From NCBI GenBank assembly GCA_964036045.1, contig OZ038392.1:23586090-23650089 (forward strand): 64,000 nucleotides of DNA, given 5' to 3'. The position numbers and the translations under genes are program-made. Positions within the stretch are counted from its first letter, which is position 1; each line of letters begins with the position of its first letter. Shown in pieces: positions 1-64,000 of the stretch. Source of the DNA: Eutreptiella sp. 'Long Island Sound 2002'. Taxonomy: Eukaryota; Euglenozoa; Euglenophyceae; Eutreptiales; Eutreptiaceae. The notes beneath the pieces are model-generated. The model saw nothing but the letters and a program-made list of their open reading frames with translations, searched no databases and was not told the origin of the DNA.

Positions 1-45
1 GCGCTGCGCTGCGAGCTGCGAGCTGCGAGCTGCTGCGCTGCGCTG
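1..45. repeat. GC-rich simple repeat at window edge
   Basis: Imperfect tandem GCTGC / GAGCTGC units running off the left edge of the window. No coding signal. Confidence 0.7.
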
Positions 46-789
46 CTCGGGGTTGGTGGCCCCGAGTGGCACGCGAGGGATGGGTAACCCCGCGGCGGTG
101 AAACGCTTTTGACGCGTTCCCGTGGGGGGCCTGGCCACGGGACGCTGCGGTGGACACGCGCAAGTGAGCAGGCAGGCAAAGCACTACGCTCACAGGGGCA
201 TCAATGCGCTCATGTCATGTGACAAAGCGTTTCAGGATCCTTGCCACTCTGAACTAAGGGAACAAAAGTATGTACAGCAACACATCAGGATATGTACACA
301 TGGGGTTAAGACTGGATTGGGAAAAGGGCATCACAGGACAATAGAGACTCAGTCCCAACTCGTATCCCAATCCCAGGTCCGACCCTCTCAGTGGCTGGTG
401 GGGGCGGAGGCTCAAACACAACCCTTGCCCTGCTCAGTCCGGACCCTGAAACCCTGCCAAAAGGGGGGGTGTCGCGCCCAGCCACAGGCGGGTTCCTGGA
501 AACCAAGTCGCTCCAAGGCCAATCGACAGTGGCTCCCTATACTCCCTTAACGGCAGGTCCCAACTCCTCTCTGAGCAAGAGATATGGCTCCGCCATTATC
601 ACCTAGGAGTTGGTAGCTGAAAATGGGCTGTTTCAGCCCAAACTGAAATTAGCTCAAAAATATCCAAAATTGACCCCTCGTCCGGACACGCCAGAGGTAG
701 GGACGAGGCAACTGACCCTATGTCCTTTGAGTACGAACTCCCTGGAGCCCTCACCCAACCTGGTTCCCTCTGAAGTCCTGGCATCAGGG

Positions 790-1650
790 CACCACGGGCT
801 CGTCCAGTGGGGTCATGATGCCAAAATCACCAAAATTGGCGTCATTCCCACGTGTGGCTCGCCCGGCCAGGGCAAGGCCAATGGCTCACAGGATAGGAGG
901 CCGGACCTAGGACCTATATCTGAGTGTACAACCTGAAGATAAGTCCAGGCTCCCTGTGGGCATAGAAATATGGGGCCGCCAATTGACCACACGGGGGGGG
1001 GTGAAATTTGGGTCCCAAAAGGGGGTCATTTTGGCTGCTCGAAATGAGCCAAAATTTGGGGGTGCTCCCAATAGTATATCTCCACGCCGGCTTGAAGATC
1101 GGATCTGCCATTCCATACGCGATCCACCCGGAGTCCAACGCAGACTCCCATGCACTTGGCTCTCGAAGATCTACATGCCACTCGGCGTGGTGACAATTTC
1201 AATTGGGTCCACAAATGCCAAAATGGCAAAATTGTCCACACTCACTTTGGGCTAGCACCTTAACGAAGGTTGCTCCGCTTCGCCCACGTGGTGTGTGAAC
1301 CATGGGGACCAATATGCACAACACCCATGTCATATATGGTCCATTGGTCCATGTGTCTGGCGTGCACGGGTGGGCTGAACATAGTGCACGGCGGGCAGAA
1401 AATGTGGAAAATTGCTCAAAATGGCCGAAAATGCGCACACTCATGGTTGGGGCAAATGAGGCACATGCTTGACTTGGACCGGAGTGTGCCATAGGATTGG
1501 TATCAAGTCATATGTGTCCAACATATCTTTTGGGCGTCGCCCAACTCCTCCGGTTTCGGGAATGGCAGGGTCGCCAAGTGAGCCCATGATTTGGGATAGT
1601 CCCAAATCGCCAACATGGCGGCCACGGTATGCCAAGCCCAAGAGGAGTTA
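790..1650. repeat. Dispersed non-coding repeat, copy 1
   Basis: This stretch aligns along its length with 3620-4435 at a constant offset of roughly 2.8 kb (for example the block around 960-1035 matches 3784-3855, and 1500-1610 matches 4320-4430). By eye identity is about 75-80%. No long reading frame is shared by both copies, so I read it as an old dispersed, non-coding repeat of unknown class. The rest of 45-4435 shows no gene I can support. Confidence 0.75.
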
Positions 1651-2960
1651 TTCGCCGGGTCCAAGATATGTTGGGCACCGAAGTATGTACCCTCATAACG
1701 TACTTGGGTCATGACGTCAATTGGGCGCACGTTGAGATACACGGTCACCACTTGACATCATGACGGGCACAAAAACAGCAATATTGGCGAGAAAACACCC
1801 AAAAGTGCCTTGAAAGGCGCACACATATATTATAATATCCTCGGCTTGGATTGAGTAATCGACCAATCCTTCTAAACACAATGACATGACACCAATGACC
1901 TTCGAATCCACATATGTGCTCCACTTGGGGCGCTTTGAAAGGTTACGAGCGCTACTTCCCAAGTGGGCACATGAAAATATGGAAAATTGCAAAATACACA
2001 CCTTGCTCCCAACGCATCGCTTTCGGATCGCCACATAAGCTTTCCTCCACGAAGGTTAGGCTTGCAATTGATAGTGGGGAGTATAACGAAGGGCCTCGTG
2101 CAATATGAGGTCCATTGGTGGGTGTATCGTTCTTAGCCAAACCCGCCAGACGGGCACGCAATCCGACACATGGCACATACCACATATTGCCCAAAAAGAT
2201 AGCTCCCCCCACGATATGTCATGCCCCTCCAAGGGCATAACTTTGTGTCAATCGCTCATAGGAACTCAAGAAAGTTTCCTATGCAACACCAACACTCGCG
2301 CGCTACACTGCAAACTTATCTTACCGCACGCAATATCATGGCCAAAGAGTTATAACGCAAACTCTACCCTCTTGACCATGATCAATTACGCTAGCGCGCA
2401 CGTGTGGATACGCAAGGCGTATAAAGCTTCCTAAACTACGTCGGGAGTATTGTGAATACATCCCACGTTTCCTTATTGTCATTCCTCGCAAGCGGCACGA
2501 GAGATGACCCTCACATGTGGCCTCACGAATCAACTCTGTTTTGCCCATATCTCTAAGACAAATGGAGGGCAGGATAAAAGGAAAGTTGATTCGTGCATAG
2601 GGAAGCACGTAGGTCCACTCGAAAGAGGTCAAATCAAGTGCGGGGATGTCGAAGTCGAAAATCCGATTTCGACATCCTGAAAAATTCGGATTAAGGTTGC
2701 GAGTGTAGAATGTGAAAATTGCGGATGCATCAATGCAATTCCTCAAGACTTAAGAGTCTTCGTCACGGTTTGCGCTAAAATATCTGTATATAACAGTTAA
2801 ACTGGCGGTTACGCTAAAGTCGCGAACTAACCGCCAGCTGTCAAAACAGTGAATATCAGAACTGAAGCGTAAAAATTGACGGAAACAATATGAAAATAAA
2901 ACCCTGTTGATTCCTGATATTCTGATATATAAATCTCCGCTGGCGACGCATCGGTTGCCG

Positions 2961-3031
2961 ACGCGGGGGTTAGTGGACCGGAGACCGGTCTTCCCTTCCG
3001 TACATGGGGTTAGTGGACCGGAGACCGGTTG
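2961..3031. repeat. Short direct repeat pair
   Basis: A segment of about 24 bp containing GTGGACCGGAGACCGGT occurs twice, about 40 bp apart, around 2966-2990 and 3006-3029. No function is apparent. The surrounding 1650-3620 holds no supportable gene; the longest open frames there have no recognisable features. Confidence 0.7.
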
Positions 3032-3619
3032 TATGCCGTAACCTAGCCATGGGGTTCTGGGTACCGCTTCAGTATTGGTCTTACTCGAGTCAACCGCCCA
3101 GCTACAATCAAGTAAGTCGACTGGAATCGCTGTGGAGGCCGTATTATATGGTGCAATACAAAAACAAGTTTGAAACCGTTGATGCAGGTTTGGCTGGATC
3201 GGGCTCTGGTCGGCCACATCCCCGGTTGCCTGGCTGGACTTTGGCAGGGGGTTGCCTTTTGCTGGGGTTCCCCTGGGCTTTCCTCACTGCGTCAAAAAAG
3301 GACAACCCTGTCCTGAAAATGCTGCACACCCTTGGACAGTCACACGAGCAAGCTGCAATAAGTCGATGAGGATCACTTGGGTGTGTGGAGGGTACTCAGT
3401 GGCGGATGTACAAGGCAATGGTGGGGACGGTGATGCAGGCAATCAACATGAGAAAAGCAACAAAGGTAGGGGACCCTATATGACAAATGAATTACACTGG
3501 ATCACCAAGCACACATGGCCGGAGAGGTCAGGATTGGGATGTTGGGCAGGAGGAAGGTTGGTTGAGTCCCTGTACCCATTCCCACTCTGACCCTCAAGCC
3601 GTTTCAAGGGTCGGTGACA

Positions 3620-4435
3620 CCCAAATCTGGGTGCACAAATGGCAAAAATAGGCAATATTGGGGTGATTCCCATGGGTGGCCCGGGCAGCCAAGACTGACC
3701 CCATGGCTCAAGCGATAGAAGCTGGGACCTAAGACTCATATCTAAGTGCCAGAATTCAAAATTGGGTCGCGGCCTCCGATGGACATAGAGATACGGGGCC
3801 GCCAATTTACTACATGGGGGGCTGAAATTGGGGTCCCAAAAGGGGTGATTTGGCATACCCAAAAATGAGTCAAAAATCAAAGTTTCCCCAAGGGTATATC
3901 TCCATGGTGGCTTGGAGACGGGACTCAGCGTTCCGTGTGGAACGCAATGGGCAGATAATGGGGGCCCACACGTATTTGATTCTCAGAGATCTCCATAGGC
4001 CATAGCATGGTGGTGGCCTGAATCGGGCCCACAAGTGCCAAAATGGTAAATTGGACCATACTCACTGTGGGCTAGCTCCCCGTGAGTGTGGGCATCGGTC
4101 CAGCCATGTGGCATGTGAGTCATGGGGACAAATATGCAAAAGCAACATACCATATACTGTCCATCCGTCCATGCCACCCGCGTGCACAGGGGGGCTGAAC
4201 ATGGTGCGCGTTGGGCCAAAAATATAGAAGACGGCAGAAAATGGCCCAAAATGCGCACACTCATGGTGGGGGCAAATAGGGTACATGTCTGACTTGCACT
4301 GGGGCATGCCCTAGAATTAGTATCAAGTCCTATGTGTCCAACGTACCTTTTGGGCGTCGAACAAACCCCCCTGGATTTGGGAATGGCAGGGCCGCCAAGT
4401 GAGCTCATGATTTGGGATTGGCCCAAATTGCCATC
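3620..4435. repeat. Dispersed non-coding repeat, copy 2, cut off at 4435
   Basis: Second copy of the repeat at 790-1650. The match ends abruptly at about 4435 (after GCCCAAATTGCCATC), whereas copy 1 continues for at least another 100 bp. The break is a good candidate for the left insertion point of the outer TIR element, because unrelated sequence leading to that element's gene 1 starts immediately to the right. Confidence 0.7.
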
Positions 4436-4802
4436 GGTAACCTTCGTCATATTCGTCAGGGGTTCAGGGGAATGAGTTTTTTTTTCAACAGCCACTCAAT
4501 GGCAGACGTGTCCAGTTTTAATGGCGGCCGTAGCCTTCGCTGCCCGAAGGATAGCTTTTTTTTTTCCAACTGGGATTAAAGAAGGAAACGGAACAGGAAA
4601 TGGTGGTCGTGAAAACGGTTTTCGGTTACTGGTTAACGGAGCGCACGCAGACACGAAATGCAAATTGCGGCGGCAGCGTGCGCACTAGAAATGACGACAG
4701 AAAAAGGCCAGATGTTTTCAAAGACGCTGTTTTTAAAGCACGCCGTGCGAAACCATAATCAAATTATGTGCCCCAATTCAATTTACCACAGAAGGACGCA
4801 GA

Positions 4803-6094
4803 ATGCCACTTGGAGCCAGCAAATCTGTATCACATCGAGCGATGGCAGAAGAAAGCAAAGGAGCAGCAGCACTAAGAGAGGCATGCGGTGCGGAACCAGC
4901 ATACGAAACAGCAGAGGACTTGTGGAACGGACTGGAATGGAACGACCTGGCGGCGCAAGTGGTGTTAACATTTGCACAGCGACTCAGATTCAACAAAAGA
5001 ACGCGACACAGTTTAGCTGCAGCCAAAAGGCAGGAGGACAAGCGCTGGATGCGCATTTTGCGACGAGAGGGCTGGAACCTGTACCTGTTGATGCGTCAAC
5101 GGGCAGTACCAAACAGGAAAAAACCGGGAAACACGACGGGGTACCTAACGCAAACAGAAAGGCGAACGAAAGTACGACCTGGGCAAGCAGACGCCGCCGC
5201 AGATACAGTTGACGAACAGGCAGCAGCAGAACTTAAAGGAACGTGGACACTGGTGCTTGCATCGTGTTGCGTGCTGTGAATCGACAACTGGTACCGGGCA
5301 CAATACACGACACACCCAGACGAAAGTGACCGGTCGCAAAACTGTACTGCAATTGCAGTACTTCAACTTAGACAGAGACCCACGTACTGGGCAGGACATC
5401 CAGCCATTGAGGACCTGGCAGCACGGATAACGGCAGTCGCACGGGCTCTGTAACAGCATGAAAGGAGAATCCCCCAGACTCTGCGTGACATGGGATGTGC
5501 GGATGGTTGTGTACCAGATACCAGAAACGTGAGAGCACGGTTGGATGTGAGAAGGGATACAAGGACCGTGCAGGCACCGGTGTGGCGCCCGTCCGCCCTG
5601 TCGAAAGAAAAGGTAACCGGCGGAGTTGGTCTGTTCACCCTGCTGCAGTTTGCGGAGGACACAGCACAAATGACAAACACGGTTCTACCGCTGTTGGTTG
5701 ACGAAAACATACACTACAGGATACTAAAGTTTTTGTATGGGGCAAAGAACCAATGATGGACCATGCGTGCCTACCTGCGATATGTACCTGTAGTTTACGG
5801 TGTTTGGCACGGCTACAAGTTTGTCGTTACACAAATTTTTCCGGGGTTGTGGCCCATTCTAACTTACCTACGGAAAGGCCTGCTACGTCCCGGTTCAACC
5901 ATACTATCATACCCAAAACTGATAGTTACGGAAAAAACCATCGCTGCGCTACTGCTTGCCACACGCAGGATACTACGCCCGTATCTTCGCAAGGCACAAG
6001 CTGCAACTGCAATCAGTGGTCGTGACACGGCGCATGCCAACAAGGCAGCAGTGGCAAACGCAGTGTTGCATTTGTTATCGGAATGGTGCCCATT
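4803..6094 (+). pseudogene. TIR-outer gene 1, 5' part (unrecognised transposon protein)
   Basis: Encodes the first ~430 codons of a protein aligning from end to end with the inner element's gene 1 (9618-11596). Matching blocks include IDNWYRAQYTTHPDE near 5284-5325, LSKEKVTGG near 5599, DENIHYRI near 5701 and YGVWHGYKF near 5799. It is broken by in-frame stops at 5277-5279 (TGA where the inner copy has Trp), about 5452 (TAA) and about 5754 (TGA). The frame ends at 6094, exactly where TIR-inner begins. Taking TIR-inner and one CCATT away joins this to 12491 in frame and gives a stretch (CPLLLYLRHLVRECN) matching the inner copy's CPMLLYLGHLVRKCN. Upstream 4437-4802 has poly-T runs but no palindrome and no gene. 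Confidence 0.85.
6090..6094. repeat. Target-site duplication CCATT (left)
   Basis: CCATT directly precedes the left inverted repeat of TIR-inner and recurs at 12486-12490 directly after the right one. One copy is needed to restore the interrupted codon pair Pro-Leu. Confidence 0.9.
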
Positions 6095-6117
6095 CTTAGG
6101 CGGCTCAAGTTGCATGG
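6095..6117 (+). repeat. TIR-inner left terminal inverted repeat (23 bp)
   Basis: Begins CTTAGGCGGCTCAAGTT and is the exact reverse complement of 12463-12485. Similarity stops after 23 bp (TCAGC inside the left end, CCAAA inside the right end). Confidence 0.95.
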
Positions 6118-6443
6118 TCAGCATGCGCCCAAAACTGCCTCTCCGCGGCACTGCGAAAAAATAGTTCTTTTGGGGGGGACCTAAACCACAAAAACCAAAA
6201 ATCCTGTGAAAAGCAATTAACTGGTCCATTTTCATTTATTTTCAAGAAAACCGACTGCCCGGGAAAATGATTTATTTCTCCAAAAATGAAGTTCTTTTTT
6301 GGGAAAACCACGACTTTTTGTTTCCTCTACTACGTATGCTTTGCAATAAAAACACCCATGAGCTTTCAATCTTTTGGAAAACCAGTTTTTGAAAACGATG
6401 TTGGATGCACCACCACAAGAAGCATTTTTTGGCACCCCTTCTT

Positions 6444-6569
6444 TGCGCGAGGCCTCGCGCAAACACCAACACAACAGCGCAATAAAATGCATCACAAAGA
6501 AAAATGTGCCGCACAAGGTGACAGCATAAAGGTCGTCGAAGAGGAATGCATAGCGCGAGCCCTCGCGCA
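6444..6569. promoter_or_regulatory. Palindrome pair 3' of TIR-inner gene 2
   Basis: Copies at 6444-6461 (perfect, centre GC) and 6552-6569 (first base A, centre CC) of TGCGCGAGNNCTCGCGCA. They lie 26 and 134 bp past the gene 2 stop. TIR-outer also has two copies just past its gene 2. Confidence 0.85.
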
Positions 6570-6594
6570 CAATATATCAGAACAAACGAAGAAA

Positions 6595-9525
6595 TTACTT
6601 TTTCTTCGGAACAGTTTGCATCTTAGAACCCAGTGCCTTAGCAACGGACGTCTTACCCTTAGGCGGTGGCTTTGCGGGCTCGAATCCTGGTTGGGACTGA
6701 CGGGCTGGCTGCTTGAATGGAGCTCGGGCCCCGGTTTCCTCGGACCTCGGCTTCGCTGCCACTTTCTTCGCTGCCTTGCCCTGGGAGACCTGCGGTTCCT
6801 CCTCCTCTTCTTCCTCGCTCTTCTCCTCTTCATCCCCATCGCTCTCGTCGGATTCTGCACCGGTAACCGACTTTGCTGCTTGAGGCTTAGAAGCAGTCTT
6901 CTTCTTCTTGGGGGCTGGTTGCCCACCAGTAGACTTCCTCTTTGCGGGGGCCAGTGCTTCTGCAGCTTGACCTTTCTCAACAGTCTCTTCCTCCTTCAGC
7001 GACAACGCCTCAGAACCCAACTTGTCATCGCGAACCCAAAGGGGAATACCACGGTTTGCCCAGTTGGCCTGCTGGTCCCAATCACCAGACGCGTCGAATA
7101 CCGACCCTTGTGTCAAGACGTGGTTCAACTGAGTCTGCACTCTGTTGACCCAATCGGAGAGATTGTCGGTGGTGACACCAAGAAGGTACATGCAAGAATC
7201 CGGCTCGATGGACGCAATCTTGCACACCAGGTGCGGCTGATGATCAATGAACACAAACGCAGGCTTGAAGCTCTTATCCTGCTTCAGGTAATGGAGGAGA
7301 GTGTCGAAATACCACATAACCGTCGTTATCCGAAGGTGACCACCAAATTCAGCAGGATCCATCTCCGCTACTTGAGTAGGTCCAAACGTCAGATAATTCG
7401 GAATCTGCAATGAGGGAGAAGTTATTGCGCGAGGCCTCGCGCAAAGAGCGGACGTAATGAGGGAATTATACCTTTCTCGACCAGCTGTCTGGTGACGAAA
7501 TCAGCAACAAGCAAACGTCAAACGTTGTAGGATCCCCTGCAGGCTTCGGTTTGACCGGCCAACTGAAGACCGGAACACGCAACATGTTAGCCATGCGCGG
7601 CGCGTTGAAATCATCGTTGAGACGCCTCTCTGTTTCCGTTTCCAGCACGTCGAACATGTTGTCAACAACAGTTTGAGAGCCGCAGATAAGGGTATCTGCA
7701 CGCGCCATCTCTTCATACAGCCAGGCTGGGCACATCATCTCAGGAGCAAGATGTTCAAATATGTCGCCGTTGATGACAATCAGGTTCTTGTCAATATCAA
7801 TAAACCGCCTCGGGGGATTGTGGGCCAACGCTGCAATTCGGGTCGCCTTAATTGTGATAGTTTGACTTGCCAGTAATCGATCCTGCTGTTCCACTGTCTT
7901 GAATTCACCAGTAACGCCAGCAGCTGGGGGGACCACACGGCTCTTGGTAGGCTCTTGACCCAGGAGTTCTCGGACATTGAGGATTTTCAGGGAGGCGGGT
8001 TTGCCTTTCTCTGTGACCTGCCACAGTGGTGCGCGAATCATGGATTTCCATGCCGGCCATGGACCGCGACTTTTGCCTTCAGACTCACGCCAATAGCCCC
8101 ATGTACCAAGAGTCACCTTCAGGGCAGGCCTTCGAAGTGCAGCAACCTCTTTGCGGGTGCGCATGTCCTTGGCTAAAGAACAGAAATGGAGAAAGTGCAG
8201 CGCACCAATGCAGAAACGGAACCCACGTCGCGTCGATGGTACACACCTTTCTCAGGTCGAACGTACTGGCCGTTGTGCGGGTGCTCCAGATGCATTGAGA
8301 CCCACTGGTCAGGGATGATGTCGTCAAACGAATTCTGCAAGGATTTAAGGGTTGTTTTTTCTTCTTGCATCACTTCTGCCACTTTCTTGTAGAACTCCGG
8401 CAATAGGATCCTGTCCAGTTTCTTCGGCGCGTTCTTCGTGACTTTCTCCCCTTTGTCGTGGAACTTCTGCAGACGTTTCACAGCCTCCGGACCAGCATAG
8501 TAGGCAAACGTCATAAAATCTTTCGACAATTTATACGTTTTGTCCCGAAAGTGACAACGTTATGCACGAGGCCTCGCGCAACGAAGAGCATCGAAACAAC
8601 GATTAATGAACATACGAATTGACCAGGCTGCTTCAGTTCAGCGGTTGGAACCAGGGCACTCATCTGCACAGCATCCACAATGGCGATCTTGAGATTGCTG
8701 TACGTGTCAGCCAGGCCTCGCCGCCGCTGATCTTCAACACATCGAATGAGGTTATCTGCTGCCTCATACAGCGGTATTGGCTCAACGTCTTGTGCGCTTC
8801 CTTGAGCTTGTCCCGCCAGCTTTGCACGGAAGGCCCACAGTGTCGTAGGCTTCAGAATATCGGCGATGCATGTAGTATGCCACTGCTGCAGATCCAGACA
8901 TGCTGTGCGTCGCTTCTCCCGGATCTTCGCAATCGCTTCCACGCTGTGCTGTCCAGATACACACCAATAATCGACATCTGCAAATATGAGACACGTCTAT
9001 GCTCGAGGGCTCGCGCAACGAGAAGAGCGAACAGTCAGTAGCTAACATACTATTATCTTCCCAGAGACCGACGTGTAATGGGCCTGTTGGCGGTGCTGCT
9101 TCGAGTGACTCAATACGCTTCTGCAGTAACTTCGTATCTTTCTGTCTGATCTGCCCCTTTGTCTTCTCCTGGTCGATTCTCACGTTGTCCAGCTCAACCT
9201 CCACCTGCCTCCCACCCGGTTTCAGGTGGTCCTCGATGTCAGTACCCAAGGTTAGGCCAGGATCTGGTGTTTCCTTCTTCTTCCGCCCCTTCTTTGGTGT
9301 TCCAGCCTCCGATCCTGAGGTCCCAGGGTCACAGTCCGTATCTTGTCGTTCCTCGGCTGTTTTTTTGGCGGGGCCTTTCCATTCTGCGATGAGGAGAAAG
9401 CCTGTATTGAAGGAAACGAAACATTGAAAAGGGTTAAAATCGTCGTCGATAATGCATATGTGAGGCGCTTTTAGCGAATACGAGTACAGTATGGTTGAGA
9501 ATGCAAAACTGAAGGGGCACGTCAC
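6595..9525 (-). CDS. TIR-inner gene 2, multi-exon, unrecognised
   Basis: Family unknown. Exons inferred by matching TIR-outer gene 2 and GT..AG borders: about 9074-9400 (basic, Lys-rich start; GQIRQK; ends WEDN), about 8625-8972, about 8200-8520, 7470-8164 (PPRRFIDIDKN, VINGDIFEH) and 6595-about 7405 (IPNYLTFGPTQ; VMWYFDTLLHYL). The last exon ends in a low-complexity tail: an acidic block (about 20 Glu/Asp) between Lys-rich stretches, then a Lys-rich C-terminus (PKKK), which suggests a nuclear, possibly nucleic-acid-binding protein. Roughly 600-650 residues. Three of the introns contain a palindrome (7426, 8563, 9000). The start is uncertain; an extra 5' exon ending near 9400 is possible because TCGCAG precedes the coding match. 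No stop interrupts the exons I could trace. Confidence 0.7.
7426..7443. promoter_or_regulatory. Palindrome in last intron of TIR-inner gene 2
   Basis: Perfect TGCGCGAGGCCTCGCGCA in the intron just before the last exon. TIR-outer has a perfect copy in the equivalent intron at 15403-15420. Confidence 0.9.
8563..8580. promoter_or_regulatory. Palindrome in an internal intron of TIR-inner gene 2
   Basis: TGCACGAGGCCTCGCGCA, one mismatch. The equivalent TIR-outer intron holds 14254-14271. Confidence 0.85.
9000..9017. promoter_or_regulatory. Palindrome in first traced intron of TIR-inner gene 2
   Basis: TGCTCGAGGGCTCGCGCA, one mismatch in the left half-site. The short equivalent intron in TIR-outer (13786-13862) has none. 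Confidence 0.8.
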
Positions 9526-9544
9526 TGTTTTTGACTGTCAACCT

Positions 9545-9617
9545 TGCGCGAGGCCTCGCGCCAGAGAGGGGGTGTACTAACCTGTTGTTTCATGCTGTTT
9601 GCGCGAGGCCTCGCACA
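9545..9617. promoter_or_regulatory. Palindrome pair between TIR-inner genes 1 and 2
   Basis: Copies at 9545-9562 and 9600-9617, starts 55 bp apart, directly beyond the gene 1 stop (9618) and upstream of gene 2. TIR-outer has a pair in the same place with starts 57 bp apart (13210 and 13267). Confidence 0.9.
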
Positions 9618-11596
9618 TCACTGCATGTCCTCCAATCTTCTTCGAATGTTTCGCAGCGTGTCGGCCTCTCTCTGTTCCTCCAACACACTGCGTTGGGGGA
9701 TCAGCTCCGACAGTTTTCGCTTAAAACCAGCCTTAAGCGGCCCCTGCTGCGTTAGCACCAACAACACAGACACAAGGACTTGTTTGTAGTGGTTAGAACT
9801 CTTTGGAATTAAAAGAGACGGTGGAAAGTTAGGTACACCACTGCGCGGCCAATGCGCCTGAATTGTACAAGTAGGCTCAGCACACCACCTAACCCAAGGC
9901 ACACATACACGCTCTGCGTTCAAGTAAGCAGTTAACCGCTGACGCACGGAATTGACAAAGGAATTGGGGATTTTGCAGACGTTCACCCTGTGAGCTTCTT
10001 TGCGGATAGTGATGAGATGATACAGATCGTCAACATCTTCAATGGTCACTGCACCTCTGTTTTGGCCCTTCTTTGTCACAAGGCTGGAAAGCAGACTTTC
10101 ACAAAACTCCTCGGCAAACGTTTGTCCAGGCATGGCTTTTTGCCATGCAGTGTGGCACAATAGCGCAGTTGCAACAGTGCGTTCGTATTTTAAAAGTGTG
10201 TCCCCCATGTTCAAACGGTCTAACAGACACATAACAATCTGCAATCCCTCAGAAGCAAAAACACCCGTGTTGGCCGTCTCCCCGGCCCAATTGCACTTTC
10301 TAACGAGGTGTCCTAGGTATAGTAACATAGGACAGTATTGTGTTAACAGAACCTGCATGGCCTTACACACAGCGTAACGGAGGCGGCCTCGCCGATTTAC
10401 GGGCACTGCCAGCCCAAAGGAAATGACATTTTCTGTTGAGGCGGCGTATGTGGGGGCCCATACCCAACAGCAGTGCGCCAACAGTTATCTCCATTGTGAT
10501 CAGCTTGGGAAAACAGGGGACTGTGTCACCGCTGCGCAACAAACCTTTACGGAAGAAAGTCACGATCGGCCAAAATGAGCGAAATGTTTGTGTAATGCAA
10601 AACTTGTGCGCGTGCCAGAAACCATACAAAATGGGGTGTGACCGCAAGAGAAGCCGGACATTCCATTTTTTCACCGTACATCATCTTACAAATGCGGTAA
10701 TGCATGTTCTCATCACATAAAACAGGCACAACTGGTCGAGTGTGCTGCGCCAAGTCCCTAGTGAATTGCAATAGGTTAAGCAGCGAGACGTTGCCGCTCA
10801 CCTTTTCTTTGCTTAGACAAAGGGGTCGCCAATGTGGTCTCTTGGCAGGTACAGGGCGAATAACGTCAAGCGGCGCCCTAATGTTTCGAACAACAGGCCG
10901 CGTGCTTGCAAATCCTAGATCACGCAGGATACGTGCAAATGATCCCTCGGTGTTCCCCAGCATGCGTGCAACAACAGGTACACGCCGTTCAAGCTCTTCC
11001 AGGCTAGGATGACCATGCCAGTAGCGCAGTGCATCCCTCAGTAGCAACACAGCCAACGCTGTTGCGTTAAGGCTTTTGTCGTTCTTGTCAGGATTTGTGG
11101 TAAACTGTTTGTTGTACCAGTTGTCCATCCATAACACAACCCACTGCTGGTGTATTTTGTTCCATGTAGTCTGTAACCTGACTGCGGCCTTTTCCTTCAC
11201 CGAAGGTGCGCTATATCGCGCCAGACCTGACCTTGCTAAAATGCGACGCTGCGCCCTACTTCCCTCTATCGCAACAACAGACTTTGATTTTCCCTGGTAT
11301 GGAACGGCGCGGTGGCACATCAGCAAATAAAGGCGCCGGGCCTCCTCAATCAAAACACCAACCCATCTCTTGCCTTCTGCCGCAATCGCCTTTTCAAGGC
11401 TGCAACGCGTCCGTTCATTTTTGCGCAGACGCAGAAAAAACACAAACCACAATCGCGGGCTCTCGTCCCCCTGTTTTAGCCCTTCCCACAGTTCTTCTGC
11501 CGCGTGGTACGGCGGTCCTTCTGAGCAGACATCGCAGAAAACTCCAGAGGCTGCTGCCACTGTCTTCTCAAGGTCCACCTCTTTTCGCAGGGGCAT
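9618..11596 (-). CDS. TIR-inner gene 1, putative transposase-like protein (frameshifted)
   Basis: About 659 codons from the ATG at 11596 (MPLRKEVDLEK). One frame covers 10547-11596; two frame changes, near the A6 run at about 10666-10671 and near 10440-10480, are needed to continue to 9618. Conserved with TIR-outer gene 1 throughout. Notable spots: WMDNWY around residue 158, VLCDENMHYRI around 295, and FWHAHKFCITQTF around 325. The order Asp...Asp...His-x-x-x reminded me of RNase H-fold transposases with a DN / GDQ / FH layout such as the DUF6589-type family; that is inference only. The frameshifts could be real decay, sequencing error in homopolymers or, less likely, programmed. As the only conserved partner of gene 2 in a TIR element it is the best transposase candidate. 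Confidence 0.75.
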
Positions 11597-11984
11597 TGTT
11601 GCTGTGAAAAATAATTGCGTAACTGTATCTACGTAAAAATCGCTGTTTTAAAAGCTTTCTTGATTTGAAACATCAACCTGTCACACAGTTTTCGCGCGAC
11701 CAATTATTCTGTGATTCGTCTGTCGCATGCACCATTTTCGGTTAACTGTAACTGTCTGGTGATCCAACATTTGACTAGTTAATCCTATTTGCGGTAGCCA
11801 GTTGTGGCGCGCTACCATCGCTGTTGGGCAGTGAAGCCAGCGGTGACAACAGTATGAAAACTGGAGATGCCGGCGGGACCTGTGTGGGCGCCCATGCAGC
11901 AGCGCCGCATCAAGGGAATGCACATGCTGTGTAGTTGGTGGATCTGTTCCATTTTTGGTTTCTATGAGCGCTTATCAGATCCAT

Positions 11985-12288
11985 TGCGCGAGGTCTCGCG
12001 CAATGATCACCGAAACTTTAATATTTCTCATGCGCCGTTCCATGCGCGAGGCCTCGCGCTTGAAACTACAGTTTGTTCCGGAACATTTATACTTTTCAAG
12101 ATTCTTGGGTACACAATTGTTGAAGTTTATTCGTCAATACATCCATCACTATCACTTCATCCTGATAATGGTACTAAGTTACGTGTACAAATACGACAGG
12201 GTTACATTTTTCGACAACCTGTCTAATGCGTTGTGCTGTAGTACATTAATCTGGCACAAATGAACGTCTTTGCGCGAGGCCCCACGCA
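11985..12288. promoter_or_regulatory. Three palindromes upstream of TIR-inner gene 1
   Basis: Copies at 11985-12002 (centre GT), 12043-12060 (last base T) and 12271-12288 (two mismatches in the right half-site). The first pair starts 58 bp apart, like the intergenic pairs. I see none upstream of TIR-outer gene 1. Confidence 0.85.
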
Positions 12289-12462
12289 AAGAATGGTCAC
12301 AAAGAAATACTTTTGCCTGTCTCGCCCATGGGACACGTCATTCTTATAGAAATATTTATTTCCCCACACTTGTTTGCGACGGTTTAGAAATATCCATCAA
12401 AACAACTATTTTTTGATGCCTTTGGGAACCTGTCATTTTCCTACCTTTTCCTTCGTTTTTGG

Positions 12463-12485
12463 CCATGCAACTTGAGCCGCCTAAG
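12463..12485 (-). repeat. TIR-inner right terminal inverted repeat (23 bp)
   Basis: Exact reverse complement of 6095-6117, followed directly by the second CCATT at 12486-12490. Confidence 0.95.
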
Positions 12486-12490
12486 CCATT

Positions 12491-13157
12491 GCTGTTGTAC
12501 TTGCGTCACCTGGTACGGGAGTGCAACTTGGCGGGGGAAACTAACGGTACAGGGTCGCGGGCCCAGGAGGTGATGCAGTTGAGTTTGTGTCTGTTGCGGA
12601 GGCTGCGACGAGGACCGTGTGACACCGTACTGAAGTACAAACGCACCATCATGTGCACATTGCTTTACAACAGCAAGTGGCACCATGACCTGCTCGGTCA
12701 GGCACACTCAGAGCAGTTTGGAGAAGGGGTGTTGAGCAAGCTGGTGCGCGACAAGGCAAAAAACACCGGTTCTGTTACTGTTGAGGAGGTGGAAAACCAT
12801 TACCTGTTACTAAAAGCTGGTCCAGGCGGCAATCGTGTTGGTGTGCAAAACGTTCCCAAGAACCTTGTACACAGGATGCGACAAGAACTGACAAGACTTT
12901 TGGCAGCAGACCGGATTTGCATGGCCTATGTGGAATGGGAGCCAAAACGCGTCAGCACTGTTGCAACCTTGTGGCCGCGGAGGCTACCAAGATTTTCACC
13001 CTCACCAACGCAACCACTTGGCAACAACCACGACCGGCTACTTGGTCACTGTGTACTGGATGCCCTCATTGACGAAAAGACAAACCCCACCAACCAACTG
13101 AAACGGAAACTGGATGCTGTTGTGGGGCGGAGAACAGAAACGGATGCTGACAGATAG
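12491..13157 (+). pseudogene. TIR-outer gene 1, 3' part
   Basis: Continues the protein interrupted at 6094. Matches the last ~220 residues of the inner gene 1: LLYLRHLVRECNLAGET, the LKYKRTI..LLYN block, SVTVEEVENHYLLL, LAADRICMAYVEW and a basic C-terminus ending at 13157. This part is open with no stop. An ATG at 12459 lies inside the inserted TIR and is not the original start. With the 5' part the protein is about 653 codons, close to the inner copy's 659. What the protein does is unknown. Confidence 0.85.
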
Positions 13158-13209
13158 GACGCAGCAACGCCCAACGTGCGGCAACGCATGCGGTAACTGA
13201 CACCCGCAG

Positions 13210-13284
13210 TGCGCGAGGCCTCGCGTACTAAAGGATACGAGAAAGAGGTCTGTAATGCAATGGGAGTGCGCGAGACCTCGCACA
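13210..13284. promoter_or_regulatory. Palindrome pair between TIR-outer genes 1 and 2
   Basis: Copies at 13210-13227 (one mismatch) and 13267-13284 (centre AC, one mismatch), 57 bp apart. They sit between the gene 1 stop and the gene 2 start, as in TIR-inner. Confidence 0.9.
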
Positions 13285-14253
13285 CTGAGTAGGTCCCTAA
13301 GTCCGGTGGAATTGGTCGCAGCAAAGACGGTTGTGTAGTATTTTTGCGAAAAAGACTGGGAAAATGGCGTTTGGACTGATTTCAGAGCGGAAATGACTGT
13401 GTTTCGTGTCATGCCATCTGCCCTCTTCAGGTAATTTTTGGGACCATGAGTCAACCAGGGTCGCCAGAACGTAGACCACCAGACGCAGAGGCCGTGGAGC
13501 CATCACCAGGGACCGACCAAGGGGACACAACGAAGAAAGAACGCAAGAAGAAGGAGGATAAGAAGCCAATACCGGAGATGAAGCTCACAGTTGACGTTCA
13601 ACAGCGGCTGCGGAAGGAGAATGGAAAAGCAGTGAAGGTAAAGATTAATGATTTGAAGATTGACAAGACCAAGGAGCACGGACAGATCCGACAGATCGAC
13701 CACGACGACGTTGCCAAACAAGTGGCAGGATACCAAGCGTTGCCGCCACCTGGACCGTTGCGCGTAACCGCATGGGAGGATAGTGGTATGACTTGCTTCG
13801 CATTTTTACATACAATCGACGACATTTCTTATCCCTGCTGTGGTACATGATTTGCGTTGCAGATGGCTCGCTTTACGTTCTGAATGGTCAACATGGGAGA
13901 GAAACATGCAGAAAGATTCAGGAAATGCGGCTCGCAGAAGGCAAAGAACTGGAGGACTAGCAAGAATATTGCTACGTTGACATTTTCAAGTACAAAACGC
14001 CTTGGTGGATCCGGGCCAAGGTTGCAGGATTGCAGCAAACTGCCAGCCCGTCTGTGACGTGGATTCCGCTGTCCGAGGCGCTAGACAACATGTTGTTGTA
14101 CTTTGAGGACAAGAAGCGGGAAAAGGAACCACAGCATTTCAAACGGCCCAAAACTGCTGTTGTCCAGGCTGCCGTCAACTCTGCGTTTCTTGCGACCGAG
14201 CTGTTGCAAGAACTAGGGCACACAGTATGTGTTCGTGCGTCACACGGTCGCAC

Positions 14254-14271
14254 TGCGCGAGGTCTCGCGCA
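14254..14271. promoter_or_regulatory. Palindrome in intron 2 of TIR-outer gene 2
   Basis: TGCGCGAGGTCTCGCGCA, perfect half-sites, centre GT. Confidence 0.9.
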
Positions 14272-14616
14272 CTCTATGGCACGGTTTTCCCTCCTGGGAC
14301 GCGACATTCAAGCACTGGAGGGGCATCTTGTCTACTGAGACCGCGCCGCGGTTACTGGTATGAAGAATCTCGAGAGTAAGAGCAAGAAACAGGACGTTAC
14401 AAGGAATGCCTTCAAGAAGCTGCAGGGGCCGCATCTACCAAGCTTATTGCAGAAGGTCTGTGCGCATATGAACCTGAAGGAATCGACCATACACAGCACC
14501 CAGACGTACATTGACGCCTTGATTACGGAACAACAGGTTACTTTCCACCTTGACAATCCAGACAAGAAGGATTTTGTCAACCAAACCGCAAGTATGCGTC
14601 GATTGTGCAGCTTCAG

Positions 14617-14634
14617 TGCGCGAGGGCTCGCGCA
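14617..14634. promoter_or_regulatory. Palindrome in intron 3 of TIR-outer gene 2
   Basis: TGCGCGAGGGCTCGCGCA, perfect half-sites, centre GG. Confidence 0.9.
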
Positions 14635-15402
14635 CTCAACCGGCTTTTTCATCTCTGCACAGCTGCCGATGCGAAGATCCGAGCAGAAGTTGCAGCTCTG
14701 GGCACGACACAACTGAAGATTGGCCTGGGAAACTGGGGTTGTTGGGGAGATGCAGAACGTTCGAAGTGCCGGTCGCCGTGACCAAAGTGGAAAACATTGA
14801 CCGGTCCACCTCTGTGGCTGACTGGGGACAAGGGAACACCTCCGTCACCGCAGACGCTGTCCATGCAGAAACAACTGCAAAGGAAGGCTGAGGCAAATGC
14901 ATCGGCACCAACGACGCAGACACAGTTGAGTACTGGCGAAGTGATCAATGTCTCCAAGCGAGACAACGAAGGGGACAAGTGCACTTTGACAGCAAGCCGT
15001 ATTGAGGATATCGAAGAGACACCACCAGCCCGTTTCCGGGACTTGCAGTACCCGTTGTGGGTTGTCAACGCTGACCTTTTCGTAGAATATGACTCTGCAG
15101 CATTTGTTCGTAGGTGGTTGTTTGACGTGAGGATGTTGGGGAAGGACCTCATTTTCTATGGCGATGCTGATGTTGTGCACCGTATTGGCCGTGACATGCA
15201 GGAGCTCTGGCATATCGAGAAGGACAAGGATCAAACTACAGCGCCTTTCTGGCATCCCTGGTTTCCGAGTATACTCTTGGTTTTTGGGTTCTGTTATAAG
15301 CAACATGTATCAGTTTGACGGGCACAGTATGTGGATCGGAACAACGAGTCGCTGGGATAAGCAGGTGTATCTACTTCTTTCGCCGGTTTTGATGCCGTTG
15401 TG

Positions 15403-15420
15403 TGCGCGAGGCCTCGCGCA
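15403..15420. promoter_or_regulatory. Palindrome in last intron of TIR-outer gene 2
   Basis: Perfect TGCGCGAGGCCTCGCGCA. Same intron as 7426-7443 in TIR-inner. Confidence 0.9.
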
Positions 15421-15528
15421 CTGCTCTCTCCGTCATTCGTCTTTATTCATCGCATTTGCAGTTGCCCAACTATGTGACGTATTCTGCTGGACATTTCGAA
15501 GAGATGCAGTACAACACCCTCGGTGGTT

Positions 15529-15539
15529 TCATGCCTCTG
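15529..15539. repeat. LINE-A target-site duplication TCATGCCTCTG (left)
   Basis: Eleven bases repeated exactly at 61715-61725. Deleting everything between and one copy restores the gene 2 reading GGFMPLIHVLWYL, aligned without gaps to GGHLRITTVMWYF in TIR-inner. Confidence 0.95.
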
Positions 15540-15552
15540 GTAGGTAGGTAGG
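15540..15552 (-). repeat. LINE-A 3' tail of CCTA units
   Basis: GTAGGTAGGTAGG on the plus strand reads as a short tandem CCTA tail at the LINE's 3' end instead of poly-A. Confidence 0.75.
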
Positions 15553-16049
15553 TCAAGTCGGGACTGGGGTTGCCCCGCAGGGGGTCTTACCAAGGGGCTT
15601 TCGCTCACCCACCCACGGCCCTACTGCACGTGCCCCCACAAAGCAGCTCCCCCACATGGCAGAAGGGCGCGGTCGCCGCGAGCAGTACCCTACAGCGGGT
15701 TCTGCCCAGAGAGGTAACCCATGTTCGACCGAAGTCTCACATTCCCCTCCTTTGGGCGGACGATACGTGGGGGAGGGTCTCATCGCACATCCTCATCAAC
15801 CTCGGGATTCTGGGGCCCAGGGGCCGGGAGCCAGGCCAAAGGTCCTGTCCTGCAGGCACCCGCACCTGGGTTGGTTTTCAGTAGGCGTGAGGCGACTTGA
15901 AGAAGCACGTGCTACGGGACTCGCATGCCGTGGCGCACACTCACGCCTCCTGACTCGGTCGAGCTTGCGCTCTCCCGGGGGGCCGGGGGTTGGAGGTAGG
16001 TCGTTGCGGTTGGTTGGTCGGTCGTTTAACGGTTCAGTGTAGTTTGTTA

Positions 16050-17160
16050 ATGTTGGTTGGTTGGTTGCGTGATGGTAGAGTCACGGTTTTGTTCGCGGAT
16101 ATGGTCGCCGGCGGGCGTGGCGCATCACGGCGCCGCCAGCCTGATGGACGCCGTTCCCGTTTCGACCCGTGCATGCCTGGCTGGTTTGGTGTTGGCCGGC
16201 TTGCGTGTGGTCTGTTTACGGTCAAGTGGCGGCTGCAGCTGCGGTGTGGTCCGTGCGCGGTTGTCTTGGCCGCCTCAGAATCGGCTTGGTCTGCGTGGGT
16301 TTCGTCGCGCCGCTGCCGGTGGCCGTATCGCCGAATGTTGTTTGTGCGGCCGACACGTCCGTGTCGGCGTTGGCCACTTGCGTCTTGGTTGGCCCAAGGG
16401 CGGCGTAGTGCGGTTTGTCAGCGCTGGTTGGCCGCGTCCGTAATGGTAGAGTTGCGGTGTTCTGCCGTGTCCGTGGGCATGGTCGCCGGCGGTGGTGGCG
16501 CACCACGGTGCCGCCTTCCCGTTGGACGCCGTTCCCGTTTCGACCCGTGCACGCCAGGCTGGTTTGGTGTAGGCCGGCTTGCGTGTGGTCTGTTTACGGT
16601 CATGTGGCGGCTGCAGCTGCGGTGTGGTTGGTGCGCGGTTGTCGCGGCCGCCTCATGGTTGGCTGGGTTCGTGTGGGTTCCGTCGCGCTGCTGCCGGTGG
16701 TCTCTTCGTCAAATCCTGCCCATGTAGCCGGCACGTTCGTGCCGGCGCTGGTTAGTTGCGTCTTGGTTTGTCCAAGTGTAGTGTAGTGTAGTTCGTGAAC
16801 GTTGGTTGGCCCTGCCCGCAGTGGTAGAGTTACGGTGTTCCGCTGTGTTCGTGGTCATGGTGGTCAGCGGGCGCGGCTCGCCACGGTTTCGCCAGCCCGT
16901 TGGATGTCGTTCTCGTACCGGCCCATGCATGTCTGGCCAGTTTGGTGTTGGCCGGCGTGCGTGCGGTCTGTTTGGGGTCACCTCGTGTTCGCCGTAGCGG
17001 TTTTGTTGGTGTGCGGTCGTGTTAGTCGCCTCCTGGTCGGTTCGTTCGGCGTTGGTTCCATGTCGTTGCAGCGGGCGCAGTCGGATTTGTTGCGTGCAGG
17101 TGTTCTGTTGGTTGCGGTGTTGGCTGGCGCTAGTTGCGTGGGGCCGGCACGGTACGTTTT
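16050..17160. repeat. Three tandem ~375 bp units in LINE-A 3' region
   Basis: The landmark TGGTAGAGT recurs at 16073, 16444 and 16822 (spacings 371 and 378 bp). Each is followed by a matching block ending near CGGCTTGCGTGTGGTCTGTTT. The units are diverged by roughly 15-25% by eye. They are GC-rich and I see no conserved protein frame. 15553-16050 and 17160-17950 are also GC-rich LINE-A 3' sequence without a supportable gene. Confidence 0.75.
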
Positions 17161-17957
17161 CACCGTGCGCCGTCTGCCCACCGCGGGGGAGAAAAGTACT
17201 GACAAGTGGTCGGACCGCTGTAAAAATGAAATTTTTTTCTTTCCCCCCCATTCGGTGCCCTTGTCCCTGCCCTTCCCTGGCAGTGTTGCATGCACAACCC
17301 ATCATCCCGTATTTCGCGGTGTTCTGTAGCCGTCCTTCCAGTTTCGCTTGTGCAATTCATATGTACACCCCCCGCCCTGGCAAGGCCCCGTCGGTCTCCC
17401 TTGGCGCGTCCCTGTGCTCCCCATGGGAGCCCCAGTGTGCTGTTCCAGCTCGCCGGTGCGGTGCTCGTGCTCGTGTCTGCCTGTCTGCCGTGCGCCATAT
17501 CGTGCCGTGTTTTGCGGGTCATGTGGGCGGCGTGCCTGTGTTGCGGTGCTGAGTTTGGTGGTTACGATGGCTAGGGCGGTTCGGCTTGTGCTGTGGTGCC
17601 GGGACATTCCGTCCGACGTGGTGGGTTGGGCTCGGCGTAACACATCCCTGCCCGCTGGCAGGGGGTCGGCGTGGCCCCGTGTGGCGAGCCTGTGGTCCCC
17701 CGCGTGCCCCGGGTGGGGTTTCGGAGGATAGGAATACCAAGCAGTGTTGCAGCCCCCCTCCCGCTCTTTGACTTTGTTAGCTTTCTGCGGGGAGCGTGTC
17801 CCTCGTACCATTCGCGTAGGTTATATGTGCCGTAACCCCCCCGGCGTCCCAGGCGTGTAACTTTCCCGGAGGAGGTGCGCGCCGGTCCCCGCGGTGCACG
17901 TATCCCTGGATGCTCGCCCTGGATGGTAATACTCTGGACGATTGTTCGTTAACATTC

Positions 17958-19208
17958 TCGTGGTCATCGGCCTGGCCGTGGGTCCCGCGTGTTTGGCCGG
18001 GCCCTTTGCCTGGTCCCTTGTGGATCCGGCCCGCGGGAGAGGAGGGTGAGGTGGAAGGACGGGTCCGGGCGTGGTGCCGCCCCTTTCGCTGTTGCAGGCG
18101 GGTTGCTGGGGTCAGGGAGGCGTGGCCCCCGCCCGGGGGATGTAGGAGGAAGTCGTTGGGCTTTCGTTCGTGCTCAACACCACGGGCTGCTAAGGCTAGT
18201 CCCCACTCTTCGGGTATCTGTTGCACGTGTCGGGCAGGTTGATGTCGTTCCCGTCGGTGTGTCCGACCGACAGGTGTTGCTGGGGTGTGTTGCGTGGCCG
18301 TGCGCCGTAGGGTTGTACAAGGGGTCCTTTTGGGCGGGGTTGGCTCGCCCGGGGTCGTCGTGGTTTATGGCCGAGTGCGCAGTCGTTGGCGTGACGTCCA
18401 TTGGCCGGCCCCCAGGTGGGAAGAGGCGTCCCCGCAGCCGTCGTGTTGTCTCCTCCCTTGCGCATGGCCGGCGCGGGACTCGTGTTGCGCGTGTGTGGCT
18501 GTGCGCCGCCGCTGCAGGTCCTGTGGCCGGGTGCGGCTCAGGGTCTTGGGGGTTTCTCAGGCGTCGCACAAGGGCGCTGCGGAGGGTACTGAAGATTTCG
18601 TGCACAAGGGCCGTGTGTGCCGCCCGGGCCCCCGTCTCAGTGCGGATGGCGGGCTGCCGTCGTTCGCCCAGCGCCAGCGCCCGGATCTGGTGGATCGCGG
18701 TGCTCGACAACACTCCCGCGGTCATCGGCTTGGCCGTGGGCCCCGCGTGTATGGCTGGCCCCTCTGACCGGCCCCTCGTGGATCCGTTACGCGGGAGAGG
18801 AGGGTCAGGTGGGATGACGGGTCCGGGTGTGGCGCTGCCCCCTTTTCCTGTTGCAGGCGGGTCGCGGGGGTCCGGAAAGTGCGGCCCCCGTCCGGGGGAT
18901 GTGGGAGGAGGTCGTTTGGGCTTCGTTTGTGTCGGACACCATGGGCTGCTAAGGCTAGCCTCTACTCCTTGGGTGTCCGTTGCAGGTACCGGGTAGGTTG
19001 ACGGCTTCCTCGCTGGTGTGCCCGGTCGACGGGCCTTGCTGGAGTGTGTTGCGTGGCCGCGCGTTGTTGGGTTGTACGAGGGGGTCTTTTTGGGCGAGGT
19101 CGGCTCGCCCGGGGTCGTCGTGGTTCGTTGCAGACTCCGCAGCCTGAGGCGTGACGTTCATCGTCCGGTCCTCCGGCGGGAGGAGGCGATCCCGTGTCCG
19201 CCGCGTCG
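17958..19208. repeat. Tandem ~758 bp duplication in LINE-A 3' region
   Basis: GTCATCGG-anchored segment at 17963 recurs at 18721 (offset 758). The second unit is continued beyond the LTR element: 22555-22800 matches 18453-18700 (CTTGCGCATGGCCGGCGCGG at 18462 and 22564). So the two units are direct neighbours once the LTR element is removed. The minus-strand frame through them resembles the C-terminal part of the preceding coding region, so part of the coding end was duplicated. Confidence 0.75.
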
Positions 19209-19474
19209 TGTATGCGGATCCCACGGCTCTCGACGTCCACAACGAGCATACAGGGCAAAACTGCAAAATCCCAACACGGAATCCACAAAGTCCCCAGATC
19301 GTTAAATCCTTTGTCACATAATAATACCCTGAATTACAATGCATTAATTCTCAACGTTAATCTACAACAAAACAGCACTTTTCATGCACTGAAAATCCTT
19401 CACTTCTGCACGCGCGCGACGCATCCTAAGCTGTAGGACTCGCGATCTCAGCCTGGGCATGCGTGCCCATTACA
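19209..19474. repeat. LTR (left) of non-autonomous element
   Basis: Begins TGTATGCGG and ends CATTACA. Direct repeat of 22284-22549. Confidence 0.92.
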
Positions 19475-21944
19475 TCCCCCTCCCAAGACACTGCCAAGTG
19501 TCTGAAAAACTGATACATACCCCTACATGGGCAAGCATGCCCACAGAAAAACAGAGCATATATAACACCTCACAGAAAAATCTGCTGACGGGATGACATA
19601 CCCGGATTACTCCATCCCATTTCTGAACTACCTCAGGGCCCTACCCACAGGTTACCTCCGGTTACTCCCTGGGGCTGATAGGCACCCTTGGTTTCACACG
19701 GGGATGCATTACAACATGAGACTGTGCAGAATAATGGAAACCTGAAATCAGTCCTACCCCAGGGCCTGAAATCCTGTACTGCGGCCCCTCTATCCTTTTT
19801 CGGGTAAAACAACTGACACATATCTGAGTGGGGGGTGCTGCCCTCTAAAAAAACCCAAGCTGACTGTTGGGAAAAATACCTGAGAAAGCTTTTAAATTCT
19901 AATCAGAAAATTCTGACTAAAACTTCTTAGCCTAAAACCCAGGGGGGCAGTTTTCCAATCCTGCTTAGTGCCCATGCCAAATGTCTGTTTTTCTGCACCA
20001 AAATCTCTTGCTCAGATTTTTTGAAAAAAAAGAACACACAGGCAGCTAAAGCAGGGCAAGCAGCACAAAGAGAATGAGTCCGCCACTGAAACGGACTCCA
20101 CTGAGTGCTGAAGACCCTTAAGCTAAAATACAAAACGCTGCCTTCCGAATTTCCTCAGGGCACTTAATGTGCTCTTTGGTAGTTAATTACTTCTGAGCTT
20201 CATTGTTGTTCTGCTATTCCTGAGAGAGCAGAGACAAGAGAAAAACCAATACAAAGGGGGCTGGTGCAGAAAAAACGAGAAAAAATGAACAGACCTGGCG
20301 TCGCTGGGCATCGCTGAAATTTTCCCACACTGGACTCTGACATCTGACCCAAGTGAACCACCTGAAAACAAACAGCATGAGGGAAAGTATAAACAAGGTC
20401 AGGGCAAGAGAAATATCTGTTATCAAGCAGGCTCCACACTCCCCACACAGTGCTATGGGACAAGAGAGCTGAAGCATAACTGAAAAGAATTCTAGACAAC
20501 ACTCACCTACAGTGGCAGGCCAATGAGCATAGAAAAGAAGGGCGACGCCTGGCCATGGCATCCAGCCCGCGGCCTGCCAACCTGAACCTCAGTGGAGGTG
20601 TCAAAGACCTACAGGTTACAAACCAACACAGGTCACCCACATACCTGCTTACCCACGCACAAAAGGAGTCATCGCGATTACCTATCTTGTGGGGGGGGAT
20701 TTTCCACTGCACCTTAACAACATATGCCAGCTCCATGCTGCACAAACAAACAACAAACGCCATGCAGTGTCAGGAGGACCCAGGCTCGCAAGCCCTGATG
20801 GCGTCACCCTCTCAAAACTGGAGGCACACTCGTCAGTGCACCCCGGGCACACAGAACATACAAAGTTCTGTCCAAGGAAAAACAGAGTTTCAAATTGCCC
20901 TATGATTAAACCTGGAGGTAGGGCAGCCACAAGCTGGCCCAGAGCCTCCAACCAGGCTTTACGGAGTTAACCTGAGCCACACTGTGACTCACACAAAAAA
21001 AAAACCTCAAAGTGGACTCAAAAGTCAGACTCAGAAGTCACAGAAAAAATATCCTATTGTCAGCAAACCAAAACCACCATGAGTAGACACCATCAGAGTC
21101 AAAAGGCTCAAAATGAGGCCAGTGTGAAACTGGGCCTATGGATCCAGAATCGAAAAACCAAAACAAGGCTGCATGTCAACGCAAGCCTCTGAGCACAAAA
21201 ACAGTGCTGTTTCAGCGCCGAAGGCGCTGGGTGTCATACCCAGTTTTCACATTCAGCTCATTTGAGCATGAATCCACTCCAAAAAACACAGTCTTGTCGA
21301 GAACTGGAAAAAAAAAAAACAACAACAGACCAAGGGCGAACGCGTGCAGCACCTTCCCACCTACGAATGAGGCGCAGGGAATGCACCTGGCGCTTCAAAG
21401 CCCTCGGAATCAAGGAACAGAGCTGTCCAGTTCTACAAAGATCCCACAACTGCCTGTGGTAGCTTTTCTGTCACCTCTGTATTCAAACCCAGACAAGCTT
21501 CAGAAAAAAACCAACCACCCCGAAGCAAAGCGCAGCGCCTTACAATCTGCGCTCAGAGTGGGCGCGTATTGCCTCTGGCGCTGTGCATAGCTACGATGGT
21601 CCCACATATGACTGAGGTCGCGGAGTTGACACGCGGTGAGGACAGACTGATTCTGAAGCCAGGTTACACAGTGGGAGAGCGACACCCGTGGCATGAAAAC
21701 AAGCGTGCAAGAACCCACGCACACACAGAACACAACCTTTAAACGGGCACCATCGCGGCGCCATTCATTCTCCCTGAAAATTGTGTCAACTGCGGCAGCG
21801 CAAGACCTCCACGTTGCTGTTCATGATGGCGCGCTCCTGCAAACGCACCGCTGCGAAACTTCGGTGCTTTTCATAGCGAACTCAAGCGCCTGTCAGGCTC
21901 GCGCAGCGCTGCAGCGCCTCCGCTGGCGCGCAAAGAAACTCCTC

Positions 21945-22130
21945 AGCGCGTCGAACACCAAACTTGACTGCGACAATGCCAAACTCCTGATCGCGCCGAA
22001 CACCAGACTTGACTGCGAAAATGCCAAACTCCTGATCGCGCCGAACACCAGGCTTGACTGCGAAAATGCAAAACTCCTGATCGCGCCGAACACCAGGCTT
22101 GACTGCGAAAATGCAAAACTCCTGAGCCAG
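21945..22130 (+). repeat. 45 bp tandem repeat, four copies
   Basis: Four copies of a 45 bp unit within the LTR element. On the plus strand it stays open and would encode a 15-residue repeat (NTRLDCENAKLLIAP). It sits in a 186-codon frame (21693-22253) that resembles no protein I know; whether it is translated is unclear. Confidence 0.8.
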
Positions 22131-22283
22131 CGCTCTTCGAAAAAAATTTTCTTGCTGTTGCTTGAACAGGTACTCATGTCATACTGTTGCTCCAACATGC
22201 CCACAGATGATCCTGTCCGAATCTTAGGTGTCGTTTTTGTAATGCAGTTTTGATCTTTTTCTCCGTGACGCTGGTAACGATCT

Positions 22284-22549
22284 TGTATGCGGATCGCACA
22301 GCTCTCGACGTCCACAACGAGCATACAGGGCAAAACTGCAAAATCCCAACACGGAATCCACAAAGTCCCCAGATCGTTAAATCCTTTGTCACATAATAAT
22401 ACCCTGAATTACAATGCATTAATTCTCAACTTTAATCTACAACAAAACAGCACTTTTCATGCACTGAAAATCCTTCACTTCTGCACGCGCGCGACGCATC
22501 CTAAGCTGTAGGACTCGCGATCTCAGCCTGGGCATGCGTGACCATTACA
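22284..22549. repeat. LTR (right) of non-autonomous element
   Basis: Direct repeat of 19209-19474, followed by the second CGTCG. Confidence 0.92.
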
Positions 22550-24896
22550 CGTCGTCTCTCCCCTTGCGCATGGCCGGCGCGGGACTCCTGCCGCGCGTGT
22601 GCGGCTGCGCGTCGCCGCTGCAGGTCCCGTGGCCGGCTGTGGCCCAGGGCCCTGGGGGGTTACCCACGCGTCGCACAAGGGCGCTGCGGAGGGCACTGAA
22701 AATTTCGTGCACCAGGGCCGCTTGCGCCGCCTGGGCCTCCGTCTCAGTGCAGATGGCGGGCTGCAGTTGCTCGCCCAGTGCCAGCGCCCGGATCTGGTGG
22801 ATCGGAAGACGGGGCACAGGTTGGTCGCAGTGGGGGTCTCTGCCGTCCGTTCCGGGATGGCCTCCAACTGCTGTCGGCCGTCGAGGTAGAACCTCCACGC
22901 CGCTGACCACGCCCTGGTGTGTGGCCAGCGGCGTCGCGCCCACCGCCAGAGGCAGTAGAGGGCATGGCCTGGGTGCCAGGTGCCTGCCGTCCCCGACACG
23001 ACGGCCCTCAGGGGGTCCGGGGGTTGGCCTGTGAGCAGGGGGGTCGCAGGGAGCATGGAGTCGACGGCCTCCAAGCTCCAGTGGCCCCTCTGCGGGTGCC
23101 GGATGATCCGCACTTGGTAGTAGTGGCCATTCTCCAACACGATCATGGCGATGGTGCCGGGGTCACGTTCGCGCGGTGGGGGCGCTGCGCGCGTCGTCTC
23201 CAGGTGGTGTGCCGCCAGGCTTGTGAGCATGTGCCCCCTGCTACGGGCAGTCCCGCTTTCCCATGCTGCCAGGCCTGCGTGCGGCGGGATACGGAGGTTG
23301 TCGGGTCTCGGTCGCGGGGCGGCCCGCTCCCGGCCCCCGGTGCTTGGCGCGGGCCTGGGGTCCGTCGGCGGCGCTATGAGCGTGTGTACCCAGCCCAGGT
23401 GTGGGACCCACACGCCCCCCTGGGTCGGTTGGTGGGTGTTGAACCACCAGATCCACGCTTCAACCAGGTCGTCGGAGACCTGTGCCCCGGGGGTAACGAG
23501 CGCCTGGAGCTGCCGCACGAAGATTTCGGTTGTTGCGGCGTGCAGCAGGGGGACCACGGCGAAGAGCCTGTTCGGGTCGACGTCACGGAGGTGTTCCCGG
23601 AGGGTTGCCACCAGCTCGCTCGAGGGCGTGGAAGCGTGGATGCCGTAGAGCGCCCTCAGTTCCGCGTCGTCGAAGGGACCCGCGCCCCTTTGTTGCGGCG
23701 GTCGGGGGGCTGCGGGGGGCATGGCCACCCGGTCCTGGTCCAGCGCTGCGCCAGCCGGGGAGGGGTGCCGCGAGGTGGTGCCAGGGTGTCCCCCAGGCAC
23801 GTACTCCGTGGAGGGTTCCTGTTGCTGGGGCACCGAGCAGGGCGTGGCGGCGGGCAGTGGGCCAGGGGACTCCTGGGGGCCTGCGGTCCCCATCATTTCT
23901 GTGTCGGTCCTTTGGCCGCTCGCGTCGTGCCCCGGTTGCCGCGATGTGCCCTCCGTGGCTTGGCGGCCTCTGGGCTGCGGGGGGGGCTGCCCCCCCGCTC
24001 CTTGCGTAAGGCTTGGGTCGGCCGCAGGCTCCCTTGGCTCGCGTGTCTGTGGCGTGTGGTCCTCCCGACAGTGGGTTGGCCGTTGACCTTGGGAGGGAGG
24101 CGGTGGACGAGCTGGATGCTTCGCCCGCCGCCTGGTGGGGGTCCGGGTGAAGCGCTGCCTGCCGTTCGCGCTCGACTGGCGTGAGGATGGTGGGAATGTG
24201 CGTCCGCTCGGTGCGGGGCCTCTTGGACCGGCGCCTGGGATCGGGGGTAGATGATGGTCGCCGGGTGCGGGGGTCGCAGGGGCCCCCGTGGTCCCTGTCC
24301 ATATCCTCATGGAAGACGACTCGCCGCGCCGCGGGAGGCGGCGTGCGGCTGCGGCGACGGGATCGGCCAGGGTTCCTTGTCTCTTGGCGTTGTTCCGGCA
24401 TGCCGCCTTGCACCCCCGAGACGTGGGAACTGCCCGGGCTCCTCCGCGGGGCGAACGGTCGCAGGGGGCTGCTGTATGTGCCAGAGGGGGAACCCCTCCC
24501 GGGTGGTGGACCCCGCGGGCGTTCCGGGGAGTTTCGGCGTGCCGCCTGCCTGGGAGGCTCCGGGACGTCCTGGGACCGCGGCCGCCGGTGGCCTGAGGTG
24601 TGTCCTTGGTAGCCTCGTGATCCAGGGATTTCCCAGATACCATGGTCCTGCATGGCCGCACGGATGCGCAGGGCGGCGCGCTGGTGCCACTGCCAGTGGA
24701 GTCCATTCATTTCATCCGGGCTGTAGGCCCCCATATGCGCCATGAGCCGGGTGGCCACATAGTGCCATTGGCCGGGGTGGTCCATGGTGGCGGGGGGCGT
24801 GTGCCCCGTCCAATGGCCAAACGTGACGTCCGCCATGGTGCGGGTTCCCTCTGCGAGGTGGCGGGACCGCGAAGAAAGCACCCATCGTATGCTCAC
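22545..24896 (-). CDS. LINE-A 3' coding region with Ulp1-like protease candidate
   Basis: Two overlapping frames (23583-24896, then 22523-24706) read as one decayed coding region. The start holds a compact, non-repetitive block (TMADVTFGHWTGHTPP, then YSPDEMNGLHWQWHQR). A proline/arginine-rich linker follows, then about 250 residues of folded-looking sequence. In it, a His in ENGHYYQV (near 23125), an Asp in LEAVDSM (near 23062) and a Cys in ALYCLWRW (near 22950) occur in the His-Asp-Cys order of C48 (Ulp1/SENP) cysteine proteases, after a SDDLVEAWIWW segment resembling the usual N-terminal part of that fold. The canonical Gln before Cys and the CG pair are not evident, so the call is tentative. 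If right, the enzyme would cut a SUMO-like modifier or the element's own polyprotein. Confidence 0.45.
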
Positions 24897-26844
24897 AGCC
24901 AGGGCGAGCTGCTCCCCTGCGATAAGCCTGGGGACCCAGAGGCCCAGGTCTTGGGTCGCCGTTTGCTCTGCTTGTTCGCTGGGGTGGCTGGTGTCGCCCT
25001 ACAAGCTTGCGTAGTCAAGGTGCCCCCGCCCCCAGGGCGGGGCGGTCCCCGGCTATGGGCCGATAGGCTCGCTAGCGGTGTTGGTGGCCGCTTCCACGCG
25101 CGCACCCTCTCCTCGGGCGCCGCGCTCGTCCGCGGTCCGGTCCGCCGCGCTGCTCGCGGTCGCCTGCCCCTCACCCTCAGTGGTAACCTGCCCCAGGGCG
25201 GTGTAATTGCGCTGGAGGTGTGCTTGTTGTGATGCCGTGAGGGGTGTGTCTTCCGCCTGCTCACGTCGCGGTTCCGGGTTGACGTGCGGCGCCGCCGGTG
25301 TTTGGACCGCGTGGGGTCTGCAGGACTCCATGAAGGCATCGAAAGAGTCGTCGTCGCGGTTGTGTCCGTCGGGTGACGTTCCCTCCTTGGCCGCGCGCTG
25401 GGGCGTGTCGGGTGTGGCTTCCCGGGTCTCGGACCCCGCGCGGGTTTTCGGTGGATCTCACTGCGGCGCCCCCCCCGGCGTGCTTGCGCCTGCGCGAGGT
25501 GCCAGGTTTGCCAGGGGGGCGGCGCTCGTGCAATCTGCGGCTGAGGGTCGGTAGAGACCGCCCTGACACTTGGTGTCGGGAGTTGGTCCCTTAGTTTCCG
25601 CGTCAGGCTGGCCAGAGGCCAATGCCTCGTTGCTTCCGTGTGCCGCTTCGTGCGGCGGGTCGGCACTCTGCATTGACGGCCGGTTCGCTCCCGTGCCAGG
25701 CTCCCCCATTTGTGTTGGCGTTGGTGTCTGTTGTGGGGGCCCCTGCATTTCTTCCGCGCCCACCGTGGACTCGTCGCGCTGCGGTAGGGTGGGCGGTGCA
25801 GGCGGTTCGGCTTCATCGTTCGTCGGTTGCGGTGCTCCTCGGGCCTGGCCTTCCGCCACGGGCGGTGGCTCGGGTCGGCTCCCCGGGCCCCCGGGCTGTG
25901 GGGCGCCCGCCGGGGTGGTGGTGCTTGCCTGATCCGGGCCGGGGCCCGGGCCGGGGGCTGGGCGACTGGGACATGACGGCTCTGCCGGCCGCGCCGGCGG
26001 CCCAGTTGGTGGGGCGTGGCGCCGCTGGGGCGCCGGTCCGCCGCGCGTCATGGCCGGTAGGCCCTCTGTGCCGGACGCTGCCGGAGCCTGGGGGGTTAGG
26101 CCCTCGGTGGGGCCGGGGGTGGTGGGGGTGCACGGTGCCGGAGGGCCGGGCGGCGGTGGTGTTGGTCGGGGTAGCAGTGTGCGCCTGTGTGGGGGGGCCG
26201 TGGGGCGGCGTGTGTGCTGGGTCCGCTGCCGGCCGGTCAGGTGTGCCATGGTGTGGGCGGGGTTCCGGGTGGGCCTGTGTTGCTGCCGCTTGGCTGGCTG
26301 CCGGCCGCGGACCGTGCGCAGGCGCGACGGGTGGTGTTAGGGGGTGCGGGCTTCCTGTGGGGCTCTGGGCCGGTTCCCTGGGCGGGGGTGCCGTGCCGGG
26401 GGGTTGCTCGGGCTGGGTGCCCACCGCCCCCGTATTCGTGGGGCTGGGTGTGATTCCGCTCCCGGCAGGTGATCCCCGGTGTCCCCTGTCCCCTGTGGTC
26501 GTGTGGTGTTGTGTTGGTTGTCGTTGCGCCGCCCGTTTGGACGCACGCTCTTGTCGGGGGCTCTGTGGCGTGCCGGCCCTACATGGTGCCAGATCGCCCG
26601 TAGTTCGCGTGGCGTCGGTGGCGTGCTGTTGGTGTGGTGCGGCCACGGGTGTGGGGGGGGCGAAGGTGGACGGGCTGGGGGACCTAGAGGACGTTGCGGC
26701 CGACGTTCGGGCCCGTACATTCGTGGCCCTAGTTGCCGTCGTGGCTCGGGATCGGGGCGGGAGGGTGGTGATGGTCGCGGTGGTTCTCTGGGGGGAGTAG
26801 GATGAGCCGTCGAGCCGGGTACCTCTGGCCATCATTCTGGCCAC
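24893..26844 (-). CDS. LINE-A proline/threonine-rich linker coding region
   Basis: Long minus-strand frames (25813-26844, 25458-26249, 24893-25816) overlap in different phases, all rich in Pro, Ala, Thr, Arg and His with no recognisable domain. They connect the RING segment to the protease-like segment. Part of the openness may simply reflect GC-rich composition, so the true frame is uncertain. It would be an extended, disordered linker. Confidence 0.4.
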
Positions 26845-26889
26845 TGCCGCATTGCCGTACGTGCCCGGCTGCGGCGGCGGGACGTGCGG

Positions 26890-27659
26890 CTACTGGGCAC
26901 GCTGTACCAGCGACTGGAGGCTGCGTGGAGGGGGGATGCCCCTCCACGTGAGGTAGGCCGCCATCAGCCTCTCGGTCGCCCCCGGGGTCAGGGCCCCGCC
27001 GCGGTGGAAGAAATTCCCCCACTCGGCGCCATTGGCGCCACGGGCGACGCCCATCGCCCATTCCGCGTCCCCCACCAGCCAGCCGAAGGCGATCGAAAGG
27101 CGGGTGGTGAGGGTGACGATGATGGTGCGGTAGTTGTTGAGGTTGGTGGGGGTGACGTAGCCCCAACTGTCTGGCAGATTGCCAATGGGGGGTAGACTGC
27201 CCCGTGGCGTGTCGTGGTAGTGTTCGTGGTCGGGGACGTAAATCGTGGGGTCCGCCCCCGGGTCTGGCAGCGCCCAGGTTGGTGCGCGCCAGGGGGGGCG
27301 GGGGGCTGGTGTCGCCGGGTCCTCGTCGGTGAGGACGTCCAGCCACTGGACGTCGGGGCTGTCCTCCCTCGCGCCGTCGTTCCAGACGTTTTGCCGGATC
27401 AGAGTGCGCAGTGTCTGGAGTGTGAGGTCTTCGTCTTGCGTTTCGCGCGGCGGCGGAGCTGTGCAGAGTCGATGCGGTCGCCGGCAGAGTGGGCACGACC
27501 ACAAGTTCGCGATGCACGGGCTGCAGAACCAGTGCAGCTGCTCAAGGCCGCCGCAGCCGAGGTCATGTCCACGAAGCGGGTTGCCGTCTTCGTCGTTCAC
27601 CTCCATGCAGACCCCGCATGGGTTCCCCGCCGCGGATGTGGAGCTTCACCTTCGGGCAT
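26890..27659 (-). CDS. LINE-A RING-finger protein segment
   Basis: From about ATG 27659 (MPEGEAPHPRRG), with one frame change in a G-run near 27630, the frame reads NPCGVCMEVNDEDG, then GCGGLEQLHWFCSPC, then SCPLCRRPHRLC. The spacing Cys-x2-Cys ... Cys ... His-x2-Cys-x2-Cys ... Cys-x2-Cys is that of a RING finger, the zinc fold of many E3 ubiquitin/SUMO ligases. The ~230 residues after it (for example PDSWGYVTPTNLNNYR, FGWLVGDAEWAMGVA) are well formed but unrecognised; the frame ends at 26890. It lies directly downstream of the ORF2 stop (27775), so it is either a third ORF or a readthrough extension. Confidence 0.65.
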
Positions 27660-27774
27660 CCTGAGGAGAGGTATTGTTTGTAGGACGATCGGGCCTCTAC
27701 ACGGGAGGAGGCGCACGCGCTCCGGGCAGTGCGACGGCAGGTGCTTGGCGGTCGCCGCGGGCCCGTGCGTGTGG

Positions 27775-28332
27775 CTAGTCGCTAGGCTGTGCATGTTGGT
27801 AGTGGATGAGGAGGTTATAGTACGTGCGGCGGTCGTGGGATGTTTGTTGTGCTTCCTGTGGGTATACCTGGACGCGGTGCTGTAGCTGTGCGTCCGCCCT
27901 CTTGATGGCGGTGAGCTGCATGTGACGTATTTTGGCCCTAGGTTCTGGGGCGTGGTCGGCGACGACCCTGTAGAGCTGCAGTGGTACCGCTCCCCTGAGT
28001 ACCGCCTCCTTCATCTCCGGTTGCCGCATCAGGCGCCGAACCTCATTTGCCGGTGGCGTGGCCGGCCCCATCCGGCGTGTTGCGCTATGGTGTTCTCCGG
28101 TGTCCACGTGGCCAGGTGGTTGTCCCCTTGGGCTAATGGGCAGCGTTTGAAGTGCTCCCATGTTTATGGCTGTTGGAGATGGCAGGGGCATATGGTGTAC
28201 TCCGGGGCCATGTCTATACCTCGCCGGGCATACCAGCGTGCCACCCTGTCTAGGAGGGGTAATTGTTCGAGCAAGAGCTGGGCACGTCGTGTCTGCAGGT
28301 GTACCGGTATTAGGGACGGGTCAAGAGCCGAG
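27775..28332 (-). CDS. LINE-A ORF2 C-terminal end (Cys/His motif and tail)
   Basis: Continues the RNase H-bearing frame across the LINE-B1 insertion: removing LINE-B1 and one 15 bp TSD joins ...RTALYF to SALDPSLIPVHLQ without a shift. About 50 codons on, CPCHLQQP-x-TWEHFKRCP gives the Cys-x-Cys...His...Cys arrangement typical near LINE ORF2 C-termini; one TAA interrupts it. A second frame (28191-27775) carries on with EMKEAVLRGAVPLQLYR and a basic helical tail, as in other LINE C-termini, ending at 27775. Confidence 0.65.
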
Positions 28333-28347
28333 AAGTACAATGCGGTG
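28333..28347. repeat. LINE-B1 target-site duplication (left)
   Basis: AAGTACAATGCGGTG, repeated exactly at 47892-47906. Confidence 0.95.
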
Positions 28348-28599
28348 TGTCACTTTCTGAGTGTCTTTTTTTTTTCGATTGCCCCTTCAGATGGACAATG
28401 TCGCACCACTAGTCAAAAAATAAGCCGTCCAGGACTAATGGCATTTGGGCGCATTTCACCGAAGTTTGAGCATCTACCTTGGTTGGCATCGATCGTGCCA
28501 CCTACGCTATTTCACCGCCGTCGCCGACATTTCTCGTCTTTGCCAACCTCTAGTCCCATTTCGCTATTCCGACGTGAACGCGCCTATTTTCACGCTACC

Positions 28600-30345
28600 A
28601 TGTTCCCAAGCCCATATACGCTCCTTCGTTGGTCCAATGCCTCTCAAACGCAAAACTCTATGGATATTGACGACTCCAAACATCCCACTTTGCCAAAAAA
28701 TAAAAAACTTCATCCACGCTTGCCTAGCGGTTCTCCGCTCACCTTTGGACAATACTCACATATTGACCAGGCGGCGCCTACGGCCCTACAACGATGGGCT
28801 TCGGTTGAAAGCAACGCCGAACTCCTCATATCTCGAACACGAAGCATCAAAGTGCAGGGCAACAGGGCGTATGATGCCAAGAAGCGAATCCACACGTGTG
28901 CCACGTTGCAAAAATTATGGGACACTTGCCAATGGAACCATGAGTTCAACGTCTCCAACAAAAGGAACTCCTTCACGGAACTCAACACCACTATCCCGAG
29001 AGGCTCGGGCTTCTACTCAAATTGTGCACAAGAAGACTTGGCGCACGTCTATGATATCTTGCACATCCACAAGACCTTCGTAGTGTGCCCGGTGCCGTAC
29101 AACTACGTGGACCACGACTTGGGAACCACCGTAGAGACCGTGACGGATTGGGCGGCCTCCATAGGACACGCCCTTGAACTAGCCCGCTCGCGCACCGAAG
29201 AGTTCGAGGGATGGTTCATGTTACCGGCGCCCATTAAAAATTGCAATGCGGAAAATTGCTTGTTGGTTGACCCCCGTTTGGTTCTCACTCCCTTACGCCC
29301 CTTTACTACGCAACGCTTTAGCTTCCATGATGCAAAGCAATGGTGGATCCCCGGCAATCAAAACGTCGAGAACGCCCAATACATTTTGGGGAATGCTCTC
29401 GCCGTGCCATACATCGCCTACCGACTTCATTCCCAATCATGGTATGCTCCGTCTAAGCACCCGAGCGTCACGGTTGACCACTCCTCGAGCCTACGTCGCT
29501 TCGTACATCAAAGTACCAACTTGGATATAGAGCAAGCGCATGTCCTACTTCGATTTGACGTGCTACGAGAGATCATTGATCAACGAGAGCTCCCGAGTGA
29601 CCAAGAAGACACCAACACCCGAAAGAAAGCGGAGCTAGGCAACGTGCGGGACTTCTACAAATGGTTGAACAATACGCTTGCACCGGACTTTGAGGGCGCG
29701 GCGACTGCCACCAATTGCAAATATTATTTTGAGAACGGAGAAGCCCTTCGTGCACCACACCGAAATTATTATCGGTACGACTATACCATGGCTCCGGCTG
29801 TTGCAGACGAACTTATGTCCGTGGCTTTGGAGCATGGAGATTTCTTACGAGGGCGATTCTATGTGATTGAAGTGGCAAAAAAGGTTGACCAACACTCTTT
29901 TTTTGTGAACCCGTCACGCAACGAGAGAAACCGCCACAAGGGAGAATTTACACCCACGGAGGTCATGAACACCCTCATGGGCCACATGATTGGGGGACGA
30001 GGGCGCACCCGTGTCATGGGCACGTCAATCAAGAGCCAGGATAGCGTGATAGTCCGATTGGACCTTAGCAATACCCCAAGCGACGAAGGGCGCTCGCCTC
30101 TCTCTACCTTTGCCTCTTTCCTCCACACTAATGGAGCGATGGTAATGTGCACCTCAAAGGACGGAGCGTTGATCACCTTCAATGCATTTGGACAAGGAGG
30201 CAAGCAGGACGCTCACCCTAAATTCCGCCGACCATGGTCTCTATTCCGCCGCCGATGCCTAGTCAGAGAGAGCCAAACGAAGTGGATGTCCAAGCGCCTA
30301 ACAGGACCTCACTTATTGACATTCAATGTGCGGCGGGTCTCCTAG
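28600..30345 (+). CDS. LINE-B1 ORF1
   Basis: Intact frame of 581 residues from ATG 28600 (MFPSPYTLLRWSNAS); the frame is also open upstream into the element's 5' end and an earlier ATG at about 28438 is possible. No domain recognised. The sequence is non-repetitive and globular-looking, with segments such as VYDILHIHKTFVVCP, FYKWLNNTLAPDFEG and GHMIGGRGRTRVMG. Position and length fit the RNA-binding ORF1 protein of LINEs, but I see no zinc knuckle, RRM or coiled coil. It overlaps ORF2 by 112 nt in another frame. Confidence 0.7.
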   Translation: MFPSPYTLLRWSNASQTQNSMDIDDSKHPTLPKNKKLHPRLPSGSPLTFGQYSHIDQAAPTALQRWASVESNAELLISRTRSIKVQGNRAYDAKKRIHTCATLQKLWDTCQWNHEFNVSNKRNSFTELNTTIPRGSGFYSNCAQEDLAHVYDILHIHKTFVVCPVPYNYVDHDLGTTVETVTDWAASIGHALELARSRTEEFEGWFMLPAPIKNCNAENCLLVDPRLVLTPLRPFTTQRFSFHDAKQWWIPGNQNVENAQYILGNALAVPYIAYRLHSQSWYAPSKHPSVTVDHSSSLRRFVHQSTNLDIEQAHVLLRFDVLREIIDQRELPSDQEDTNTRKKAELGNVRDFYKWLNNTLAPDFEGAATATNCKYYFENGEALRAPHRNYYRYDYTMAPAVADELMSVALEHGDFLRGRFYVIEVAKKVDQHSFFVNPSRNERNRHKGEFTPTEVMNTLMGHMIGGRGRTRVMGTSIKSQDSVIVRLDLSNTPSDEGRSPLSTFASFLHTNGAMVMCTSKDGALITFNAFGQGGKQDAHPKFRRPWSLFRRRCLVRESQTKWMSKRLTGPHLLTFNVRRVS

Positions 30346-31307
30346 GCCCATTCACGCGGTTTGAACTCCACTCGAGATCCGAAAATCCTCCTATAAGCTT
30401 CTACTCCGTCACCTATGAGAAGCTCCAATCCGCTCAAATTGCCACGGGTTTTGCTATGGGCCCCATTTCCTTTCACCCGTCCCAACCTTATCTACAGGTT
30501 GACACACTCCTACAACTCGACCCCTCGGTGGCTGAGGAGGATCGCCCGGCGGAAGCATGAGTGCGAGCGGGCCTGAACGTCGGTGCGGGGGCCTTCCTCA
30601 AGGACTACATCGCCAACTACAAGGAGCATCAAACACTCCTACGCCCGCCTCGCTGCCCGCCGCGACAAGAAGATCGACAACCGGAGGACCTCACGGAGGA
30701 AGACCTCCCGGGCTTACGCATTATCGAGGACGTCATCGACATGACTATGGAGACCACCCTAATGGCCTCCCTCGAGAAGCAGGAATGAGAGCGAGAGACC
30801 GGAAGAGGCAAGCTGCACTACGGATGGAAGTATGTGGATACCTCCCACACCCTCGAACGAGCGGAGGAGCTCCCCACGGAGCTCATGAATCTCATCGAAA
30901 ACCTCATGGACGCTAAGGACTCGGAGGACATCCCCCTGCTAGCGGTACAGCCGAACCAAGTCAGCGTGAACGACTATGAACCTGGGGTGGGCAAAGGATG
31001 GCATAAGGACATCGATGACCTAGGCGACACTATCACCTCTATTTCACTCATGGGGGCTACCACCATGGAGTTCCGTAAAGGAAATGGCCCGGTGGTGAGT
31101 GTGCGGGTACCACGATACTCAGCCCTCCAAGTCACGGGAGAACTTCGAGAACAATGGCAGCATCAGGTGCCCTACCGCATGAGCGATTTGGTGGATGGGG
31201 CCGAAGTCCCTCGGGACCGGCGGGTGGCGGTCATCCTTCGCAACGTGCAGTGTGCTCTGGACGCCGAGCCTGACGCCGAGACTCAAGACGGCAGCGGGCA
31301 AGCTTAG
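30234..31307 (+). CDS. LINE-B1 ORF2 N-terminal part with AlkB-type dioxygenase domain
   Basis: One frame from ATG 30234, broken by TGA at 30558-30560 and 30786-30788. The last ~115 codons match the Fe(II)/2-oxoglutarate AlkB fold: NDYEPGVGKGWHKDIDD, with His at 31002-31004 and Asp at 31008-31010 as the HxD iron ligands. ITSISLMGATTMEF follows, then QWQHQVPYR with the distal iron His at 31161-31163, and RRVAVILRN with the Arg-x5-Arg pair (31221 and 31239) that binds 2-oxoglutarate and substrate. AlkB enzymes remove methyl groups from damaged RNA or DNA bases. All ligands are present. Both TGA codons precede GAG or GTG and could derive from CGA. Confidence 0.8.
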
Positions 31308-32274
31308 CGAACTGCTTCAACGCCTCGGCGTCCCTCAACCCAGCGCGCATCGTTTGAGCACCCCCCCTCCATCCTCTGAACCCCTCCGCCCCCGCCCCAC
31401 TCTCAAAAACCCGCGACCATCACTCTTGCCCGACCTGGCTTGCTTTGGTCTTGAGCCCCCTCCCGTGACCAGTTGGAGGCAAAGCAAGGGGTATGTGCGC
31501 CCAGCTGCAAAGCTCAACAACCCCCCGCCCCCCACGCTCAAAATCCTTTCACACAACCTGGAAAAGAAACCCCCCACCCCCTTCATTTTCCACCACCTAC
31601 AAAAAGGATACCATGTCCTGCTCCTCCAGGAAGTGAACGAAGAGCCCAGCCTCCCACACATCTTTGGCCACGGGGGAGAAAAATGCAAAATTTTCACCAA
31701 CATCAACAAGAGAGAGAAAGAGAATGGCACTGCCATCGTGGTCTCTTCGGCTTTGCGGCCCTACACAAAGTTTGTTCCGAACTCAGACAACGATGGACTC
31801 ATGTGCTCGGTTGAAAAAACCCTCCCGGGCAGCCCCCCCACACTCCTCACTTCCCTCTACTCTCCCCCACCCGCAATTACCAGGCGCCCCCTGATTGAAA
31901 TCAACCTGTCGCGTCTTCTTTCCCGATACCCTTACCATGTGGTGGGAGGTGATTTCAACTGCATCCGCAATCCCCATCTAGACTCCTTGCACGCCGACTC
32001 CAACCCGTGGGCCTGGGTCACTTCCAAAACATCGGGCAGTAACCCGTCATGGATCGATACGTACGGACACACGCACAGCACTGCCCTGGGGTGGACCCGA
32101 CCGGCGTCTAAGAACAGATTGGACTACATCTTTGCTTCGAGGAGCCACTTCCATGACCAAAGAATTGCTGACGCTTCAATTCTCTATGGTGATTGCTCTA
32201 CCGACCACCACCCTGTCACAGCACAACTGCACTCACCCCTCATCCCCACACAAACCCCCCCTACCTCCCCGTAA
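31195..32274 (+). CDS. LINE-B1 ORF2 endonuclease domain
   Basis: Frame overlapping the end of the AlkB frame, so a frameshift lies near 31200-31320. About 230 residues match the apurinic-type (EEP) endonuclease of LINEs: LSHNLEKK, VLLLQEVNEE (catalytic Glu), VVGGDFNCIRN (GDxN motif), NRLDYIFAS and STDHHPVTAQL (terminal Asp-His). This enzyme nicks target DNA to start reverse transcription. A second frameshift at the C-run near 32258-32264 leads into the reverse transcriptase frame. Confidence 0.85.
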   Translation: MGPKSLGTGGWRSSFATCSVLWTPSLTPRLKTAAGKLSELLQRLGVPQPSAHRLSTPPPSSEPLRPRPTLKNPRPSLLPDLACFGLEPPPVTSWRQSKGYVRPAAKLNNPPPPTLKILSHNLEKKPPTPFIFHHLQKGYHVLLLQEVNEEPSLPHIFGHGGEKCKIFTNINKREKENGTAIVVSSALRPYTKFVPNSDNDGLMCSVEKTLPGSPPTLLTSLYSPPPAITRRPLIEINLSRLLSRYPYHVVGGDFNCIRNPHLDSLHADSNPWAWVTSKTSGSNPSWIDTYGHTHSTALGWTRPASKNRLDYIFASRSHFHDQRIADASILYGDCSTDHHPVTAQLHSPLIPTQTPPTSP

Positions 32275-34566
32275 ACGCTTCCGAAGGCTAAAGAAACAGG
32301 AATTGCTCCGTCTTCAAGGGGGACTGCAACCCCTCGAGAAATGGTGTGAGGACTTTAACAAACACCTCCCTGACGTCCCGACCTCTGACCTGGTCCCGAT
32401 AGTGGACGCCATTCTCCGAGAGTGCCCGGAGGCCTACCACTCGATTACCACCCCGGCGGGAGGGACAGCCCCGTCCAAAATTCAAAAAGAATTCATCCAA
32501 TTGGCCAATGCCCTCCCCCCAGCCACCCACCCCCGATTTGGAGAAAAAAAGAGGCAGCTCAATGACTACCTCGATGAATGGCAGAAAGCGAAACAGAAAT
32601 CGGCCCGGACCGCGGTACACAGAGCGATCGTCCAGGGCCGCCAACTCAAGAGTGCCATCCAGAAACACCTCCAACCCCCGGATCAGGCTCCAATCTCCCT
32701 CAGGCGCTCTGATGGAACCCTTGCTACAGACACCAAAGAGGTTGCAAAGATATTTTCGGATACGCTCCTCCACTTGGGGGGTTCGCCTGACTACACCCCC
32801 CCCGATGATTTCACAGAGCACCTCCTGAGCCACACCCCCCAGTGCCCTTCGGGCACAGAAACTCAGGACATCCCGGACATGACATGGTCAGAGTTTACCG
32901 ACATCCTCCACTCGGCTAGCCCGCGCAAGGCAGGAGGAGACGACCACACCAACACCTACCTGCTCTCCGTCCTCCCCCCCCACCTGCAGACGCTCTTCTT
33001 TCTGGTGGTAAATCGCTTCCTGCATGAGCCCCTGCCTCCCCACTGGACGACCGCCCAAGTATGTTTGATCTACAAGAAAAAATGCCCCCACGACCCCGCA
33101 AACTACCGCCCAATAGCCCTTCCAAACACTGTCTACAAGCTAGTGGCCAGACATGCGGCCTCCGCCCTCCAACCCTTCATCAGAGATCATTCCCTCATGC
33201 ACCACAGCGAACACGGGGGCATGCCAAATTTCCGAACCATGGACCACCTTTTTCACGTCACGGCAGAAATCGCCCGACCCCCCCAGGCCTACCATTTTTA
33301 CATTGATTTTAACAAGGCCTTTAACAGCGTTCCCCACCCCACCCTCCGTCGGGTCCTCCACCACTATCGAATGCCGGCGGGACTGGTAGACCTGATCAGT
33401 GGACTCTAAGCCCACCCCCAGGATGCCCCTCTTGTCAACAATGTCACACCCTACCACTACCTCCAAACCAGGGGCCTCCGCCAGGGATGCCCCATGTCCC
33501 CTGTCCTGTTCATCCGTTATTCTAACGTGCTGCTCCATGCAGCCCCTCAACCCTCTCCGTTGGAGAGACCCGCCGAGACCTCAGCACACGCTTTCATCGA
33601 TGACAAATTGTACCGATCACCCTCCCAGACCTACATCCAAAAGTTAATTGACTTCTATGACACGGACGCCAGGACATGGGGACTCTAAATGAACTGTGAC
33701 AAGTCAGAGGTGCACGCCCTGGGTGGCGTCCCACAGCATGACTTCCGGAGCCCAAGCGGCTTCACACTTTGCACTGTCTACCCGGATACCAAACAGCCAC
33801 AGAAGGGCTACAAAAACCTGGGTGTTTACATCTACAACGATAAGCACCCCCCGCAAGTCCGACACCAAATACACTCGGAACTGAACAGCTACTTCGTACA
33901 CCTTTCCCCGCTTCGCCTCACCCTCCCTGAGCTGGTTAAACTGGTGAATTTCCAACTAATACCAATCCTCACCTACCGCCTCATTGCCCACCCTTTTCTC
34001 CCCAGCGAAATAGATGAGCTCACGGCACCGGTCTGGAAAGAGCTTGCTACGCATGGCAGAATCTCGCCCAAAGTCTCCACTAAGGACATATACCAGCCAC
34101 GTGCTAAACTGGGGCTAGGCCTCCGCCACCTAGGAACAGCGGTTCACAAGTCTTTTGTTGAGGCGGGACTAAGGTACCTGAACCAAGACGGACCCCCGGC
34201 CAGTTGTGTGGCAGTTAGGGACGCCCTCCTTTCGGCACGGCAAAATGCCCTTCAAGATAGCTTCCTGGATGCGGCCAACCGCCTGAGTCTTCGATTCCAC
34301 GCCCCTGGACCATGGAACCCCTGCCTCCCCAGTGAACTACACGAGCGAGAACGACTGTATGCTGCACCCTGAAATGCCCCCCCCTGCCTGGCCACGGGTA
34401 CCAAAGTCTACACAAAAACAGCCACCATTTGCTTCGACACCGGGGAATCCGCTACCATCACGGAACGGAGTAATTTCACCTTCACCCCCCCCAACACCCC
34501 TCCTCTCCCCCCGGGTGACATAACCCACTACCACCTTTTCCCACCCTTCTCTTCCCCGCAAACCCG
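32275..34566 (+). pseudogene. LINE-B1 ORF2 reverse transcriptase domain
   Basis: Begins with the linker RKRFRRLKKQELLRLQ, then RT blocks KAGGDDHTNTYLL, CPHDPANYRPIALPN, YHFYIDFNKAFNSVPH (catalytic Asp region), TRGLRQGCPMSPVLF and HAFIDDKLY (FIDD at about 33595, the catalytic Asp pair). Thumb and connection follow to 34566. In-frame stops: TAA at 33407-33409 and 33686-33688, both after GGACTC, and TGA at 34370-34372 where LINE-B2 has CGA. The frame then runs into the chromovirus at 34572 and resumes at 45945. Confidence 0.85.
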
Positions 34567-34570
34567 CAAC
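34567..34570. repeat. Chromovirus target duplication CAAC (left)
   Basis: CAAC before the left LTR and again at 45945-45948. LINE-B2 (around 50131) preserves the unoccupied site, CGCAACCCCGACATCC, with a single CAAC. A fifth base would not match (G against C). Confidence 0.75.
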
Positions 34571-34571
34571 G

Positions 34572-35368
34572 AGAAAAGTTTATAGTGTTTTCAGCACTGT
34601 GTTTTGCCTCTCCTGCTGCTTGCTGTTGGTGTAGGGTTTCCTGCTGCTTGTTTTTGGAGATGAAAAGCTTTGTTTTGATGAAATACAGCCACTCCAAGTC
34701 ACTCCAGGATAGCCCAAGCCAATAGTATGCAAAGAGAAGAGGATTCAGGATCAAAGCATGAAGGGCTGCAGTGTATACAGTGAAAGATGATTGGATATTC
34801 ACACAAACTGCAACTCAGGTCACAAATGAATGCATATTCACAAAGATAGCTGAAATGTTTTAGGAAAAGAGTTAGAAAACTGCCTCAGGATCACTCCCTC
34901 TCCATAGTGCCATCTTAGGAGATGTGCACTCTTTATTTTGGGTCCCATATGTGCTGAGGTGGCATGGTATGTGGCGATGAGGTCACTGCCATGTCACATA
35001 GGATCTTCCTACTTAGCTAGGCTGACCAGGAATTGAACCCAGGACCTCTCAAAAAGAGGTGCCCAGCCCCCTAGGGTGCATACCACTAGGATAGCTAAGA
35101 ATTCATGGAAAAACATAGATAAATTCATAGGCTCTACTTTAGGTATGTCAGTGCTCAGTCAACTCAGGAAAAGATGAATAGCTTCACATTGAAAGGGGAT
35201 TAAGGGGTCCACTCCATATCTTGATTGGGTGTTTGGTTCCATAGGTCAAAATGTGTTATCACCAGTTTTGGTTGGACCAATACTAAGATAAAAATGCATT
35301 GATGCTCAGTGCATCTCTAATACAACTAGAGTATGCCTCAAAGCAATGGAAAAGCACTTTTTCTTACT
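34572..35368 (-). repeat. Chromovirus 3' LTR
   Basis: Direct repeat of 45147-45944. On the element's strand the ends are AGTAAGAAAAAG... and ...AACTTTTCT, not the usual TG...CA. Differences seen from the other LTR include C/G near 34805, C/T near 34905, CC/TT near 35209 and T/G near 35299. Confidence 0.93.
35016..35095 (-). other. tRNA-like segment inside the LTR
   Basis: On the minus strand this reads GCTATCCTAGTGGTATGC... and ...GGGTTCAATTCCTGGTC. It has an A-box-like TAGTGGTATGC (35078-35088) and a B-box-like GGTTCAATTCC (35029-35039) about 38 bp apart, and GCTA/TAGC at its ends. The T-stem does not pair well, so it is probably a decayed tRNA or tRNA-derived SINE piece carried by the LTR. 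An identical segment lies in the other LTR at 45592-45671. Confidence 0.5.
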
Positions 35369-35376
35369 CCCCCCCT
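35369..35376 (-). promoter_or_regulatory. Chromovirus polypurine tract
   Basis: On the element strand a run of about eight G residues after CACAGCACA lies directly before the 3' LTR, the position where plus-strand DNA synthesis is primed. Confidence 0.7.
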
Positions 35377-37616
35377 GTGCTGTGGTGGCCACCACTGTCG
35401 CATTTTAGGGAAAAGGGAATTTTTCTTGGCCTTTCCTTGGTTTCCACATCTACTTTAAAATACCTACAGTCTCCCTCACACTGAAAAATGGGCGCTCACC
35501 ATGGCTGGCGTCCTTTTGCTGCTCTGATTGTATCATATCCTACAGAAGACTCAGCGCTCACGGCGCTGCCGGGGCTCCTGTGGCTTGGTTGGGTTAGTAT
35601 GGGAGCATGCCAAGCATGTGCATATGCATCCCTCCCTCCAAGACGCAGCGTCGACACAACCCAAACGCAAGACACAATATACACACTCGCATGGGTTCTC
35701 GTAAACCTGCTGGCGAACTGTGACCTGTCTTAGGGCGAAGGGAGTCTCAAAAGAATTAAATTTGCCCCTTGGTGGGGTCTTGGTTCTGCTCAGTCTCTCC
35801 AGGCACCTGTGTTTCGACCCGAACACGGCCTACTCAGCGAGGCTGCGCGTGGGTATCTGCAGAGGCAGGAATGGGAGAATTATGGACGAATCCACGCAAA
35901 AACGAAGCGACGACACCAAAATCCGTCAAATGATGGCGTAGAATTTTTCTGAAACGACACACCTGAGCAAATTCCAATTGTGCATCAGAAGCACATTTTT
36001 ATAGAAATTATAGTCATCTCTGGATTCTTTAAATCCAGAAATTCATACGCATAAAATGGCGGCGCGCAGGAGCGGCTCCTAGCGAAGCGCCGGAAATTGG
36101 AGAAATAATGGAATTATAAACGTATGTCTCACGTAGTCTTGAAAATGACGAGACACACATTAATAAATAAACATACAGATTCCACCCACACTAATAGAAG
36201 CTTCAAAAATTCAAGAATTCGAAAATGAACGAAAAGACTTCAATGAATCAGGTATAAACTACAGGTATGTTCGTCTCGCATGCCGCATACACTTTGCTCG
36301 TCTCGTGTCTCCGTGAACGAGCCTTGTAGCAGCGCTAACAAAGATAGAACGCGATAGAGGGATTGATTAGAAAGATTGCAGATGATTAGCGGTCAGATCA
36401 GGGTGATTAGACATACACACAAGTGCATAGCAACGTTCTTCGCGTGCGCCCCTCACTTGCTCTCTCTCCCAGCGGTAGGTAAGGTGAGTAAGCCCAGGCG
36501 GGGCCACCCCCTGGTGGAGTTGTGATTGGCGTATAGACGGGCAGGTTTGCCCACGATCTTGTCGCATACTCGCGCATGCACACACGCATTAAAGGGTAGG
36601 CCACGCGAAGTGCGCACGGTAAACCTTGTTTAGGCTACCCAGGGGCTCCTCGGTACGTTCTTTAAGAGAACCTGAGGAGTCCCTTAACGCTTGCTTGCTT
36701 GACAAGGGTAGCTGCTTCTGCAGCGTGTTTGCGGACAGTGTATTATACGTCACACTGAGAAGGGTATAATACCTGGAGTGTGGCTTGGTTCCTCCGCCGC
36801 AAACGCCCTTTCATTTGCCTTTGTTTTGCAGGTGGGCAGGTAGGGTGATTGGTGCAGCAGCATTTGTTTATGCCCTGCTAAACAAGGGCGCAGTTCACAC
36901 AAACAAGTAACTCCGCTCCGCCTGTGGCAGAGCAGGGAGTCCGACTTCATCGACATCTGCGCCTTGCATGCGAGAGCACTCCTTCCCTCCAAGCCCTAGC
37001 AGGGGAAACGCGTTGTGGCGTCCCCTGTTAGGCCACAGTTGCTTAGTAGCGCTGTGTTCTCTTGTCATTTCACAGGAGGGTCGCTAGGACCCATGAGACC
37101 TTCACCTTCGCAACGCCCAGTAGAGGGTGCGTGTAGGAGTGGTAGTCCTGAGTGGGGGCTAGAGCCAGTTGCCCAGTGCTCGCCCACCAGGATGGTGCCA
37201 CTGTAGGGTGTGTAGGACCTGTAGGGGGTGTGTCACTGTCCCACCCGTTTCCTGCAATTTTAGCAGGGTTGGTGGGCTGTGACAGTGGTTAGGTCAGTGT
37301 TTTGGCCACATAGCAAAACGGCGTTTTCATGCCTTCATAGCTTTTGGCCACCCCTCCCTGTAGTAGACAGATAGGTAGGGAAAACAATACCTGGATTGGC
37401 ACGCTGGGTATTCCCCCAAGGTTTTGCGCCAGCACAGAAATTGGGCGCATAGGGGAGGGGAGACCCGGGGCGTACCCCGTGGCATCAATAAGCCAACCCT
37501 CCAGGTTTAGCAAGGGCGCAGACTTAGGTATAATTAGGACACCACTTCTGCGGCTTGCTCTCAGGACCTTAGGACTAGCACACTCACACATACGCTTTGG
37601 CAGGTAAGGGTAAGGT

Positions 37617-38429
37617 TCAGTCCCTAGCTTTAGTCTTGGAGGCAAGCGTCTCAGCGAGCCTCAGCAACTCACCAAGGTTGTTCTGGGACAAGTAGTCAAC
37701 CAGAACTGAGTTTAGGCGTCCCTCAGGTAGAACAAATGCAGAGAAGGGCTCCCAGGTGGCCTCTTCGACTCCAAACCCTTCCCAGAGGCTGAGGAAGCGC
37801 CAACCCTGGCGATAGCGGTGGCGTAGGACAGACTTCACCAGGTAGAAGCCTTCCTTAGCCATCTCCTCGGCGTTCATGTCGGGGAGTTCACCTTCAACTT
37901 CCATAGGGCTGGCAGCCCCTTGTAGGTCCAGAGCGGCGATTTCCTCGTCGTTCAGCTCCCACTCCTCCCCACAGAGGTCTTCAGGATCATGGTAGCGCTT
38001 CAGGTGTTGAGCAGCGCACACCAGGGTCCCCCCTAGTCGGGGAGAACACCGCACAGTGATACGGTGACCATCCAAAGATAGAATCTTGTACGGCCCGAAG
38101 TATGGGTCATCGCTGGTAGAGCGTGGCCAGGCGGGTAGTCGACTGTGGTGCACCAGCACCCAGTCCCCCTCTTGGTAGGTGGCCGGCACTCGGTGCTTGT
38201 TCTTCTTGTTCCACTGACGCTCCCTCACTCTCTGGAGCATAGCCTTGGCCTTGTCCACCTTCGCTTGTTGCTCTTGGACCCATTCACCCACAGAAGAATG
38301 GGTGTCCTCTGGGTAGGGGGCATGTAGGAACCACGCCGGGCGCCCCATGAATAGCTCATGTGGCGAGTAGGCAGTAGCTGAACTCTCTTGGGAGTTCATC
38401 ATCAAGGATATGACGGGGAGTAGTCTTAC
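37617..38429 (-). CDS. Chromovirus integrase C-terminal region and chromodomain
   Basis: Same frame as pol, after the TGA at 38430. It reads VRLLPVISLMMNSQESS then SPHELFMGRPAW (end of the integrase core), then WVLVHHSRLP and DDPYFGPYKILSLDGH (the GPY/F-type module). The last ~70 residues hold a chromodomain: EGFYLVKSVLRHRYRQGW then FLSLWEGFGVEEATWEPFS. Aromatic residues are at the expected places (Tyr/Phe early, Trp in LWEG, Trp in TWEP). Chromodomains steer integration to methylated histone H3 regions. The frame ends at 37617. Confidence 0.85.
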   Translation of the reverse strand, partial: VRLLPVISLMMNSQESSATAYSPHELFMGRPAWFLHAPYPEDTHSSVGEWVQEQQAKVDKAKAMLQRVRERQWNKKNKHRVPATYQEGDWVLVHHSRLPAWPRSTSDDPYFGPYKILSLDGHRITVRCSPRLGGTLVCAAQHLKRYHDPEDLCGEEWELNDEEIAALDLQGAASPMEVEGELPDMNAEEMAKEGFYLVKSVLRHRYRQGWRFLSLWEGFGVEEATWEPFSAFVLPEGRLNSVLVDYLSQNNLGELLRLAETLASKTKARD

Positions 38430-41400
38430 TCAGTCTCTGGTGCGTTCAGTTTTGCACCATATCCTGACGTTCTCCTTCAGGACACGAATCTGTCGCTCAC
38501 ATAGGGGGTTGCTCGTGTGAGAGTAGGGAATCCCCGTAGACAACTGGACATTGAGGGATCTCAGGACCCTCTTGTACCAGCCAGTATCTGAGCGTACTCG
38601 TACGTCCTCATCGGAGTTGATCTCCTTGGGCGCCCCATAGACACAAAACCACTCCTCCAGGAGTATCTTGATAGTCTCCTCCCCGGTAATGTGCTTGGTA
38701 CATGGGAACACCCTGGTAAACCTGGTCAACCCACAGGTTACTACGAGGGCGAAGTCATAGCCCCCGAACTTCGGCATCTCCGTGTAGTCCACGTATAGAA
38801 CACTGTTAGCACAGTGAGGGATGGGCAGGGTCGAGTCGAGACCTCTGTCCGTGATATCCCCTGGTTTACAGGACCTGCACGGGCACTTGTCCACGATAGG
38901 CTGGAGCGTCTTCCGCAGTTGGTCGTCAGTCCACGTAGTGTGGAACCACTGCTTGAACAGCCTCAGGGTACGGTCAGCACCCACATGACCACTGGACTCA
39001 TGGGTCCACTTCAGCAGCGCTGGGACTCGGTCACTAGGCACCAAGATGCGGTCCTCGTGCCAGAGGTAGCTCTTGTCCCGCTTCCACTGGTCTTGGTTGA
39101 CCAGGAGGGGTTCAAGGCGTTTCTCCAGGCGCCGGTAGATATCCCCAAACTCCCGTAGGTACTCCGATTGTTGGAGTCCATCCAGGGGGCGTATCATGGT
39201 CATGTTCAGGTCCAGGTGTACATCCATACGGCTGAACGCCTCCTTAGCCAGTGCTTCAGACCGGGCACGAATCAGGGCGTCGGAGTTGTTGCGGCTGATG
39301 TAGTCGGCGCACTCGTTCTTCACTCCCTGGATATGGTGTACCGTCAGCCGTAGTTGGCTGAGGTAGGTCCACCAGCGACGTAGCTTGGCCTTCTCAGGTG
39401 GGGGGCCCTTCTGGAAACTGCGGACCGGTTCTTGGTCGCATAGCCAGACCACAGGGTTACTCCCCAACAGTCGTGCTTGTGAGGATAGCACCAGCATACC
39501 CGCGAGCAGTTCCTGCTCATAGGTGGAGTAGTTCCCCCTGGCCTGGTTCCACTTCCAGTTCCAGTGGCCCAGAGGTACTAGGACCCACTTGTCGTCAGAG
39601 TAGCTGTGCTTGAGGGTTCCATCTCGGTTGAGACCTTCCGTCCCCGATTGGGAAATGGCCGAGTCGAACTCCTCCTTCTCCAGTGCTTGCCACTGGAACA
39701 ACGTTCCACCACCGCCCACATTGCTGGCGTCGGTCACCAGTATAATCTCCCCCTGTGCCCTAGGCACGCCCAAGCACTTAGCGTTGGCTACCTTGTCCTT
39801 GAGCTCGTCAAACGCTTGTTGCTCTTGTGGGCCCCAGCGCCAAGTAGTACTCTTCTTGATCAAGTCCGTTAGAACGGCGCTGGTATAGGTGAAGTTCTTG
39901 ATGTGGCGGCGATAGAAGTTGCACGCCCCAATGAAACTGCGTACATCATGAAGTCCTTTCTTGGGGTCTTCGTGTCGTACCTTGGCATCCATCAGGGGTT
40001 TGGCCTTAGAGGCCGCTGGGGTCCACCACCCATAGCCAACGTCAAATCCCAAGTACTGCATGGTCTCCTGCATGAACTCACACTTCTCCAGCTTGAGTCG
40101 TGTGTGGTTCTCCTGGCAGACCGCAAAGAACTCACCCAAGAGGATTAGGTGATCCTCCTGGGTATTGGTCCCGAGGCATACATCGTCGATGTGAGCCTCC
40201 ATCTGGGCCCCACGGGATATGAGCTCCTGCACCTTAGGTCTCCTTCGTAGGATGGACAAGATCTTGTTCATCAGCTCTTGGAACAGAGCGGGTGCGTTAG
40301 CCACGCCAAATGGCATGACCTTCCACTTGAATACCCTCCCCTGAGGGGTGATGAAGGCCAGTAGTTCCTGAGCGTTGGGCGTCAGGTCCACTTGCCAGAA
40401 TCCGCTTCGCTTGTCCATCTTGGTCTTGTAGCGACAGGAGGCTATCTTCTCCAGGGTAGACTCCATATTGGGAATGGACCCTGAGTGGTTCAGCGTCTTC
40501 TTGTTCAGCTCTCCATAGTCCACTACCAGCCGTTTGGCTGTAGACCCAGGTTTAGCCACCAGGAAACAGGGGCTGCAGTGTAGGGGGTAGTCCCCGTCCT
40601 TGTACTCCAGGACTAGGCCAGCGTCGATACCCTCTTGTATCTGTCGCTCAATCTCGTCGGCCTGCTCTTTAGGAGCTGGATAGGGTCTCCTCCGGATCTT
40701 GTGACCCACGAACTCTGGTTTCAGCTTGAGGTCCATCTGTACCAGCTTGTCACATGAGGCTGGAGGGGGTAGTTCTCCGAACACCTCCAGATAGGTCCTT
40801 ATCAGCTTCTGTACCCGCGGGTCCAAGACCTTGATCTTGTCCTCCATGTCCTCGTCGGAGTGTAAGTTGCTTGCCCCCTGAATAGACGTCGGGAGGTGGT
40901 CCTCCACCGACTCTTCGCCCGTGGTTGTGTCCTTCAGCCCTTGGTAGGCATACAGAAGGTCTTGCTCAACCATCTCCGGTGGACGATGGCAACATAGGCA
41001 AGCTCGCGGGGGTTCACATACACATTCCTCCGAGAGGTCGTTCTCCTCGGGGGTCCTCACATGGGCGCCCCACACGCTCTTTAGGAGCTTGCGATCAACC
41101 TCCCTTTGCCAGGTGGTGATCTTCTGTTCGAGGTCATCCTTCAATTGAAATAGGTCTCCCATACGTCCTTGCTTCAGTGGCCATGAACTGCGGGTAGGCT
41201 TCGCGTAGCATAGCTTTTTCGCCACCATCCTCCTCTTGGAATCCACATACTCCCTGAGCCTGGATCGAGGGTCCAGCTCCTCATCCACGGGGTCTTCCAC
41301 CCTCATGGAGAGTAGGGGTTTTAGTGGGGCGACGTACTCGGCGTTCTCCACTTCCTCCACCGCGGTCTGCACGAAGAAGGCGTCGTGCTCAGTTTCGTCG

Positions 41401-41573
41401 TCTGAGTGGATAGAGCTAGGTAGCTCAGATAGTCCACACTCAGAGACTCCATCAGGTACAGGTACAGGGCAGGGAGAGTTGGGGGCGTTGGTGTCAGTCA
41501 CGACGTACTCATCTCCTCCGGGTGTAGTTTCAACAGCATCTTGAGGTCGTAGGCGATCCTTCAAGTCACCCAA
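38430..41573 (-). CDS. Chromovirus pol: reverse transcriptase, RNase H, integrase
   Basis: 1,047 codons open. Reverse transcriptase runs about residues 300-520: RLVVDYGELNKKT, GFWQVDLTPNAQ, MPFGVANAPALFQ and EAHIDDVCLG (near 40190, catalytic Asp pair). RNase H starts at LVTDASNVGGGG (near 39735) and includes STYEQELLAG. Integrase carries the zinc-binding HESSGHVGADRT and CPCRSCKPG (HHCC), then the DDE core with Asp in LYVDYTEMP, Asp in INSDEDVRV and Glu in PLCERQIRV. The N-terminal ~250 residues after the TGA at 41631 are acidic and unassigned. The frame ends at a TGA just before the integrase is complete; the missing part follows in frame to 37617. Confidence 0.92.
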   Translation of the reverse strand: MGDLKDRLRPQDAVETTPGGDEYVVTDTNAPNSPCPVPVPDGVSECGLSELPSSIHSDDETEHDAFFVQTAVEEVENAEYVAPLKPLLSMRVEDPVDEELDPRSRLREYVDSKRRMVAKKLCYAKPTRSSWPLKQGRMGDLFQLKDDLEQKITTWQREVDRKLLKSVWGAHVRTPEENDLSEECVCEPPRACLCCHRPPEMVEQDLLYAYQGLKDTTTGEESVEDHLPTSIQGASNLHSDEDMEDKIKVLDPRVQKLIRTYLEVFGELPPPASCDKLVQMDLKLKPEFVGHKIRRRPYPAPKEQADEIERQIQEGIDAGLVLEYKDGDYPLHCSPCFLVAKPGSTAKRLVVDYGELNKKTLNHSGSIPNMESTLEKIASCRYKTKMDKRSGFWQVDLTPNAQELLAFITPQGRVFKWKVMPFGVANAPALFQELMNKILSILRRRPKVQELISRGAQMEAHIDDVCLGTNTQEDHLILLGEFFAVCQENHTRLKLEKCEFMQETMQYLGFDVGYGWWTPAASKAKPLMDAKVRHEDPKKGLHDVRSFIGACNFYRRHIKNFTYTSAVLTDLIKKSTTWRWGPQEQQAFDELKDKVANAKCLGVPRAQGEIILVTDASNVGGGGTLFQWQALEKEEFDSAISQSGTEGLNRDGTLKHSYSDDKWVLVPLGHWNWKWNQARGNYSTYEQELLAGMLVLSSQARLLGSNPVVWLCDQEPVRSFQKGPPPEKAKLRRWWTYLSQLRLTVHHIQGVKNECADYISRNNSDALIRARSEALAKEAFSRMDVHLDLNMTMIRPLDGLQQSEYLREFGDIYRRLEKRLEPLLVNQDQWKRDKSYLWHEDRILVPSDRVPALLKWTHESSGHVGADRTLRLFKQWFHTTWTDDQLRKTLQPIVDKCPCRSCKPGDITDRGLDSTLPIPHCANSVLYVDYTEMPKFGGYDFALVVTCGLTRFTRVFPCTKHITGEETIKILLEEWFCVYGAPKEINSDEDVRVRSDTGWYKRVLRSLNVQLSTGIPYSHTSNPLCERQIRVLKENVRIWCKTERTRD

Positions 41574-41630
41574 GGCGAGTCCATCGCTTTCACGTTGTAT
41601 GGCCTGGACCAGAGTCGGGTCCAGGTCCTC

Positions 41631-42545
41631 TCAGGGAATGGGGGTAAGACCTCCGTCCACCACGCTTAGCATACTCCCCCATCCGGGCTTCCCAATGGGC
41701 GTCTTGCGTCCCAAAGGCACGTAGATGGCCTCATCAGGTAACCGCACAGAGCTGATAGTCAGCTTGTCAAGGAGGGTTCGCCAGTACTCGTTGCCCCCAT
41801 GGGCTCCCCAATCGGGGGAACACAGGACCATACGGGAACGTTCCAAGGCCACCTTGGTCAGCACCTTCCCCAGTTCACTGAACCTGGGGTTCCCGTAGGC
41901 CATCCCGAAAGAGGGCCAGTAAAATTTGTAGCTGCAGTTCTTCCCCTTGCTGCAGTAAAGGCCCAGTACATGTTGCTTGTCGCTGGCGAACACCTCTACA
42001 CTTAGGTCTTCTCGAGAGTAACCCAACTCCTTCAGACCTTGGTCTAGGACTTCCCCGAATAGTTGATAGTCCTCAGTTTTGGAGGCCGCCATCATGTCAG
42101 AGGGCTCCTCCTTCGATAGCCTCAGGTAACTCGAGGTATGTTCCGACTGCTCCAGTGGCACAGACTCTCTGCCACTGCCGTGGTCCACGCAGAGAAGGTA
42201 GGGCGCTTGCGGCGTCAGGGAATGTATCTGGGAGTGCTGCACGAAGAAGTTAGTACCCAGTACAAAGTCGAAGGCATCAGTGTCCATCACATAGAACGGA
42301 TGGGCGATAGTCCTGGAACCCATAGGTACCTCCACTTCACAGTCCCCGCAGCTGTGCACCACATGTCCATCCCCCATGCGTATAGCGGCGGTGGTCATGG
42401 TGTTCTTCAGGCTCCCACAAGGTAAAATTTTCGTGGCCACTATCGATACTGTGGCTCCAGTATCCAGTACCCCCAGGTATTCACGTCCCCCTAGTCGGAT
42501 ACGTACCCAAAACACCAGGTCTTGGGTGCCACCAGAGCGTCCCCG
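41631..42545 (-). CDS. Chromovirus aspartic protease region
   Basis: In the same frame as gag, directly after its TGA: RGRSGGTQDLVFWVRIRLGG, then LGVLDTGATVSIVATK. The DTGA triad-type active site is the retroviral (retropepsin-like) protease signature; DFVLGTNFF, about 75 residues on, fits the second conserved strand. The ~200 residues after the protease fold are unassigned. The protease cuts the Gag-Pol precursor. The frame ends at TGA 41631-41633 and continues in frame into pol. Confidence 0.88.
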   Translation of the reverse strand, partial: RGRSGGTQDLVFWVRIRLGGREYLGVLDTGATVSIVATKILPCGSLKNTMTTAAIRMGDGHVVHSCGDCEVEVPMGSRTIAHPFYVMDTDAFDFVLGTNFFVQHSQIHSLTPQAPYLLCVDHGSGRESVPLEQSEHTSSYLRLSKEEPSDMMAASKTEDYQLFGEVLDQGLKELGYSREDLSVEVFASDKQHVLGLYCSKGKNCSYKFYWPSFGMAYGNPRFSELGKVLTKVALERSRMVLCSPDWGAHGGNEYWRTLLDKLTISSVRLPDEAIYVPLGRKTPIGKPGWGSMLSVVDGGLTPIP

Positions 42546-43865
42546 TCAGAACTCCGCTGGACAGGTCACCTCGAACCCCTTGTTCCGCAATTTGCGGGCC
42601 ATCCTCATGAAACGGCTCCTCTTCTTAGCGTTGCCGTCATCACCACCTTCATGCTCACACTTGGCTCCTTGTTCTTGCTGGGCCTGCGTTTGTGAGCGAG
42701 TGGTAGGTCCAGACTGCCCTCCAGAGGGCTCGGAGTTCCCCCCTGGATTAGGGTTGGGGTTGCCTCCGTTCTTGTCCTTGTTCTTGTTGTCGGGCTGGCG
42801 GTTAGCGCCTCCTCCTCGTCCACCTTGACCCTTGTCTTGACCACCTTGACCACGTCCTTTCGACTTGCCCTTGCCGGAGTCGTTGCCTTTGGCCTTGCCT
42901 CCACCTTTGCCTGAGCTTTTGCCAGGATCTTCCCCCTTAAGCTTCGCCGATAGGCGTTGCTTATGGTAGCACTCATCCTCGTAGTGCTTCCGCTTACCGC
43001 AGAATGCACACGTGATGGTGCAGCGGTAATGATCCGGCAGCTTCACTTTGGCGCCGGTGATCTTCTCCTGCTGCTTCCCCTGGACGACGAAGCAGTCTCG
43101 CTGCTCGCAGTCAGAGGCGTGCTGCAGGTGGCCCTGCTCATCTCTGGCATCACACCAGAATAGCTCCTTCATGTTCTCCATTAGACGGGCGTGGGCATGT
43201 TTGGGGGTAGTCCCCTGCCCAGGTCGGGACCCTTGGTACCCTTTGCCTCCAGAACCTCCACCACCAGGACGGTAGTTGTTCAGGTGCTGGTCGCTCTCCT
43301 TCTCCAGCGCCATCTCCAGGAGCAGCACGCATAGATCCTCGTAGCGGAGGGATCTAGCCTTGCGCTCAGCCGTCAAACGGCACTCGTCCCATAGCTCTCG
43401 GGGGAGCTTGGCGAACAACCAGAACAGCAGGTCGTCGCTGCTGTAGGAACCGGGCGTCAGTCGTCCAGCCCAGTGATCCAGGTCAGCCAACAGCTCGGAG
43501 ACCCTGCCAGGATTGGGGTTTTTGGGCAGCACGGGCAGGTTCTGGATCTCGGCCCTGATGGAGAGGTCGGTTTCGTAGGTTGGGTACTGCCTCTCCAGGG
43601 CAACCAACACATCGGCAAAGGTGGCGGAGTTAGTTACGATCTGCCTGACCTGCTTCTCCAGGTACTTGGTCTTGCAGCACTGCAGGAGCAGATCGCACTT
43701 CACTCGCCCACTCGCGTGGGTTTGGCCGGTCAGTCGTAGGAACCGGCCAAACTTCTCAGCGAACTCGCTGAGGTCCTTGCCTGTGAACTCAGGCAGGTTC
43801 ACCACTATCTTGGAGGTGGCAATAGCCTTCGCCTCCTGAGCTCGGCGTCCTTCAGGGCGTCGGGT

Positions 43866-43897
<32 letters not shown>

Positions 43898-45050
43898 CCT
43901 TGGGGTCCTCGGGGTCCTCAGGGTCTTCGTCATCCGATGGCGAAGAAGAATCCATCGACGGCAGCTCGTCGTCAGAGGGGTCTCCGCCAAGATCACTGGA
44001 GCCATAAGGCTCCACGTCCACCATAGCCCTTAAGGCTGTCAGCCCCAGCCGGTCCAGCTCGGCCTTCGTCGAGTTCGTCACGTGGCTGTAGGGCGGCTGG
44101 GCCGTTCTCGGGACGAATGGACTTCTCGGTACTGCTGCAGGAGTCGGCATCGGACGGCTCCTCAGGCTCCCCAGGGTATTTGTCAACCCTGCCGCCAGGT
44201 GGTTAGACTGTACTCGGTGGGGTGACATTCCCACCGTCGTAGGTGACGCATGGGAAGGGATCATCAGGGGCTCCAGCTTCTCACGGACTTCTTGTGTGAG
44301 GTCGCCCACGATTTTTGAGGTGGCTCCTCGGAGCATCTCGTTGATCTCCGACCGCGTCAGGGACCTGTTGGAGGATCTTCCCGATCCTCTACTCCTGCCG
44401 CCCAGAGACTCTGGTCCTCTCCTCAACCCACTCAAGGGTGCATACCCAGGTGCATACCCAGGAGCATACCCAGGAACATCCATATAGGTTCCAGTGGCGT
44501 GGAGTGGATGGGGATAGTCAGCCGCATACCATCGCGTCGCAGAGCTGGAAGCCACCGGCTCACTGGCAGTAGTTGCCTCATGGAGCGCAGTGGTAGGTGG
44601 GCCCATACCATAGGCGGGGTAGGGAGGCATGCCAGTAAAGCCTGTGCTCTCTGCCATAGGCGGGTTGGTTGTGGAAGTGGATGTTGCTGCGGCTGGGAGT
44701 GTGGTGGTTATGGGAGAGGGTGATGCGTGGAGGCCAGAAGCGCTTGGTGCGCCTTCGAAGGTAGGGTCATGCGTCGGGTCTTGCCCTTGTTCCTCTCCTT
44801 CGTCTGCTCCTTCTCCAGCATCCTTCTCGCTCTCGTTCCCTCTCTTCCTCTTCACAGGCTGAGGCTGAGAGACCACCTCCTCGACCGACAGGGCCCCGAA
44901 GGCCGTCTGGAGGCCATCCAGGGAGTCCTCCGCCGTATCCACTGGCCCATGTAAGGGCTCCACCGAAGGTACAGCGCCAGGCGCCGGCCTTGCCGGTGCC
45001 TCAGGCGCTGGCGCTGTCTTCACGTCCGCGTCCACTCTTCCTGGGTCCAT
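42546..45050 (-). CDS. Chromovirus gag
   Basis: 834 residues from ATG 45050 (MDPGRVDADVKTAP), about 96 nt from the 5' LTR. A long low-complexity start contains the repeat GYAPGYAPGYAPLSG. A Lys run (about ten) comes from a (TTC)n stretch at 43867-43893. A capsid-like helical region follows (LPEFTGKDLSEFAEKFGRFL, then LERQYPTYETDLSIR). Near residues 680-693 is one zinc knuckle, CAFCGKRKHYEDEC, with the Cys-x2-Cys-x4-His-x4-Cys spacing that binds genomic RNA. A Gly/Lys-rich tail ends VTCPAEF before TGA-CGG. It forms the particle and packages the RNA. Confidence 0.92.
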
Positions 45051-45131
45051 CTTAATCCGCCCTTCTGCTTATATTTGCCTGCTCAGAGCACTGGTTGTAC
45101 GGCGCGGGGTCGCTGCCGGTGCACAGAGACA

Positions 45132-45147
45132 GGCTGCTCCTGCTACC
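45132..45147 (-). promoter_or_regulatory. Chromovirus primer-binding site candidate
   Basis: On the element strand, TGGTAGCAGGAGC follows the 5' LTR directly and resembles the primer site complementary to initiator tRNA-Met 3' ends (TGGTATCAGAGC), with a few mismatches. Confidence 0.55.
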
Positions 45148-45944
45148 AGAAAAGTTTATAGTGTTTTCAGCACTGTGTTTTGCCTCTCCTGCTGCTTGCT
45201 GTTGGTGTAGGGTTTCCTGCTGCTTGTTTTTGGAGATGAAAAGCTTTGTTTTGATGAAATACAGCCACTCCAAGTCACTCCAGGATAGCCCAAGCCAATA
45301 GTATGCAAAGAGAAGAGGATTCAGGATCAAAGCATGAAGGGCTGCAGTGTATACAGTGAAAGATGATTGGATATTCACAGAAACTGCAACTCAGGTCACA
45401 AATGAATGCATATTCACAAAGATAGCTGAAATGTTTTAGGAAAAGAGTTAGAAAACTGCCTCAGGATCACTCTCTCTCCATAGTGCCATCTTAGGAGATG
45501 TGCACTCTTTATTTTGGGTCCCATATGTGCTGAGGTGGCATGGTATGTGGCGATGAGGTCACTGCCATGTCACATAGGATCTTCCTACTTAGCTAGGCTG
45601 ACCAGGAATTGAACCCAGGACCTCTCAAAAAGAGGTGCCCAGCCCCCTAGGGTGCATACCACTAGGATAGCTAAGAATTCATGGAAAAACATAGATAAAT
45701 TCATAGGCTCTACTTTAGGTATGTCAGTGCTCAGTCAACTCAGGAAAAGATGAATAGCTTCACATTGAAAGGGGATTAAGGGGTTTACTCCATATCCTGA
45801 TTGGGTGTTTGGTTCCATAGGTCAAAATGTGTTATCACCAGTTTTGGTTGGACCAATACTAAGATAAAAATGCATGGATGCTCAGTGCATCTCTAATACA
45901 ACTAGAGTATGCCTCAAAGCAATGGAAAAGCACTTTTTCTTACT
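45147..45944 (-). repeat. Chromovirus 5' LTR
   Basis: 798 bp direct repeat of 34572-35368; it contains the second tRNA-like segment (45592-45671). Expected to hold the promoter and polyadenylation site. Confidence 0.93.
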
Positions 45945-47466
45945 CAACCCCGACATCCCGGTTCCTCTCCAAGCGGACCTCATGGATAGCACCTGTGAAG
46001 GACACTGGTTCCACCTGCCTAACCTCCGCCACGTTCTAAACCATGAGGATCTAATAGGGTGGGGGTGCATTCAGGCGGCTAACCTCGTCGCCGAGCTCCC
46101 CTTTGATGACACGGCGTGGATCTATACGGATGGAGGCTCGGGTGATGGGGGCCATGGCAGCGCCTTCCCTATCTTTTGGCAACAACAGTGTTACGTCCTC
46201 TGCCGCTCGTCACCCTCGCCCACTTCAGGGGGCTCCGAGCAATGGGCCATGGCAATGGCGTTAGCACACCTCCCCAACATCCTCCCCAATACTCCGGTGG
46301 TGATCCTGGGTGATAACCTTGACACAGTCGAAGCGGTCAACCGGGCCCTTTCCAGCCCCCCCCCAGCGAGGCCGTCCACTTACACACAGGGCACACGAGA
46401 CACTGCCTACACATCCCTCCTTGCCTCCCTCCCCCACCTGATCCATGTGGCTTGGATCAAGGGCCATGCACACTTTATGGGAAACGAGCTCGCGGACTAT
46501 TTCTCAAAGTGGGCCGCTCAAGCATTACTGTGGCACCCCTCCCTCCTACCCCCCCCCCACCCTGCGGGAGTGGTCACTAGTGGGGGCCTAGCCCTCATCT
46601 CAAAAATTCTGAAACACCACACCCGCTCCCTCCACCCGACCCACCCACACACGCGCCTGCACTTCGGCACCAGCGCAAGCTTTCTCCGACAGAGCAGCTT
46701 TTTCTCGGCAATCGCATTCAAGTGGGTGTCAGGCACGTATGGTTGTCAGGACTACAGACCTCACTGTGACACCAGTGACCGAACATGCCCTAAATGTCAA
46801 GAAGTGCACCCGATGGATCCCATCTCATTCTGCGCCCTCTGTCCCACGATGCAGTGGTTCCAGCAGTGTCTCTCCAGCGCCTGGCCCCCCCCTTTTGACA
46901 AATTAGCACTCGAATGGTGGATAGCCAGCGACCATGGGGACAGACGACTCGCTACCAGAACGCTCGTCCCAAAAACGCTCCACACAACGCTTGCAACGTC
47001 CCCGTCAGGCAAGGACCCCGCTATGCATGCTAAGGACTTTGACAGCGCCCTGGTTAAACGCAATAGGGCGCTCACGCCACTCATCGAGGACGCAAACAAA
47101 TTTCTCCACGACAACCCACCTGGGGCCATCGGCCCACCAGTAACCAGAAACAATTATGTTGATTCCCTGGGTGAATTCAGTACCTCCAGGGGCCATGCCC
47201 CCCGGGACCCGCAAAAATACGTTCCCCCCTCGGCCCTGCCTGAGGCGGTGTTGACACCCCCGAAGCGCAAAGCCTCGGATCAACCACAGCAGAAGAAAAG
47301 CCCCCCCTCCCCCCGGCACCGCCCAAGCCAGCAAAGCCCAGCGCAGGGCAGCGCGCTCTGGACGCCTACCTGCAGCCGATTGGCCCCGGTCCCCCCCCCC
47401 TCCTCCCCCTGCGCCACCCCAACGCGACGGAACCCAGGTGCAGCACAGAGGGCGAAAGCGCAGTGA
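45945..47466 (+). CDS. LINE-B1 ORF2 RNase H and zinc finger end
   Basis: Resumes the LINE-B1 frame after the chromovirus and is open to 47466. RNase H residues are visible: WIYTDGGSGDGGHGS (first Asp, near 46120), SEQWAMAMAL (Glu), VVILGDNLDTVEAVN (Asp) and HVAWIKGHAHFMGNELADYF (His/Asp). About 130 residues later, CPKCQEVHPMDPISFCALC gives a zinc-finger-like Cys-x2-Cys...His...Cys-x2-Cys. A Pro/Lys/Arg-rich disordered tail ends the protein. RNase H removes the RNA template from the hybrid during integration. Confidence 0.88.
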
Positions 47467-47891
47467 AGCCGCCCCCCCCCCCGGCCGCGCACCCTCCTGA
47501 TCCCAAACAGCCTCGGATCGACATATTCTTCCCCCCGAACTAGCGGCCTGAACCTGTTGTATGTCTCTCCTGATGCCTCCAGTAATTCCACACGATGTAG
47601 CTAGCTAATCCACCCTGACCACAGCGGAAAGTACCCTCTGTTAGCCAAGCTTCGCTTACAGTTTCGAATGCACATCCAACTCTAATGATATATTGCATAT
47701 ATCACCCCCTCATGTGCCGGTGGACACCCTGCAGGATCTTGAGGCGCCGAGCACCCGAATTTTCACTGACCCAATGGCGTAAGGGGCATCCATCGGGTGA
47801 CTCTGCCTACTGGGTTCTGCTGTAAAGTAGTTTTGCAGTGTAAATTTGATCGAACAGTCTTCACCGGACTCAAAATGTGTCTACGTGCAAA

Positions 47892-47906
47892 AAGTACAAT
47901 GCGGTG
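47892..47906. repeat. LINE-B1 target-site duplication (right)
   Basis: AAGTACAATGCGGTG, as at 28333-28347. Confidence 0.95.
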
Positions 47907-49355
47907 CGCATTGTATGTTGGAGACGGCTCAGAAGGGCGCTGTCGGCTTGACTGCCCCGAACGTGTGCCATGGTGCGGACGGGTTGTGGGTAGTGGTATG
48001 CCCGTCCCGTGTCGTTATAGATGCGATCGTCCGGCACCCAGGCAGGTGGTTCCCCGGGGCGTGAGACTGGCGGCAGGTGTTGGAGGTGTGTGTGCATGTG
48101 GTCTTGTAGCGGCGGGTCCTCGCCGTCCGGCATATGCTCGGCAAGTTGGTTGTGGGCGTGCAAGTCTATGTGTCCGTTGCCCAGGCTATACCGATGAGAT
48201 TCTTGTTTGACGAGATGCAGGACGACGTGTTTGGGGAGGCGCCGCAAGGCTGTCCAGAGGTGTAGGGCCTGGGTGCCTAGGCTAGAGTCAGTCGCCTTGT
48301 GTAGGGGCTGTTGTGCCAGCCTGCGGACGATTTGGAAGTCCACCGCTGCGTCTACCACTACCCATACATGGTGCGTGTGGTCACGCGGTTCTTGGTGGGT
48401 GTCATTGACGGTGTCCACGACGATCGCCAGTGTCTTCAGCTCCCCGTGAGAGGAGGCCCCGAAGATGGTAGCCCCCGTGAGGTGGTGCTGGTGCAGTCGG
48501 CATGTCGTGTCTACTTTCAACTCTAAAGCCGCGCCCCCGGCCGCTGGGGTGAGGCTTGTAGTGCCGGAGGTATCCGCGAAAATGATGTTGTTGTGGTTGT
48601 CCGGGTGTGGTAGGCGGCATGGCATCGTCGGTTAAAAAGCATGGATGCGTGCTCCCCGTTCCGTGGTGGCCCACGGCGTGTTGGTGTCCGGCCGGAGTCT
48701 CCGGGTAGCATACACGCCCACCCCCTGGCGGATGATCTCGGTGCATGCCGGGTTCATGCGGACATAGTCGCTGTTTCCCTCATGGCCCTGTGTCAGATAG
48801 CCGTACACGTACTGGAGCAGGTACGCTGTCTGCGGGTGGAATGTGGTCCACTCAACCGTCTGCCAGTCCTGTACCTGGGAGCATTGGTGTTTGACCGGGT
48901 AGGCGGGGGCCTCCGGCGTGGCGCTGCGGTGTTTGGCTAGCACCGGGAAGGTGATGGCCGGGTGCTGGGTGTCCCACGTTCCCCGGTGGAATCTCCATTC
49001 CGCCCTGACGCTGTGGGCCCCACGCCACTGTGGCCGTGTCCCTCTCCGCGGCCCGTTCGAAGTGCGTGTGTAGCCACTGGTGTTGTTCCGGGGTAGCGTG
49101 GGCCGTTGGCATGGGGTGGTAGCGCGCCAGTAGCTGGAGGAGGGGCCACGGGGTGGCCAGCGCGTGGGGCCCACATTGCCAGCAAGTGGTGGGGGTGCCC
49201 GTCAGCTTGTCTTGTGATAGTGGCGGCGGACAGAAGGGGCGCGCTGTTGGTGGCGGTAGCATCCACAAATTGCCCCCTGCCCTGCCCGGCCGTAACGTGG
49301 CCTTGAGCCCGTTGGGCGCCAGGAGGAGCACCGTGGGTACCGTGGCACCGGGCAC
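47907..49355 (-). pseudogene. LINE-A ORF2 segment with RNase H domain
   Basis: The stretch from 49355 to 48640 links the reverse transcriptase to RNase H, with a frame change near 49150. From 48625: NNIIFADTSGTTSLTPAAGG (first Asp), GELKTLAIVVDTV (Glu), HVWVVVDAAVDFQIVR (Asp), VVLHLVKQESHRYSLGN and HIDLHAHNQLAEH (His/Asp). These are the RNase H landmarks in order. A TAA precedes this block. The reading continues across LINE-B1 into 28332-27775. On the other side, removing LINE-B2 joins PPEQVEY (52048 side) to VPGATVPTVLLL in frame. Confidence 0.75.
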
Positions 49356-49364
49356 ATATTCCAC
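49356..49364. repeat. LINE-B2 target-site duplication ATATTCCAC (left)
   Basis: Repeated at 52039-52047. Removing the insert restores the LINE-A reading EQVEYVPGATV. Confidence 0.9.
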
Positions 49365-52038
49365 GGAAGGGCTACAAATACCTGGGTGTTTACATCTACA
49401 ACGATAAGCACCCCCCGCAACTCCGACACCAAATACAATCGGAACTGAACAGCTACTTCGTACACCTTTCCCCGCTTCGCCTCACCCTCCCTGAGCTGGT
49501 TAAACTGGTGAATGTCCAACTAATACCAATCCTCACCTACCGCCTCATTGCCCACCCTTTTCTCCCCAGCGAAATAGATGAGCTCACGGTAGCGGTCTGG
49601 AAAGAGCTTGCTACGCATGGCAGAATCTCGCCCAAAGTCTCCACTAAGGACATATACCAGCCACGTGCTAAACTGGGGCTAGGCCTCCGCCACCTGGGAA
49701 TAGCGGTTCACAAATCTTTTGTTGAGGCGGGACTAAGGTACCTGAACCAGGACGGACCCCCGGCCAGTTATGCGGCAGTTAGAGACGCCCTCCTTTCGAC
49801 ACGGCAAAATGCCCTTCAAGATAGCTTCCTGGATGCGGCCAACTGCCTGAGTCTTCGATTCCACGCCCCTGGACCATGGACCCCTGCCTCCCCTGTGAAC
49901 TACACGAGCGAGAACGACTGTATGCTGCACCCCGAAATGCCCCCCCCTGCCTGGCCACGGTTACCAAAGTCTACAAAAAAACAGCCACCATTTGCTTCGA
50001 CACCGGGGAATCCGCTACCATCACCGAAAGGAGTAATTTCACCTTCACCCCCCCCAACACCCCTCCTCTCCCCCCGGGTGACATAACCCACTACCACCTT
50101 TTCCCACCCTTCTCTTCCCCGCAAACCCGCAACCCCGACATCCCGGTTCCTCTCCAAGCGGACCTCATGGATAGCACCTGTGAAGGACACTGGTTCCACC
50201 TGCCTAACCTCCGCCACGTTCTAAACCATGAGGATCTAATGGGGTGGGGGTGCATTCAGGCGGCTAACCTCATCGCCGAGCTCCCCTTTGATGACACGGC
50301 GTGGATCTATACAGATGGAAGCTCGGGTGATGGGGGCCATGGCAGCGCCTTCGCTATCTTTTGGCAACAACAGTGTTACGTCCTCTGCCGCTCGTCACCC
50401 TCGCCCACTTCAGGGGGCTCCGAGCAATAGGCCATGGCGTTAGCACACCTCCCCAACATCCTCCCCGATACTCCGGTGGTGATCCTGGGTGATAACCTTG
50501 ACACAGTCGAAGCGGTCAACCGGGCCCTTTCCAGCCCCCCCCCAGCGAGGCCGTCCACTTACACACAGGGCACACGAGACACTGCCTACACATCCCTCCT
50601 CGCCCCCCTCCCCCACCTGATCCATGTGGCTTGGATCAAGGGCCACGCACACTTTATGAGAAAGGAGCTCGCGGACTATTTCTCAAAGTGGGCCGCTCAA
50701 GCATTACTGTGGCACCCCTCCCTCCTACCCCCCCCCCCACCCTGCGGGAGTGGTCACTAGTGGGGGCCTAGCCCTCATCTCAAAAATTCTGAAACACCAC
50801 ACCCGCTCCCTCTTCCCGACCCACCCACACACGCGCCTGCACTTCGGCACCAGCGCAAGCTTTCTCCGACAGAGAAGCTTTTTCTCCGCAATCGCGGTCA
50901 AGTGGGTGTCAGGCACGTATGGTTGTCAGGGCTACAGACCTCACTGTGACACCAGTGACCGAACATGCCCCAAGTGTCAAGAAGTGCACCCGATGGATCC
51001 CATCTTGTTCCGCGCCCTCTGTCCCAAGATGCAGTGGTTCCAGCAGTGTCTCTCCAGCGCCTGGCCCCCCCCTTTTGACAAATTAGCCCTCGAATGGTGG
51101 ATAGCCAGCGACCGTGGGGACAGACGACTCACTACCAGAACACTCGTCCCGAAAACGCTCCACACAACGCTTGCAACGTCCCCGTCAGACAAGGACCCCG
51201 CTATGCATGCTAAGGACTTTGACAGCGCCCTGGCTAAACGCAATAGGGCGCTCACGCCACTCATCGAGGATGCCAACAAATTTCTCCACGACAACCCACC
51301 CGGAGCCATCGGCCCACCAGTAACCAGAAACAATTATGTTGATTCCCTGGGTGAATTCAGTACCTCCAGAGGCCATGCCCCCCGGGACCCGCCAAAATAC
51401 GTTCCCCCCTCGGCCCTGCCTGCGGCGGTGTTGACACCCCCGAAGCGCAAAGCCTCGGATCAACCACAGCGGAAAAAACGCCCCTCCCCCCCGGCACCGC
51501 CCAAGCCAGCAAAGCCCAGCGCAGCGCAACGCGCTCTGGACGCCTACCTGCAGCCTATTGCCCCCCCCCCCCCCCTCCTCTCCCTGCGCCACCCCAACGT
51601 GACGGAGCCCAGGCGCAGCACAAAGGGCGAAAGCGCAGTGAACCCGCCCCCCCCCCCCGGCCGCACACCCCCCTGATCCCAAACAGCCTCGGAGCGACAG
51701 ATTCTTCCCCCCGAACTAGCGGCCTGAACCTGTTGTATGTCTCTCCTCATGCCTCCAGTAATTCCACACGATGTAGCTAGCCTCTGTTGGCCAAGCTTCG
51801 CTTACAGTTTCGAATGCACATCCAATCCTCATGATATATTGCATATATCACCCCCTCATGTGCCGTCGGACGCCCTGCAGGATCTTGAGGCGCCGAGCAC
51901 CCGAATTTCCACTGACCCAATGGCGTAATGGGCATCCATCGGGTGACTCTGCCTACTGGGTTCTGCTGTAAAATAGTTTTGCAGTGTCATTCTGATCGAA
52001 GAGTCTTCACCGGACTCAAAATGTGTCTACGTGCAAAA
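49365..52038 (+). mobile_element. LINE-B2: 5'-truncated LINE-B copy
   Basis: 2,674 bp, same orientation as LINE-B1 and nearly identical to its 33808-34570 plus 45949-47891. It starts inside the reverse transcriptase thumb (KGYKYLGVYIYND) and ends at the same GTCTACGTGCAAAA. The 5' truncation and 9 bp TSD are typical of incomplete target-primed reverse transcription. It lacks the chromovirus and so preserves the empty site. Confidence 0.95.
49366..51676 (+). pseudogene. LINE-B2 partial ORF2 (thumb, RNase H, zinc finger)
   Basis: Two frames cover the C-terminal part of ORF2. The first carries the reverse transcriptase connection region and the start of RNase H (WIYTDGSSGDGGHGS) and runs to 50430, where TGG has become TAG after SGGSEQ; a 6 bp deletion follows. 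A further indel in the C-run near 50730-50750 moves the rest to the frame at 50750-51676, with CPKCQEVHPMDPILFRALC (one zinc Cys changed to Arg relative to LINE-B1). No start or catalytic RT core is present, so it cannot be functional. Confidence 0.85.
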
Positions 52039-52083
52039 ATATTCCACTTGCTCCGGTGGCCGGTGGTGGGCCTGGTTACCTCG

Positions 52084-53236
52084 CGGTGGGCTCGGCTGCA
52101 GTGGCCGTTTGTGCGTGTTCCAAAACAGGTTGTACGCCGCACGTACTTCCCCATCTGTTGGTTGGGGGTGTCCGGTTTGGGTGGCCGCACTGCGCATGTG
52201 GTTCTCCAGGACTGATTTGTTGGGCCACTCCGGGTGTTGTAGGAATGGGACGTGGTGCGTGCCCGCTCCTTGGAGAGCTTGCATCTGGTTTGGGGTGACC
52301 CGCACGAGGTGTTCTTTGCACTGTGCAACCCCGCGTTACCCCTGGGGTGCTAGGGGGCTCCGTCTGTGGTGGCTTACAAAAACCCTCAGTCAATTAGGCG
52401 AATGAATTGGAAGACTCAGTAGACTAAGTACCTCCATGTGTGTATATGGTACAGTAGAGGCTCATTGAAAAAGGTAAGATACACACAAATTCAAGCTGGA
52501 AAAATATAGGAAATAGTGGGATTTCAGTTTCACCTACTCCTGCATTGCAGTTTCAGCTACTTCTGATTGACTATACCTCAGTCCTCGGACCGTTGGTGTG
52601 TGTTCGAGTTTTGGCTGACCCAAAGGGAGCTTATGGGGATCCTGACCGGATTTCCTTCCACTTGCTGCATCCTTAATGGGTGAGTTTTGGGTGACCCAAA
52701 GGGAGCTTATGGGGATCCTGCTCGGATTTCCTTCCACTTGCTGCATCCTTAATGGGCGAGTTTTGGCTGACCCAAAGGGAGCTTATGGGGATCCTGCTTG
52801 GATTTCCTTCCACTTGCTGTAACCTTAATGGGCAAGTTTTGGCTGACCCAAAGGGAGCTTATGGGGATCCTGCTCGGATTTCCTTCCACTTGCTGCTTCC
52901 TTAATGGGAAAGAACCGCAACTTTTCAGAGGCAGAGAACAAGAAAATATGAAAAGGTGTGGTTTGGTAGATGTGGAATCTAATTGGCGTTGGACTACTTC
53001 GCACTTGAGTGTTTGGCGTTGGTGCCCTCGGCGTCGGTGGGCTCGGCTGCAGTGGCCGTTTGTGCGTGTTCCAAAACATCTGTTGGTTGGGGGTGACCGG
53101 TTTGGGTGGCCGCACTGCGCATGTGGTTCTCCAGGACTGATTTGTTGGGCCACTCCGGGTGTTGTAGGAATGGGACGTGGTGCGTGCCCACTCGTTGGAG
53201 AGCTTGCATCTGGTTTGGGGTGACCCGCACGAGGTG
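52084..53236. repeat. Local duplication of LINE-A with inserted filler
   Basis: Block 52084-52311 of LINE-A ORF2 is repeated as 53035-53236 (the second lacks about 24 bp, GGTTGTACGCCGCACGTACT onward). Between them lie 723 bp (52312-53034) of lower-GC unrelated sequence including the 76 bp repeats. LINE-A coding enters through the 53237 side and leaves through the 52083 side, so the extra block and filler are a later change. Confidence 0.8.
52606..52909. repeat. 76 bp minisatellite, four copies
   Basis: Units start at 52606, 52682, 52758 and 52834, exactly 76 bp apart, each with GAGTTTTGGCTGACCCAAAG (last begins AAG) and CTTATGGGGATCCTG. Copies are about 93-97% alike. Non-coding. Confidence 0.9.
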
Positions 53237-53344
53237 CAGGGTGGTGGCCACCAGGTCCAGAGTGGTGGTGCTCCCCGTTGGTCCACCCCCCAGATTGGTG
53301 TGAAGGACCGCCAGAGGGCCGGTTTCCCTGCACCGATGGTTCGT

Positions 53345-55018
53345 TTAGATGACGTGTTGGTGGTGGGGTAGCAGGAGTTGTAGGTGGTTCCATATGCGGG
53401 TCCCCACTGTGGTGGGGAGGCCCCGCTGGCGAGGTGTGGTGGGGCAGGTGTTCCGATGGTCTTGGGCCTCCCGCAGCGTCAGCGTGAAGACTTCCCGTAC
53501 CTCCGGCTCATGATTGTCAATGAGACGATACAGGTGGGCCGCAGTGTGAGCTGTGTACGCATTGTTGACGAGGTGATCAGTGTTGTCTCCGTAGTACGGT
53601 GGTGATGCCGCGCGTACCGTTGCAGGTAGCGATGTGGGCCTGGGGCCGTGGATGGTCCACGCTCGTCGCACTGTGGTAGCGGCCGCTTGCAGCATGTGTT
53701 GGGGGTGCGTTAGGTGCAAGGCCTGGAATCCTATAGCTGCGTTGAGCACGGCTTGTAGGAAGTATGCCAGGGCCTGGGTGGAGAGTGCTGTGATGCGTGC
53801 TATCACCAGTGTCTGTGTCAGCTGCCGTATCAGGTTTGATGGTAGGGTGACCCCGCCTGCGGTGGCCGCTTGTTAGACCCCCAGGTAGGTGGCCGTGTTT
53901 ACTGGGTTCATGGGCAGGTCTCCGGGGGGGAGGGGCGGCGGTGGTGCATTGTGCACCATGGTGGCAGATTTGACGTTGTGTACCAGCAGCTGGTTGCCCT
54001 CCAGATAGGTGGTGACGACGTGGAGGACTTTGGTGGCTCTGGTGGGGTCCGGGTTGGTCGGCAGGGGTTGACGTGCGGTGGCGGTCACCACCGCCATGTC
54101 GTCCACAAACGCTAGGAGTGTGGTCCGTAGGGGATATGGTGCCACGTCCGGGTATGTGCGTCGGATGTAAAACGCCAGCGGGAGGGTGACGAGTAGGAAG
54201 AGGAATGGGCCTTCCGCACCCCCTTGTGGGACCCCACTGGTGGGGTGGACCCATGGGGTGGTGCCCACGTCGGTTTTTATGGCGTACATGCGGGTGGCCA
54301 GGTACGCTTGCAGGAAGCCCTGGAAGGGGAGTCCCATGTGCTCCCAGACGGCTCGTAGGAGGCGGTGCGGGGTGTTGGGGAAGGCCCCTTTGACATCCAG
54401 GGACGTGATGATGAGGCTGATTGGGTCCATGTCCACCACGGCGTCTTGCATAAATATGGCCTCCAATGGTGACCTACCCGGTATGGCCCCCCACATTGTG
54501 GGTGGTACAGCCGGGTACACTACCGGGGCCACCCGTTTGAGGATGAGCATCCATATGAGTTTGGCTTCCGTGGTGGCGCACACGATGGGTCTCCAGTTTT
54601 CGGGGTTCGCCCAGTTGCCTTTCTCATACAGCGGGTGCACTAGGTTTGCCCAGTCGGGTGGCACGTCCGTTTTCCCGATGGCGATATCCCATAGGCGCGC
54701 GGCCAAGTGTCTCTTCAGGTTCAGCGGGAGCCTACGGTAGAGCTCTGCCGGGAGTCCGTCCACCCCCGGGGTTTTTCCCGGTTCTAGTTTGTACATCACC
54801 TCATCGAGGTCCTGAATGGTGAACGGGGTTCGCCGCATGTCTCGTCGCCGTGTTCGGTTGTAGAGTTTCGGCAGGTGGGATATCAGTTCCTCCGTGTATG
54901 CTGACAGCTCGCCATCCTCAGTGGTGTGTTGGCGTAGGAAGCTGTTGAGGACTTCTTCCAGGACCACCTTGGGATCGTTGGTCACTCTGCCGTCCTGTAG
55001 GCGTACCGCCTTGATGCC
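53345..55018 (-). pseudogene. LINE-A ORF2 reverse transcriptase
   Basis: One frame from 55018 to 53345 broken by a TAA at about 53873. RT blocks: YKLEPGKTPGVDGLPAEL, NPENWRPIVCATTEAKL, ITSLDVKGAFPNTPH (catalytic Asp), TSGVPQGGAEGPFLF and AFVDDMAVVTAT (FVDD near 54095, catalytic pair). VNTATYLGV then closes the palm. The part 53806-53345 is the thumb/connection. It copies LINE RNA at the nicked target. It follows the endonuclease in frame after a TGA at 55019-55021. Confidence 0.88.
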
Positions 55019-56475
55019 TCAGTGGCCTGTCTCCCCCAGGAGTTTGTCCACGTGTTTCAGAGATTTGTAGGGTTGGGGGTTTTGGAAGTAGCGCTGTTGT
55101 TCTTGCGCCAGTTCCTTTGCCCGGCGGATGTGCCATTCTCTGAGTTGTCGGCGTGTGGTGTCCAGCCGTGCGGCGATTTCCTGGGCGTCATGTTGGGCTT
55201 GCAGGTCATGCGAGTGGACTGCCGTGTGTAGTGCCCGCTTGTTGTGCCATATGGTTGTGACCAGGGATCGTAGGTCTTGATGCGGGGTGGTATCGTCCTG
55301 TGTTCTGTGTTGTCCGTTGAGGCCGCATGCCGTGGCCGCCTGTCGCATGGCTAGGTTGAGGTCCGCCTTGTCTTGCTGGTCTAGGATGCGTTGTACCGTG
55401 CGGTAGTACGCTACCCATTTGTGGGTGTCGTGCTCTCCAGGCGGCTTAATGGGTGGTTGCTCTTCGTGGTCCATGCCTTCCTTGGAGGCCGGGGGTATCT
55501 GAAGTACCTTGATTTGTACCTCCAGGGGTCGATGTCCGGTGATCTTGGATGGTAGGTCGTGGTAGTGCGCCCGTGTCACCTCGACGTGTGCTGAGTCCGC
55601 GTAGCAGAGGTCGATGCGGGAATCTGCCGCGCAAGGCTGTGGTGGTCTGTGTGAGGGCTGGCCTCGTAGAGAGGCTGTGAGTTCCTGCAGGCCCAGATGT
55701 TGCATGGCCACTTGCACCGCTGTGTCCTCTGGCGTCAGTCGCCCTCCGCGATCGTCCGCTGATGGGGCTGCATTGAAGTCTCCTATGATGACAGTCGGCC
55801 CCATCATGGCAAGTTGTCGGTAGGCCTCCATGATATGTTCGAGGAACGTCTCCTTGGCGTCTCCAAAGGGGACGTGTACTTGATGACATTCAGTTGCCAC
55901 GTTGGGCCTACCAGTTCGTATGCCGCTAGGCGGCCTTCCACCCCCAGGTGGTGGTGGACGTGCACTTGGACTTCACCTTTGTGGGATATGGGCACTCCCT
56001 TGACCCACGTGGTGTGGTACTTGTGTCCCGTCCTGGTGAGGACAGGGGTTTCGTTGGGGCAGACTGCCTGGGTTTTGAGGGCCTGTTCCTGCCATACCAT
56101 GGCGTCCGGGTCGCATTTCGCCATGATAGGTACGTCCTGTAGGTTCGGAGCTTTGACCGCGTCGTACAGGGCGCCCCGTTCGTTGAGGGACATGAGAGTG
56201 ACGAGCGCAGTTGTGACCTCGTGGGCGCGTGCCTTGGTGGCCCCTGGGGGGTCCCTGGCTCGGCGCGGTAGTAGTCATTGTCCCAGGCGCCGTTTGTGGT
56301 TGATCGCCATGGCCACCCTTTGTTCCGCCGGTATATCCGGCTCCTCCAGCCATGTCTGCGGCACGTCACCTGTCCAGATGGTGCCCGGTGGTACCTGGTT
56401 GGCGCGTGTGCACAGCTGCACCTGGCACTCCGGGAATTGTCTGTCGTCCCAGAATTCGAGGTTTGAGGTCTCCAC
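55019..56475 (-). pseudogene. LINE-A ORF2 N-terminal endonuclease
   Basis: From about ATG 56475 (METSNLEFWDDRQF), 10 nt past the ORF1 stop, the frame reads QDVPIMAKCDPDAMVWQEQA (catalytic Glu region) to about 55830, then a frame change, then TVIIGDFNAAPSADD (GDxN motif, near 55780), CAADSRIDLCYADSA (SRID motif) and SKITGHRPLEVQ (terminal His, in place of the usual SDH). It is an apurinic-type endonuclease that would nick target DNA. The final ~150 residues are a basic helical linker. A TAG/TGA near 56275 and the frameshift near 55830-55900 mark decay. Confidence 0.8.
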
Positions 56476-56484
56476 TTTTTCGCC

Positions 56485-59400
56485 TCATTCCGAGAGTGCT
56501 TGCCACCTGATTTTCAACTCTAGGTTGCCATGTTGGCCCGGTGTGGCCAGTCTGCCTTGTATCTTGCCCCGGAACCATACAAATTGTTTCGGTTGTCCTC
56601 TAAGCGTGGCTCCGTACACTCCCTGTACTTCTGCTCCGTCCGGCCAGTTGGGGTGCATGGCGGCACGTTCCGCTGGCGTGAAAAGTGGGCACGCTGGGGC
56701 CTTCGGCTTCGGTTGTGGATCGGGTGGCGGCGGCGCTGGGGCCACTTTGGGCTCCGGTTCGGGCCGTTTGGCCCGGCGGGCCGAGGCGTCCGCCCCCCCT
56801 GGGCGGGGCCTCCGTTTGGGTTGGGGCTGTTCTGACGCCAGTTTGGGGGCCGGCCTCGGTGCGTCGCGGCGGAATATGCTGTACGCCGGTCCCTGTCCCT
56901 CCTGTGGCCTGTGCATGCCCCGAAGCTGATTTGCGTATTCTTGTAGGCTGGCGGTGCGGAGTTTGAGAGTTCGCTCCGTGTCCGTGGGCCAGGACATCAA
57001 GCGCTGCGCCCGTGCTGTCCCGTGCCTTCGCACATAGGCCGCCAGGTTGCGCGTGAGTGTAAGCCACGTCTCGGGCAGCGTGGTGTCAGTGGCTGGGGCA
57101 TCCACTGTCCAGTGCATCGCCGTTTTGAGGGCCAACCAGTGCGCCCTGGGGTGGTTGGTGTGGTGGTTGGAGTGGTTAAAGCGGTCCCCCAGTGCCAGTG
57201 GGGTCGCCGGTTTCGCTTCTGGTGTGAATGTGTGGACCCTGTCCGTTGTGCCCGTGGCGTTCCACTGTGCGACCCACGATGTGTGTTGGTGGCACGTTAG
57301 TGTCACTGTGGGGGTATCCAGGGGCCTGTCATTAAAGGCCGCCCAATCAGTGACTTCCGGACCTTCGGTTTTCCGGTCGTGCTGTTCCGGTGGACTGGTC
57401 AGGGTCACCAGGTGGTTCGTAAGGTCCAGCGTCAGGGTGTCTTCTGTGCGCTGTACTCTGTCCTTACGCGCCGTGGGGTGGCCCACGGCAACGTCCCACG
57501 CGTCTGTGGTGGCCGCCAGGGTGTTGGCCGCCAGGGTGATGACATCGTCCGTCAGGCCCTCCACGATGAAGTACTTTTCCCCCGCCAGGGTGGTCGGGAG
57601 TTGGGCCGTGTGTTTCATGGTGAGGTGTAGTAGCGCCCTGTCGGGGCCTGGGGCGTTTGGGTCCACGGGCCTGGGGTTGCGTGTGCCGTGTCTCGCCAAC
57701 GACTGCCGCGGTTTGTCGGTGTTGGGTAGTCGTGGCCCCAGGGCCATGTGGTGTACCTGATCGAGAGTGATAGCTTGGCCCGTTGTGTCGCCGGTCGTGA
57801 GGTACACTCCTTTGGCGCCTGTTACCGTGTTTAGGTATATACCTGGGAGTGGGGCGGGCTGTGGGGGCAATGGTTGGAACAGGGCGTGGGGGCAGGGGTG
57901 GCGGCAGAGGGGGTCCCCGGGCCGCAGTCCTGGACAGGGGCCATCCATGCCGTGGGGTACGGGATATGGTAATTAGGGCCCTGCCACCCTGCGTAGTTTT
58001 TTGGGGTTTAGGGTGTTCAACCACCCCCCTACCCTGATGGTGACAGAGCCCTGGTCGATCCAGGTGGCTTGGTCGCGGTCAATGTCGTGGTGTAGGGTCC
58101 TTCTGATGGTGCCCCACGTGCGGCGGTGGGTGGTGTCATCTGGGGCGGGGCACCCCGTGTCTATGAGAGGCATTCTGGCGTTTGCGAGGGCGGCGTTTAT
58201 GATGTTTAGGGGGGGTGGGTTGTTGTGGGTGCCGGTGGCGGTGTTTCCCGCGGGTTGGATGCTCTGGCGTGGTACTCGCCTCCCGTGGAGGGGTTGGTGC
58301 CAGGACGGGTCCGGGTGCCAGATGGGGGCTGGTACGTCCCCGTATCGTGCCCAAGTGTACACCGTGTATGTCGTGCCCTTGGTGTCGGCCTGCAGTCTGT
58401 ACGTGGACTTCCGTGCCTCGCTGTAGGTGACTAGCGCATTTGAGGTGGGGACGGTGTAGTTGAGGTGTGTGTGCGCCAGGGCGTGCGTAATTTGTACTTC
58501 CGTGCCCTTCCGTTTGTCTCCATGGTCTTCCAGTATGAAGTGTACCATCCACGGGCTGTGGGGCTCGAGGTTACCGTCTTTGTCGTGCAACGGCGGCTGT
58601 ATTTGGCGTCCAGCCTGCTGCGCTTTGTTGGCGTTGTGGTGGGCGCGTTGCTCGACCAGGACGTTTGGTGTCGAGTCCTGCGGGGCACCCTCCCTGTGTG
58701 CCATGGCTTGGGCTGCCTTGGCGAGTGCCGTGACGGTAGGGGGCAGTGGGGGTTCAGCGACCTGGGGCACCATGCCGGTGCCAGTTGGGAAGTTCAAGTA
58801 TATTGTGAACATCCCCGGCTGGTGGGCGTCGTGGGTGTCCGGGAGGGTCAGGGGGAGCGCCTCTGGATGTATGGTAGTGGGGTAGTGCCAGAGGGTGTGC
58901 CTGGTGGGGTGCCGGTGTGTCCGGGCGGTACGTCCCGCGGGTTCCATTGTCTGCGGCGTGAGGGTGTTGTCAAGGGCGACTTCGTTGAGGCGGTTGGCTT
59001 CAGCAGCCCATCTTGTCTGCCATTCTGTCAGTGTGGGGTCGTCCTCGGCGCAGTCTAGTGTGTAGTGGATAGCTATCCACTCCGGGTCGGGGTCGACGGT
59101 AATGTCGGTTCCCGTTGTCGCGTTTATCCAGACCGCTTGTTTGGCTATACATGGGTCACATGATACAAAGAGCATGTCAACGCTTACGTGACCCGGAAGC
59201 CCCCACCCGGATAGCTGGGAGGCAGAGAGCAAAAAAAAAAAAACCGCTTGTGTGGGTCTCGCCTGGGGCGTCTGGTCGTCGTCGCCCAGGGCTGTGCCTT
59301 CCAGGGCTGCTGTGCCCTGGGTGGTTAGAAAGAGGTGCATGGCCTGCGTTAGTTGTACTTGGTGTGGAGTAGGGAGGCGCATGGATACCATCGTTGCTAT

Positions 59401-61693
59401 CCTTGGGAGGGTTTTCTTCCAATCGATGGTGCCTGTCGGTAGTCGCCATGTCGTTGCCGTGCTCCTCGTGTGGTTCCCCCCTCGGGGTAGTTGGTATTTG
59501 TCTCGGACGTGACGTAAGGTGAGAGGCTTTTTGAGTTGTTGGACAGTTGTAGTGGCGTTGGGGGGTTCGGCCCTTTTGTGGGCTGCTGGGCTGTGCCCTT
59601 GTTCGGGGGGCCCGTGTTCGTTTTTGCGTGGGAGTTTGGGGTTTTGTAGGACTGGGGGGTATGTGCGGCTCCTGTATCGGTTGTGGCATTGTAGGCCGAA
59701 GGCTGGTGATGTTGTGTGCTCCGGTGGCTGCGTCTTCGTGCAGGTAGAAGTCCAGCGCCGGTGGCCCAATAGGGTGCCACTCGCGTGGGTCGTCGTGCGG
59801 GGTGTGGAGGTGGATGCTTTGTTGAGTGGACCAGCTGTGGTAGGCCAGGATGGCGTTCGTGATGGCGGGGTTGCTGTTGTCTCCAAACGGATGGTCGGGT
59901 CTGGAGCAGTCTTCGCACGTGGTGCAAACGGTCGTAGCCAGTGCTCCGATGTCTCCGTCCGGCACTACGTCGTCCCATGTTGTTCGGGACGTGGCACCCG
60001 GTGGGGCCGTGTGTCCCTCCAGGACCTCCGTTTCGTACTTGGTCCAGTCTTGCAGCATGCGTTCCACGCACGCAGCCTCCGTGTACGGCTGGATACTGTG
60101 CTCCGCTAGGGTGCGGGCATGGGCCAGCCGTTGGTACAGGGTCCAGTGCCGGGGGGCTGGTCTCGGTGGGGGGGTCGCGGCGGGCTCGGGCATAGGCTCC
60201 TTCTTCTCGGTTTCCCTGTGTCCGTGCCGGGTGGCGTGTACTAGGGTGTACTCGTCATCTTCTCGCCCGGGCTTCCATTCCAGGTGGGCTTCCCCCGTGG
60301 CCGCAGTGGTCGGTCGACGGGTCGCGGTGCGTGCGTAGGGGGGCCCTGTCTTGTCATGCAGGACGATGGTGTGGCCCCGCGTCCAACTGTGTAGGGTGAG
60401 GACGAGAGCCGTCGCTGTTTCCTCGAGGGTTGCTGGCGGTGGGGCGTCGGATTCCTGGATGAAAGCCAGGGCTTCCTTCGCGTGTGGCGCTCCCGTGAGG
60501 TTCTTCCACGCTCCAGTTTTGGTCTCCCGACATTGCACCACCACTCCTTCCGGTGATTGTTGCTGGGCGTTTTGCATGTCCCTCCGCAGCTCCTGGATGT
60601 AAGCCCCTGGGTCTCGGTTGCTTCCTGTGTCCGTTATCCGTTGATCCGTTTCGTTGAGTGCCCATTATAAGCTCCATGTGGGTCGTTGGTGTGCGTTGGC
60701 CGCCACCTGCAGCACGCGTTGGATGCTGTCCTGCAGTGGGTCCTTGTCCAGGTCCATGGGGTCGTGGTTGGCGGAGATGTCGAGGCCACTGGGCAGTGAC
60801 TCCAGGGGTGGGTCGTGGGCCTCAGGAGGGGCGGATAGTAGGGAGTGGGTTTCCATCGCGGTGCCGGATGTGCCACTGGACACGGACAGTGGTGCTTCGT
60901 GTGCGTGGTCCTCTGGTGCGCTCGGCTGTGTTACCTCCGCGACCATTGTCTACGTTTGTGGTTCCGGTCCCGGGGAGTTGTCCCGGCTGTCGTGGTGCGA
61001 TGGTTCGCGGTGAGGTGTGCCGCAGTGGTCCGTGTCTTGGGCGCTGTACTCCGTGCGGTTGGGGCTCGGTGTACGCCTGCACGGCGTGGCGTTTGTGGAT
61101 TGGTTCATGGTTCGGTCGCTGTAGTCCCTGTGCTGTGACGGGTTCGGGTCCTGCTCCGGGTTGTAGGCGCCGCCCCGCACTATGTGGCTGTAGTTTGTGT
61201 TTTGGCTATACTCCGTGCGGTCCTGGCTCGGGGTGCGCTGGCGTGTTACGGTACTTGCGGTTCGGCTTGGGGCGCTGTAGTCGGTACGTTGTGATGGGGT
61301 TTGGTCTCGTACCGGTTCCAGTTGGCGTCGTGTTGCTCCCCCCTGTATCGTCTCCCCCCCCAGGGGCCCGGTTGTGCAGGCAGTCCCGGGGTCGTAGTTC
61401 GCGTGGTCGTGCATCGTTGGCCCCTGGTGTTTGTCGTGTACCGCATGGGTGGGACGCGGGGGTGGTGTGCCTGGTGCTTGCTTCCGGTTTCCGGGGACGC
61501 CGAGACCGTGGGGGCGGGCCGGGCATTGTGTCCCCCCTTGGGTTGCTGCAGATGGCGTGCTCAGCGTTGCGGGTTCCCCCCGAGCGTCGTCGTCCTGGTG
61601 CTCCTGCTCCATCGTGTCCTGTGTTTGTATTGCGTGTGTAGTCTTTCTTGCGCGCCACGTATGTGGGCGTGGGGGCATCGCCTGTACGTGCAC
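56485..61693 (-). pseudogene. LINE-A ORF1, about 1,736 codons
   Basis: The first ATG (61693) lies only 21 nt from the 5' end of the element. One frame runs 61693-about 59200 with TAG near 60951 and TAA near 60663. A frame change, probably at the A12 run at 59231-59242, leads to a second frame to 56485 with one TAA at 57973. The N-terminal ~250 residues are disordered and hold repeated Ser-Gln/Arg-Tyr-Ser motifs. A Cys cluster, CTTCEDCSRPDHPFG, sits near 59900. WTLYQRLAHARTLAEH and IDWKKTLPRIATMVSMRL look helical. A long middle part (for example TIYLNFPTGTGMVPQV, YTVYTWARYGDVPAPIW) is unrecognised. I find no zinc knuckle or RRM. ORF1 proteins bind LINE RNA; at this size it is unusual. Confidence 0.65.
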
Positions 61694-61714
61694 CTCATAC
61701 TCTACCGCTGCGTC

Positions 61715-61725
61715 TCATGCCTCTG
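61715..61725. repeat. LINE-A target-site duplication (right)
   Basis: TCATGCCTCTG, identical to 15529-15539. Confidence 0.95.
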
Positions 61726-62571
61726 ATTCACGTGCTGTGGTACCTTGACAAGTATCTGTTTGACTGTGGGCATGCTGACGCAGTGGTTGTTGTGCATGAC
61801 ACGCCTGCCATGGCTGCAAGGATTGCGATGTCGGACGAGTCGGGGAGGACCAAAGTGGCGTTTCTGGCTGTGTCAGCTATCAAGCAAAAGGACCTTGCGA
61901 ATGCCGTTGGAGGTGCTCTGCAGCATGCCATCATCATGCGGTACATGTTGGAAGCCGATCAGACGGAGCAGGGAGTGACAGCTGCAACTTGGGATACTCG
62001 AGAAGAGTGGCTTTTGCTTGACATTCCACTGTGGGCTTTGGACAGCAACGGAGGGTATGAAGGGCACCAGAAGGTGCATTTTGCAGAAGCCGTCCAAGAG
62101 AAGATCATGACTGATGATGAGTCTACTGCGTCTGCACCTACCTTGCCCAAGCTGAAAAAGACTGCCCAAGTTGTACCAACTCGGGGTACTGCAGCCGGAA
62201 AAGGAACCCCCTCGAGTAGCAAGAAACAGGCGAAAGGAAAGGGGAAGGAATCGGACATGCCCGAAGAATCAGACGACGACGATGCCGACGAGGAGACAGA
62301 AGAAGAGGATCCGGTGCAAGTGCTGGGGACCCAGCAGAACCGCAAGCGGGCGCCCACCTCTCACTTCGATGCCAATCCCCATGATTCGGGTAAGGACCAG
62401 CCAAAGAAGAAAGCGAAGACTGCTGCGAGTGCTAGTGCAGAGTTCAAGCCGCCCTCACGTTCTGGTGATCAGCCATCCCTCGGTACCGTTGCCTCCCCGA
62501 GTGGGGGACGTACGGTGGCAAGAAACCTGGGTTCCAGGCTGGCTAAGGTTGCAGGACCGAAGAAGAAGTAG
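61726..62571 (+). pseudogene. TIR-outer gene 2, last exon
   Basis: Continues the exon cut at 15528/15539: MPLIHVLWYLDKYLF aligns to the inner ITTVMWYFDTLLHYL. The ~280 residues stay open to the stop at 62571. As in the inner copy, a globular part (VVVVHDTPAMAARI; REEWLLLDIPLWALDSN) is followed by a low-complexity tail with an acidic run (ESDDDDADEETEEEDP), Lys/Pro-rich segments and a closing VARNLGSRLAKVAGPKKK, matching VAKALGSKMQTVPKKK of the inner copy. The charged tail suggests a nuclear protein. An apparent upstream start at 61648 is inside LINE-A and is not real. Confidence 0.85.
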
Positions 62572-62617
62572 GTCACGATTAACCCATGTGTTTTTTGTCT
62601 CTTTTTGCAGTCATGTG

Positions 62618-62794
62618 TGCGGGAGGTCTCACGCACTCGCCTTCGATGTGACTGCAATTATATGCCCCTCAGGGCTTGTACATTTTTGCCGAGCTTTTAT
62701 TTCGGTGTTTGCATGTTGTGCATTTCGTGTCCTGTTTTTGTTGTCTTCCCTACACAATTGTTTCCACGACCTTGAGTGCGCGAGGCCTCGCGCA
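62618..62794. promoter_or_regulatory. Palindrome pair 3' of TIR-outer gene 2
   Basis: Copies at 62618-62635 (two mismatches, centre GT) and 62777-62794 (perfect), 47 and 206 bp past the stop codon. Same arrangement as 6444-6569 in TIR-inner. Confidence 0.85.
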
Positions 62795-64000
62795 CTGAGG
62801 GACAGAAAAAAGCAATTTATTTCGCACGACAATCTTAGGTACAACTGGAGTTCCACAGAATGTCATTTTTGAAAATGAGCTCCTGAAAAAGTAAGAAAAA
62901 GTCACTGCCATGTCTTTCTTGGAGGACGTGATCCAGGCCAAGCCCCCCCTACAAACCGTTTGCTAATGTTGAGACAAATTTAATCATTTTTGTCTTTCTT
63001 TTGAAGCTTAAGGTACACTTTCTCAAAGCAACTAGCGTTATAACCCTAGCCCCCCGTGAAGTTCACCCCTACCACTCAACTGAGCGGAGGTATCTTCCTT
63101 CATGGAGGCTATACCAAAAGAAAGTAGACACTTCATGCCTAAGGCCTTGTAGGTTAAGCCTAGTGGTCTGCCACCTCAAAACCCGTATACTCAACTGATT
63201 CTACCACTTCTTCGGGTTCTACCTTTTAACTGTTTCTGAATCTGGTTGCTGGGCCAAGTCATATTCTGTGTCTGGTCTAACTCCTATGCCCCATATTCCT
63301 AACCAACTCCATTTCATCCAAAATAGTGCACATGAAGTGCTTGATGCTAACTTGGAGTCCAGAGTCATGCCAGTTGTCACATAAAAATCATTTGTTTTAT
63401 CCAATTGTGATGGAATCTCTGTACTTAAGCCTGCCTTTTCTATCTGCAGCCCTTCTGTGATACACTGGATTTCAAAACTATTCATTGATTCGATCCACAT
63501 CCTGTTCTTGCTCTACTTGCTGCCTTGGTTCTGGTTTTCAACATCAAAACCTGCAGAATTTCATCAAACCTATTAGGGCCTAATGAAGGACATCTTTCCG
63601 GTAGCAGAGGCAACCCCTGAGAACCTTTCGAACTGACCCTGAGAAGTACACAAGCCAAACCCAGCAAACAACATGTCCACACCACTGTTCGCCAGGACCT
63701 GGCCAATTCGTGTGTACAAGTACAACTGGGCAGCAGTGGGCCCATCTCAATGAGTGAGCCCAAGCTCAGAGTTGCATCTGGGTCTCAAGAAGATTCAGGT
63801 CATAGAAGGGCGGAACAAGAAGCGCCCAGAGAAATACCAATACCCTTAACCACTGAGGCCTTAGCGGCCCGTGGTGACAGCCTGCAGCACCTCCGCCGAC
63901 GAGTTGCTGTCTCCATCTCCCGTTCAGCCTGCCCTGCATCTTTGGCTACGGCAGTTGGAGGCTCTGAGAAACAAGACGAACAGTCTCGAACTGAGAAGGA
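62795..64000. other. Right flank, no gene seen
   Basis: Moderate-GC sequence. Somewhere in its first ~250 bp the outer TIR element should end, but no inverted repeat partner or target duplication could be recognised. Two minus-strand open frames (63219-63500, 63482-63763) have no features I recognise and are not supported as genes. Near 63836-63870 the minus strand has CTCAGTGGTTAAGG, which resembles a tRNA-type A box, without a convincing B box. Confidence 0.5.

Follow-up and report, generated by a model that had tools for sequence, protein, structure and literature searches.

The 64,000-nucleotide stretch analyzed here (the window) contains two TIR elements, one inside the other. The inner element (6095..12485, 6391 bp, minus strand) has a perfect 23-bp TIR, CTTAGGCGGCTCAAGTTGCATGG at its 3' end (6095..6117, plus strand) and its counterpart at the 5' end (12463..12485, minus strand), and is flanked on both sides by the TSD CCATT (6090..6094 and 12486..12490). 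A second end motif, AAAATAGTT, lies at position 64 from the 3' end (6158..6166, plus strand) and again at position 74 from the 5' end (12404..12412, minus strand). The inner element lies within the outer element's gene 1. The outer element is read on the plus strand in three parts: a left part that holds the bulk of gene 1 (4432..6094); a middle part that completes gene 1 and continues through gene 2 as far as the beginning of exon 5 (12486..15539); and a right part with the rest of gene 2 and the 3' region (61726..62890), the left edge of which is approximate and the 3' end incomplete.

Both genes of the inner element lie on the minus strand. Gene 1 (9618..11596) is intronless, with a frame that is broken in this copy, while gene 2 (6595..9537, approximate at the start codon) has five exons. 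Its introns were delimited by comparison with other copies in the genome: intron 1 at 8978..9050, intron 2 at 8545..8615, intron 3 at 8173..8246 and intron 4 at 7405..7471, all on the minus strand. The gene 2 introns are of the GT..AG type, with some acceptors mutated in single copies; intron 2 of the window's inner element ends in GG where the copies L069 and L076 have AG, and intron 4 is affected in L069.

Searching the window for the 18-bp palindrome TGCGCGAGNNCTCGCGCA at up to three mismatches returned 17 sites, where 0.36 would be expected from shuffled versions of the window (maximum of two in 100 shuffles). The original prediction had spoken of seventeen copies of this sequence; the total is correct, but only seven sites are exact, eight having one mismatch and two having two, so that the statement holds only if imperfect copies are counted. 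As had been proposed, the sites are confined to the inner (10) and outer (7) elements, and the rest of the window contains none at up to three mismatches.

Most of the palindromes occupy matching places in the two elements, as originally described. Gene 2 is followed by a pair in both, 108 bp apart in the inner element (6444..6461, exact, 349 bp from the 3' end; 6552..6569, one mismatch, 457 bp from the 3' end) and 159 bp apart in the outer one (62618..62635, two mismatches; 62777..62794, exact). Intron 4 of gene 2 carries an exact site in each (7426..7443 and 15403..15420), and intron 2 carries one with a single mismatch in the inner element (8563..8580) and an exact one in the outer element (14254..14271). 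A further pair lies between the genes, with a spacing of 55 bp in the inner element (9545..9562 and 9600..9617, the latter immediately downstream of the gene 1 stop codon) and 57 bp in the outer one (13210..13227 and 13267..13284), all four sites having one mismatch. Two places have no counterpart, as the site in intron 1 (9000..9017, one mismatch) is found only in the inner element and that in intron 3 (14617..14634, exact) only in the outer element; in each family three of the four gene 2 introns therefore carry a palindrome and one, intron 3 in the inner element, does not. Upstream of gene 1, the inner element has three sites, at 483 bp (11985..12002, exact), 425 bp (12043..12060, one mismatch) and 197 bp (12271..12288, two mismatches) from the 5' end. 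Since the outer element is cut at 4432, its 5' palindromes are missing from the window; full-length outer-type copies (L067 and L070) have three in their 5' region. The palindromes lie in noncoding DNA, those within gene 2 falling in introns when read against other copies.

At up to one mismatch, the 2.28-Gb genome contains 18,760 palindrome sites, compared with 81 for a reversed control. The 23-bp TIR of the inner type was found, again at up to one mismatch, at 1747 + 1717 places (control: 0), and we estimate that this genome holds about 5,600 TIR ends of two types. All 50 exact palindromes listed for C1:1.8-9.5 Mb lie inside this transposon family, within 16 loci that were fetched, 14 of which have a family TIR and the remaining two the family's genes. 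Scattering of the motif without linkage to the family, which had been named as the finding that would speak against the original prediction, was not seen in the parts of the listing examined. Viral contigs yielded 48 stretches with the motif, each with a single site, which we take as chance, and searches with gene 1 and gene 2 returned no relatives there; nor did a search of genome_contigs with gene 1 return any. Papers containing the motif strings were, among the matches listed and judged by title, not about transposons, and the literature listings examined hold no description of this element, although one may well have been published.

The palindromes keep fixed distances from the element ends. 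In a series of exact inner-type TIRs that follow one another on C1:11.9-20.1 Mb and were chosen by the TIR alone, all 20 were accompanied by palindromes, the first of which lay at 197–208 bp in 13 cases (5'-type) and at 348–376 bp in seven (3'-type). For the outer type, six TIR-chosen ends (C1:10.9-17.8 Mb), assessed by arithmetic on listed coordinates, each showed an exact palindrome of the G type, at 198, 345, 501, 200, 189 and 345 bp. These copies are related, so the counts are not independent. Across four element types the first palindrome lies 197–207 bp from the 5' end, and apart from the TIR and the palindromes the sequences of these types resemble each other no more than shuffled sequence; blastn matches between them (at most 30 listed per pair) are chiefly to TIR ends and palindrome stretches. 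Gene-less derivatives retain the TIR, the palindromes and the distances and little else, having three or four palindromes of the type that agrees with their TIR. No element has more than ten palindromes, which occur singly or in small groups without tandem arrays, and in one copy (L064) the first 5' palindrome has been lost.

Furthermore, the base next to each half-site differs between the two families. Outer-type elements have the half-site GTGCGCGAG, inner-type elements (A/T)TGCGCGAG, and at the loci examined the neighboring base is G in 106 of 108 outer-type cases and A or T in 194 of 196 inner-type cases. The TIR-chosen inner-type set has A or T on both flanks at all of its 46 sites, and among exact sites genome-wide we counted 4,690 of the form G..C against 212 with mixed G/W flanks. 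As 28 of 90 inner-type sites are flanked by T..T or A..A, it appears to be the base of each half that counts, not pairing across the palindrome.

Proteins of the inner and outer families are only 31–42% identical and their noncoding DNA cannot be aligned, yet the palindrome cores are identical and the distances kept. Within a family, where copies are about 90–95% alike in most comparisons, a comparison of members indicates that the cores diverge less than their surroundings, although only about two-fold. In copies that were not chosen by the motif, cores differ at 21 of 992 positions and other sequence at 554 of 14,165 (p=0.003). The difference is significant in the 5' noncoding DNA (9/480 versus 230/4,726, p=0.002), compared across the window copy and ten others picked through gene 1, but not in the gene 2 stretch (12/512 versus 324/9,439, p=0.21), nor in five motif-chosen inner copies (6/352 versus 355/13,096, p=0.32). 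Nor are CpG transitions in the gene 2 stretch rarer in cores (8/256) than elsewhere (30/1,064). Decay by heavy CpG methylation was considered as a cause of the site pattern and found no support. In the copies compared, CpG transitions exceed other C/G transitions by a factor of no more than about 1.3 to 2.7; this low excess, together with a CpG observed/expected ratio of 0.88–1.21 in majority sequences, leaves little sign of heavy CpG methylation.

Neither protein has a significant match in Pfam or the PDB, and no DNA-binding domain was detected in either. No transposase family appears among the Pfam matches at E-values up to 10, although HMMER filters discard the majority of matches with E-values over 0.1, and remote homology may thus escape. 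The sole Pfam match of outer gene 1 is PF05571 (JAMP; E 0.16), which is below the cut-off. We likewise disregarded several other weak matches that fell short of the cut-off: for outer gene 2, CDC45 (E 0.024) and Cyclin_N (E 0.24); for an exon, PF23988 (E 0.07); and, in the PDB, L35 (E 0.073). A stretch of gene 2 looks by eye like the N-terminal domain of ParB, as in ParB-parS systems; there is no ParB among the Pfam (E<=10) or PDB matches, and this assignment was dropped. DUF1985, the domain of the VANC proteins, which remove DNA methylation, did not appear in the Pfam scans. AlphaFold, run without an alignment on a 349-aa piece of gene 1, gave a mean pLDDT of 37, which is uninformative.

Taken from the sequence, the case that the palindromes are retained under selection and would be read by a dimeric DNA-binding protein, as the original prediction had proposed, is well supported: the kept positions, the end distances shared by four element types, the family-specific flanks and the lower core divergence all argue for it. 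We consider it reasonably likely that the palindromes are binding sites of this protein, serving both in composite ends for transposition and as internal regulatory sites. One subunit would contact each half-site. The 5' end has one site at about 200 bp, with two more at about 390–610 bp in autonomous copies, and the 3' end two sites, at about 344–377 and 457–504 bp. Together with the TIR, and perhaps with the motif AAAA(TAG/CTA)TT at 62–75 bp, these end-proximal palindromes would make up a composite end, which the machinery of the element may recognize in trans whether a copy is autonomous or gene-less.

Transposases need sites near the ends of their elements, and the palindromes in introns and between the genes would therefore need a second role; most likely the same protein uses them to control its own expression or to mark chromatin. 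The reader is probably encoded by the element, with the products of gene 2 or gene 1 the likeliest candidates, and we infer a role in transposition, silencing or expression. More tentatively, and with greater doubt, the family may represent an undescribed cut-and-paste superfamily with a code for self-address, in which a one-letter difference in the palindrome would let each machinery serve only its own copies, autonomous or gene-less. To our knowledge, few cases are known in which transposons distinguish themselves from close relatives (En/Spm-TNPA and VANDAL-VANC). With thousands of TIR ends, two cleanly separated half-site families and gene-less copies, the requirements in cis can here be read from sequence.

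Other readings account for part of these observations. By analogy with VANC, an element protein might bind the noncoding sites of its own family and keep its copies open, the sites serving in anti-silencing or chromatin targeting; the location of the palindromes in introns, in intergenic DNA and near the ends, and their difference between sister families, are both consistent with this, and PMC5735166 describes VANC21 motifs as mainly non-coding in VANDAL21 and related families as having other motifs. According to PMC5735166 and PMC10398659 the VANDAL motifs are, as here, short, family-specific and noncoding, but they are dense, often tandem and of one orientation, whereas the present sites are symmetric, form no arrays and are placed at set distances, alone or a few together. 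Such end distances point to transposition and, although other silencing marks could be involved, the CpG data show little sign of heavy methylation; we regard this reading as unlikely. The reader could instead be a host protein, as suggested by the lack of a detected DNA-binding domain or significant family match in either element protein: a host transcription factor or silencer, keeping the element expressed or enabling the host to recognize it, might well use a symmetric, CpG-rich motif of this kind. A shared factor does not, however, explain half-sites that differ by family with so little mixing (212 versus 4,690), and the confinement to the family of every one of the 50 exact sites in the C1:1.8-9.5 Mb listing, as well as the retention of sites at fixed distances in gene-less elements, makes a host reader quite improbable.

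A role as RNA hairpins, for instance in splicing, would suit the palindromes' ability to fold and their presence in gene 2, where three of the four introns have one; with palindromes also found in gene-less elements and ahead of gene 1, flanks that are often unpaired in the inner type (28/90 T..T or A..A) and one intron per family without a site, we give this very little credence. It is scarcely more than conceivable that they are functionless relics carried along by descent or gene conversion: the likeness of copies within a family (about 90–95% in most comparisons) would allow it, but identical cores at kept distances between families with 31–42% identical proteins and unalignable noncoding DNA tell against it, and passive inheritance does not readily account for a flanking base that has changed in parallel at a family's sites.

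The reading that we prefer, that of dimer sites at composite ends and within the element, likens the family to En/Spm-TNPA and VANDAL-VANC, although its TIR, 5-bp TSD and proteins appear to fit neither. According to PMC2613891, En/Spm encodes a DNA-binding protein alongside its transposase, defective copies are mobilized in trans as long as their cis motifs remain, and two subfamilies with diverged subterminal motifs occur in one genome. CACTA elements need family-specific motifs near their ends in cis; the present element has family-specific motifs near its ends, which may be needed in the same way. In En/Spm, however, the motifs are reiterated subterminally, whereas here they are long palindromes, few in number, at fixed distances and also in introns and between genes. 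CACTA elements further differ in their TIR (CACTA, here CTTAG..), their TSD (2–3 bp, here 5 bp) and their tnp2-type transposase domain, which has no match in our proteins (Pfam, E<=10). The hAT transposase domain likewise has no Pfam match in these proteins. Among the TSD lengths given in PMC12730594, the 8 bp of Zisupton (KDZ) differ from the 5 bp found here, while hAT5 shares a TSD of 5 bp with this element.

The original prediction held that an 18 bp palindrome, consisting of two 8 bp half-sites around a variable 2 bp centre, marks the two TIR elements of the window at matching positions; we determined that this pattern is real and stronger than had been claimed. The window contains seven exact palindromes and 17 at up to three mismatches (seven with none, eight with one, two with two), all 17 of which fall inside the two TIR elements, as against 0.36 palindromes in dinucleotide shuffles. 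The predicted site positions were correct with two refinements: site 9000 lies in gene 2 intron 1 and occurs only in the inner element, and site 14617 lies in gene 2 intron 3 and occurs only in the outer element.

In the 2.28-Gb assembly, where the window is part of the 58-Mb contig C15, the palindrome was detected 18,760 times at no more than one mismatch (reversed control: 81). Among the matches listed, the first 50 sites, all exact and located on contig C1 (C1:1.8-9.5 Mb), form 16 clusters, all of which were examined. Since 14 of these 16 loci contain an inner- or outer-type TIR (up to three mismatches), and the other two (L069 and L076) contain inner-type genes 1 and 2, all 50 listed sites in this region belong to the family. 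Conversely, judged by coordinates, 8/8 exact inner-type and 13/13 exact outer-type TIR places listed below C1:9.51 Mb are element ends in the 16 clusters. Genome-wide, TIR places at no more than one mismatch number 1103+1075 (outer-type) and 1747+1717 (inner-type), with none in the controls.

The inner element (6095-12485, 6391 bp; perfect 23-bp TIR, TSD CCATT) is inserted in gene 1 of the outer element, which is truncated 5' at 4432 and interrupted near 15540 by a large insertion. An 11-bp repeat, TCATGCCTCTG, borders this insertion in gene 2 (15529-15539 and about 61715-61725), which is what a LINE-type insertion carrying additional nested elements would be expected to leave. Full outer-type copies (loci L064, L067, and L070) measure 6820-6858 bp, with the outer-type TIR being CTTAGCCCACGCAAACTGCACCC and the TSDs AAGTT, TAAGT, and TGTGT/CGTGT (one mismatch). 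Both L067 and the inner element carry ten sites: three at the 5' end, two intergenic, three in gene 2 introns (2, 3, and 4 in L067; 1, 2, and 4 in the inner element), and two after gene 2. Gene 1 encodes about 665 aa and lacks introns; identity between the families is 42% for gene 1 and 31% for gene 2 (pieces with broken frames, marked X). Pfam and PDB searches with both proteins returned nothing significant, and we could not place the element in any known superfamily.

The sites nearest the ends lie at fixed distances. From the 5' end, the first site is found at 198-199 bp in outer-type L067 and L070 (it is lost in L064), 197 bp in the inner element, 200 bp in the outer-type gene-less derivatives L066 and L071, and 206-207 bp in the inner-type gene-less L065 and L074. 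From the 3' end, the first two sites are at 344-345 and 503-504 bp (outer), 349 and 457 bp (inner), 346 and 502 bp (outer-type gene-less), and 376-377 and 482-483 bp (inner-type gene-less). Excluding TIR and palindromes, identity between types in gapped alignment is 0.65-0.78, compared with shuffle means of 0.71-0.74 and maxima of 0.75-0.82; 3' ends tend to score a little higher than the shuffle average, and none exceeds the highest shuffle. Of the blastn matches between types, listed up to 30 per pair, most fall on TIR ends or palindrome segments and a few on A-rich or coding DNA.

Because these loci had been picked by motif, the distance test was redone on ends picked otherwise. Ten inner-type copies were selected for gene 1 similarity among 127 scored; the 5' TIR was within the stretch examined in nine, with the first site at 190-198 bp, and the 3' TIR in four, with sites at 348-349 and 456-457 bp; one copy (C21) had neither TIR in the stretch and five others had no 3' TIR there. 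The TSDs of the four copies with both ends are TACCT, CCTCA, TTATT, and TTATA/TTATG (one mismatch). Sites at up to two mismatches were present at all of the 20 exact inner-type TIRs that come next in order along C1 (L139, examined for size, was left out of the count), the first being at 197-208 bp in 13 5'-type ends and 348-376 bp in seven 3'-type ends. At six outer-type TIR places on C1:10.9-17.8 Mb, for which listing coordinates only were used, an exact G-type site lies at 198, 345, 501, 200, 189, and 345 bp; at the third, the nearer site, at about 345 bp, is not exact.

Core conservation was compared after excluding rearranged positions (local identity <0.75). In the 5' noncoding stretch of the ten gene-1-chosen copies plus the window, 9/480 core bases depart from the majority, versus 230/4,726 non-core bases (p=0.002); for a stretch of gene 2 exons and introns the counts are 12/512 versus 324/9,439 (p=0.21; pooled, p=0.003). 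The corresponding figures in motif-chosen copies are 15/704 versus 1,605/32,622 for outer (p=0.0003) and 6/352 versus 355/13,096 for inner copies (p=0.32). CpG decay is mild, as CpG transitions are only 1.3 to 2.7 times as frequent as other C/G transitions. The between-family comparison provides the stronger evidence for conservation: the same cores are present while the surrounding noncoding DNA has been replaced.

The flanking bases are family-specific (sites at up to two mismatches, L064-L099 and window; the copies are related, so counts are not independent). TGCGCGAG is preceded by G in 94/96 outer-type half-sites (12/12 in gene-less relatives) and by A or T in 178/180 inner-type half-sites (16/16 in gene-less relatives); all 46 sites of the TIR-chosen inner-type set have A or T on both flanks. 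Most outer-type sites extend to AGTGCGCGAG..CTCGCGCACT, the next pair being A..T in 38/48. Genome-wide, there are 4,690 exact G..C sites and 105+107 of the mixed G/W kind. In 28/90 inner-type sites the flanks are T..T or A..A, so that the base within each half matters rather than pairing; an RNA hairpin accounts for this less well than a protein dimer on DNA.

We treat the palindromes as predicted binding sites of a dimer. A uniform flanking-base change across a family's sites is expected if the sites track the specificity of one reader. Since gene-less elements need no gene expression yet keep sites and distances, the end-proximal sites most likely serve end recognition by proteins supplied in trans, resembling the En/Spm TNPA sites (PMC2613891). 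The intergenic and intron sites suggest an additional function in expression or chromatin, comparable to that of VANC (PMC5735166; PMC10398659). The family would represent a new variant of the self-recognition already known in DNA transposons.

A second end motif, AAAA(TAG/CTA)TT, is placed less strictly than the palindrome. Counted from the 5' end, it occupies position 74 in both autonomous types, whereas gene-less types lack it at that end; counted from the 3' end, it is at 62-64 in all four types. Across both strands of the window it occurs five times, two of these at the inner element's ends. It was found at 73-75 in 7/9 5' ends and at 64 in 1/4 3' ends of gene-1-chosen copies, and at 74 in 4/13 5'-type and at 64 in 5/7 3'-type ends of the TIR-chosen set.

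Several loci show additional features. L130 and L131 combine an inner-type TIR with sequence that matches the inner element at only ~75% (223 and 179 bp compared) and with sites at 198, 426-427, and 484-485 bp, and form a further subfamily. In L071 (2160-3167, minus strand), a decayed gene 1 relative (27% identity) represents a distant family; a repeated palindrome of this kind was looked for near it and none was found. The inner-type loci L069, L076, L068, and L077 have in common an unrelated sequence whose junction lies at, or close to, one shared region at the gene 2 end, as though the element had carried an insertion or capture along as it spread. Neighbouring TIR pairs whose two ends are alike, either 5'-type or 3'-type (L122+L123, G000 C1:13351667-13360113; L124+L125, C1:13375536-13380473), may be inner-family composites resembling foldback elements. 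The 5'-end palindrome of an inner-type gene-less element (L065:5530-5590) is embedded in a longer, imperfect inverted repeat spanning ~55-60 bp. In the window, long direct repeats, 94-99% identical, around Gypsy-like ORFs (33797-34862, 45139-45438, 45945-47893, and 49361-52039) probably represent the LTRs of retrotransposons that are nested or arranged in tandem.
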